From Tolumonas sp. (GTDB taxonomy: Bacteria > Pseudomonadota > Gammaproteobacteria > Enterobacterales > Aeromonadaceae): a DNA stretch of 37,587 nucleotides. The translations under genes and the position numbers were made by a program. The stretch covers positions 1 to 37,587 of the forward strand of contig JAQUHG010000004.1 of assembly GCA_028683735.1 (NCBI GenBank). Direction: 5' to 3'. Below the pieces are notes generated by a model. That model did no database searches. It saw only the letters and a program-made list of their open reading frames with translations, and had not been told where the DNA came from. Within the stretch, counting starts at the first letter, position 1; the number at the start of each line of letters is the position of its first letter. Below are positions 1 through 37,587 of the stretch, in pieces.

Positions 1-1
1 A

Positions 2-175
2 TCGAGCCTCCCCCCCACAGATAGAGAGGCTTGTGTAGATCAACGAGCAGGATTAATTCAGCAAGAAATGAATCTTATCGGTATTATGACCGGCGAAATT
101 TTAAAACTATCCCGATTGCTAAGGCCGTTGATCCAAAGTCATGGCCCAGATAAATCACGTTTTTGGAGTAGATAA
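2..175 (+). CDS. 3' end of an unrecognised host gene upstream of tusE (partial)
   Basis: This frame is open from the window edge to a TAA that directly abuts the ATG of tusE. The 57 visible residues end in SHGPDKSRFWSR and include a hydrophobic/helical stretch (MNLIGIMTGEILKLSRLL). The tusE ribosome binding site (GGAG) lies inside its last codons, so the two genes are probably translated together from one transcript. I do not recognise the family. The 5' part is outside the window. Confidence 0.5.
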   Translation, partial: SSLPPTDREACVDQRAGLIQQEMNLIGIMTGEILKLSRLLRPLIQSHGPDKSRFWSR

Positions 176-505
176 ATGCTGGTAATTGGCAACAAAGAAA
201 TTGAGACTGACACTCATGGTTACCTGAAAAACATGAGTGACTGGACACCCGAATTAGCCGAACTGATTGCGGCTGGTGAACAGATCTCATTGAGCGATGC
301 TCACTGGGAAGTCATCCACTTTGTTCGCGATTTCTATACAGAATATAAGACCTCCCCCGCCATTCGCGCATTAGTGAAAGCGATGGCGCTAAAACTAGGG
401 GAAGATAAAGGCAATAGCCGCTACCTATATCGTCTGTTCCCGGAAGGCCCCGCCAAACAGGCCACAAAAATTGCAGGTTTACCGAAACCAGCTAAATGTA
501 TCTAA
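176..505 (+). CDS. tusE: Sulfurtransferase TusE (DsrC family)
   Basis: TusE is the last carrier in the Tus sulfur relay. It takes persulfide sulfur from TusBCD and passes it to MnmA for 2-thiolation of U34 in tRNAs for Lys, Glu and Gln; it is cytoplasmic. The 109 residues match the usual family length, and the sequence agrees with E. coli TusE nearly throughout, including [47 protein letters not shown] and the C-terminal GLPKPAKCI. The penultimate Cys108 is the persulfide-carrying residue. The ATG at 176 follows GGAG at a good distance and directly abuts the stop of the upstream ORF. Confidence 0.97.
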
Positions 506-569
506 CAAGCAAAAAACCACTTTCATATCTCGTCAGCAAAAATTCTTTTAGATTAAGGACTCGCCGTTA

Positions 570-983
570 GTGCTGGAAATATCGAACTATGTCACCATCC
601 CTGACGATGAAATTGAACTTTCTGCGGTCAGAGCACAAGGCGCCGGCGGGCAAAACGTAAATAAAGTGTCCTCTGCTATTCACCTGCGGTTTGATATTAA
701 TGCCTCGTCACTGCCTGAATTTTATAAGCAACGGTTGTTAGAATTGCGCGATCAACGCATCAGCAAAGATGGCGTGATCGTAATTAAAGCGCAGCAATTC
801 CGGACACAGGAACAAAACAAGGATGACGCGCTGCTGCGCCTGCAAGAATTGATAAAAAGTGTCGCTGTAGTGCAAAAAGCAAGACTGCCAACAAAAGCAA
901 CCCGAAGTTCACAGCGACGACGCATGGACAGCAAAACACAACGAGGCAAGATAAAAGAATTGCGTGGCCGGATTACAGAATGA
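570..983 (+). CDS. arfB: Alternative ribosome-rescue factor ArfB (YaeJ)
   Basis: ArfB is a peptidyl-tRNA hydrolase that frees ribosomes stalled on non-stop mRNA without needing a stop codon. The catalytic GGQ is at residues 26-28 in the context RAQGAGGQNVNKVSSA, typical of class I release-factor catalytic domains. The 137-aa length and the basic C-terminal tail (RSSQRRRMDSKTQRGKIKELRGR), which enters the empty mRNA channel, separate it from full-length RF1/RF2. The start is GTG at 570, preceded by AAGGA about 10 nt upstream. It is 64 bp after tusE and may share its transcript. It converges with the MocR gene on the other strand. Confidence 0.95.
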   Translation: MLEISNYVTIPDDEIELSAVRAQGAGGQNVNKVSSAIHLRFDINASSLPEFYKQRLLELRDQRISKDGVIVIKAQQFRTQEQNKDDALLRLQELIKSVAVVQKARLPTKATRSSQRRRMDSKTQRGKIKELRGRITE

Positions 984-1017
984 ACCAATTGGCATAGCCT
1001 GCTACTTATTCAGAAGA

Positions 1018-2451
1018 CTATGGCAAATCTGTACACATCACGGCAAGTTCCTCTTTAATCAGCGCACCCAAGGAGCGAATAGCCGTTTCAACAGCGGTCG
1101 TCATTGGAAATGCATAGTTTAAACGCAGACAATTCCGGTATTTCCCCGCCGCTGAAAACAGACTTCCGGCAGCAACTTGAATTCGCAATTCAGCCAACTT
1201 ACGGTTAAGCCGCAACACGTCAATTTCCTCGGGTAATTCAATCCAGAGTAAAAATCCACCCTGAGGCTGGCTTATCCGAACACCTTCCGGAAAATAAAGC
1301 TCGATCCAGTGTGAAATGCATTTATAGTTTTGCTGATAACGTTGCCGCATACGGCGAATATGAAGCATATAATGACCTTGAGCCAAAAACTGTGCGACAG
1401 CCATTTGTGAAGGTGTCGCAGTCGGTCCACTGCCAATATATTTCATATGAACAACTTGTTGCAGATATCTGCCTGGCGCGATCCAGCCTACCCGTAATCC
1501 AGGCGCAATCGATTTAGAAAACGAGCCACAAAGCAACACCCGTCCATCATCATCAAATGATTTGATAGTTAAAGGCCGGGGCCAGCTATATGCCAAATCA
1601 CCGTATATATCATCCTCAATGATCGAAATATCATACTGCTGAGCTAGTCGGAGGATCTTTTTCTTATTGTTATCCGGCATGATATAGCCTAGAGGATTAT
1701 TACAATTAGGCGTTACCAGAATAGTTTTGATGGGCCATTGTTCCAGCGCTAACGCAAGGGCTTCCGGGCTCATCCCCGTCACCGGATCTGTCGGGATCTC
1801 CAGCGCTTTCAGCTCTAGTGCTTTTAATGCCTGCATCGAACCATAAAAGGTGGGTGATTCGACTGCTACTATATCGCCGGGCCGGCACAAGACACGTAAT
1901 GCCACTGAAATAGCTTCAGAACAGCCACTCGTACTAACTAAATCATCGGCTTGTAGCTGACATCCAGCATCGATCAATAAACGGGAAATCTCTTCCCGCA
2001 ACGGTTTCAAACCGTAAATGCTATCGTAATACAGAGCTTTTAAATCGCTCGGGCGACACAAGTGAGCCATGATTTTCTGTAATGGACGTAAGGTAGATTC
2101 ATGAACATCAGGCATTCCGCGCGCCAGCTGCACCCAATCTGCAGAAGGCTCTATCTGCATCAGGTTTAAAACATGATCCCATTGAGATATTTCCACGGGC
2201 CGCTGCACTGGGCGTGAAACAGATGGCAACGAAGAAACTGCCGGACGCATACAGACAAAATAGCCTGATTTTGCCTTAGGAATCACCAACCGCAGTTCTT
2301 CCAGTTGTAAATAGGCCTGCTGTACGGTGCTGATACTGACGCCATATTCGCGGCTTAATTCACGAACTGAGGGTAACCGCGTCCCTGGAGCATAAAGACC
2401 ATCTTCTATTCGTTGTTGCAGTGTTGCAGCCAATTCCGCATAACGTGACAT
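1018..2451 (-). CDS. MocR-type transcriptional regulator (GntR HTH fused to PLP aminotransferase domain)
   Basis: The N-terminal 75 residues form a GntR winged helix (LPSVRELSREYGVSISTVQQAY). It is joined to a fold-type I aminotransferase domain of about 370 residues. The PLP Schiff-base lysine is in GSFSKSIAPGLRVGW, at about residue 313, and the cofactor-binding stretch is IIEDDIYGDLAY. MocR proteins usually sense PLP or a PLP adduct and bind directly repeated operators next to their own gene. The start at 2451 was preferred to the ATG at 2457 because AGGG sits 6 nt before the former and directly abuts the latter. Three copies of an ATCTGTAT octamer lie in the divergent intergenic region towards the DUF1127 gene. 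The ligand is unknown. Confidence 0.9.
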   Translation of the reverse strand: MSRYAELAATLQQRIEDGLYAPGTRLPSVRELSREYGVSISTVQQAYLQLEELRLVIPKAKSGYFVCMRPAVSSLPSVSRPVQRPVEISQWDHVLNLMQIEPSADWVQLARGMPDVHESTLRPLQKIMAHLCRPSDLKALYYDSIYGLKPLREEISRLLIDAGCQLQADDLVSTSGCSEAISVALRVLCRPGDIVAVESPTFYGSMQALKALELKALEIPTDPVTGMSPEALALALEQWPIKTILVTPNCNNPLGYIMPDNNKKKILRLAQQYDISIIEDDIYGDLAYSWPRPLTIKSFDDDGRVLLCGSFSKSIAPGLRVGWIAPGRYLQQVVHMKYIGSGPTATPSQMAVAQFLAQGHYMLHIRRMRQRYQQNYKCISHWIELYFPEGVRISQPQGGFLLWIELPEEIDVLRLNRKLAELRIQVAAGSLFSAAGKYRNCLRLNYAFPMTTAVETAIRSLGALIKEELAVMCTDLP

Positions 2452-2490
2452 ACACATCCCTGATCACTTATGATTCGTAAACATTAAACA

Positions 2491-2573
2491 ATACAGATCG
2501 TGCCTTACATTACCATTCAGATCGCAAAAAACTCAATCTGTATGGTTAAAATAGCCAGCTTTTGCATCTGTAT
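2491..2573. promoter_or_regulatory. Candidate MocR operator: three ATCTGTAT octamers
   Basis: The octamer ATCTGTAT occurs at 2536-2543 and 2566-2573 as direct repeats exactly 30 bp apart. It also occurs inverted (ATACAGAT) at 2491-2498. All lie between the divergent MocR regulator and the DUF1127 gene. MocR/PdxR proteins are known to bind spaced direct repeats containing similar TACAGA/TCTGTA cores, so this is the likely control region for both genes. Binding is inferred. Confidence 0.6.
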
Positions 2574-2628
2574 TGTTTTTAGTGATGTTGGCATGCTGTT
2601 CCTCGTAATTAATTAAGGAGGAAACAGC

Positions 2629-2820
2629 ATGGAATCTTTATGGCGCGCAATCAAAACCTGGTGGTTGGATTACCGGACTTATCGCATTCTGACTCAACTG
2701 AATGATTACCAGTTAAAAGATATCGGATTAAACCGTAGCGATCTAGGGAATGAATTAATTCGCCCTAGTCTGATTAACTATGCACGTCGGTTTCATCAAA
2801 CTCACAAACCATGGAAATAA
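2629..2820 (+). CDS. DUF1127 small protein
   Basis: This 63-residue protein has the DUF1127 signature: an N-terminal amphipathic helix (SLWRAIKTWWLDYRTYRIL) followed by QLNDYQLKDIGLNRSDLGNEL, matching the family consensus of the L-x-D-x-x-L-x-D-I-G-L-x-R-x-D type. Small DUF1127 proteins have been linked to RNA turnover and phosphate or carbon metabolism in alphaproteobacteria; their role in gammaproteobacteria is not settled. The ribosome binding site AAGGAGG is near-perfect. The gene is divergent from the MocR regulator and shares its octamer-containing control region, so it is a likely MocR target, along with the regulator itself. Confidence 0.88.
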   Translation: MESLWRAIKTWWLDYRTYRILTQLNDYQLKDIGLNRSDLGNELIRPSLINYARRFHQTHKPWK

Positions 2821-2830
2821 AGCAGTCTGG

Positions 2831-2873
2831 AAGCTGTAGCAGGTCGATGAATACCTGATCGCCTGCGTAGCTT
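2831..2873 (+). other. Hairpin after the DUF1127 gene
   Basis: The arms AAGCT..GCAGG and CCTGC..AGCTT, with an inner CGAT/ATCG extension, form a long interrupted stem just after the DUF1127 stop codon. There is no U-tract, so this is at best a Rho-type or mRNA-stabilising structure and not a clear intrinsic terminator. Confidence 0.3.
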
Positions 2874-2939
2874 ACGGTATCAGTTGTTGAACCAAGTATT
2901 AATTTTTACATTCTCCCTATTCTTTCGGATATCGCATAT

Positions 2940-3299
2940 ATGTACATCGGTAAACTCGCTGCATTAACAGGCGCGACACGAAAAGCAATACGGCACTATG
3001 AGTCTATCGGTTTAATCCCCTCTCCGCAGAGAAAAGGTAACTACCGCATTTACACCATGCTAGACGTCCATTTGGTGAAGATGATTCGTCAAGCCCAATC
3101 TGTTGGTTTTAGTCTTGCTGAACTAAATGAACTTACAGCCACGAAAGCCAGTACAGGCAGTTTCCCAATAGAAATTGCCAACCAGCTCATTGCGGAAAAA
3201 CAGATACAATTGCAGCAGCAAAAACTGACCATTGAGACTGCTGAACAAAATCTGGTAATTCTGTACAAAGAACTGAATGAACTTTATGGACTAGGATAA
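2940..3299 (+). CDS. MerR-family transcriptional regulator
   Basis: The 119-residue protein begins with a MerR winged helix (IGKLAALTGATRKAIRHYESIGLI, then the wing RKGNYRIYTMLDV) and continues as the dimerisation helix (residues about 75-112, rich in Gln, Glu and Lys). There are no paired cysteines in the C-terminal loop, so a metal-sensing role like ZntR or CueR is unlikely. Some other small-molecule or stress signal is more probable. The next gene, an SDR dehydrogenase, has a MerR-type long-spacer promoter and is the expected target. The Shine-Dalgarno before the ATG at 2940 is weak. Confidence 0.88.
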   Translation: MYIGKLAALTGATRKAIRHYESIGLIPSPQRKGNYRIYTMLDVHLVKMIRQAQSVGFSLAELNELTATKASTGSFPIEIANQLIAEKQIQLQQQKLTIETAEQNLVILYKELNELYGLG

Positions 3300-3316
3300 A
3301 CCATCAAAAATGTCAC

Positions 3317-3348
3317 TTGACCCTCCCCCTAAGGGTATTGTTTAAGCT
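3317..3348 (+). promoter_or_regulatory. MerR-type promoter and operator of the SDR gene
   Basis: A -35 TTGACC (3317-3322) is separated by 19-20 bp from a -10 TTAAGC/TAAGCT (3342-3348). This overlong spacer is the hallmark of promoters activated by DNA-distorting MerR proteins. The spacer contains the dyad ACCCT-N7-AGGGT (3320-3324 and 3332-3336). It lies 17 bp after the MerR gene and about 30 bp before the SDR start. Confidence 0.7.
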
Positions 3349-3378
3349 GAACTCCTCATCCGCAAAGAGGAGTATTCC

Positions 3379-3795
3379 ATGACATCTTCATATCGATTTG
3401 AAGGTTCGACAGCATTGATAACCGGAGCATCTTCTGGGATCGGAAAATGCTTCGCCCGAGAATTAGCACAAAAACGATCAAACCTGATCATAACGTCCCG
3501 CTCCAAAGCCGAATTGGAAATCCTAGCCTCGGAACTTCGACAAGAATTCTCAGTAACAGTTGATGCAATGATTGCCGACCTTTCCATCCCCGGTGGCGCA
3601 CAACAATTATTTGACCAAGTACAAGCCCGTAAACTGTCCGTAGATCTGCTTATCAACAATGCTGGTTTTGGAAAATGGGCACATTTTCTAGATGAGAGCT
3701 TAGATACCTATGATCAAATGCTCTCCATAAACATTAATGCATTAACTCAGCTGCATGGTATGCGGTCTTGTGATAAGCACAGAGATCTTAGTTGA
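3379..3795 (+). pseudogene. Truncated short-chain dehydrogenase/reductase
   Basis: The N-terminal half is a normal classical SDR: cofactor motif TGASSGIG (residues about 15-22), NNAGFG (about 94-99) and the helix MLSININALTQL. The homology then stops: the last 13 residues (HGMRSCDKHRDLS) do not resemble any SDR, and the catalytic Ser and YxxxK motifs are missing. Complete SDRs are 230-260 residues; this one is 138. The break at about 3752 lies 130 bp before the tRNA fragment that marks the prophage end, so the locus has probably suffered a deletion or older insertion at this tRNA hotspot. The ribosome binding site GAGGAG is intact, so a dead fragment may still be made. Confidence 0.85.
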
Positions 3796-3879
3796 GGTGA
3801 TACCGACGAACTAACAAAACAAATACGATACGGGTTTGTCTTTGGTGCAAGAAAAATGACTGTAACTAATTGAATTTAC

Positions 3880-3925
3880 TGGTGCCGGTAACAGGAGTCG
3901 AACCTGCGACCTTCGCATTACGAAT
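3880..3925 (-). other. Prophage attachment core: 46-bp 3' fragment of tRNA-Thr(CGT)
   Basis: Read on the minus strand, the 46 bp run from the anticodon loop (ATTCGTAATGCG, anticodon CGT) through the variable region, the T arm (GCAGGTTCGACTCCTGT) and the acceptor strand to CCA. No D arm or 5' acceptor strand precedes it, so it is not a functional tRNA. It corresponds to the 3' part of tRNA-Thr (thrW in E. coli), the known target of P22, whose core also covers this segment. Because the fragment's 3' end faces left, chromosome lies left and prophage right. Confidence 0.88.
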
Positions 3926-3979
3926 CACCAGATAAAAATATAACTTATTGATTTTATTGCAATTAACCTCGCCAACTTC

Positions 3980-4050
3980 TAATTTTGTGCCATTATGCGG
4001 TATAATTTATTCGCAGTGTGGCACATGTTACGACACAAATTCGACACAAT
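3980..4050. promoter_or_regulatory. Candidate integrase arm-type sites next to the attachment core
   Basis: The octamer CGACACAA is directly repeated at 4031-4038 and 4042-4049 (11-bp period). Nearby are the related GTGCCA and TGGCAC(AT) half-sites, in an AT-rich stretch about 60-125 bp inside the prophage end. Clustered short repeats beside a core are typical of tyrosine-integrase arm sites. No integrase is visible here to test this. Confidence 0.4.
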
Positions 4051-4058
4051 AACCCCAC

Positions 4059-4085
4059 CAAAAAGAAACCCGCACTCGGCGGGTT
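4059..4085 (-). terminator. Intrinsic terminator (leftward)
   Basis: A perfect 7-bp stem AACCCGC/GCGGGTT with a 5-nt loop is followed, on the minus strand, by TTTCTTTTT. It would end leftward transcription before the attachment site, and it supports the leftward small ORF at 4184-4378. Confidence 0.8.
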
Positions 4086-4183
4086 AAAAGTAAAACACGG
4101 AATAACAAGACATCACCACCATCATAGCTAACACCTGGTAATCGTGGAGCTGTCAGATCAAACATGGATGCCAAACATCAGCG

Positions 4184-4378
4184 CTACCCATCAAACTTGG
4201 ATAAGATCGCCACAGCAGACGAACAATCGGTATGTGCACTTTCTAAGGCATCACCTTGCAACTCTGGCGATACTTCCGAGCCTGAACTGATCCACAAGAG
4301 GCCGATTATCATTCTTGCCCTTGAAATGGCACAACGTAACGACTCGTATTCAGAAGCAGAAATCTCTATTTTTTTCAT
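4184..4378 (-). CDS. Small hypothetical phage protein (64 aa)
   Basis: I do not recognise this helical, acidic protein: it starts MKKIEISASEYESLRCAISRAR and ends SSAVAILSKFDG. It was preferred to the overlapping rightward ORF at 4164-4397 for three reasons. A leftward intrinsic terminator lies 100 bp downstream. A leftward promoter-like pair (TTGAGC at 4413-4418, TATAAC at 4391-4396, 16-bp spacer) lies just upstream. The amino-acid composition is also more protein-like. If that promoter is the one used, the leader is only about 6 nt. Small genes of this kind are common beside integrases. Confidence 0.45.
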   Translation of the reverse strand: MKKIEISASEYESLRCAISRARMIIGLLWISSGSEVSPELQGDALESAHTDCSSAVAILSKFDG

Positions 4379-4544
4379 AGTTAACAATCCGTTATAAACC
4401 AGTTTTTATATTGCTCAACACTAAGTTAACGAAACTTTTCAGCCAGAGATACATAGAAAACATATACTTCATCCATGTTTGGAATTATCCACAGAAAAAC
4501 AGCAAAAAAATAAATACAGCACGGCCATGTATCGGAACGAGACC

Positions 4545-4934
4545 ATGACCAAACGAAAAATAAAGAAATACCTCACACCAGTCTCACTAGACTATGTGAT
4601 CGCGTGTAAGTTGAAATTAGCTGGAATTCTTGAGGATAGAGGCTGGAACAAGGAAACGTTGAGTTATGCCACAGGAATACCACAATCAACACTATCACGC
4701 TGGCTTGACCCTGATCGGCATGACTTTATGGGCTTTGCTGATGCGGCGGTAATAGCTGACTGCATTGGAATTACCGTAAGAGAGATGCTGGCAGACCCTA
4801 TGTGGCGGGATCTTAATCCAAATGATGAGCGATACATGTTTATTAGACCGTTAATGGAAGCGCCAATTGCTCACGTTAGGGTTCTTACTGAGTTCTATTG
4901 GCGATTCAGAGATCTGTTCGATAAGGCTAGTTAG
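4545..4934 (+). CDS. XRE/Cro-like helix-turn-helix regulator
   Basis: The 129-residue protein has a helix-turn-helix at residues about 36-54 (KETLSYATGIPQSTLSRWL), followed by helices resembling an XRE domain (AAVIADCIGITVREML). The C-terminal 50 residues are unlike the family core. The start at 4545 was chosen because GGA precedes it by 8 nt; in-frame alternatives are 4527 and 4479. The last codons overlap the convergent lipoprotein gene by 8 bp. It could be a lysogeny or excision regulator, but it lacks a peptidase or multimerisation domain and its target is unknown. Confidence 0.72.
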   Translation: MTKRKIKKYLTPVSLDYVIACKLKLAGILEDRGWNKETLSYATGIPQSTLSRWLDPDRHDFMGFADAAVIADCIGITVREMLADPMWRDLNPNDERYMFIRPLMEAPIAHVRVLTEFYWRFRDLFDKAS

Positions 4935-5568
4935 TGGTGTTTTCCACTATTTTAGTTGCCTCCATGAACCTGGCCTCCAGTGAAGCATCCTTCCATAACT
5001 CTTGCTTCATAAGTTCCTTGTCAATTTTTGCTGCCTTCCAAAACCTAGGGTCGTTACTTTCAAACCACTCCCTGAGTGTTGGAATGCTTTTTATTGCATT
5101 CGCTACTTCAATCGGCGCCTCAGAATATGGATCTTTGATTTGTTTTGGTTTTTCGTTTTGGTCTGTTGTCCAGCCAAGTGAAACCATGCACCCATGATAA
5201 ACCTTCTTCCGGTTATTACTTGCCGCTATTGCCGCGCCAATGCTTGCGCCATTAGCAAAACCATTTGCAAATGAATCGGCTGGTGATGGGTAGCTATTTA
5301 TAGAACCTGTCGTTTTATATGTCGTATAACCAGTGTTGTAGTTATATGCCGTAGTTGTCGAGTTTATAGAATAATGCGATTGATTCGGCTGATAATATCT
5401 CACTTCTGGCATCGGCACCGAACCCTCTGTAACTTGCGTGCAATAACCATCATCAATAGCGAATTGGTTATTTCTGGCAGTGTCATCAGATATATTTGGG
5501 TTGTAATAAGTGATTTGAGAAGCACACGAAGCGAGCATTGCAGATAACAAAATAATCAATTTTTTCAT
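4927..5568 (-). CDS. Predicted outer-membrane lipoprotein
   Basis: The N-terminus MKKLIILLSAMLASCASQ is a type II signal peptide with lipobox LASC; Cys15 would be lipidated. Ala at +2 means it would go to the outer membrane by the Lol rule. The mature part has a Tyr/Asn/Thr-rich segment (residues about 55-90), a short glycine/alanine stretch (FANGFANGASIGAAIAA), two further Cys and a charged helical C-terminus. AAGGA precedes the ATG. A leftward lipoprotein next to the immunity region of a prophage is a typical lysogenic-conversion position, perhaps affecting the cell surface or superinfection, but no family was recognised. Confidence 0.75.
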   Translation of the reverse strand: MKKLIILLSAMLASCASQITYYNPNISDDTARNNQFAIDDGYCTQVTEGSVPMPEVRYYQPNQSHYSINSTTTAYNYNTGYTTYKTTGSINSYPSPADSFANGFANGASIGAAIAASNNRKKVYHGCMVSLGWTTDQNEKPKQIKDPYSEAPIEVANAIKSIPTLREWFESNDPRFWKAAKIDKELMKQELWKDASLEARFMEATKIVENTTN

Positions 5569-5640
5569 AATGATATCCTTATCGGCTGGAGTGATATGGA
5601 TACCATGTAAAGATATGTATAGCTGTGATTTAGATCAGCA

Positions 5641-6024
5641 TTAGAACGATTTCTTTAACTTGTCCATCTTGCGCTTATTTTCTAATTCTTTTCTTTCAGA
5701 TTCTTCAAGTTCAGCTCGGCGATCATAAGCTTCATTCTCTTCAATGAGCTCTCTATTTTCATCTTGCTCAGTAACATCAATAATTTCCAGCATTCGAGCC
5801 AGTAACCCCTTAAGTTTCTGGCTTTCTGACGGTGGAATTCTGTGATCAGCAACTTTAAATTTCATTTCATGAACACTTGGTTCTTGTGAATCTTCAAAGC
5901 TTTTTTGTAGGCGATAGACGATCTCCGCGGTCAGCGTTCTGTTGTTGTGTTCTGCGGCCTTATCCAGATCATCTTTAAGATCGGGCGGAACCCTGACTCG
6001 TAGTTGTTGATGTTCTCTACTCAT
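5641..6024 (-). CDS. Ribbon-helix-helix repressor, Mnt-like position
   Basis: Residues 1-42 (MSREHQQLRVRVPPDLKDDL..NNRTLTAEIVYRLQKS) fit the Arc/Mnt ribbon-helix-helix fold: a beta strand of alternating basic residues, then two helices. The rest is a long charged, probably coiled-coil tail to residue 128, rich in Glu and Lys. P22 Mnt has a similar N-terminal domain plus a helical tetramerisation tail. The start at 6024 follows GGA by 8 nt; an upstream GTG at 6066 is less likely because it would add 14 residues before the DNA-binding strand. It is divergent from the second RHH gene, as mnt is from arc, so it is expected to keep the antirepressor off in the lysogen. Confidence 0.82.
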   Translation of the reverse strand: MSREHQQLRVRVPPDLKDDLDKAAEHNNRTLTAEIVYRLQKSFEDSQEPSVHEMKFKVADHRIPPSESQKLKGLLARMLEIIDVTEQDENRELIEENEAYDRRAELEESERKELENKRKMDKLKKSF

Positions 6025-6061
6025 AAAAATGTCCGACTGGGATAGTTCTATTAAATTATGC

Positions 6062-6125
6062 CTCACGGTGCGCTTGACTTAAATGCTCACAGTGAGTACA
6101 TTTATTTTGTACTCACAGGGAGTAC
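6062..6125. promoter_or_regulatory. Operator array and promoter between the two RHH genes
   Basis: A rightward promoter has -35 TTGACT (6074-6079), a 17-bp spacer and -10 TACATT (6097-6102). Over it lie CTCACAGTGAGTAC (6086-6099) and its near-copy CTCACAGGGAGTAC (6112-6125, one mismatch), 26 bp apart. A weaker third copy, CTCACGGTGCG, lies 24 bp upstream at 6062-6072. The first holds an 11-bp palindrome CTCAC-A-GTGAG, and GTGAGTAC pairs with GTACTCAC across 9 bp. The array is placed so that either RHH protein could block both divergent promoters. Confidence 0.75.
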
Positions 6126-6142
6126 AGAAAGAGGAGATAAAA

Positions 6143-6319
6143 ATGCAGGTATCAAGAGACACAAGACCAACAAGCCTTCGCTTTGTTAGCGACATAAGAA
6201 ATTTTTTCAAAGAAGAGGCTAATTCCTGCGGACGCAGTTTTAACAGCGAGATAATGCAAGCGTTAAAGAATGAAATGGAGTCTCGAATTGAAAAGAAAAA
6301 ACAGAAGCAAGCAGCATGA
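6143..6319 (+). CDS. Small Arc-like ribbon-helix-helix protein
   Basis: The 58-residue protein consists only of an RHH domain (MQVSRDTRPTSLRFVSDIRNFF..GRSFNSEIMQALKNEM) and a basic tail. The length is close to P22 Arc (53 residues). The ATG at 6143 follows GAGGAG by 7 nt; an upstream in-frame ATG is inside the operator region and has no ribosome binding site. It lies first in a rightward unit with the antirepressor, as arc precedes ant in P22, where Arc shuts off the ant promoter early in infection. The same role is inferred. Confidence 0.85.
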   Translation: MQVSRDTRPTSLRFVSDIRNFFKEEANSCGRSFNSEIMQALKNEMESRIEKKKQKQAA

Positions 6320-6412
6320 AAATGAAAACGCCCCAGCGGTTGCACCCGCCAAGGCGTCAATGAAATCACCCATAACCCGCAAAAGTTAGGAGATACTTCA
6401 ATGGAAAGTATA
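6318..6412 (-). ncRNA. Candidate sar-like antisense RNA over the antirepressor start
   Basis: On the minus strand, a -10 TATACT (6407-6412), with no good -35 but TGTT just before it, would start RNA near 6400. A hairpin at 6328-6357 (outer ACGCC/GGCGT, inner GCGG/CCGC) is followed by TTTTCATTTT and would end it near 6319. The roughly 80-nt RNA would cover the antirepressor Shine-Dalgarno (6386-6392) and the arc-like/antirepressor gap. P22 makes sar RNA (about 69 nt) at exactly this place to block ant translation. The sequence match is to position and logic, not to sar itself. Confidence 0.5.
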
Positions 6413-7231
6413 AACAATCAGAACAAAAACACCATCATTCAAGCGAATTTTGGGGCAAATTCACGTCAAGTCGTGCCAATGATTGCAGGGGTTGAAATTA
6501 CAACTGACTCAGAAGGCCGCTTTAATCTGAATGCCTTGCATAAAGCGAGTGGTGCAGAAAAGAAGAATGGGCCAAGCTACTGGCTTGCACTTGAAACAAC
6601 GCAAGCACTAATCGGCGAGCTTGAGAGCCAAACGACCACTACCGAGATCTCGGTAGTGCCTGTAAAGGTTATTAACGGCGGTAAAACTCCAGGAACATAT
6701 GCACACGAACTTCTAGCTATCGCATATGCATCGTGGATCAGCCCATCGTTCCACTTGCAAGTTAACAAAGTCTTTCTTGACTACCGCACAGGCAAGCTGC
6801 AACCAGTTCAGCAGCGCGATCCAATGGAAGTGTTAAACGATCCGGCGGCAATGCGTGGGATCTTGTTGAGCTACACAGAAAAGGTTTTGCAACTTGAAGA
6901 AGAGGTGGAAAAAGCAAAGCCTGTAGTTGAGGCTTATGAGCGTATTGCGGATGGTGATGGGTCAATGTGTTTAACTGACACAGCTAAAACACTGCAAATT
7001 CAGGTTAAGAAATTAACTAAATGGTTGCAGGCTCATAGCTGGATCTATAAGCGTGTTGGCGGAACATCTTGGGTTGGCTATCAAGATAAAATTCAAAACG
7101 GGTTTCTTGAGCACAAAGTCACGATGACACCAAACAGCCAAGGCGGCGAAACAGCAAGAACACAAGTTCGCATCACCCCAAAGGGTTTGGCAAAAATCGC
7201 GAAACAGATTGCGATCGGGGGTGTAGCATGA
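6401..7231 (+). CDS. Phage antirepressor with KilA-N and KilAC/ANT domains
   Basis: Residues about 25-135 form a KilA-N DNA-binding domain (GRFNLNALHKASGAEKKNGPSYWL...HELLAIAYASWISPSFHLQVNKVFLDYRTGKL). After a helical linker (residues about 150-178), residues 185-275 resemble the KilAC/ANT C-terminal domain of phage antirepressors (TAKTLQIQVKKLTKWLQAHSWIYKR...VRITPKGLAKIAKQI). In P22-type phages the antirepressor binds and inactivates C2/CI-type repressors. GGAG precedes the ATG by 7 nt. The start region is covered by the candidate antisense RNA, and the gene overlaps the next by ATGA. Confidence 0.9.
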   Translation: MESINNQNKNTIIQANFGANSRQVVPMIAGVEITTDSEGRFNLNALHKASGAEKKNGPSYWLALETTQALIGELESQTTTTEISVVPVKVINGGKTPGTYAHELLAIAYASWISPSFHLQVNKVFLDYRTGKLQPVQQRDPMEVLNDPAAMRGILLSYTEKVLQLEEEVEKAKPVVEAYERIADGDGSMCLTDTAKTLQIQVKKLTKWLQAHSWIYKRVGGTSWVGYQDKIQNGFLEHKVTMTPNSQGGETARTQVRITPKGLAKIAKQIAIGGVA

Positions 7232-7422
7232 GCGCCCTGAATGTTATCGCCCTACCCGTTCCAGTTATAGATGCTGATGACCTTGATTGGAGTCGCGAAC
7301 AAGCGCTGGCAATCATCTCTGTTATGTCTGTTGCTGATGAGTGCAAATCAAGTTCGATACCAGAAGAGCACCGGCAAACGCTTTATTCCATGCTTGGTGA
7401 GCTACTAAAACCTAAGCGATAA
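7228..7422 (+). CDS. Small hypothetical protein co-translated with the antirepressor
   Basis: The 64-residue protein starts inside the antirepressor stop (ATGA), so translation is coupled. The C-terminal two-thirds (QALAIISVMSVADECKSSSIPEEHRQTLYSMLGELL) is helical. It resembles the C-terminal part of the 59-residue ORF at 7844-8023 in its hydrophobic pattern and in the xPxEHR/NR-x-x-LY element, so the two are probably distant paralogues. The function is unknown. It ends the transcription unit, followed by an intrinsic terminator. Confidence 0.75.
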   Translation: MSALNVIALPVPVIDADDLDWSREQALAIISVMSVADECKSSSIPEEHRQTLYSMLGELLKPKR

Positions 7423-7428
7423 CCAACG

Positions 7429-7454
7429 AAGCCCCATAATCTGGGGCTTTTTTA
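7429..7454 (+). terminator. Intrinsic terminator of the antirepressor operon
   Basis: A perfect 7-bp stem AAGCCCC/GGGGCTT with a 7-nt loop is followed by TTTTTA. It ends the RHH-antirepressor-64-aa unit. Confidence 0.92.
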
Positions 7455-7843
7455 TTTGTTCACGCAAAGTGATTTTTTATGACTCTGAGTGATTTCCTAA
7501 TCAACACAATCTAAATGTATAACTTTTAATTATGTGGCGGCTGATTTATAAGGATTTTTTACCAGAATTGGTAAATAAAAACTTACTTTGATATGGCTAT
7601 AAATTGCTTACTTGGTGCTATAAAAGTAATAAGATTAGTGCAATGTCTTATCGTAACCGCCAAATTTTGGACGAAGCTACCGCACTGACTGTAAAAATAA
7701 GGGTTTGGACGTATTGAAATGAAATTTATTGTATGTAAGGATTGCTTCACCTGAAGCATCTAAAACGATGAGTTGGGTTGGTGGTTACTCGGGATTGCGC
7801 CCCGAGTAACCTGAATCAACAATCAGCTTGGATTAATTGAATC
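7455..7843. other. Gene-poor AT-rich stretch with dyads and a strong hairpin
   Basis: No convincing gene is seen; a 24-codon ATG ORF at 7643-7717 has no support. It holds an operator-like dyad TTACCA-N4-TGGTAA (7559-7574), two direct copies each of CTTACTT (7582, 7607) and GCTATAAA (7596, 7617), a dyad TGCTTCA-CC-TGAAGCA (7743-7758), and a perfect 11-bp stem at 7783-7811. This looks like a control region, or a structured leader, for the ORF at 7844. Confidence 0.5.
7783..7811 (+). other. Perfect 11-bp stem-loop
   Basis: The arms GGTTACTCGGG and CCCGAGTAACC are perfectly complementary around a 7-nt loop ATTGCGC. No U-tract follows on either strand, so it is not an intrinsic terminator. It lies 33 bp upstream of the TTG start of the 59-aa ORF and could be part of its leader or a separate structured RNA. 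Confidence 0.6.
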
Positions 7844-8023
7844 TTGAATAAATATAGCATACCAAAGTCGCCAAAGACTACCGCTCCATCATCAGAAGAA
7901 AATAGCTACAAATGCAAAGCTGTAATTTCAGCTCTGTCTGTTCTTGATACCGATGAAAATAGGACGGTATTCCCGCCCGAAAACAGAGAGTGGCTTTACG
8001 TTATCGCCAGTGATTACGCTTAA
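7844..8023 (+). CDS. Small ORF with TTG start, paralogue of the 64-aa protein
   Basis: The 59 codons run from TTG (just after an in-frame TGA, so no longer form exists) to TAA, starting NKYSIPKSPKTTAPSSEENS. Residues 25-59 (KAVISALSVLDTDENR..PPENREWLYVIASDY) align with AIISVMSVADECKSSSIPEEHRQTLYSMLGEL of the 64-residue protein at 7228-7422: a hydrophobic helix, an acidic turn, Pro, then E-x-R-x-x-LY. This conservation and the terminator directly after it support a real gene. There is no strong ribosome binding site (GGA is 11 nt upstream). The function is unknown. Confidence 0.55.
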   Translation: MNKYSIPKSPKTTAPSSEENSYKCKAVISALSVLDTDENRTVFPPENREWLYVIASDYA

Positions 8024-8032
8024 AATTTATTT

Positions 8033-8058
8033 AAAGCCTTCTACAAAGAAGGCTTTTT
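8033..8058 (+). terminator. Intrinsic terminator after the 59-aa ORF
   Basis: A 9-bp stem AAAGCCTTC/GAAGGCTTT with a 6-nt loop runs into a tract of five T residues, 10 bp after the 59-aa ORF stop. It separates that ORF from the DUF2335 cassette. Confidence 0.9.
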
Positions 8059-8148
8059 GACCCCTAAATATATCCTTATATAATAAATTTTTACTGCAAA
8101 AGCATAGATCGCCTTGCTTTTCTGCCATAAAATCCGCAACCTGAGTTT

Positions 8149-8169
8149 ATGTCATTACTATAATGACAT
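8149..8169. promoter_or_regulatory. 21-bp perfect dyad over a consensus -10 box
   Basis: Arms ATGTCATTA and TAATGACAT are perfectly complementary around CTA. The centre contains a consensus TATAAT at 8159-8164 reading rightward, 40 bp before the start of the two-gene DUF2335 cassette. No good -35 lies 16-18 bp upstream, so activation, or a weak promoter held off by a repressor, is likely. The binding protein is not identifiable from sequence; the motif differs from the RHH operator array at 6062-6125. Confidence 0.65.
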
Positions 8170-8208
8170 TGTAACTATTGCTGTCGTAAGCCTACCATGG
8201 AGTGACTT

Positions 8209-8442
8209 ATGAAAAAGCGCGCAATGAAATACCTAGTATCAGCAAGTTCTATTTTAGATCTATCACCCATAACTAATAATGTTGTCTTCTCGGTTCAGGT
8301 GACTACCGAAGAGATGAACCCCAATATCGAAGATGCGAAATCTTTAGCTGGTGATTGGATGGCTGTTGGTGATGAACTGCGGAACGCGATGAAAAAATAT
8401 GAAAGAACCACAAGAAAACACCGAATCGCAACTTGTGAATAA
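8209..8442 (+). CDS. Small hypothetical protein, partner of the DUF2335 protein
   Basis: The 77-residue soluble protein starts MKKRAMKYLVSASSILDLSP, with a strong GGAG 8 nt upstream. It includes a Pro-Asn-rich turn (LSPITNNVVFSVQVTTEEMNPNIEDAKSLAGDW) and a charged helical C-terminus. Its last 44 bp overlap the start of the DUF2335 gene in another frame, so the two are a translationally coupled pair. I do not recognise the family. The pair faces opposite to the virion operon and has its own promoter region and terminator, like a moron. Confidence 0.7.
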   Translation: MKKRAMKYLVSASSILDLSPITNNVVFSVQVTTEEMNPNIEDAKSLAGDWMAVGDELRNAMKKYERTTRKHRIATCE

Positions 8443-8941
8443 TGAAGGAACAGACTCTAGCAATGAGCTTGTTGAACGCATTGAGGGTGAGCTTGAGCGC
8501 AACCCAGATGTAATTCAGCGCCTTATGGAGCGTCCAATCATACGTTCCATGATGATTGCTGAAACTCATCAAGGTCCACTGCCGCCCGCTAGAACCTTGG
8601 CTGGTTATGAAAAAGTATTACCTGGTGCAGCTGAACGCGTAATGCAAATGGCAGAGAAAGAACAAGCTCATCGTCATGAGATGCAAAAACAGCATCAACA
8701 AAAGACTTTAGAATTACAAAGCAAAGCTGTAACTGAGCAATTGCAGATAAATAAGACTGGACAGAAGTATGGTTTTATTATTGCCACGTTTGTTCTGTGT
8801 CTTGCCGGTCTTATGTCCATTATGGATCATCAAGCTGTAGCACTAGCTCTTGTAGCTATTGATGTCGTTGGATTGGCAGCCGTATTTGTTGTTGGTAGGC
8901 TATCACCAAAAAGTGAGCCTGAATCTAAGGATGACGAATAA
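8399..8941 (+). CDS. DUF2335 predicted membrane protein
   Basis: The 180-residue protein carries the DUF2335 signature HQGPLPPARTLAGYEKVLPGAAERVM..AEKEQAHRHEMQ (residues about 57-100), an amphipathic helix, and two C-terminal membrane segments (about 124-141 and 146-166) ending in VVGRLSP and an acidic tail. The N-terminal 120 residues are probably cytoplasmic. The family is common in prophages and genomic islands and has no established function. It overlaps the 77-residue ORF upstream and ends at a terminator. A role in lysogen fitness or phage exclusion is only a possibility from position. Confidence 0.85.
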   Translation: MKEPQENTESQLVNNEGTDSSNELVERIEGELERNPDVIQRLMERPIIRSMMIAETHQGPLPPARTLAGYEKVLPGAAERVMQMAEKEQAHRHEMQKQHQQKTLELQSKAVTEQLQINKTGQKYGFIIATFVLCLAGLMSIMDHQAVALALVAIDVVGLAAVFVVGRLSPKSEPESKDDE

Positions 8942-8949
8942 AAACAAAG

Positions 8950-8970
8950 CCCTCTGAAGGAGGGTTTTTT
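8950..8970 (+). terminator. Terminator of the DUF2335 cassette (also usable leftward)
   Basis: The stem CCCTC/GAGGG is followed by six T residues rightward. On the other strand the same stem is followed by CTTTGTTTTT, so it may also end the leftward virion operon, whose last gene stops at 8983. Confidence 0.82.
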
Positions 8971-8982
8971 AATATGAGAAAG

Positions 8983-9195
8983 CTAAAAAATAGCCTGAAA
9001 AATCTGAATCACCCATGTCAAAACTATACATACCAGAAATAACGGCCCAAGTATCTCCATTAGCCCGTCAATACTGGTTTTACCATTGTTCCAGAACAAA
9101 ACCGCTGCAATAAAAAATGGGATACCTAAAGCAAAATGCTTTGTTGTAAATGCTGCGCCGACCATCAAGCAGATCAATCCAAGTAAATCACGCAT
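8983..9195 (-). CDS. Small integral membrane protein, holin candidate
   Basis: The 70-residue protein is almost all hydrophobic: three predicted membrane segments at residues about 3-16 (LLGLICLMVGAAF), 20-36 (FALGIPFFIAAVLFW) and 45-68 (ILGPLFLVCIVLTWVIQIF), with short charged loops. The ATG at 9195 is preceded by GGGG at 8 nt; the GTG at 9207 is part of that site and is rejected. It is the last gene of the leftward virion operon, 49 bp after the giant ejection protein. Size and topology would suit a holin, but there is no adjacent endolysin, so another membrane role is equally possible. Confidence 0.6.
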   Translation of the reverse strand: MRDLLGLICLMVGAAFTTKHFALGIPFFIAAVLFWNNGKTSIDGLMEILGPLFLVCIVLTWVIQIFQAIF

Positions 9196-9244
9196 AACTA
9201 ACCCCACACAAATAGCATGGGGTAATTATACTTTCATTTCATGG

Positions 9245-12200
9245 TTATCGCTCGAATCTGGTAACAAGTTGTGCCGCCATGTTATTGCGTCTTTTGAGCA
9301 ACGCATCAATGCGCTCTCTTTTCTGATCCGAATCGAGCAACTTATCTCTCTCAATCAGAGCCATTTCATTTCTGATTGCTCGGAACTGAAGCTGTGCGTT
9401 GTTCAGCGCTTTACGAGTAGAAATTGTTTTTTGGTTTTCATTAAATAACTTGGTGGCATCCTCATCCCTGCCTTCTTTGCGATACTCTTTAACGGTGGCA
9501 TAGAGTTGGTTGGCTTCATTTAAAAGTGAGTAGAAATCCTGCATTGCCTGCGTATTTCTGGCTGGAGATGTACCTTGATATACAGCCTTAATCAAAGGTA
9601 TCTGATCTGCTCGAATTGCCGGAGACTGCCCGTAATCACCAACTGCATGAACAATCATATCGCTAAGTCCCATGACGTAAGCCCCCATGGTTCCCGTATA
9701 GCCCAACACAATATGCTCCAGTCTTTTGGGGCTAAACCCCGTCAACTCACCTAGGTTTCTCATCAATAAGCTGGTGTTATTGTCATACCGTGCTTCTGGC
9801 AATACATTCTGGTCGCTCATGTTATCAATTGGACCGCCTTTGAAAGGGTCATAGTTAACATATGCCTCTGCTAGAGGTTTAATGACTTGTGGAACTGGGT
9901 TTATTGCAAATGTTTCGAGCATATTTCTGGCTACTACCTGACCAAATTTACCGGCAGTATCCTTGCTCCCCATCGTTCTAACCATTCGCTCTGGTAGTGT
10001 TCCGAACATTAATCCAATTTCAAACGGTTTTGGAATTCGGAAGTGTTGATCACCAAACCAGAAGTGCCAGTTTGTGTCTTTATCCCAGTCAGGAAGATCT
10101 TCATAGCGCGGGTCATCCCAATTTAAAGCCAGCAACCCGAGTGAAATACCAGCCACTAAACCTGCCCGTCTTGCTATTTGTTTTGGGTTATCGCGCAATG
10201 CTCTGCCTAATTTACCAAGCCCCTGCATGCGGGCATTAAAGAATGGAAGTACATCTACTAATCCCTGCATTAGACCTGATGCGCCATGCATTGAGAAATC
10301 CATTAAATCCTTTGCTTCGAATGCAGCTTGAGCATGAGATTTCCCAGCCTTAATTGCTGCCTCATAAACAGCCTCACGGGATCCGTTTTCAACCGCCTCG
10401 CCAATGCGTTCGTATTTTTCCCAGTAATGACCAATTACATCCGCTGCTTTTTTCCCTGTCGTGATCAGCGAGTGTTCATATTCATTGATTTGCTCCGGTG
10501 ATAAACCTTTTCGTCTAAGTGCTTTCCTGACTGATGCTGACATTGCTTGTGGGTCATTACCACGCAGATGCCCCCCCATGAAAGAGGCTCCAGAGAACAT
10601 CATATCAATGGAACCGCCTTCCATTTTAAACGATTTCTTAACGCCTCTAATTGAATCAATCATCGGCTTAAATCCATCTTCATTGATAGCCCAGGTGCTT
10701 ACTGCATCTCGCAAAAAGTTGCGCATCATGAATTCTGGGCCAGATGTGATTCCGGCGGTAAGAAGATGCTTTGCTTTAATTGCCATCTTTCTTGCGAAAC
10801 CACGCTCAACTTTTTGATCAATCATCGTCATCGCATTGAATAGTGGCTCATCGTTTACTTGAACAACATAGGTTTCACCTTCAATCTTAACGAGTAATTT
10901 CCCCTTCTGATATTTGGCTCCCGCCTGTATGTCCATCAAGTTTGGCTTATCAAGCACGGTGATCAGATCGGTTTCAGCGAGGTTATGAACTACTTTCTGT
11001 GCCGCCATGTTTTTCATTGAGGCATCAATCATCTTTCCTGTAGAGGTGAAGATATTTTCCAGTAGATCATTAACATTGGCGGTTCCGCCTTTCAGTTGTT
11101 TAACGCCAGAAGATTGGTTGGCAATCCCCCTACGACTGTAAGGTGCCGTTACATCACCATCTTCGGTTTCACGGAAAAATGGGACATACCATTCGTTTTG
11201 CCATGTTGCGCGTTCTTCTGGAGTAAATAGGCCGGCATGCTCACCAAGATCCAAAACAGCCTTATTAAGTGCGCTCCATTTCTGTTTAGCAGCATTAAAT
11301 TGTGCTTCTTTCCCATTACCTTTATCTTTGTATGCAGCAATATCATCAGCTGTTAATAGGTTTTCACGCCCTTCTTTGGCTAAAATTTCAGCCCGGTGCC
11401 CCGCCATCCATGCAAGCCAGTTATGAAGATCTGGCCCAAGCTCTTCAAAAATACCAAGCAGTGCATCTTTTTCTGACGTTCCAGCCTTTCGTTGAATAAC
11501 CCCATCTCGCCATTCAGGAAGGCCGTACAGCAAGGTAGCATTCATTACAGTTGCTGAACCTGATGATAAGCGTGCTGCTACATAGGCAGATTCCGAGGCG
11601 TCAACTTTTCCTGATTTATCTTCTGCGTATTTAATGGGAGCAAGATAATCGAGGACTTGAGTGTTATATTTTTTACCTAACCGATCGAACCATGACTTGA
11701 TTGTGTTTTTATCAGACTCGCGTAACTGCGATACTCGTTCCATCGCCTTATCGATCACACCTGGTTTTGGGCCAAGGCCTATCTTGCTCATGCGCTCTTC
11801 ATCGTCAGTCAGTTTACGACTAAACATGGCATCATCTGATTTATGCGCCATAATTCCTGCTTCAATGCCATTGCGCATGTTCTTGGCGATAGCGTGTAAC
11901 ACTTCATCCAAATGTTGCTCAGATTCGTTTTGACTAACGAAATTAACCTTTTGCAGTGCTGATTTAACCATTCCAACAATGCGCTGCCACAGCCGACCAA
12001 TAGGCCCGCTATCAGCTGGTCTATTTTCAGCATAGTGAGCAAAAGCCTCCTCCATCTGAGTGAACATATCTTTATCGGCATAGTTCTTTGTTACCGCGTC
12101 CACAGCATCACGAATAGCGGGTGAGGTTTCATATCCCCTGGCGATAGCATTCATTATTTTTGCATAGGCCTCTTCTCCAACCACATAGCGTAAGCCATGA

Positions 12201-15200
12201 TGAACCAAGATCTCATGACGCATGATTTGTTTGAGTCGTTTCTGGTTTTGAATGGCAGATGCGTTGATCAGGATGGTTTTTGAGTCTGGAAGGTAGGCGG
12301 CGTTATCCATCTCGCCGCTTTGAATCGAGTTAGCGAACCCGCGATCAGCCAATGCTGATTCGAATTCAGCCTGGTCTTTTACTACCGCAACGTTGATATC
12401 TGTTTTGAATTGGCGCAGCCACTGTTTTGCAACTAACGCAGCCTCTGGCTTTGTCATTCCCTTGCCAGATATCTCAGCTTCATTTTTCGGCATCGTAGAT
12501 AAAGAAAAACCGCCTTTATCGGCGGTTTCGGTATCAGTTTTGCGATACTGGCTTTCGTTATCTACCGGAAACGTTTTCTGTTGCTTATCACCATTCCTGA
12601 TCCCTTTAGCTGTAGATCTTGCTAATTCACGTATCTCTGAAATGGTAATATCTTTGCTGAGCATCTTATTTCTTCTCATCATCCCATGGAAAGATGACAA
12701 GACACGATTCCATGCATCTGACACAAAGCCTGATCGCTCTTCCGATATAAAAGCAAAAACCTCTTCTGCCTTTTTGCTTTCGGGTTTATCGCCGTAAAGA
12801 TTGTCTACCTTTTCCCAGTATGGCTTAACTGCATCGTCATCTCTGGTTGATCTTATTTTCCCGATTAATTCTCTTTTCTGCTGCGGATCAAGCGTATTAA
12901 GGCCGTAATGCCCAAGCACTTCATGACGAAGTGTAGTTTTGATGGCTTCTGTATAACCGGCCCCCGGCCCCGATTCACGAAGTATGGAATCTCCTGATAC
13001 TGCCCTTTCGGTATGTGCTCCCACTTCGAGTTTACGTCCCCCAGGTAGAGAGAGCTTCCGCTGTGTATCTTCGGGTCGAATGTCGTCTGCGATGAGGTGG
13101 ATTTTTTGGCTGGCTGGCAGATATCCACCTTCAATTTTTCCAAATCTTTCGATGGTTGCTTCTGGTCCATACGCTTCTTCCTGTGACTGAAACGCCCTGA
13201 TATCAAGCGGTATATTACCTTTATACTCCCGCTTAAATTCCTCGACAACCCGATCAACTTCTTCTTTTGAAATTCCTGATTTATTTGAGTTGTCTGCTGA
13301 TTTTGACTTCAATACTGACTGACTGGTCAACTGACTTTCATTACCACCCTGAATTTTATCTGTGGCTTGAATTACTTTGCCGTCTGATGCTTGTTGTTTT
13401 GAAATAAAATTTTTAACCGCCTGAACTGAACTTTTACCGACAACAACGCCAGTCTTTGATTTGATAGCAGTAATGTCGTTTTCTTTGGCCCATGCTTTTA
13501 ATGCAACTGGATCGCCTTCTAAGATCATGGTGCCGTCAGGCTTATCAATTGAATTAGTCCACGGCACCGGTGCCGCCGGCGTACTGCCTTCCGCTTCTGC
13601 TGATTGTGGCGGAGCAATAATTTCAGTTGGTTGGCTCGGCAGTATTTCTGTAGGTGTGGCTTCATTCTGTTGAGCGTTAGTTGGCGCATTGCTTTTGGCG
13701 ATGATGTCTTTAACCACTGGCACAGAGTTTTTCCCAACAACAATGCCTGTCTTCGACTTAATAGCGGTGATGTTATTTTGCTTTGCCCACTCTCTAAGTT
13801 GCACTGGATCACCTTCCATCACCATCGTACCATCGGCTTTGTCTATGACGTTTTTCCATGGTTTTTCTGCGATGACTTGCGGTGGAACATCTTGCGTTTT
13901 GGTTTCTATTGCCTGAGTTTCATTGCTATTTTTTGCAATAATATCTTTAACGATAGGCGCTGATTTCTTGCCAACAATGACACCAGATTTAGACTTTATG
14001 GTAAGTACATTATTGGCCTTTGCCCATTCACTTAACTGCGCCGTATCACCTTCAAGCAACATAGTGCCGTCAGGTTTGTCTTTGTATCCAGTCCACGGCA
14101 TCGCTGGTTTGGCAATAACCGGAATCTCTTGCTGTGCATCAAGTTGATCATTGATTGCGGCGGATTCAGTTATTTCAGGCGTAACGGTCTGTGATTGCTC
14201 ATTGACGTTAATATTAGGCTGATTTTGAGCGACAACCTGATTTGGCGTTGATTCGTTAACATCAGGAGATTGGCTAATATTACTTTGCGCTTGTTCTAAT
14301 TCAGCCTTATCAACAACACCATAACCGCCGGTTGGCAACTCAATCGGTGTTTCAGTTTTGCGGCTGGCTAACTGAGCTTCTTTTTGCGATGCAAATGGAT
14401 TGCCTCGCTTAGTAACACGCACGGTTTTTAACTGATCAAAGACAGATGCAGATTCAGAACCAGCACGTTCTATTGATTGTGCTAATGGTGAACGAGGATC
14501 GCGCGTTGATTCAGTATCGAGTAATTTATCAGCTGTGGTTCGGGCGTTGGTAATCGGAGGTACATAGTTGTCATTAATGCTGTTGCCAGACTGGCCAGGC
14601 ATGTTTATTTGGTTGTTATAACCTAAGCCGCGTGATTCCGGGATAACCTCATTAGATTGACCATCAATAGTCGTGCCTGACTGTTCGGTGGCTGCTGGAG
14701 CGCCTGCGTGTTCACTGGCAAGTAATAGATCACCAGTAACCCCTGATTCTTGAGGTGTTTTACCTTGGTTTCCTTGCTGGATAGACTGCTGAATTAAATT
14801 TTCTGCGGTTAGTGCGCCACCTGCTGCCAGTGCTGATTGTGATTCTGTATATGGATTTGCGTCTTGTAATGTAGATGTATCACGGCCAGTTGGGTTGTTT
14901 TGTTGCGTCCGTAAAAATGCAGGTTCATCTGGATTTCCGGTAACCGATTTTTCAATAGGAGTTAATACTCCGTTTTCTTCTGCTGCCAGGTTTTGTTTTA
15001 ATTGTTGTTGCTCAGCTACTGTCTGTTGCGTAGCAGCTTGAAGCTCAGGGCTTATATCGCCTTGTCGCTGATATGCAGGCGTGTTTAATGGATCAGTTGA
15101 TGGTTGTGAATTATTTTCAGGAACTGGAGAATTTGATTCTGATTCACTTTGTTGATCAGGTGATGCATCACTAACTTGATCATTTGAGTTACTTGTTTGT

Positions 15201-16525
15201 GCTGGTTTACTGGTAATTCCATGTATACCGCCAGCAACCAAGCCCGTCATTGCCCCATCAATCCCAGATTCCAATGCTGAGCTTGCAACATTCTGCATTG
15301 GGTCAATGCTTGTTCCTGCAACCTGATTTTCAGTATCGTTTACTGCGTACTGCCTGGCGGCCTGATCAACTGCCATTCCAGCGCCCATAATAGGCGCCGT
15401 TTTTACACCATTCTTAACCGCTCTAGATAAAGCGTTACCAACTACCTTCGCTGGTTCCCCAGAAATCATTTTGAACAGTGGAATATCGCCAATTATATTG
15501 GATGCCACTGCGCCGGCTAATGCCACTGGGTCTGCGGATGCAGCATTTCCAGCAGTTACAGCAGTTTTTTGTTTAGCCAGTTCAGCACGATCTGTTGGTG
15601 ATAAATCCTGATATTGAGGATCAGCTGCAATATCTTTCCAATTCTGTACGAATGTAGGACTTTGCATTAACTGTTCAACACTAAGATTATTTGTGGATTC
15701 CCTAGCTTGATCTGCAGTGCTGGAAAGAGACATCCCAACTCCACCACCTAATATGACTGACTGACCAGCTAAATTTTTTTCAGTTAAATCAGCAACGCTG
15801 TTTGCGAATTCATCTGTTGCGCCACGCTTAAGCATCGACTTTTTAACCAGCCCTTTTATTGCCGAGTTAGTACCATTACCAACTCCTCCCGTGGCAAAAA
15901 TACCGGCGACCATGCCAATCGTATTGGACATTTTCATCGCCCACGCCTGTGGATCGCTGAATGCTGATTTTCCGCCATTATCCGGCAACCATTCTTCACT
16001 GAGCTTTTGTTTCCCGACATCGGATACTGTATCTTTAATTAGCCCGCCAACATGCTCAACACCACCACCGACTTTATCGCCAACAAACTGCGCTGCATCA
16101 GCGGCCTTATTAAGAACATAGCCTGGTGCATTTCTTATCGGATTTGATGATGGGTCAACCCCGACAAATTGGGCATCCTCATTAAGACCAAGCAATCCGT
16201 TTTCGTGTAGCTGTTCAGGTGTTTTACCTGTTATAGCGCTTGCTAATAAGTCCGATGTGGGTTGTTCATATGCCCCATCAACAAACTTTCTGACGGTTGG
16301 GACGTAATTTTTTACCGCATCGCCCATGAACGAAGTTAATTCACCACCAACTTGTTTCGGTATATCAAAAATACTGATGTTTTTGTTTTCTTCTTGGTTT
16401 GATGGTTGTCCACTTTTAATGGCGTCTGATTTACCGGCCTTTGCTGCCAATTGATCACGTAACTGACGAGCCTTATCAATGGATTGGGCAACATCATCGG
16501 GATTGAAATTATATTGGTCAGCCAT
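9245..16525 (-). CDS. Giant polyvalent ejection protein (2426 aa) with two peptidase-like motifs and an LPD38-like C-terminus
   Basis: Very large internal virion proteins of podoviruses enter the host with the DNA. The N-terminal 450 residues have Ala/Gly-rich helices that may insert in membranes. Residues about 450-790 are Gln/Ser-rich and disordered. Three 55-60-residue repeats start at P810, P889 and P988. Two metallopeptidase-like motifs follow: HEVLGHYGL (H1201, E1202, H1206, then EEVFA near 1254) and HEILVHHGL (H1437, E1438, H1442, then EEAFA near 1492). The C-terminal part (about 1950-2200), with DLPDWDKDTNWHFWFGDQHF and RIPKPFEIG, resembles LPD38 of polyvalent phage proteins. GAGAG precedes the ATG. 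It has its own promoter-hairpin cassette and a double terminator upstream. Confidence 0.85.
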   Translation of the reverse strand: MADQYNFNPDDVAQSIDKARQLRDQLAAKAGKSDAIKSGQPSNQEENKNISIFDIPKQVGGELTSFMGDAVKNYVPTVRKFVDGAYEQPTSDLLASAITGKTPEQLHENGLLGLNEDAQFVGVDPSSNPIRNAPGYVLNKAADAAQFVGDKVGGGVEHVGGLIKDTVSDVGKQKLSEEWLPDNGGKSAFSDPQAWAMKMSNTIGMVAGIFATGGVGNGTNSAIKGLVKKSMLKRGATDEFANSVADLTEKNLAGQSVILGGGVGMSLSSTADQARESTNNLSVEQLMQSPTFVQNWKDIAADPQYQDLSPTDRAELAKQKTAVTAGNAASADPVALAGAVASNIIGDIPLFKMISGEPAKVVGNALSRAVKNGVKTAPIMGAGMAVDQAARQYAVNDTENQVAGTSIDPMQNVASSALESGIDGAMTGLVAGGIHGITSKPAQTSNSNDQVSDASPDQQSESESNSPVPENNSQPSTDPLNTPAYQRQGDISPELQAATQQTVAEQQQLKQNLAAEENGVLTPIEKSVTGNPDEPAFLRTQQNNPTGRDTSTLQDANPYTESQSALAAGGALTAENLIQQSIQQGNQGKTPQESGVTGDLLLASEHAGAPAATEQSGTTIDGQSNEVIPESRGLGYNNQINMPGQSGNSINDNYVPPITNARTTADKLLDTESTRDPRSPLAQSIERAGSESASVFDQLKTVRVTKRGNPFASQKEAQLASRKTETPIELPTGGYGVVDKAELEQAQSNISQSPDVNESTPNQVVAQNQPNINVNEQSQTVTPEITESAAINDQLDAQQEIPVIAKPAMPWTGYKDKPDGTMLLEGDTAQLSEWAKANNVLTIKSKSGVIVGKKSAPIVKDIIAKNSNETQAIETKTQDVPPQVIAEKPWKNVIDKADGTMVMEGDPVQLREWAKQNNITAIKSKTGIVVGKNSVPVVKDIIAKSNAPTNAQQNEATPTEILPSQPTEIIAPPQSAEAEGSTPAAPVPWTNSIDKPDGTMILEGDPVALKAWAKENDITAIKSKTGVVVGKSSVQAVKNFISKQQASDGKVIQATDKIQGGNESQLTSQSVLKSKSADNSNKSGISKEEVDRVVEEFKREYKGNIPLDIRAFQSQEEAYGPEATIERFGKIEGGYLPASQKIHLIADDIRPEDTQRKLSLPGGRKLEVGAHTERAVSGDSILRESGPGAGYTEAIKTTLRHEVLGHYGLNTLDPQQKRELIGKIRSTRDDDAVKPYWEKVDNLYGDKPESKKAEEVFAFISEERSGFVSDAWNRVLSSFHGMMRRNKMLSKDITISEIRELARSTAKGIRNGDKQQKTFPVDNESQYRKTDTETADKGGFSLSTMPKNEAEISGKGMTKPEAALVAKQWLRQFKTDINVAVVKDQAEFESALADRGFANSIQSGEMDNAAYLPDSKTILINASAIQNQKRLKQIMRHEILVHHGLRYVVGEEAYAKIMNAIARGYETSPAIRDAVDAVTKNYADKDMFTQMEEAFAHYAENRPADSGPIGRLWQRIVGMVKSALQKVNFVSQNESEQHLDEVLHAIAKNMRNGIEAGIMAHKSDDAMFSRKLTDDEERMSKIGLGPKPGVIDKAMERVSQLRESDKNTIKSWFDRLGKKYNTQVLDYLAPIKYAEDKSGKVDASESAYVAARLSSGSATVMNATLLYGLPEWRDGVIQRKAGTSEKDALLGIFEELGPDLHNWLAWMAGHRAEILAKEGRENLLTADDIAAYKDKGNGKEAQFNAAKQKWSALNKAVLDLGEHAGLFTPEERATWQNEWYVPFFRETEDGDVTAPYSRRGIANQSSGVKQLKGGTANVNDLLENIFTSTGKMIDASMKNMAAQKVVHNLAETDLITVLDKPNLMDIQAGAKYQKGKLLVKIEGETYVVQVNDEPLFNAMTMIDQKVERGFARKMAIKAKHLLTAGITSGPEFMMRNFLRDAVSTWAINEDGFKPMIDSIRGVKKSFKMEGGSIDMMFSGASFMGGHLRGNDPQAMSASVRKALRRKGLSPEQINEYEHSLITTGKKAADVIGHYWEKYERIGEAVENGSREAVYEAAIKAGKSHAQAAFEAKDLMDFSMHGASGLMQGLVDVLPFFNARMQGLGKLGRALRDNPKQIARRAGLVAGISLGLLALNWDDPRYEDLPDWDKDTNWHFWFGDQHFRIPKPFEIGLMFGTLPERMVRTMGSKDTAGKFGQVVARNMLETFAINPVPQVIKPLAEAYVNYDPFKGGPIDNMSDQNVLPEARYDNNTSLLMRNLGELTGFSPKRLEHIVLGYTGTMGAYVMGLSDMIVHAVGDYGQSPAIRADQIPLIKAVYQGTSPARNTQAMQDFYSLLNEANQLYATVKEYRKEGRDEDATKLFNENQKTISTRKALNNAQLQFRAIRNEMALIERDKLLDSDQKRERIDALLKRRNNMAAQLVTRFER
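13397..14098 (-). repeat. Three tandem ~55-60-residue repeats inside the giant protein
   Basis: Each unit begins PW(T/K), then IDK(P/A)DGTM, LEGDP, LxxWAKxN, TAIKSKTGVVVGK, and ends VKDIIAK. The starts are residues 810, 889 and 988, separated by variable Gln/Pro/Thr linkers. Units 2 and 3 are closest to each other. They look like small alpha/beta modules, perhaps binding modules, and show intragenic duplication. Confidence 0.9.
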
Positions 16526-16547
16526 GTATTGATTCTCTCGGATTTAA

Positions 16548-16584
16548 AAAAAAGAAAACCCCCGCAGAGTTAACTACGAGGGTT
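16548..16584 (-). terminator. Intrinsic terminator before the giant-protein gene
   Basis: On the minus strand the arms AACCC and GGGTT, with inner pairing, are followed by TTCTTTTTTTT. It is the second of two terminators in the 147-bp gap between the 498-aa and 2426-aa genes. Confidence 0.75.
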
Positions 16585-16600
16585 ATAGGCGTGCAGAAAT

Positions 16601-16630
16601 GAAAAAGGCCGAAGTGTTTAAAATTCGGCC
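16601..16630 (-). terminator. Hairpin and U-tract directly after the CAGCGTTAGCAT promoter
   Basis: A perfect 7-bp stem GGCCGAA/TTCGGCC with a 10-nt loop is followed by TTTTTC on the minus strand. It begins 11 nt after the -10 box of the upstream promoter, so it lies at the very 5' end of that transcript. Confidence 0.88.
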
Positions 16631-16641
16631 ATTATTGTGGA

Positions 16642-16670
16642 ATGCTAACGCTGTGCGGTTGTTATTGCAA
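16642..16670 (-). promoter_or_regulatory. Late promoter copy 1 (CAGCGTTAGCAT type)
   Basis: On the minus strand: -35 TTGCAA (16665-16670), a 17-bp spacer ending CAGCGT, then -10 TAGCAT (16642-16647). The 12-bp core CAGCGTTAGCAT is identical to copy 2 and nearly identical to copy 3. It starts just past the 498-aa gene stop and reads towards the giant ejection gene. Confidence 0.7.
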
Positions 16671-16672
16671 CA

Positions 16673-18169
16673 TCAACGGAATAGGCTGCTCATTGATGAA
16701 TCATTATTATTTTGTGGCTGCTTATTTTGAGGCTGCATTGGTGAATTGTATATTTGCTGATTTTTATTGGCTGGCGAACTGTTTAAAATTGCACTTTCCA
16801 ATGTTTTGTATTTTTGGTCTTTTAAAACAGATTGATAACCTGATTCCAGTAATTCCGGTGTAAGCATTTCATTGCTATATCTTCCAGTCTGCATTAGTGC
16901 CCGATAGTAAGCCTGCTTTCCCTGGTCTCCACCAACCCACTCCGTAACAGCTTTCTGTTTAGTGGCGCTCGGATCTGGTGTTGGGCTAGCTACATCGCCC
17001 ATACCATAAAGCTTTTTATATTCTGTTTTTCTTGACTCACCTGCAGCCCGAGAATCTTGAATTTGCTTTTCAATTTCATCTTTACTAGCGCTACTACCGG
17101 CGGCATTGCGTCGAATTTGCTGAATATCTTTTTGTGTATCAGCATCAATATCAGCAACAGACTTGGCATAACCTTTGGGGTCTGGCCCCTGAACAACGCC
17201 AATATCTTGCATCAAAGTGCTTGGATTTTTAACGGAATTAGCAAGATTTGCTCGGGCATTTATCACACCGACTATATCGGCAGGCGCAAATGTTCTGACT
17301 AAATCATTTTTATCACTACTGCGATTAACTGTTACCGGTTTGGGCTCACCTGACGTGCCATCTTCATACACAGGTGTGACCTCAAGCGCCAAGGATCCGT
17401 CCTTCATCGGGACAATGCCAGCATACTTCTTACTAACAACCTTTTTACCTGAATCGTCTACGTTTCCAAGTCCGCTATTTATCTCATCATGAAATACAAC
17501 GTCCATTTGCTGCTTGATTTCAGGTGAATTTAGTTGGTTATAAAATTCCTGGCTATGAAACTGATCTGGTTTGTAATTTGCCATGATATTACCAACGCTA
17601 GTCTTCAACCCTGCTGCAGATGATACAAAATTTTGGTCAGCATATTTATTGATATTCATGGCGCCTGCGCGAGGATCATTCAGTGCGGCGGCTTGCTGTT
17701 CAGTAACTGGTTGCCCTGCAGATATGTTCTTCCATGCACCGACTAATAAACCATTATTTTCTGCAGCCCATAACTGTTTCTGCGTGGTTGTATATTGAAG
17801 TTTCTCTGTTTGTAACTGTTGATGAGAAAGGTCTACCGCAGCTTTCGATTGCGCGACAGTCGCTGATGTTCTTGCACCGTCATTGGCAATGCTAGCCATA
17901 GTTTGTTTTTTATTCAGGTCATCGATTTCACCTTGTCGTTTTCTGTTATATCCAAGCTCTTCTGTATATCTCCCGTCCAGCACGCCTTCTCGATCTACCA
18001 TGTGATTCCATGATTTATCTCGATATTCCTTGCCGTCTTTATATTCTTGCTCTTGCAGATTCATTGAGCGATCGGCTCGGTCACTGGCCTTTTGTTGATT
18101 TTGGTAATCAGCCATAGTGCGGAAGCCATTTAGGAATCCGTCAGCGAACCCCTGCGTTGATAATTGCAT
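16673..18169 (-). CDS. Internal virion/ejection protein (498 aa)
   Basis: The protein is long, polar and mostly helical. The first 100 residues are charged and coiled-coil-like (DYQNQQKASDRADRSMNLQEQEYKDG...), the middle is mixed, and the C-terminus is Asn/Gln/Ser-rich and probably disordered (SPANKNQQIYNSPMQPQNKQ). There is no signal peptide. Composition and position, between small Gly/Ala-rich ejection proteins and the giant polyvalent protein, fit the middle ejection protein of podoviruses (T7 gp15 position); I see no sequence similarity to gp15. AAGGA precedes the ATG at 18169. It is 9 bp from the upstream gene. Confidence 0.62.
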   Translation of the reverse strand: MQLSTQGFADGFLNGFRTMADYQNQQKASDRADRSMNLQEQEYKDGKEYRDKSWNHMVDREGVLDGRYTEELGYNRKRQGEIDDLNKKQTMASIANDGARTSATVAQSKAAVDLSHQQLQTEKLQYTTTQKQLWAAENNGLLVGAWKNISAGQPVTEQQAAALNDPRAGAMNINKYADQNFVSSAAGLKTSVGNIMANYKPDQFHSQEFYNQLNSPEIKQQMDVVFHDEINSGLGNVDDSGKKVVSKKYAGIVPMKDGSLALEVTPVYEDGTSGEPKPVTVNRSSDKNDLVRTFAPADIVGVINARANLANSVKNPSTLMQDIGVVQGPDPKGYAKSVADIDADTQKDIQQIRRNAAGSSASKDEIEKQIQDSRAAGESRKTEYKKLYGMGDVASPTPDPSATKQKAVTEWVGGDQGKQAYYRALMQTGRYSNEMLTPELLESGYQSVLKDQKYKTLESAILNSSPANKNQQIYNSPMQPQNKQPQNNNDSSMSSLFR

Positions 18170-18178
18170 GTCAATTCC

Positions 18179-18436
18179 TTAGAAAAAAGAAGCGATAAGA
18201 CCCACGCCAGCACCAATAGCGGCGCCCATTGGCCCGCCAACCGATCCGGCTTGCGCGCCAGCCATCATGCCAACTGCAGCACCTGTTCCGACAGCACTCA
18301 TAGTGGTTGCCTTTTCTGCTGCCTTTAGCTGTTTATTATCCGCTTCTCGCTGCGCTTCTTGATTTGATACATCAGCCATACCCTGTAGCGCCTGCTGTCG
18401 AGTTGACTGCGCTGCATCTAATAAACTGTAACCCAT
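18179..18436 (-). CDS. Small internal virion protein with glycine-zipper C-terminus (85 aa)
   Basis: The first 45 residues are a polar Gln/Ala-rich helix. Residues about 46-85 (TMSAVGTGAAVGMMAGAQAG..GAAIGAGVGLIASFF) form a Gly/Ala zipper-like membrane segment with small residues at regular spacing. Such segments are common in ejected proteins that build a channel through the envelope (T7 gp14 class). AGGGG lies upstream of the ATG. It is the third of four closely packed small ejection genes and starts MGY, like its neighbour upstream. Confidence 0.62.
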   Translation of the reverse strand: MGYSLLDAAQSTRQQALQGMADVSNQEAQREADNKQLKAAEKATTMSAVGTGAAVGMMAGAQAGSVGGPMGAAIGAGVGLIASFF

Positions 18437-18446
18437 AGCGATCCCC

Positions 18447-18830
18447 TTATGAATTAGCGTTGTCTGTTAACCCGGTGGTGTAGCTACGGGCGTTGCTGCC
18501 AGCAAGAATGCTGAGATTTCGCTCTTCTGCGGCACTGCGAGTGCCATTCTTCGCCGCCGCAACAGCCAGTGATGTATTCAGGTTGCTGCTGTTGTCATTA
18601 GCGTTGGTGGTGGTTGCAACCCCCATTCGCGACATCTGATTGCTTTGTGCTTGTTCCGCGCTGGAAACAGCATTGGCTGCATTGGTTGAAGTTCGGTTGA
18701 GTTGTGCATCCATCAATGAATTGTCAGTCGCCAAACTCATTAACTTTTGCTGCTCTGGGTAATAGCGTGTTTTCCAATCGTTATATTGCTCACGCACGAT
18801 ATTGGCGTATTTGTCAGATGCGTATCCCAT
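18447..18830 (-). CDS. Small hypothetical virion protein (127 aa)
   Basis: The N-terminal 40 residues (MGYASDKYANIVREQYNDWKTRYYPEQQKLM) are charged and helical; the remainder is Asn/Ser/Ala-rich (TSTNAANAVSSAEQAQSNQ..NANDNSSNLNTSLAVAAAKNG), with no Cys. GGAG precedes the ATG. It sits tightly between two other small ejection genes and is probably an internal virion component; no family recognised. Confidence 0.6.
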   Translation of the reverse strand: MGYASDKYANIVREQYNDWKTRYYPEQQKLMSLATDNSLMDAQLNRTSTNAANAVSSAEQAQSNQMSRMGVATTTNANDNSSNLNTSLAVAAAKNGTRSAAEERNLSILAGSNARSYTTGLTDNANS

Positions 18831-18843
18831 TTATAGGCTCCGG

Positions 18844-19404
18844 TTATTTTTTTGTTTTGTAAGCAGCATAGCCGCCAGCGGCGGTACCCAGTGCGTTAAC
18901 CATGCTGGCATGTTCGTTATAGGACGCCTGCGCATCTGCGCTGGCTTTAGCTGCGCTTGATTTAGCCAAGGATGAGTATCCAGATAACGCATCTGCTTTT
19001 TGCCCGGAACCAAGCGATACGACATCAGAAAGGCCTGCGGTGTACTTGCTGGCTTGGTCGTTCTGTGCTTTGTTGGTCGTGTCAATTTGAGAGGTAACTT
19101 GCGACTTGGTTATGTCGCTCATTGCGGCCTGATATTTCCCGCTGGTTGGGTCAACACCAGAAGCCGCCAAATTATCCGATGTTTTCTGCCGCGCCTGACC
19201 AAAGGCGCTTGATGTTTGTGTTGCTGCGTCACCTGCCACTTTGGTGTAATTCGATTCATTATTTAGGTTATCAACCTTATCCATGAACAAGTTTTCATAC
19301 TGTTTAAGGTCGTTTTGGTATGTGCTCCATTGATCTCCGGCAATATCAGCTTGCGCTCGTTGCAAGCTGGTTTCCTGAACTTCATTACTTCCACCACCAC
19401 CCAT
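18844..19404 (-). CDS. Internal virion protein, T7 gp14-like position (186 aa)
   Basis: The protein starts MGGGGSNEVQ, continues as a Gln/Ala/Ser-rich helical protein with no Cys, and ends in a small-residue hydrophobic stretch (ASMVNALGTAAGGYAAYKTKK). The Gly-rich start and AAGGYAAY end are common in the first ejection protein of podoviruses, which sits in the outer membrane after ejection. GAGG precedes the ATG. It follows the GNAT-like gene by 6 bp, the same order as gp13-gp14 in T7. This is a position-based call. Confidence 0.6.
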   Translation of the reverse strand: MGGGGSNEVQETSLQRAQADIAGDQWSTYQNDLKQYENLFMDKVDNLNNESNYTKVAGDAATQTSSAFGQARQKTSDNLAASGVDPTSGKYQAAMSDITKSQVTSQIDTTNKAQNDQASKYTAGLSDVVSLGSGQKADALSGYSSLAKSSAAKASADAQASYNEHASMVNALGTAAGGYAAYKTKK

Positions 19405-19410
19405 AAAACC

Positions 19411-19767
19411 TCACAATGTCATTTCAAAAATCATTCTACCCATTGAATCGTCATCTTTACGCTGCCAGCCATATTTGCTAGCAACACGGATGAAACCCTT
19501 CCTAACCGTATGAAAACGGATGAATCTCGCGTTAATTTTTATGCTTAAGAACTTAACTAAGTCGGTATATTCATTAAGACCGTCTGTTCTTTCTGAAATG
19601 GCGGCCCATACCAGTACGCCAGGTATTTCACAATCAGAGATAGTCTTTAAAACAAACCAAGCTCTATCGCGCACAAACAAAAAAGCCTGCTTTTTAAGGC
19701 AGGCTTCGTAGATTTCTTGCGGTAAGTTTGGCTCTCCGCAATCAGAGGCTATTTTTTTGATAAGCAT
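19411..19767 (-). CDS. GNAT-fold-like small protein, T7 gp13 position (118 aa)
   Basis: The ATG at 19767 gives MLIKKIASDCGEPNLPQEIY; an upstream in-frame start would overlap the fibre gene and is rejected because the fibre stop lies only 2 bp before this ATG. The pattern (RDRAWFVLKTISDCEIPGVLVWAAISE, then IRFHTVRKGFIRVASKYGW near the end) resembles the beta-strand/helix end of GNAT acetyltransferases and of T7 gp13-type proteins, which lie at the same place between tail and ejection genes. Acetyl-CoA-binding residues are not obvious, so enzymatic activity is doubtful. Confidence 0.55.
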   Translation of the reverse strand: MLIKKIASDCGEPNLPQEIYEACLKKQAFLFVRDRAWFVLKTISDCEIPGVLVWAAISERTDGLNEYTDLVKFLSIKINARFIRFHTVRKGFIRVASKYGWQRKDDDSMGRMIFEMTL

Positions 19768-19769
19768 GA

Positions 19770-22700
19770 TTATGAGAATGTGGATGTAGAAACTGGAGAG
19801 ACAATTACTGTGCAGCCATCCCCTGTATCTGTATATACGCCAACCGTGCATGAGCTATAAGCATTAAGCGTAAATACATATGAAATTGGCGCTATTACTT
19901 TCCCGTAGGGAGATGCGTGCGAATATACAGTTTGAACCTCACCCCCATTAACATACACATGACCAGTATATGTTGAGCTATTTCCTGGCACGCCCATTGA
20001 CCCAGTTATCAAAACTTGCCTGGTTCTGTCAGATGCATTTATCGTAATAGTCTGTCCATTTGATAAGCTCTTTACACCAACTACATCACCCACTAATTTA
20101 TTTGCGTAAACAGTACCTAGTACGTTGCAGTTTTCAGCGATGGTGACGTTATTAAATATTCCAGAACTAGCATTCACTTCACCATTAAAGCGCCCGCTAT
20201 CCGCATAAAGCCGGTTTGTATATAGAGAGCCATCTTGATAGATGATGGTATTCCAGCCAAAACCCCAGCCGCCATATGGCCCGCCCTTACCAAACCCCGC
20301 TGCCCCGCTGTCCATGAAAATATTACCGAGCGACAGGGATCCGCCATTGATGATAGGGGATGAGATGCTGACTCCAGCCTTAACGTAATCAGCCGTTAGC
20401 TTCATAGCTGTGACGGTTTCGATTGTTGCAGCTTCAATGACGGCTTTCTGGATAACAACCCGCCCATCAGACACAGCAAATAATGACTGGGTTGGTGCGG
20501 CGCTGTTGGGGTCAAATACAAAAAACTGACTCGCTGAAACCATAACCTGAGATTTCCCTGCGCCATCAACCATAAGGCCAATGCCAGCCTGAACATCCGC
20601 GACCTGACCTTTAACCGTCCACATTGCCTGCGCGCCGGCCTGCAGTGATGAGATAGCTTGGCTTTGTGTTTGAACCGATGCAGTTAGATCGCCAGCTGTC
20701 GCCTGAACGGTATCAACTCGCTGGCTTAAAGCGTTATCTGCAGCGGCTCTATTGGTTACCTCTGCCTGTGCTATCGCGTATGCGCTGTCTGCCCTTGCCT
20801 GTGAGGTGTCAACTCGCTGACTTAATGAGCTATCCGCATCAATGCGGGCGGTTTGCTCTGACAATAAAATAGCGCTAACTGGTCGGGTAGCGTTTGCGTT
20901 TACCCACTGAACCCCGGTGATCATCCACCAGTGCCCGGCGCCGGCATAATCCAATTGCACCCACAAACTAATGCTCGCAGCTCCGGCTGGTATAGTGATT
21001 GACCCGGATATTGTGCGCCATTCTGCCGAGGCATCAGCACGGGAAGCGGCAAGCAACCAAGAAATAACTTCCCCACCGGCATTTTTAACGCAAGCGCCAA
21101 TGCCAATTCCAGGAGCTCCAGAATCCCCGGTGGCACACGCCAAACTAAAGTGATAAACATCTCCGGCCATGACCGGGATATTTTTCCCAATGGTGTCACG
21201 AGCTGAAATTTCAAGGCAGTTTGCCGCCGGGCTGCCTGCTGGCATGTATGGGTATCCGGCGTATCGAACAACGCCTTGTCCGTAGAATCCGTGATTATCA
21301 TTAGTAAATGCCGGATTAATGAAAAGGTTGCCGATATCACCCGCCATTGCAGCTTCGATTTTATCTGTCCGCCCGGCAATGGCGCTATCTGCCGCCACTC
21401 TAGCCTGTTGCTCGGACTGAATGGCCGCCGAAACCCCATTAACAGCAGCTTGTGTTGTATCAATTCGGCTTGATAGTGCGGCGTCAGCGTACGCTCTGTT
21501 TGTGATCTCGGTCTGCGTCAATGCATATGTCGAGTCAGCTTTTGCCTGCGCCGTTGAAGCCATGGTGGTTATAGCTGAATCTGCATTAGCTCGTGCAGTT
21601 GATTCATTTTGAATAGCTGCCGCATTTGCACCAGTTGCAGCAACCACCTGATCAACACGCGAGCTTAGCGCCAGATCTCCGCTTGCTCTGGCCGTCTCTT
21701 CGCTTGATACTTTTGCACTTAATGCCGCATCTGCAGTTTTATATGATGATTCTAGTGTTGATATTGTCTGCGCCAGCGATTCAACTGCTGTAGATCTGGC
21801 TGTTTGCTCGGCCGCAACCTGCGCGGTCAGGCTGGCAGAGGTTGTTTCGAAATCAGCCTGCAATTCCTCAACTGTTTGTGCTAATGCCTCGTGGTTATTA
21901 GCTGTGACAGTCATGTCCTTTCTGATCGATGCTTCTGATACCCGATTCGCCCGGCTTGACTCATCATCAGAAAGTGCTGCGTTTGCTGCTGCCAGTGCCG
22001 CTAAATCTGCTTTTGCCCTTAATTGCTCATAACTGCTTGCGATGGTCTCCGCGTTACTACTCGATGATTGCTGCAACAGCGTGACAGAGCTGTTTAATCC
22101 GGACACTGACGAGTCAAGGTTGCTCAGATGTTGGCTGGTTGCTGAATTGGCTGTTGAAACTGTTTGTGATAGTTGAGTAATAGCAGCTGAATTCGCTGCG
22201 CCAACCGATGCGTTAGCGGTATCAGCGGCTTTATATGCGCTATCGATCTGGCTGATCTGCGTCGCTTTTGATTGCAAATCAGTATTGACAGCGATCAGTC
22301 CAGATTCTGCTGTAGCAACTCTACTTCCCAGCTGATCAACAGATTGCTGTGTCGCCTTCTGGGTGATAGAGCCTTCTGCTGCACTCATGCGGGTAGTTAA
22401 TTGGGTTACATCCTCTGTTGTTTCAATGAATTCAGCCCTGGTGACCTGATTTGTCAGCTCTGCATTAATCGAATCCATCTGCGTTTCAACAGTTGAGATC
22501 CGCTGCGCCTGCAAACCAACCTCAATGGAGGATGCTTTTTGCGTCAATACCCCCTCTACCGAAGAAACCCGCTGTGTAACTTGATCGATATTTGTTTGTA
22601 GTTCAGAACGAACAACATTAATAGCGTCAATCGTTATCTCGCCGGTTGCTGGATCAACGGAAAGTATCGCATTGCGCAGACTTTGAACGTCAGCGCCATA

Positions 22701-23477
22701 CTGCAATACCTTTTTGCTCAGCTCATCGTGCAGCAGTGAAACATTGATAGTTGTTGATCCGAGTAAATCTTGAGCCGCTTTTAATATGGCCTCGGCCTGC
22801 GATTGGCGATCTGTCAGCGATGATAGGTCAACGGTGATCTGCTGTATTTCAGCCGCTCTATCTTGAATGGATGTATTAAGAGCTGGGATCAACTCAATAT
22901 CAGATAACAATGATTGAGCCAAATGACTTTCTTCAATCTGCCCCTGCAGCGCATCCAATATGTTTTGTATATTTTCGGCTGTTTCAGCGTAGGTGCCAGA
23001 CTCCGAATTGTACGGCCCGGCAACCGGAGGGTTGCTCCGATTTACAAATCGAACCCAGTAATACACCTTCGCTGACCCGCCGATTGGGTCTGAGTACATG
23101 TTGGCAGATGAAGTGCCTATTTTTACGGCCAGTGATAAATTATCTGTCTCAGACCTAAACACCTCTGCATACGCATGCCCTCGGTAATTCGGGTCATCCC
23201 ATTCAATCAAAATTGTGTTGAATGCACCGTTGGCAATAACATTGAGCGGTTTTGCCGGGAACTGAATGTCAGTGGGTGAAGATATAAGATCGGTGTTGAT
23301 GCCGGCTTTATAGTTTGATCCTATCCGGGATAGCGTTGCGAGGCCGAGAGACTGCAGATCTCGATATGTCACCGCCTTATCAAGCTGATTCCCGCGCTGC
23401 CCCGTGAGAAGCTCTACATTCTCAGAAACACTGTTTAGATCGCGCCCGGAGGTAAAAGCCGTACTATTAGCCACCAC
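19770..23477 (-). CDS. Large tail fibre, lambda J-like C-terminal architecture (1235 aa)
   Basis: Residues 1-65 probably anchor the fibre to the tail. Residues about 70-165 form a fibronectin III-like module (KPLNVIANGAFNTILIEWDD). Residues about 165-710 are a very long coiled-coil shaft with degenerate repeats (the Q-T-A-R-A-x-A-D-S-A-L-S-x-R-V-D type), followed by a jelly-roll, carbohydrate-binding-like insert (about 712-866, NLFINPAFTNDNHGFYG to WWMITGVQWVNANATRPVS). More shaft follows. Residues about 950-1050 resemble DUF1983 of lambda host-specificity protein J (FFVFDPNSAAPTQSLFAVSDGRVVIQKAVI). The last 150 residues are a compact beta domain and probably the receptor tip. It overlaps the upstream gene by 11 bp. 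Confidence 0.85.
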   Translation of the reverse strand: MVANSTAFTSGRDLNSVSENVELLTGQRGNQLDKAVTYRDLQSLGLATLSRIGSNYKAGINTDLISSPTDIQFPAKPLNVIANGAFNTILIEWDDPNYRGHAYAEVFRSETDNLSLAVKIGTSSANMYSDPIGGSAKVYYWVRFVNRSNPPVAGPYNSESGTYAETAENIQNILDALQGQIEESHLAQSLLSDIELIPALNTSIQDRAAEIQQITVDLSSLTDRQSQAEAILKAAQDLLGSTTINVSLLHDELSKKVLQYGADVQSLRNAILSVDPATGEITIDAINVVRSELQTNIDQVTQRVSSVEGVLTQKASSIEVGLQAQRISTVETQMDSINAELTNQVTRAEFIETTEDVTQLTTRMSAAEGSITQKATQQSVDQLGSRVATAESGLIAVNTDLQSKATQISQIDSAYKAADTANASVGAANSAAITQLSQTVSTANSATSQHLSNLDSSVSGLNSSVTLLQQSSSSNAETIASSYEQLRAKADLAALAAANAALSDDESSRANRVSEASIRKDMTVTANNHEALAQTVEELQADFETTSASLTAQVAAEQTARSTAVESLAQTISTLESSYKTADAALSAKVSSEETARASGDLALSSRVDQVVAATGANAAAIQNESTARANADSAITTMASTAQAKADSTYALTQTEITNRAYADAALSSRIDTTQAAVNGVSAAIQSEQQARVAADSAIAGRTDKIEAAMAGDIGNLFINPAFTNDNHGFYGQGVVRYAGYPYMPAGSPAANCLEISARDTIGKNIPVMAGDVYHFSLACATGDSGAPGIGIGACVKNAGGEVISWLLAASRADASAEWRTISGSITIPAGAASISLWVQLDYAGAGHWWMITGVQWVNANATRPVSAILLSEQTARIDADSSLSQRVDTSQARADSAYAIAQAEVTNRAAADNALSQRVDTVQATAGDLTASVQTQSQAISSLQAGAQAMWTVKGQVADVQAGIGLMVDGAGKSQVMVSASQFFVFDPNSAAPTQSLFAVSDGRVVIQKAVIEAATIETVTAMKLTADYVKAGVSISSPIINGGSLSLGNIFMDSGAAGFGKGGPYGGWGFGWNTIIYQDGSLYTNRLYADSGRFNGEVNASSGIFNNVTIAENCNVLGTVYANKLVGDVVGVKSLSNGQTITINASDRTRQVLITGSMGVPGNSSTYTGHVYVNGGEVQTVYSHASPYGKVIAPISYVFTLNAYSSCTVGVYTDTGDGCTVIVSPVSTSTFS

Positions 23478-25077
23478 TCATCTCCTGCATTGATGTTGCC
23501 AGCGTGATCCGCTCAACTTTTGCATTTCCTCTCACTTCAATCTGCCACTTATACCCTCGGAGTGCGGGAAGCCTGAATGCACCATCAGGCAAAACAGACG
23601 CTGATAAATCCAACTCCTGAACGCCATTAACGAACAACACCATCCCTATCTTACTGATATCGTCAGATACGATCCGGCAACTTGAGAATGAAGTGCCTTG
23701 GTTTTCAATAAACTCTTTACTACGCCAACGAAATTCGACGTTGCTTTCACTGCCACCTCGCCATGAATACAATGCCGTGCCTTTGGCCAAGTACAGCGCA
23801 TCGGCTGTCATATCGTTATAGGCCGCGTCCCATCTATTCGAGAGCTCTCTGAAATCACCGGTTTGCGGGTCATAAATAAACCCCGTTGTATCCGTTATTC
23901 CTATGTATTTCCCTTCATACGACCACGCTCTCAGCGTTGAAGGGCTCATTGCCTGCCACTGATTGCGTGAAATTATTTTATCTGTAGCAACCGACGCTCC
24001 ACTTTCGGTAACGCCAACCAACCCATCCGGTGACGCATACAAAACAACGCCATCAACAGAAACCATTGATCGCTTGCTGATGCAGGCTTGCTGGACATTT
24101 AATTTTTGACTGGTAATCGATGATGATGAAACGCCTGTCATCACATAGGGGTAACCTTTGGTTCCTACAACAAGTGATGTTCCGGCCGGGCAAATAGCCA
24201 CAACGTCATCTTCTGTTGTTAACCGGTTAGCGTTCGGCCATGCATATGGCAAATAGGCGCCAGAAAACAGCACTGTGTTGCCAGAAAAACCTGCGGCAAT
24301 GCCATTCGCCATTAAACATAGGCCGCGCATATCATCTGGAGGCGGCAGGTAATCTTCCGTTGCCAGCGTTGGCCCTAACTGATCATCGGTTAGTGAATCG
24401 ATGAATGAGCCCACAGCGACATCCAGCTCCGCAACCAAGTACCATCCACTGCTGGAATCGCTGGTTGCGCTGCGATATACGCGGCGGCGATTGATATTGT
24501 TGTTATTTGATTGTGGTGCAGAAAAGATAAGTTCAACTGATGAGCCAGGAATGGAGATGGTCACCTCTATCGATGCTGCGCTTGGCGGCCCCTCCTCCCC
24601 GGTGGCTGATACAAAGGTCTGGATGTAATACCGTGATTCATCATCAGTAGAGGAATCATCAGCACTGCCTTCTGGAGGGGTGATAGCACCAATGCCGACA
24701 ATGGCTGATGGCGCGGGAACGCCAAGCCTGAAATAGGCAGTCGGTCTAATCGCCCCCGAAGTAGCCACATCTGACATGGTCACTTTTGGGTAATTACCAT
24801 CAGTGTAATAAACTCGACCATAGTCATCCTGCGCAACTGGCGATCGAATAACATCAACATCACCAGCCCACGAAAACCAGAAATCACCCCAATAATGAAA
24901 AATCGTTTTTGGTGTTGTCGGGAATGTAACTGCGTTAAGGGAATCATCATTCAGTGGTGAAATGACGCCGCTGTCAAAATGGCAATCCTTCGCTAACACA
25001 CCACATTCATCGGGCAATAGAAATGGCTCAACGCGAGGTTTCATTCCCAGCATTGTGGTTATATCAATAGTTGGCAT
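23467..25077 (-). CDS. Tail hub/nozzle or stabilisation protein (536 aa)
   Basis: A beta-rich 536-residue protein with repeated aromatic/Gly blades (TIFHYWGDFWFSWAGDVDVI, YLAKGTALYSWRGGSE), suggesting a propeller-like fold. It is placed between the adaptor/fibre genes and the large fibre. P22 gp10-type tail accessory or tail-tubular-B-like proteins have this composition and position; the exact family is uncertain. The ribosome binding site is poor (GAAAAATCAAA before ATG 25077). The gene begins a transcription unit headed by promoter copy 3 and a hairpin. Confidence 0.6.
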   Translation of the reverse strand: MPTIDITTMLGMKPRVEPFLLPDECGVLAKDCHFDSGVISPLNDDSLNAVTFPTTPKTIFHYWGDFWFSWAGDVDVIRSPVAQDDYGRVYYTDGNYPKVTMSDVATSGAIRPTAYFRLGVPAPSAIVGIGAITPPEGSADDSSTDDESRYYIQTFVSATGEEGPPSAASIEVTISIPGSSVELIFSAPQSNNNNINRRRVYRSATSDSSSGWYLVAELDVAVGSFIDSLTDDQLGPTLATEDYLPPPDDMRGLCLMANGIAAGFSGNTVLFSGAYLPYAWPNANRLTTEDDVVAICPAGTSLVVGTKGYPYVMTGVSSSSITSQKLNVQQACISKRSMVSVDGVVLYASPDGLVGVTESGASVATDKIISRNQWQAMSPSTLRAWSYEGKYIGITDTTGFIYDPQTGDFRELSNRWDAAYNDMTADALYLAKGTALYSWRGGSESNVEFRWRSKEFIENQGTSFSSCRIVSDDISKIGMVLFVNGVQELDLSASVLPDGAFRLPALRGYKWQIEVRGNAKVERITLATSMQEMSGG

Positions 25078-25099
25078 TTTGATTTTTCAGGAGGGAGAA

Positions 25100-25132
25100 A
25101 AAGAAAAACCCGCAACTCAGAGAGCGCGGGTT
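25100..25132 (-). terminator. Hairpin and U-tract after promoter copy 3
   Basis: The stem AACCCGC/GCGGGTT encloses 12 nt, and TTTTTCTTTTT follows on the minus strand. It starts 11 nt after the -10 of the promoter at 25144-25172 and lies before the 536-aa gene. Confidence 0.86.
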
Positions 25133-25143
25133 ATTATTTGGAT

Positions 25144-25172
25144 AATGTAACGCTGGAGATATCTTTGGTCAA
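25144..25172 (-). promoter_or_regulatory. Late promoter copy 3 (CAGCGTTACATT type)
   Basis: On the minus strand: -35 TTGACC (25167-25172), a 17-bp spacer ending CAGCGT, -10 TACATT (25144-25149). It is the closest of the three to the sigma70 consensus and serves the 536-aa tail and large-fibre genes. Confidence 0.75.
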
Positions 25173-25187
25173 CTATGCAGCTGATTG

Positions 25188-25451
25188 CTATGTAGCGACT
25201 TCAGTCTGCTCTACTGGCTCTGGATCAACCAGACCAGCTAAATCCGCGTAAGTTACTGCGCTGGGGTTACCGTCTATATCAGACAGAAATTTTGTACGTT
25301 CAGTTTTGCTATATGCTCGATTGAACGGTTTTTCCGCGATAATAGAGCCGTCGCCTCTGACCACCCGGTTTAACCACTCCACTTCTACTGCTGAATATTC
25401 AGGCAGCACCCTGACGCTTTTTAATACTTTTAATTCTGTTACTTCGCTCAT
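25188..25451 (-). CDS. Small hypothetical protein downstream of the fibre gene (87 aa)
   Basis: The acidic 87-residue protein contains LPEYSAVEVEWLNRVVRGDGSIIAEKPFNRAYS and ends EPVEQTEVAT. It lies 8 bp after the 495-aa fibre gene in the same direction, a place where tail fibre assembly chaperones or fibre-associated proteins often lie, but no known chaperone family is recognised. It ends its transcription unit: a promoter and hairpin follow. Confidence 0.65.
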   Translation of the reverse strand: MSEVTELKVLKSVRVLPEYSAVEVEWLNRVVRGDGSIIAEKPFNRAYSKTERTKFLSDIDGNPSAVTYADLAGLVDPEPVEQTEVAT

Positions 25452-25459
25452 TTCAATGC

Positions 25460-26947
25460 CTATGCAATTTGATATGTTGCTGAAACCATGTAATCCGCGC
25501 CTGATTCAAACTGGTACGCAGCTCTACTTCCGACGTGATTAAACGTTATCATCGTACTGCCACCTCTCATGCATGCGTTAATTTCTGACTGCAATACCCC
25601 ACCTTTATAGACCGCGCACGGAATATACCCTCCTTCTCCCAGCCAGATAGGCACAAATGGGATGCCGTAAATTTCACCACTATTACTTGGTACCGATAAC
25701 CCAATGAATGAGATGTACGCACGTATATGTGCAAGCCCACCCTGCCGCATATACGTGCCATTTTTAGCTGCAAAATTAGACACGCCTACGACTGATGGCT
25801 CCCAAGTGCCAGGCACTTGAGGAAAATTTTTATCGTGCATCAGTGTAGATAGTGACTGCGACGCCCCGCTACCGGTATCCCATACCAGCGCACCTTCTGG
25901 TGGTTGTCTATCTAAAAACGGGGTAACGCTTACATAAGCAGTCCATGCTAGCGTGGCCCTGATGCATGTAAATGATGTCATCTGCAAATACAGCCATGCT
26001 GTGCCATCAGCCTGCTGATACGCAAGAAAACGAGGACTCCCTGCGGTATCGGTTATGCCGGACAGCTTGAATCCTTCGCGGTTTGTGGCGCTAATGCTGA
26101 ATTCTACTTTCCCTTCGGTCCACGCGCCGTAGCTGCCGGTCAATGTTACTATTTCCCGAGAGCCAGATCCGCTAAGCGGTAATCGACACAGACGCAAAAG
26201 AACCGTTTCAGCGTTCACATAATAATCCAACTCCAGTGATGTCAGGCTATTACCCGTCATCGACGTGTTTTCTAACGCCCAGCCATCAGCGATTAAAGCC
26301 TTATCTGATTGACGAGCCGAGTCAACGCGCACACCGTAGGTTTGCTCGCCATTCCACCCCATGAGCGTCGGGAATGTCGCACCCCATGGCACTTGAGCGT
26401 TTATGTTGCTGATAGCCGCGTTAGTCGGTGACAGCCCTTTTGATGCATCAAAAATTGTGTGTCCGGTGCCGCAGTTTTTCCAACGTAAAAACTGCGCCGG
26501 AGATCGTAAATCAAAATCTGGCGACGAGCCGGGGCCAGAATTCATTGCCGCGAGATTCGGCAACGTGACCTGATTGCCAGCAGGGCCTGTTAACGTTACG
26601 TTTGCGGCGGCACCGGTGGACCACGATTCCAAGTTTCCATATTGTGCGTTGGCATACGCCAGCGATTGCGAAATGCGGGATGATAATTCAGGGATCGTGT
26701 CTGTAACCGTGACCTGAATTTTATATTTTTTGCCGGATGCAGTGGCGCCCTCCCATGCCTCAACTAAATACAGCTCAGTGTCAGAATTGACGTAATCAAC
26801 TTCGCTAATCACATTATCGATAACGCACATGCAGCCTTTACCGACTTTTTGCAGCAAATTACTCAGCCACGATGTGCCGCTCCCGGTTACCTTTTTACTT
26901 CCACTGGTAACTGTAATTGTGCCAGTTCTTACCCAAGTGCCCGCCAT
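25460..26947 (-). CDS. Tail fibre protein (495 aa)
   Basis: The N-terminus MAGTWVRTGTITVTSGSKKVTG..TSWLSNLLQKVGKGC..VDYVNSDTELYLVEAWEGATASGKKY is the head-binding/anchor domain common to many podovirus and Mu-like fibres, with regularly spaced Gly, Thr and aromatic residues. A short coiled stretch and a Gly/Asn/Pro linker follow. Residues about 130-495 are beta-rich without obvious catalytic motifs. It is therefore a receptor-binding fibre, and a depolymerase activity cannot be claimed. It lies 12 bp after the adaptor gene. Confidence 0.8.
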   Translation of the reverse strand: MAGTWVRTGTITVTSGSKKVTGSGTSWLSNLLQKVGKGCMCVIDNVISEVDYVNSDTELYLVEAWEGATASGKKYKIQVTVTDTIPELSSRISQSLAYANAQYGNLESWSTGAAANVTLTGPAGNQVTLPNLAAMNSGPGSSPDFDLRSPAQFLRWKNCGTGHTIFDASKGLSPTNAAISNINAQVPWGATFPTLMGWNGEQTYGVRVDSARQSDKALIADGWALENTSMTGNSLTSLELDYYVNAETVLLRLCRLPLSGSGSREIVTLTGSYGAWTEGKVEFSISATNREGFKLSGITDTAGSPRFLAYQQADGTAWLYLQMTSFTCIRATLAWTAYVSVTPFLDRQPPEGALVWDTGSGASQSLSTLMHDKNFPQVPGTWEPSVVGVSNFAAKNGTYMRQGGLAHIRAYISFIGLSVPSNSGEIYGIPFVPIWLGEGGYIPCAVYKGGVLQSEINACMRGGSTMITFNHVGSRAAYQFESGADYMVSATYQIA

Positions 26948-26959
26948 TCTTTGCTACCT

Positions 26960-27637
26960 CTACTGCTGAGTGGTTCGCTGGAATGCCTGACTTTGAATTT
27001 GAGCCAACGCATTGTCTGCATTGGTTTTCTCACCAAGCTGCTGTGAAAACGCATTGTAGTGACTAACGGCGCGATTACTGTTTGCAACATAATCAGCATC
27101 TTTGCTGTAGGCGCGATAAAGGATGAAATCAATAATTGGGTTGATGTAGATATCATCGAGATCAGCAACGGCTGGCGTTGTTGCGTCATTAACTTGTGCT
27201 ATCGTTTTTGCCTGTGGAGCAACCGAATAAACCAGGTTAATTTTTGCGGAAGCTATAACACCGGGATAGAGATAGAAAACCTTTGGATCGCGATCATCAT
27301 AAGTGTACGCGGCAGCGTCAGCGGCATCTGCACTAATGTGCCAGTCTGGATAGTTATCATCTAAAGCAGCACGATCTATGTAGCGAATAACACGACCGCT
27401 ATCATTACGCACTACGTCGATCAACTTTAAAGCATTTGACGGAAGTAATTGTTTTGTTCCTGCTGCGCACGTAAATTCAACGTCGGCCGCATTAGCATCC
27501 GGTCTCATAAGGACAATAGCCCGAACGCCATCATTATAATAATCCAGCAGCTCTTGTTTTGGCCAACGAGCCCAAATTTTGTCATTCAGAAGCGTGTTGC
27601 AGCGAGACAGAATTGTATCAACAGTTACAGTTGCCAT
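26960..27637 (-). CDS. Head-tail adaptor-like protein (DUF6682-type, 225 aa)
   Basis: The protein begins MATVTVDTILSRCNTLLNDKIWARWPKQELLDYYNDGVRAIV, a helical pattern shared by phage adaptor proteins that bind the portal and accept the tail. The middle (PSNALKLIDVVRNDSGRVIRYIDRAALDDNYPDWHIS) is beta, and the C-terminus (ADLDDIYINPIIDFILYRAYSKDADY) helical. GGAG lies upstream of the ATG. A terminator lies inside the end of the preceding gene. It is the ring below the portal or its neighbour; the family name is from memory and not certain. Confidence 0.65.
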   Translation of the reverse strand: MATVTVDTILSRCNTLLNDKIWARWPKQELLDYYNDGVRAIVLMRPDANAADVEFTCAAGTKQLLPSNALKLIDVVRNDSGRVIRYIDRAALDDNYPDWHISADAADAAAYTYDDRDPKVFYLYPGVIASAKINLVYSVAPQAKTIAQVNDATTPAVADLDDIYINPIIDFILYRAYSKDADYVANSNRAVSHYNAFSQQLGEKTNADNALAQIQSQAFQRTTQQ

Positions 27638-27651
27638 TTATTGGACTCCAG

Positions 27652-27681
27652 TTAAAAGAAACCCCGTGCTCTGACGGGGTT
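27652..27681 (-). terminator. Intrinsic terminator inside the 3' end of the 194-aa gene
   Basis: An 8-bp stem AACCCCGT/ACGGGGTT with a 6-nt loop is followed on the minus strand by TTCTTTTAA. The hairpin falls inside the final coding codons (NPVRARGFF), so coding and terminator overlap. Confidence 0.8.
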
Positions 27682-28236
27682 GGAAAATTCGGATTGAACT
27701 AGCTCATTCGATTGCGCCAGCCTGAATCTGGCGGCTCGCCGATAACCTTCGGTGAATTCTGCGCCATATAACTGAGCGCGCTTGCCGTCAGTCCACGGCA
27801 TGCCTGGTTGCAGATATAATATTTTTGCAGCACCGAACGCGATTGTTTCGGCGTGGTCGTCGTAGATTGGCTTGGGCAATGAAGAGGCTGACTGAATTGG
27901 CTCAACGTTATAGCCAATCGTCATGCTTGGAATGTCCCGCAATGCCTTGAGTTGATTGGCTGATATAGCGATGTAATCAATGCCGCCAGACAACAGCTCG
28001 CCATCACCACCAACAATAGAGTTCAGATCGGATGATTTCAGGTTGTCGTCAGTGCAAACTGTGATTGCTTGCCCGGCAATGACGCCGGTAAGTGTTTTGC
28101 TATCAACCAAATATTTACTGTTTCGGCAGAAAATAATAGCGGCCTCAACTACAGCCGCCCTCATCATGATTTCAAGTGGTCCGGTAATATGCCGGCGCAC
28201 AATGGGCAGAAATATTTCCGGATCAACCATGTCCAT
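27652..28236 (-). CDS. Phage head-completion/connector-like protein (194 aa)
   Basis: The protein begins MDMVDPEIFLPIVRRHITGPLEIMMRAAVVEAAIIFCRNSKYL and is mixed helix/beta, with the C-terminus rich in Arg and aromatic residues. The stop of the previous gene and the ATG overlap as TAATG, so translation is coupled. Position between coat-associated genes and the adaptor suggests a connector or head-completion role. Its last codons encode the hairpin of an intrinsic terminator. No family is confidently assigned. Confidence 0.6.
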   Translation of the reverse strand: MDMVDPEIFLPIVRRHITGPLEIMMRAAVVEAAIIFCRNSKYLVDSKTLTGVIAGQAITVCTDDNLKSSDLNSIVGGDGELLSGGIDYIAISANQLKALRDIPSMTIGYNVEPIQSASSLPKPIYDDHAETIAFGAAKILYLQPGMPWTDGKRAQLYGAEFTEGYRRAARFRLAQSNELVQSEFSNPVRARGFF

Positions 28237-28673
28237 TATTCAGCTGCCTTAGCCTGTTTTTCTTTCAGTGCATCGCGGACACGAACCGCATAATCACGCA
28301 CTAATTCGCCCGGGTTAATTTCAATGCCAAGGCTTTCAGATTCAACGATAGTTTTCAGCTTGGTGCTGGTTAACTTACCCAGATCGCCATACCCATCAAC
28401 AACAAGACTTGCCGCGGCCAATTCAGCCAATCGATCTTCTTCGGCCTTTTCAGCAGCCAATTGCGCAGCGAATAATTTTTCTTCCTGCTCTTTCTGAACC
28501 AACTCGTAGTCAGACTCTTTAACCCAGACATCTTTGTGCGATAAAAACTTATACGCCACATCGACAGGGACGGGGATTGGAATGCCTGCAGGAAACGACA
28601 GGTTTGTACCGTAAACGGTGTCTTTCTTTTCCGGCTTACTGCCGATATAAACAAGATTAATTGTTTCAGCCAT
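28236..28673 (-). CDS. Hypothetical virion protein with acidic helical middle (145 aa)
   Basis: The N-terminal 50 residues are beta-like (INLVYIGSKPEKKDTVYG). A highly charged helix follows (ELVQKEQEEKLFAAQLAAEKAEEDRLAEL), then a C-terminal segment with Lys/Glu-rich helices (DLGKLTSTKLKTIVESE). GGGA precedes the ATG. It lies between the decoration and connector genes and shares a stop/start overlap with the latter. It may be a head-associated or assembly factor; no family recognised. Confidence 0.6.
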   Translation of the reverse strand: MAETINLVYIGSKPEKKDTVYGTNLSFPAGIPIPVPVDVAYKFLSHKDVWVKESDYELVQKEQEEKLFAAQLAAEKAEEDRLAELAAASLVVDGYGDLGKLTSTKLKTIVESESLGIEINPGELVRDYAVRVRDALKEKQAKAAE

Positions 28674-28689
28674 GATGATTTCCCAGAAT

Positions 28690-28714
28690 AAAAAAGGCCC
28701 ACCGAAGTGAGCCT
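28690..28714 (-). terminator. Intrinsic terminator between decoration and 145-aa genes
   Basis: The stem AAGGCTCAC/GTGGGCCTT with a TTCG tetraloop is followed by TTTTT on the minus strand. It would cut down read-through from the coat/decoration region. Confidence 0.88.
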
Positions 28715-28730
28715 TGATTAATTGATTGTT

Positions 28731-29126
28731 TTACAGGGTGCCAACAACTTCATAGTGGGCACGGAATGTCACCTTGCCGGTAGCAGCGGCGCCACCAACG
28801 ACGAGTGATAACGTGGTGTTATCTACAGACGTCAATGCATCTTCGATTGGTTTGTAGCCAGAGCCAGCAGATGCGCAACTCAGGCCAGCGATCAGCGCGG
28901 TATCGCCGAGCTTAACGTCGATAGTCACACCCGCGCCAAGCGCCGCATTAATGTATTCAATACCGGTCAGCTTGCATCCGGCTGGAAACTGGCGACCTTC
29001 GATAACCGTGGCCGCCGCGTCGGCAGCGAAAGTAAAACTGAAACCAGCCTTTGAGCTGTTACCAGCAGAGCCTTGATAAACCGCCTTCCCCAGCAGGTTT
29101 GATTTTTTGGTATCCATATTTGCCAT
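28731..29126 (-). CDS. Putative capsid decoration (cement) protein (131 aa)
   Basis: A small Ala/Gly/Val-rich, beta-rich protein without charged clusters (AGFSFTFAADAAATVIEGRQFPAGCKL, then TLSLVVGGAAATGKVTFRAHYEVVGTL), encoded directly after the coat gene. Jelly-roll cement proteins of podoviruses have this size, composition and place. AAGGA precedes the ATG. A stand-alone decoration protein beside a coat with no obvious extra domain fits a cement role; it is inferred from composition and synteny. Confidence 0.62.
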   Translation of the reverse strand: MANMDTKKSNLLGKAVYQGSAGNSSKAGFSFTFAADAAATVIEGRQFPAGCKLTGIEYINAALGAGVTIDVKLGDTALIAGLSCASAGSGYKPIEDALTSVDNTTLSLVVGGAAATGKVTFRAHYEVVGTL

Positions 29127-29138
29127 ATTCCTTCATCA

Positions 29139-29165
29139 AAAAGAAAAGACCGGACAATGCCGGCC
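29139..29165 (-). terminator. Intrinsic terminator between coat and decoration genes
   Basis: The stem GGCCGG/CCGGTC (one G-U pair) with a 6-nt loop is followed by TTTTCTTTTT on the minus strand. Confidence 0.85.
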
Positions 29166-29179
29166 ATAACTATTCCCGC

Positions 29180-30388
29180 TTACAGAGTGATTGCGGTATC
29201 CAGCGCGATAACGCCGAGGTCATTGATCTTGCCGTACTTGTCAGCAAAGCGGATTTTCTTGCGGCCATTGATCCAACTGATAGAGATTTCAGTGCTATTT
29301 CCGTGATCGGCTGGTTCTTCATGGTAGTTAAACGAACCACCGTTTTGTGCACCAAATGCCAACGCCATAGCCTGACCACCCAACAGAATTGCACGGTCGA
29401 TATTGGTCGCCGCATTTACCTGTGCGATGGTTGCCGCGTTGTCATTGTTGGAAATATTGACAACATCACCGGTTTTGAAGCGGATCGGCATGCCACTACC
29501 TTGGCGAACCAAGATGTTGCGCCACATCGCACATTGCCCTTTGAACAATGGATGATTGAAACCTTTAGAGCGATTAACTGCGTTGGCCGTCATCGCCTGC
29601 CAGTCTTTACCAGCGGTTGATGTGTACCAGTCATTCCATTGGCGCGGAGTAACACTCAGCACATACCACGGGTCTTCATCGGCCATTTCATCGCCAGCAA
29701 ACTTAACAGGTGACAATGGTGTTGCCAGCTCTGATAAGTACAGTGACAAATTATCTACACAAGCCAGGCTAAACTTATCCGCTGAGTCGATACCAGCAAA
29801 TGAAGTGGCATCACCGCCGAAGAAATGACGTTCATAGGTTGGTGGCAGGACGTCATTAACCATGATTTTTTGATATTCTTCGTCATCAGCCAATGGGACG
29901 ATAATTCCGGTTCCAGAAACCGAACCCCGCGCACCAGCCAGATGAATGGTTGTTAACTGATCATCCAGCTGACCATAGTAAGAGCCAGTCAGCAAAGTTC
30001 GCGCTGTTTTCTTCAAACCGTGCTTGGTTCGCTGTTGCGACATCTTGCCGCCAGCATCGACACCATGTCGGCCCTGATTGATTTTCAGTGAGAAGCTGGC
30101 CTGAGACAGGTTTTCTAAACGACCTTCCAGCTTCTGATCACCCATAGTTGGGCGGCCATTCAGCTGATGGAAGATCTGCATATCCACTTCATCACCAGCC
30201 GTTTTACTCAGATCGGTAACGCGAACAATGGGGGCTTTGTGACTTGATTGATTCTTGGCATTATCCGGCTGCGCTTCCTGTGGTGCGGAGTCCGTCATCA
30301 TATTGGCGAACGATTTGGTGCGATTAGCTTCGGTAAATAACGCCGCCTGCATGATCTTGTTAGACATGGCGCTGGTTACTTGTGTCAT
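29180..30388 (-). CDS. Major capsid (coat) protein, DUF4043/phage capsid family (402 aa)
   Basis: Residues about 40-402 match the phage capsid family that includes N4 gp56-like proteins (SHKAPIVRVTDLSKTAGDEVDMQIFHQLNGRPTMGDQKLEGRLENLSQASFSLKINQGRHGVDAGG, and a C-terminal ISISWINGRKKIRFADKYGKINDLGVIALDT). The HK97-type coat fold is expected. There is no scaffold domain at the N-terminus; a separate scaffold gene precedes it, as in P22. GGAG is 6 nt before the ATG. Terminators stand before and after, so coat expression may be set apart from its neighbours. Confidence 0.88.
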   Translation of the reverse strand: MTQVTSAMSNKIMQAALFTEANRTKSFANMMTDSAPQEAQPDNAKNQSSHKAPIVRVTDLSKTAGDEVDMQIFHQLNGRPTMGDQKLEGRLENLSQASFSLKINQGRHGVDAGGKMSQQRTKHGLKKTARTLLTGSYYGQLDDQLTTIHLAGARGSVSGTGIIVPLADDEEYQKIMVNDVLPPTYERHFFGGDATSFAGIDSADKFSLACVDNLSLYLSELATPLSPVKFAGDEMADEDPWYVLSVTPRQWNDWYTSTAGKDWQAMTANAVNRSKGFNHPLFKGQCAMWRNILVRQGSGMPIRFKTGDVVNISNNDNAATIAQVNAATNIDRAILLGGQAMALAFGAQNGGSFNYHEEPADHGNSTEISISWINGRKKIRFADKYGKINDLGVIALDTAITL

Positions 30389-30410
30389 AAATTTCTCCAG
30401 GACTAGAAAC

Positions 30411-30433
30411 GAAAAAACCCGCCGAAGCGGGTT
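30411..30433 (-). terminator. Intrinsic terminator between scaffold and coat genes
   Basis: The stem AACCCGC/GCGGGTT with a UUCG tetraloop is followed by TTTT on the minus strand. Coat mRNA therefore needs read-through, or a promoter that I cannot see. Confidence 0.88.
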
Positions 30434-30453
30434 AGTTGAATTTTGGTTTGTGA

Positions 30454-31440
30454 CTACAGATCGATAGAGTTAAGGATCTTATCTATCTCAGTAGGGCTAA
30501 GCTTACTGAACTCAGCATTCAACTGAGACGGGGAAAGTCCGGCATAATATTCAGGGGTGCCGCGCGTTGCAGTCTCACGAACACTATTACCGATATCAGA
30601 CGGGCTGTTTGGCAGCGAGTCTTCCTTTGCCTTCTTCTGTGGCTGTTGAGCTGGGTCTTGTTTTGTTTCTGGCTTTTCTGGTTTTACTGCATCGCCAAAT
30701 GCTGACGCAGTGCGGCGAACCGCTTCCAGAAAGCGCTCTCGAACAGGCTTTGACTGCCATAACGGATCAGTCATTAACTCGGCATCTTTGGCCTTTGCGT
30801 AATCCATGCGATCTTGATCGCTTGTCTCCCACAAAACCAATTCAGGGATACTTTCAAAAGCTTGTCTTGCCGTTGATTTTTCTGGATCAACAGTAGCAGC
30901 CTGCTGATTCAACTTACCTTCAAGCTCACGTATTTTTTCTGCCTGCTTAGCAATGACTTTCCCTACTGCTGGAAAGTCATCAACTAGCGCATTTAGCTCA
31001 TCATCCGTTTTGCCATCAAGTTCATCTGTACTTAAATCAATGCCATGCTTATCCAGTACCAACTGCAACTTGTCACGCTCAGCCTGAATCACTTTTAACT
31101 GCTGATTTTCCTGCTCAAGCGTTGCAGCCTTCGTGCGCGCATGCTCAAGGACTTCATACGGGATGGTGTGTTTGCCGTCTTTCGACAGGACAACCTTCTC
31201 CTGATCAGCGTTATTAGTTTTTTCAGAGCTGGTTGCATCGCTAACAGCTCCACCTTCTGCCGCCGTCGTCGCGGTGGTTACGACCTTTTCATCCGGTTTT
31301 ACTGTTTCAACTGGCTTGGTTTCAGTAGTCGCTTCATCGGCGTCTGCATCACCTGATTCGTATTGCTCAATTAATTTATCCAGAGCATCCAAATCACCAG
31401 AGTCCATTGCTTCGTTAAGTGCCTGTTCGTCAAATTCCAA
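30454..31440 (-). CDS. Scaffold protein (328 aa), TTG start
   Basis: An acidic, helical, Cys-free protein: N-terminal Glu/Asp-rich segment (EFDEQALNEAMDSGDLDALDKLIEQYESG), Thr/Lys-rich linker, coiled coil (residues about 115-180, TKAATLEQENQQLKVIQAERDKLQL), and a C-terminal helix (YYAGLSPSQLNAEFSKLSPTEIDKILNSIDL), typical of podovirus scaffolds placed directly before the coat gene. A TTG at 31440 preceded by GAGGT at 7 nt is chosen; an in-frame ATG at 31491 has no ribosome binding site and would add 17 atypical residues. Confidence 0.8.
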   Translation of the reverse strand: MEFDEQALNEAMDSGDLDALDKLIEQYESGDADADEATTETKPVETVKPDEKVVTTATTAAEGGAVSDATSSEKTNNADQEKVVLSKDGKHTIPYEVLEHARTKAATLEQENQQLKVIQAERDKLQLVLDKHGIDLSTDELDGKTDDELNALVDDFPAVGKVIAKQAEKIRELEGKLNQQAATVDPEKSTARQAFESIPELVLWETSDQDRMDYAKAKDAELMTDPLWQSKPVRERFLEAVRRTASAFGDAVKPEKPETKQDPAQQPQKKAKEDSLPNSPSDIGNSVRETATRGTPEYYAGLSPSQLNAEFSKLSPTEIDKILNSIDL

Positions 31441-31525
31441 TTTTATTACCTCGTTGTTTGGGTTTTTTCGCGCCCTAGCGGGTAAATGCACTTGTATAAA
31501 TGCGCTTACCTGCTGAGTCGCAGAA

Positions 31526-31555
31526 ACAAAAAAGCCCCGCGATATGCGAGGCTTA
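31526..31555 (-). terminator. Intrinsic terminator before the scaffold gene
   Basis: The stem AAGCC(T/C)CGC with loop ATATC and arm GCGGGGCTT is followed by TTTTTGTTTC on the minus strand. It is the second hairpin after promoter copy 2. Confidence 0.8.
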
Positions 31556-31558
31556 GAA

Positions 31559-31587
31559 ACGAAAACGGCACTCCAGATGGAATGCCG
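31559..31587 (-). terminator. Hairpin and U-tract directly after promoter copy 2
   Basis: The arms CGGCA..TCC and GGA..TGCCG with loop ATCT form a stem of about nine pairs, followed by TTTTCGTTTC. It starts 13 nt after the -10 of the promoter at 31601-31629. Confidence 0.75.
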
Positions 31588-31600
31588 CTATGATGGGAAG

Positions 31601-31629
31601 ATGCTAACGCTGACGGATTAAAAAAGCAA
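31601..31629 (-). promoter_or_regulatory. Late promoter copy 2 (CAGCGTTAGCAT type)
   Basis: On the minus strand: -35 TTGCTT (31624-31629), a 17-bp spacer ending CAGCGT, -10 TAGCAT (31601-31606). It shares the 12-bp core CAGCGTTAGCAT with copy 1. It lies just past the portal stop and directs transcription to scaffold, coat and downstream genes. Confidence 0.7.
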
Positions 31630-31635
31630 CACTGG

Positions 31636-33783
31636 TTATGCAACAGAATCGAGCTGCGCTTCGATATTTTGCAGTAGTTGATCTTGTAGCTGCGACAACT
31701 CTAACTTCATGCGCTCGTTTTCAGTGGCAACGGCTTGCATTTCCTGCAACAACTTGCCTGTTTGCGCCTGCTTCATGGCGTCATCGTATCTTGCACTATC
31801 CATTTGTTGTTGAATTTGAGCAGCTTTAGCTTGTTGCTGTTGTGCTTCTGATTCCAGTTTGGCTAATTTCGCCATCACTTCGCGCATTGCCATTTCTTGC
31901 TGCTGTTGGACCTGTTGCTGTTGCTGTTGTGCGGCTTGCTGTTCTTCCGGTGTCATGTCGGATGGGTCTTTCGGGATCTGCAGTGCATTGCGAACGCGCT
32001 CAATGAACTTATGCTTGTTTGGGATATCCATCATTTCAGCAATTAAATCGAATACTGCGCCTTGAACTTGTGGCGGCATCTGCCCGGTGACAGCGGTTAA
32101 TCGCTCAACTAATTGCTGCTTGTAGATAGATGTCGTCTGAATTGGGGCTAACGCGATGTGCGCTGACAATCTCGTAATGTCATTAGATAAAGAACCATCT
32201 TCCTGAGTAACATTAATGGCTACTGCCTTGCGATTGCGGGGATCTTCCTTGTTGATTGTGACTTTATAGTTTCGCTTCTGCGCTAAATCATCAATCAGAT
32301 AACCGAGGATCAACTGACCCAGTTGCTCACACGCGAATCGGTAGTTGTCATTGATTTCAGCTAGTGTTGTGCTTCCTTGCTCTACTAGTGATGCGATGGC
32401 GACGCCAGATTGCCCGGCACTATCTTTGCCAAGGTAGGCTGCATAAACACCCATCGTATCCTGAATGAGCTTCATGCTGTCTTGCATAACAACGAACTGC
32501 TGCTGTGCAATGTTGAAGTCTTGCTCAACCTTGAACACATCTGAGATGGATTTGTTATTTTTCCGGTCAGGGTTTAGCTCAATTAAGCCATCAGGACGCT
32601 CTACCTCTTCCAGAACCTTCTCACGGCTCATATTGGTTGCGTCTTTATCCATTATGACGCGCTTGGCTTGCAGCAAGAACGTTAGCTTTAACCGGCGAAA
32701 GTTAACTTCATCCTGCGCTGGGATGGCACCGGCGATCAACCCGTATGGTTCACCGGTAGAATCTTTTCGATAACCCCAGAACGGCACCAGCGGGAACATA
32801 CCATAAGGCGCTTTACATACACGATCGCCGATTTTATGTGGCCCAATAAACCATGCCTCACGGATTTCTTGAATTAAGCGATCAGATACAACACCTTTCC
32901 CCATACCAAGCAATGTGGCATGCAGTACGTTGTTTTTATCGTAGGCAACACAGCGACCGGATTCCAATTCGAGAACGGGAACGCGCTTATATACCCGGTA
33001 ATAAATAACCTGTAACAGAATGCGTTTGCGGTCAGTTGATAGCCATTCCATTTTACTTCGCGTGAATGCCTTGTAATCAGCAAAAGCACTAACCAAGTCA
33101 GTCTCAACGCCATCAGCCACAAAGGTGTCCGCAAAACCAATCCAGTCACCAACCGCATAATCGATAATTTCATCGTAGCCAGGCACAACAACCTTGGCTT
33201 CATCGACATCGAGCCAGCGCTTGCGCATCAACCAACGGCAATCAGATAGATCGGCTTCTTTGCTCATCCAATCCCAATACACTTCATCGCGGTGAACGCT
33301 AATGATTTTGTAACGCGGCCCGAACGCATCAGCATTTCTGACTACTTCAACCCACCCTAACCCAGCTGATATTTGCTGCTTATAGGCATCCTGACGCGCA
33401 CGATCTAATCGCGCCATGCGACATACGTCTGCAAACTCTGCGTTTAATGCCTCCGCGACTTCGTCGTATTCATCTTCGGGATCATCTGCAATCACCATTA
33501 ATGCAGTGCGCGTTTTGGCTTCCATACCCAGCACAGCGTTGATAGTTGGCTGGATCAGATTGTGAATAGTTACCGGTTGCCCGCGCTCTTTCAGTACCGC
33601 CTTAACTTCTGGTGCAAGTTGATCGCCATCGTAATAAGCCATGCAGGTGCGGGCCAATGATCGCCAGTCAGGCTGCTGGTTAATGTCATCCATCAAAGAT
33701 GACAGCTCTGTTGGAGTCATCATGCTCTTGCTGGCTTTCGCGGTGTCATCTGCGATCAGCTTTGGTTTGAATACTCTTGGCAT
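31636..33783 (-). CDS. Portal protein (P22-like size, 715 aa)
   Basis: The ring through which DNA is packaged and ejected. Residues about 30-560 have the portal pattern of podoviruses (PTINAVLGMEAKTRTALMVIADDPEDEYDEVAEAL, SVHRDEVYWDWMSKEADLSDCRWL, DEVNFRRLKLTFLLQAKRVIMDKDA). The length is close to P22 gp1 (725). The C-terminal 120 residues are a Gln-rich coiled coil (EEQQAAQQQQQQVQQQQEMA and on), like the barrel helices of P22. The start, CAT at 33781-33783, is 1 bp after the large terminase stop. The next unit downstream begins with promoter copy 2. Confidence 0.88.
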   Translation of the reverse strand: MPRVFKPKLIADDTAKASKSMMTPTELSSLMDDINQQPDWRSLARTCMAYYDGDQLAPEVKAVLKERGQPVTIHNLIQPTINAVLGMEAKTRTALMVIADDPEDEYDEVAEALNAEFADVCRMARLDRARQDAYKQQISAGLGWVEVVRNADAFGPRYKIISVHRDEVYWDWMSKEADLSDCRWLMRKRWLDVDEAKVVVPGYDEIIDYAVGDWIGFADTFVADGVETDLVSAFADYKAFTRSKMEWLSTDRKRILLQVIYYRVYKRVPVLELESGRCVAYDKNNVLHATLLGMGKGVVSDRLIQEIREAWFIGPHKIGDRVCKAPYGMFPLVPFWGYRKDSTGEPYGLIAGAIPAQDEVNFRRLKLTFLLQAKRVIMDKDATNMSREKVLEEVERPDGLIELNPDRKNNKSISDVFKVEQDFNIAQQQFVVMQDSMKLIQDTMGVYAAYLGKDSAGQSGVAIASLVEQGSTTLAEINDNYRFACEQLGQLILGYLIDDLAQKRNYKVTINKEDPRNRKAVAINVTQEDGSLSNDITRLSAHIALAPIQTTSIYKQQLVERLTAVTGQMPPQVQGAVFDLIAEMMDIPNKHKFIERVRNALQIPKDPSDMTPEEQQAAQQQQQQVQQQQEMAMREVMAKLAKLESEAQQQQAKAAQIQQQMDSARYDDAMKQAQTGKLLQEMQAVATENERMKLELSQLQDQLLQNIEAQLDSVA

Positions 33784-33784
33784 A

Positions 33785-35443
33785 TTAGTGTGTCATCCAG
33801 TGGGAGTTTTTGCGGTTTAGTTCGGTAACTTTTGATGTGGCAGGCATTCGCGCGCAGATCTCTTGAGCAATCATGTAGCTCATAAGCTGGTCGTCAAAAC
33901 AGCCTTCCTGAGCATTCATGCTGCCAGTTGCGTCATATACATAACTTGTTGCTTCCGACACGGTACCAATCCAGCGAATTCCGGACTGTTGATTACGCAT
34001 CAGCGTTTTCATACCTTCGGTTAGAACGGGTTTCGATTGCCGAGTAGTTAGCCAACCAAGTCGCGGCGTTTGGTCGTCACTGTCTCGATCGAGGTATTCT
34101 TCTGAGTAAATGCGGCGAACTGGATAAACTTCGCGCAGCTTTAGCAGTACAGCGTGGCCGTGGTTATTACGTTCTGGCCCAATGTATGCGGTGTTGTACC
34201 ACTTGCCAACGTGAGCCAGTAACTGAGCGAATCGATCGGCATCCAAGTGACCGTACCAATGCGCTACTTGTTCGCCAGTTGAGCGCTTGATGACGTCAAA
34301 ACTCGACCGGTCTCCATGCTCAAGCCCCTCAGAAGGGTCACCGCCTATCGCGTAGTCTTCCTCTTCATCTGGTAACTCCCAGACAAGCAGCATGTTTTCA
34401 AGTGAGCGCTGGCCTTGCTGATCTAAGTTCTCAGGCTTCCGGTATTTCGACTTCTCACCTGTTTCTGGATTGATGTCGTAAACCAGTAACGGCATAACGC
34501 AATCGCCCTCAGCAAGCATTGTCATTATTGGGTCAAATACGCGGCGCCCGGAGGTCAGGAAAGCTTCCATCGGCGTAGAAGGAAACTCCTGCTTCATTTC
34601 GCCTTTCTGTTCGATTTCTTTGCGGATGTACCATTGGCGCTGCTCATCATCGAGCGTGGTTTTCATCGCCTTCTCGACCGCGGCAAAGTATTCCTCTTGG
34701 TCTTTGCTGATCACTAATCCGGTAGCGGGAACCGGTGCGCGATATTTCGGATCTTGCCACCAAGCAAAGAAGTGAGACTTCCAATCAAGTTGCGCCAATT
34801 CAGCGCCGGCTTGTTGCAAGCTTAAAGCCCGCAAGGTCATGTCGTAAAAGTCACCACCAACACCTTCTGCTGTACTTTCAATGAAGGCAATACAGCCGGG
34901 GTGAATAGCGTTTAGCGTACCTGTTCTGACCTCTTTGGCTTTTTCTGGGTATTTTGCGCAGATCTTGCCGTGCTCTGAAACATGCAATCGCTGTACAGTG
35001 CCAGAACGGAATGACGTTGCTACCTGAACTGATGAGCCGTGTTTGAACAGGATGTAACCACCGTTAGCGCCGCCGCGGCGTGATGTGATTGTAAATGTGG
35101 CCTTTAGCCAGGCAGGTAAATTATCAAACGGGATCTCAATCTTGGTTCTGAATATTTCACCGGCTGCCGTTCTATCCTGGGCGATGATCCCGCACTTTAT
35201 ATTCTTGTTGAACAACGCTTCATCCAGCAGGTAGATATCAATCGCTGTTGAGAACCCAAGTTGACGCGCTTTCAGAATGATGTTCAGCCACCACATGCAG
35301 CGAAACAGCAATTCCTGAGCAGGACGCAATTTGAACTGAACCAATACCCCCTGCTCATTCTCTATCTTGTAGAGATTGTTCATGCGCCACCATTTATCGC
35401 TCAGATGAGCTTTGATGTAGGCGATGCTTTCCGCTTCGGTCAT
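33785..35443 (-). CDS. Terminase large subunit (552 aa)
   Basis: The packaging motor: the N-terminal ATPase has an adenine/Walker A-type motif KARQLGFST (residues about 58-66), the Walker B-like LHVSEHG (about 153-159) and the coupling motif FIESTAEG (about 187-194). The C-terminal RNase H-like nuclease has the acidic residues of IGGDPSEG (D369), ERNNHG (E425) and the DRDSDDQTPRLGW segment. Motif order and length are normal. It overlaps the upstream 63-aa gene by 4 bp and sits 1 bp before the portal. The partner is the small subunit at 36577-37476. Confidence 0.95.
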   Translation of the reverse strand: MTEAESIAYIKAHLSDKWWRMNNLYKIENEQGVLVQFKLRPAQELLFRCMWWLNIILKARQLGFSTAIDIYLLDEALFNKNIKCGIIAQDRTAAGEIFRTKIEIPFDNLPAWLKATFTITSRRGGANGGYILFKHGSSVQVATSFRSGTVQRLHVSEHGKICAKYPEKAKEVRTGTLNAIHPGCIAFIESTAEGVGGDFYDMTLRALSLQQAGAELAQLDWKSHFFAWWQDPKYRAPVPATGLVISKDQEEYFAAVEKAMKTTLDDEQRQWYIRKEIEQKGEMKQEFPSTPMEAFLTSGRRVFDPIMTMLAEGDCVMPLLVYDINPETGEKSKYRKPENLDQQGQRSLENMLLVWELPDEEEDYAIGGDPSEGLEHGDRSSFDVIKRSTGEQVAHWYGHLDADRFAQLLAHVGKWYNTAYIGPERNNHGHAVLLKLREVYPVRRIYSEEYLDRDSDDQTPRLGWLTTRQSKPVLTEGMKTLMRNQQSGIRWIGTVSEATSYVYDATGSMNAQEGCFDDQLMSYMIAQEICARMPATSKVTELNRKNSHWMTH

Positions 35444-35631
35444 TCGATGGATTTCATTAACTCTGCATAAAACAGCGTTACGGCCATTAGAGCTACGCCC
35501 TTATCAGCGTCACTTTCATACAACTCTCTGTATTTCGAATTGAGTTGTTCAATTTTTTCTTGTTGTGATTTCGGGAGGCCATAAATGACGCCCTTGATCA
35601 TCAGAATTTGCTGCTCGTATTGCTGTTCCAT
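35440..35631 (-). CDS. Small hypothetical protein upstream of large terminase (63 aa)
   Basis: A charged helical protein, starting MEQQYEQQILMIKGVIYGLPKSQQEKIEQLN and ending ALMAVTLFYAELMKSIE. The stop overlaps the large terminase start by 4 bp (translational coupling). No family is recognised; it may be a packaging accessory. Confidence 0.7.
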   Translation of the reverse strand: MEQQYEQQILMIKGVIYGLPKSQQEKIEQLNSKYRELYESDADKGVALMAVTLFYAELMKSIE

Positions 35632-35645
35632 ATTTTCTCCGGGCA

Positions 35646-35668
35646 GTAAAAAACCCGCCGAAGCGGGT
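35646..35668 (-). terminator. Intrinsic terminator between the 84-aa and 63-aa genes
   Basis: The stem ACCCGC/GCGGGT with a UUCG loop is followed by TTTTTTA on the minus strand. Confidence 0.88.
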
Positions 35669-35690
35669 CTATTTTCAATGTTAGTAAGTA

Positions 35691-35945
35691 TTATTGGTTT
35701 TCATGCCAAGCAACTTCACCTTGCTCGTATGTAACGATCTCATATAGCCCTTGCTTTAGAGCATACTCAAAATATTTTGGTCCAGTCATGCTGTCAGATG
35801 CTTTAGCCCTTACGTTATCAACCGCCTCTTGTTCTGATCCTGCCAGCGTGAAGAATGAGTCCTCGCCATATGGCATAACTGAATCAGAACCAATGAAACG
35901 GAAATAGTAGATCTTTAGGGAAGGTTGATTTTTTTGTTCAGACAT
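35691..35945 (-). CDS. Small hypothetical protein (84 aa)
   Basis: Compact mixed alpha/beta 84 residues (LKIYYFRFIGSDSVMPYGEDSFFTLAGSEQEAVDNVRAKASD, TGPKYFEYALKQGLYEIVTYEQGEVAWH), with no Cys or transmembrane segment. The aromatic-rich beta pattern and length suggest a small phage enzyme-like or host-takeover protein, but no family is recognised. It ends at a strong terminator. Confidence 0.65.
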   Translation of the reverse strand: MSEQKNQPSLKIYYFRFIGSDSVMPYGEDSFFTLAGSEQEAVDNVRAKASDSMTGPKYFEYALKQGLYEIVTYEQGEVAWHENQ

Positions 35946-35963
35946 ATTTTATGTTCGCTGTGG

Positions 35964-36542
35964 TTATGTCTTGTTTGGCATTGCCAGATGAATCATTGAT
36001 AGTAAGTGATTAAATTGCTCATCAGTTAGCTTGCCTTTGTTTAGTGCTTTCACTAATGATTGCGTTCGTAATGGATGTTGTTGTTTGTAGTCATCAATGC
36101 CACTTGCCGTTCTGCTTGCCTCAGAATAAAGCGCAACGAGTTTATCAGCTAGCACACCTTCATCGTCTATAGGATCAACCGCCAGTATAAATTGTCCATC
36201 ATCGTCACGACCGACAGTAAACCCAACTTTTTCAGCAGCCTGCATTGCCATTATTTCAGCGGCGGATAGTTTATTTTTGTGCTGGATCTGACAATAAGAA
36301 AGGAGTCGCTCCATTTCAATTATGTTTCCCTGACTAACAGCCAAATCAAACTCAGACTGATTGAAGCCGTCATCTACAGAAACGCTAATATTCTCTTGAG
36401 AATTTACACCATCATTGAGTTTTTTCATTAATGCGCCACTCGCATGATGAACCGCCGCAAAAACTGGGTTTGGAATAAGCGAATAACCAATAATATCTTC
36501 TATTTTTGGAATCGTGTTTATCTTAAATTCATCGCCTGACAT
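35964..36542 (-). CDS. Hypothetical protein between the terminase genes (192 aa)
   Basis: The ATG at 36542 (GGTG 7 nt upstream) is preferred to an in-frame TTG at 36560. The protein starts MSGDEFKINTIPKIEDIIGYSLI, and is acidic with helices in the N-terminal half. The C-terminal part (QSLVKALNKGKLTDEQFNHLLSMIHLAMP) is helical. There is no catalytic motif that I recognise. It lies between the small-subunit gene and the small ORFs before the large terminase, so it may be an early packaging-module protein. Confidence 0.65.
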   Translation of the reverse strand: MSGDEFKINTIPKIEDIIGYSLIPNPVFAAVHHASGALMKKLNDGVNSQENISVSVDDGFNQSEFDLAVSQGNIIEMERLLSYCQIQHKNKLSAAEIMAMQAAEKVGFTVGRDDDGQFILAVDPIDDEGVLADKLVALYSEASRTASGIDDYKQQHPLRTQSLVKALNKGKLTDEQFNHLLSMIHLAMPNKT

Positions 36543-36576
36543 AGAATTCACCAGATTCAATTATCACCCACCTATT

Positions 36577-37476
36577 CTAGCTCATTAATCCGCCAGATCC
36601 CATCTGTTGCAGATCTTCAACAATCTCACCAACTGGCGTTGTGTCGCCACCCTGATCACGTTCAAGTCGTGCAGTCTCTGCATCCAATTTTCGCCTGGCT
36701 GATTTAATGCGATCGGTGTCTGCAATAATCTTTGGCTCGTTAACGTCATCGATGCGAATTGCGCTAAGTGTCCGAGTTAGTGACTCAACACGAGCGACAT
36801 TTCTATCAAGCGCCTGTTCAGCGGCGGTTATCTTTCCATACAGAGCAATGCGGTCCGGTATTTCAGTGGCCGCGCTCAGGTCATCGTGCATCTTCTGCAG
36901 GTTCTTTGTGACGCTGATAACCCTTGCCCTGGTGAATGTCAGCTCATCGTGCAGGGACATTAATTCGGCATCATCGAAGTATTCGGTTTGCGGGAAGTAT
37001 TTAGCGTAACCGCCGTGCTTTACTGCAATATCGTTCTTTGGCTCAAACAGGTTTACTGGGTTTGGGTTTCCACTTCGAACGCCCTTTGCCGAAGAGTCCT
37101 GCTTGTTGTGTCTGTTCGGTTTCGCATCTTGCCTGATGTCTGGTTCAATTTCTGGAGAATCATTCTCATCATCGGCATCAATATTACCATTTGCGCATTG
37201 CGCACTTTGCGCACTTTGCGCAGGGTTATTTTGCGCATTCGGTTTGCGCAGTGACTTTTGCGCAGTTTGCGCATTTTTCTTGGGCTTCTTATTACTGGAT
37301 TGCGCGGCTGTGCGAGAAGTTTTACTTGTTGTGACTGATTGTGCGCGAGTTTTTAAATAGCGACGCGCAGATTGATAGTTGTACCCGTTTTGCTCACACC
37401 ATTCCTTTGCGCTTACTCCGGTTCTCTCCGTCTCTATCTGGAAGAGTTGGTTGATAGCGTTCCAGTCGTTAGCCAT
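36577..37476 (-). CDS. Terminase small subunit-like protein (299 aa)
   Basis: Residues 2-44 form a helix-turn-helix (NQLFQIETERTGVSAKEWCEQNGYNYQSARRYLKTRA). An Ala/Gln/Asn/Lys-rich linker follows (about 45-135), then the small terminase motif SGNPNPVNLFEPKNDIAVKHGGYAKYF (about 134-162), and a long C-terminal coiled coil (about 167-275). The HGGY(A/S) element is typical of phage small terminases. Within the gene, the Ala-Gln linker is encoded by eight TTGCGCA/TGCGCAA copies, a possible pac site. It is the second visible gene of the leftward operon, 2 bp after the partial ORF. Confidence 0.82.
   Translation of the reverse strand: MANDWNAINQLFQIETERTGVSAKEWCEQNGYNYQSARRYLKTRAQSVTTSKTSRTAAQSSNKKPKKNAQTAQKSLRKPNAQNNPAQSAQSAQCANGNIDADDENDSPEIEPDIRQDAKPNRHNKQDSSAKGVRSGNPNPVNLFEPKNDIAVKHGGYAKYFPQTEYFDDAELMSLHDELTFTRARVISVTKNLQKMHDDLSAATEIPDRIALYGKITAAEQALDRNVARVESLTRTLSAIRIDDVNEPKIIADTDRIKSARRKLDAETARLERDQGGDTTPVGEIVEDLQQMGSGGLMS
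37191..37273. repeat. Eight copies of TTGCGCA inside the small terminase gene (pac candidate)
   Basis: TTGCGCA starts at 37191, 37198, 37207, 37216, 37231, 37244, 37258 and 37267, with 7-15-bp spacing and a variant TTGCGCG at 37300. The core TGCGCA is palindromic. On the coding (minus) strand, GCGCAA/GCGCAG reads Ala-Gln. P22-type phages keep pac within the small-subunit gene; this is a strong positional analogue but unproven. Confidence 0.6.
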
Positions 37477-37478
37477 TG

Positions 37479-37587
37479 TTACTTGTTATTCGTGCTATTG
37501 GTTGATGGGGATGGTTTTTGGCAAGTGCTGATGATGTAGTCTTGCAGGTAGCTTATTTGGTTGGTTGCTGTTTTGATTCTATCGCGT
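37479..37587 (-). CDS. C-terminal end of an upstream phage gene (partial), spanin-like
   Basis: Thirty-five residues are visible, including DRIKTATNQISYLQDYIIST, then CQKPSP. They run to a TAA 2 bp before the small terminase ATG, so the genes are coupled. The Leu-Gln-(Asp/Gly)-Tyr-Ile...Cys-x-Pro end resembles the C-termini of Rz/LysB-like inner-membrane spanins, which would suit a lysis gene placed before the terminases. The match is short and the gene is mostly outside the window. Confidence 0.35.
   Translation of the reverse strand, partial: RDRIKTATNQISYLQDYIISTCQKPSPSTNSTNNK

What the first reader, a model, noticed from the sequence alone, without database searches (positions are those of the whole stretch)
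16601..31629. Three identical promoter-hairpin cassettes in the virion operon
At 16601-16670, 25100-25172 and 31559-31629 a sigma70-like promoter (TTGnnn, 17 bp, TAGCAT/TACATT) with the shared core CAGCGTTA(G)CAT is followed 11, 11 and 13 nt after the -10 by a GC-rich hairpin with U-tract. The start site would be 5-7 nt before the hairpin. Such fixed geometry three times is not chance. Possibilities: a lambda pR'-tR'-like antitermination gate repeated along the operon; a 5' hairpin that stabilises late mRNA; or an insulator that ends upstream transcripts while reloading polymerase.
Basis: partly seen in the sequence, partly recalled or inferred. Interest (0 to 1): 0.85.

Follow-up and report, generated by a model that had tools for sequence, protein, structure and literature searches.

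The report
Repeated Q-type gates in phage operon
A prophage's virion-gene operon carries three copies of a predicted promoter followed at once by a terminator-type hairpin, and a fourth copy lies on another contig of the same genome at the end of a gene whose protein has a predicted lambda-Q-like fold; these are likely gates that would open only when that protein rides the polymerase, so this phage would check its late transcription at four places where lambda uses one.

The parts
31590..31629 (-). Gate S3, promoter part: -35 TTGCTT 31629-31624, candidate Q-binding block + -10 CAGCGTTAGCAT 31612-31601, predicted start A 31594, -10-like CATCAT 31595-31590
   Evidence: identical 40-mer in the relative contig IMGVR_UViG_3300034682_000453 (L349, L259)
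31565..31588 (-). Gate S3 hairpin, followed by TTTCGTTT
   Evidence: -16.9 kcal/mol
31532..31554 (-). Second terminator-like hairpin behind S3
25133..25172 (-). Gate S2, promoter part: -35 TTGACC, block CAGCGT, -10 TACATT 25149-25144, predicted start A 25137, -10-like AATAAT 25138-25133
   Evidence: near copy with the same hairpin upstream of the 90%-identical gene in L468
25107..25132 (-). Gate S2 hairpin, followed by TTTCTTTT
   Evidence: -14.3 kcal/mol
16631..16670 (-). Gate S1, promoter part: -35 TTGCAA, core CAGCGTTAGCAT 16653-16642, predicted start A 16635, -10-like AATAAT 16636-16631
   Evidence: similar gate with near-identical hairpin in L160 of the relative contig
16607..16630 (-). 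Gate S1 hairpin GGCCGAA...TTCGGCC, followed by TTTTTCAT
   Evidence: -10.7 kcal/mol
16557..16584 (-). Second terminator-like hairpin behind S1
36577..37476 (-). Terminase small subunit
   Evidence: PHROG hit
33785..35443 (-). Terminase large subunit; 67.5% identical to Stx-phage and 75.9% to phiARM81mr TerL
31636..33783 (-). Portal protein; gate S3 starts 7 bases past its last base
29180..30388 (-). Major head protein, downstream of S3
23467..25077 (-). Internal virion protein (536 aa), first gene behind gate S2
19770..23477 (-). Tail fibre protein, behind S2
9245..16525 (-). Giant 2426-aa late protein, first gene behind gate S1

Best explanation
Each of the three sites is a predicted sigma70 promoter followed 5 nt after its -10 by a -10-like element and at once by a terminator-type hairpin, and it likely works as a lambda pR'-tR'-type gate that would pass polymerase only when it is loaded with the phage's own likely Q-type antiterminator, a TIGR02642-like protein. 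Proposed steps, all inferred: (1) polymerase starts at the A that is position 36 of the cassette (16635, 25137, 31594). (2) Sigma region 2 rebinds the -10-like hexamer at -1..+5 and polymerase pauses. (3) Without the protein, polymerase moves on and ends at the hairpin, giving an RNA of about 35 nt. (4) With the protein bound to the conserved C(A/G)GCGT block between -35 and -10, it is handed to the paused polymerase, narrows the RNA exit channel, and polymerase runs through this and later terminators. (5) One such gate at the usual pR' place starts the late operon; the three inner copies load fresh antiterminating polymerase before the capsid module, the internal-virion/fibre module and the giant protein, and would also stop unmodified polymerase coming from upstream. 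Shown by sequence: the anatomy, positions, conservation and neighbouring genes. Shown by computation only: the match of the predicted protein fold.
Confidence: 0.84

Rival explanations
1. Small-RNA genes: each cassette is a constitutive promoter with its own terminator that makes a roughly 35-nt RNA acting as an sRNA or sponge; antitermination plays no part.
For: Promoter plus immediate terminator would give a short terminated RNA. A prophage-borne small RNA, Gifsy-1 IsrK, is known (PMC4825925, seen only as search listing and start of the abstract).
Against: Hairpin sequences differ widely while promoter core and spacing are kept, the reverse of what a base-pairing RNA would need. No Rfam match in the window at gathering scores. 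The core differs in step with the Q-like protein.
Confidence: 0.06
2. Insulators or reloading promoters without antitermination: hairpins end upstream transcripts and sigma70 promoters restart transcription, some of it leaking through.
For: All three sites stand in gaps in front of virion genes, two of them large.
Against: The promoter comes before the hairpin, so it would be cut off by its own terminator; a simple insulator would have the opposite order. A -10-like element at fixed spacing is not needed for it.
Confidence: 0.05
3. 5' stabilising hairpins: the hairpin at about +6 protects late mRNA from decay and is not a terminator.
For: The hairpin begins 5-6 nt after the predicted start, a place fit to shield a 5' end. 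In 9 of 41 cassettes no T-run follows directly.
Against: A run of four T follows in 55 of 58 viral cassettes, typical of terminators and not needed for a 5' clamp. It does not explain the -10-like element or the co-varying core.
Confidence: 0.03
4. Recombination linkers or a spreading repeat: short shared sequences between modules that exchange genes, without a role in transcription.
For: They lie at module borders, and one copy occurs in satellite-like elements.
Against: Same four places in phages whose proteins are far diverged; different core in different phages but a common core inside each.
Confidence: 0.02

Closest known systems
Lambda pR'-tR' with Q (and phages 21, 82)
   Same: A -10-like pause element in the first transcribed bases and a Q binding element at the promoter (PMC9371919 and PMC7171158 passages), the element lying partly between -10 and -35 in lambdoid pR' (PMC6266700 and PMC7969949 passages); terminator before the first late gene; antiterminator gene upstream. 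The predicted protein fold matches lambda Q, which also has an inserted zinc finger.
   Different: Lambda has one such gate (recalled); here there are four. The hairpin starts right at the -10-like element, far closer than lambda tR' (about +190, recalled). No sequence match to the Pfam Q families.
AlpA of Pseudomonas aeruginosa
   Same: One antiterminator serving more than one promoter (alpB and PA0807); binding element between -35 and -10; -10-like CACGAT at -1..+5; terminators beginning at +54 and +26 (PMC7969949, PMC9371919 passages). Second-best fold match.
   Different: Two separate chromosomal operons, against four gates in one phage late region; different binding element (GGGACG); hairpin here begins at about +6.
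933W / Stx phage late operon
   Same: Same order of terminase, portal and virion genes; TerL 67.5% identical; an annotated Q gene ahead of the late genes.
   Different: In phage vB_EcoS_P22 no second copy of the Q-adjacent promoter region was found (best other match 27 of 51, noise 26), and I saw no gate in the matching gene gaps read.
Caulobacter GTA regulator GafZ
   Same: Antiterminator of a phage-like cluster with a putative binding element between -35 and -10 (PMC11150451 passages).
   Different: Single target promoter; according to its authors no sequence or structural likeness to the known antiterminators.

Membership tests
Lambda-type Q-dependent late gate (pR'-tR') | sigma70 -35 and -10 with about 17-bp spacer | tested here: met
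   TTG + 17-nt spacer + TAnnnT in S1-S3 and the fourth copy; sequence only
Lambda-type Q-dependent late gate (pR'-tR') | -10-like pause element in the first transcribed bases | tested here: met
   Hexamer with A2 and T6 exactly 5 nt after the -10; A39, not fixed by the pattern, in 34 of 41 cassettes. Pausing itself untested
Lambda-type Q-dependent late gate (pR'-tR') | Binding element for the antiterminator at the promoter | tested here: inconclusive
   Conserved block between -35 and -10: C18 35/41, A19 35/41, not fixed by the pattern; binding not testable here
Lambda-type Q-dependent late gate (pR'-tR') | Intrinsic terminator between promoter and first gene | tested here: met
   Hairpin and T-rich tail at all three sites; sequence only
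Lambda-type Q-dependent late gate (pR'-tR') | Antiterminator gene in the same phage, upstream of the first gate | tested here: met
   C218 in the own genome; on one contig with four gates in a relative; gene identity rests on predicted fold, and that C218 is the same prophage is inferred
Lambda-type Q-dependent late gate (pR'-tR') | Read-through of the terminator depends on the antiterminator | not testable with these tools
   needs transcription assays
Pfam Q families PF03589 (lambda Q), PF06530 (Q21), PF06323 (Q82) | Sequence match to the family model | tested here: not met
   hmmscan of five TIGR02642-like proteins at E up to 10 lists none of them; accessions from PMC7171158
Lambda-Q fold antiterminators | Fold of lambda Q / AlpA | tested here: met
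NCBIfam TIGR02642 (own-genome protein) | Score over the curated cut-off 101.4 | tested here: not met
   86.4 bits for the own-genome protein; p41 of phiARM81mr 249.7, G260 280.9, G346 113, G024 87.4, G002 63.3. The own protein is a homologue below the cut-off, hence 'TIGR02642-like'
Known small RNA families (Rfam) | Match above gathering score | tested here: not met
   0 matches in the window

The most novel reading that the evidence does not exclude
A distributed Q regulon: one phage-encoded Q-fold antiterminator of an undescribed family reads four pR'-tR'-type gates spaced along a single late operon, the gates' core and the protein co-evolve as lock and key, and satellite-like elements (integrase + Ash + DUF927) carry one gate without the protein so that a helper phage's antiterminator would switch them on.
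Probability: 0.45. Interest if true: 0.85.

Novelty: new variant of a known kind. Interest (0 to 1): 0.74.

Why it matters
Q control is taught as a single switch at the head of the late operon. If these gates work as read here, a group of 933W-like phages checks the polymerase again at large virion modules, which would bear on how long late operons keep distal genes expressed. It gives a likely function to a family that NCBI calls only 'TIGR02642 family protein' and that no paper in the held library names. The naturally different cores (CAGCGTTAGnAT, ACGCGCTAAATT, TGCAGTACAAT, AGTTGGTAAnAT) would make a ready set for testing how Q-type proteins choose their promoters. A lone gate in satellite-like elements would be a new way of sensing a helper.

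Tried and rejected
Rejected: sRNA, pure insulator, 5' clamp and recombination-linker readings (see rivals). Geometry alone as proof was rejected: the generic finder gives 30 hits in 40 shuffled windows. Assigning the protein to a Pfam Q family was rejected. Joining C218 to the window by sequence overlap failed; the link rests on a relative. Looking for the core in the Stx and Vibrio relatives gave nothing convincing.

Weak points in my counts: related cassettes are not independent. In one search three of the 41 cassettes (S2, one of G027, one of G024) were added by hand to the 38 pattern hits, and the pattern itself fixes 13 columns. The 29 hairpins used for pair types were chosen for pairing (at least 9 of 10), so that tally leans towards pairing. 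In one search one of 63 portal loci was too short and left out; misses are 4 of 62, and 2 of the 58 hits were found by the generic finder only. There, 17 of 20 contigs without a detected TIGR02642 gene also had a gate; many are fragments, so the table speaks for position, not for association with the gene. In one search, 83 places match the 29-base pattern and 51 places match the full 40-base one; I did not look at the flanks of the rest. One of the 57 viral loci (L404) is only a zinc-finger hit. One search missed the gate that overlaps the gene end in L349, so its counts and distances were redone. Literature: none of the titles and abstract starts listed describes several pR'-type copies in one late operon; I read passages of six of those papers and no paper in full; the library holds open-licence papers only.
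Full report
WHAT IS THERE. The window is contig C177 of an assembly of 3.36 Mb in 387 contigs. Named relatives of its TerL and of the Q-like protein discussed below are from Aeromonas phages, Aeromonas genomes and Tolumonas. About three quarters of the window are the late operon of a 933W-like phage on the minus strand: TerS, TerL, portal, 345-aa protein, head protein, several virion proteins, fibre proteins, a 536-aa internal virion protein, and a 2426-aa giant protein. TerL is 75.9% identical to Aeromonas phage phiARM81mr and 67.5% to Stx phages. The three sites lie in the gaps after the portal (S3), before the 536-aa gene (S2) and before the giant gene (S1).

THE CASSETTE. Read on the minus strand, each is TTGnnn, 17 nt, a -10 (S1 TAGCAT, S2 TACATT, S3 TAGCAT), exactly 5 nt, a second -10-like hexamer (AATAAT, AATAAT, CATCAT), then a hairpin at base 0 or 1 with a T-rich tail. 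The block before the -10 is CAGCGT in all three. S1 and S3 have a further terminator-like hairpin behind. Terminator-like hairpins without such a promoter stand in three other gene gaps on the same strand, at 30433, 29165 and 28715, and one more in the gap between 35632 and 35690, so a polymerase would have to pass several terminators to reach the end of the operon.

THE FOURTH COPY AND ITS GENE. The 40-base pattern has three matches in the whole assembly: S1, S3 and one at C218:29291-29330. That copy's -35 overlaps the stop codon of a 225-aa open frame, and its own hairpin follows. The frame is a homologue of NCBIfam TIGR02642 (86.4 bits, under the cut-off of 101.4). In phiARM81mr, p41 (249.7 bits) stands before the same kind of cassette and then the holin. 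No sequence overlap joins C218 to the window. However, one 59-kb viral contig carries a 91%-identical protein whose gene end overlaps a gate in the same way, a 97%-identical portal followed by a gate with the same 40 bases as S3, a 90%-identical internal virion protein preceded by a near copy of S2, and an S1-like gate.

GEOMETRY AGAINST PUBLISHED GATES. In the AlpA promoter the -10-like element lies at -1 to +5, substitution of its A at +1 or T at +5 harms antitermination, and the binding element lies between -35 and -10 (PMC9371919, PMC7969949; passages only). The cassettes have the same layout: C or A at -1 in 40 of 41, A at +1 and T at +5 (these two fixed by the pattern in 38 of the 41). 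Among the 41 distinct cassettes, columns not fixed by the pattern are also conserved: C18 35, A19 35, G26 39, C34 38, A39 34 of 41. Hairpins start at base 0 or 1 in nearly all, although their stems differ; among the 29 of 118 distinct 24-nt hairpins that fit a 10-bp stem, each of the 10 pair positions shows more than one standard pair type (these 29 were chosen for pairing).

CONSERVATION. In 75 family genomes the 40-base pattern has 51 matches in 16 genomes; read backwards it has 3. TIGR02642 at 60 bits or more occurs in 17 genomes, 14 of them among the 16; the pattern occurs without the gene in G021 and G019, and the gene without the strict pattern in G013, G024 and G002. In 57 viral loci with the gene, the pattern occurs 77 times from the gene's end onward and 0 times before it, and 0 times on the other strand. 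A gate with the core (up to one mismatch) lies downstream in 51 of 57; in 17 it is within 300 nt, in 34 it is 0.9 to 7.5 kb away. Of the other six, three have a gate with a variant core, two have under 2 kb downstream, and one is a zinc-finger-only hit. 57 of 58 distinct viral cassettes, picked blind to what follows, have a hairpin at base 0 or 1, against 293 of 1740 random sites. Behind portal genes, 58 of 62 testable viral loci have a gate.

CO-CHANGE OF CORE AND PROTEIN. The strongest evidence that one protein reads all gates comes from phages with diverged proteins. In G260, from another GTDB family, the gates stand after the TIGR02642 gene, after the portal, before the 541-aa internal virion gene and before the 2785-aa giant gene, with ACGCGCTAAATT in three and ACGCGCTACATT in one (these virion genes are named by order and size, not by family search). 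G346 has two gates with TGCAGTACAAT; G002 two with AGTTGGTAAnAT, one 44 nt behind the gene; G024 three with GCGTTA and a CT-type -10. Mean identity over 23 bases is 0.72-1.0 inside a phage and 0.33-0.51 between phages of different core type; the own phage, phiARM81mr and G024 share a core type (0.64-0.71) (one leading base of each G260 and G002 gate was trimmed to align them). Protein identity to the own one is 33% (p41), 22% (G260), 25% (G346), 42% (G002) and 36% (G024).

SATELLITE-LIKE ELEMENTS. One gate lies behind a P4-type integrase gene and before an Ash-family gene and a DUF927 gene in G021; G031 has the same kind of element, with no Pfam hit for the gene at the Ash place. G021 has no TIGR02642 match. 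That such elements listen to a helper is a guess.

LIMITS. No RNA data. Cassettes are related, so counts are not independent trials. Some relatives lack inner gates (G012 at two places). In 9 of 41 cassettes no T-run follows the hairpin directly; eight of them have the stem type seen at giant-gene gates of Aeromonas phages, where a separate terminator stands further on in the ones read. PDB and family names come from the calls; lambda's single gate and the place of its tR' are recalled.

VERDICT. Observation confirmed, first interpretation supported. It is a new variant of a known kind: a Q-type gate, here repeated three more times along the operon and paired with a protein family that no paper in the searched library names.

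Noticed in passing
L084:8614-8653 (G021), L072:8228-8267 (G031); also single pattern hits in G083:C21 and G074:C81: In G021 and G031, satellite-like integrated elements carry one gate between a P4-type integrase gene and a small gene (Ash family in G021), followed by DUF927; G021 has no TIGR02642 match. The contexts in G083 and G074 were not read.
   Followed up: partly
window 30433-30416, 29165-29148, 28715-28694; also 27681-27660 and 19707-19682: Terminator-like hairpins on the operon strand without a promoter in front: three in gene gaps, two inside or at the end of coding frames.
   Followed up: no
L006:30643-32276 (phiARM81mr), L009:14874-16525 (Vibrio phage 1F273_PE002): These relatives carry a reverse transcriptase and an Avd-type or 23S-intervening-type gene (annotated; looks like a diversity-generating retroelement) near the place where the window has only an 87-aa gene (25188-25451).
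   Followed up: no
window 9245-16525: The giant 2426-aa late protein matches a PHROG model labelled DNA methyltransferase (phrog_15406), best over residues 1645-2365.
   Followed up: no
IMGVR_UViG_3300034682_000453 (L349, L405, L468): A 59-kb viral contig is a close relative of this prophage (portal 97%, internal virion protein 90%, TIGR02642-like protein 91%).
   Followed up: partly
L024 (G012), gap before the 536-aa gene: Looks like a decayed gate: a hairpin remains but the core and -10 are not recognisable; the giant-gene gate is missing too.
   Followed up: no
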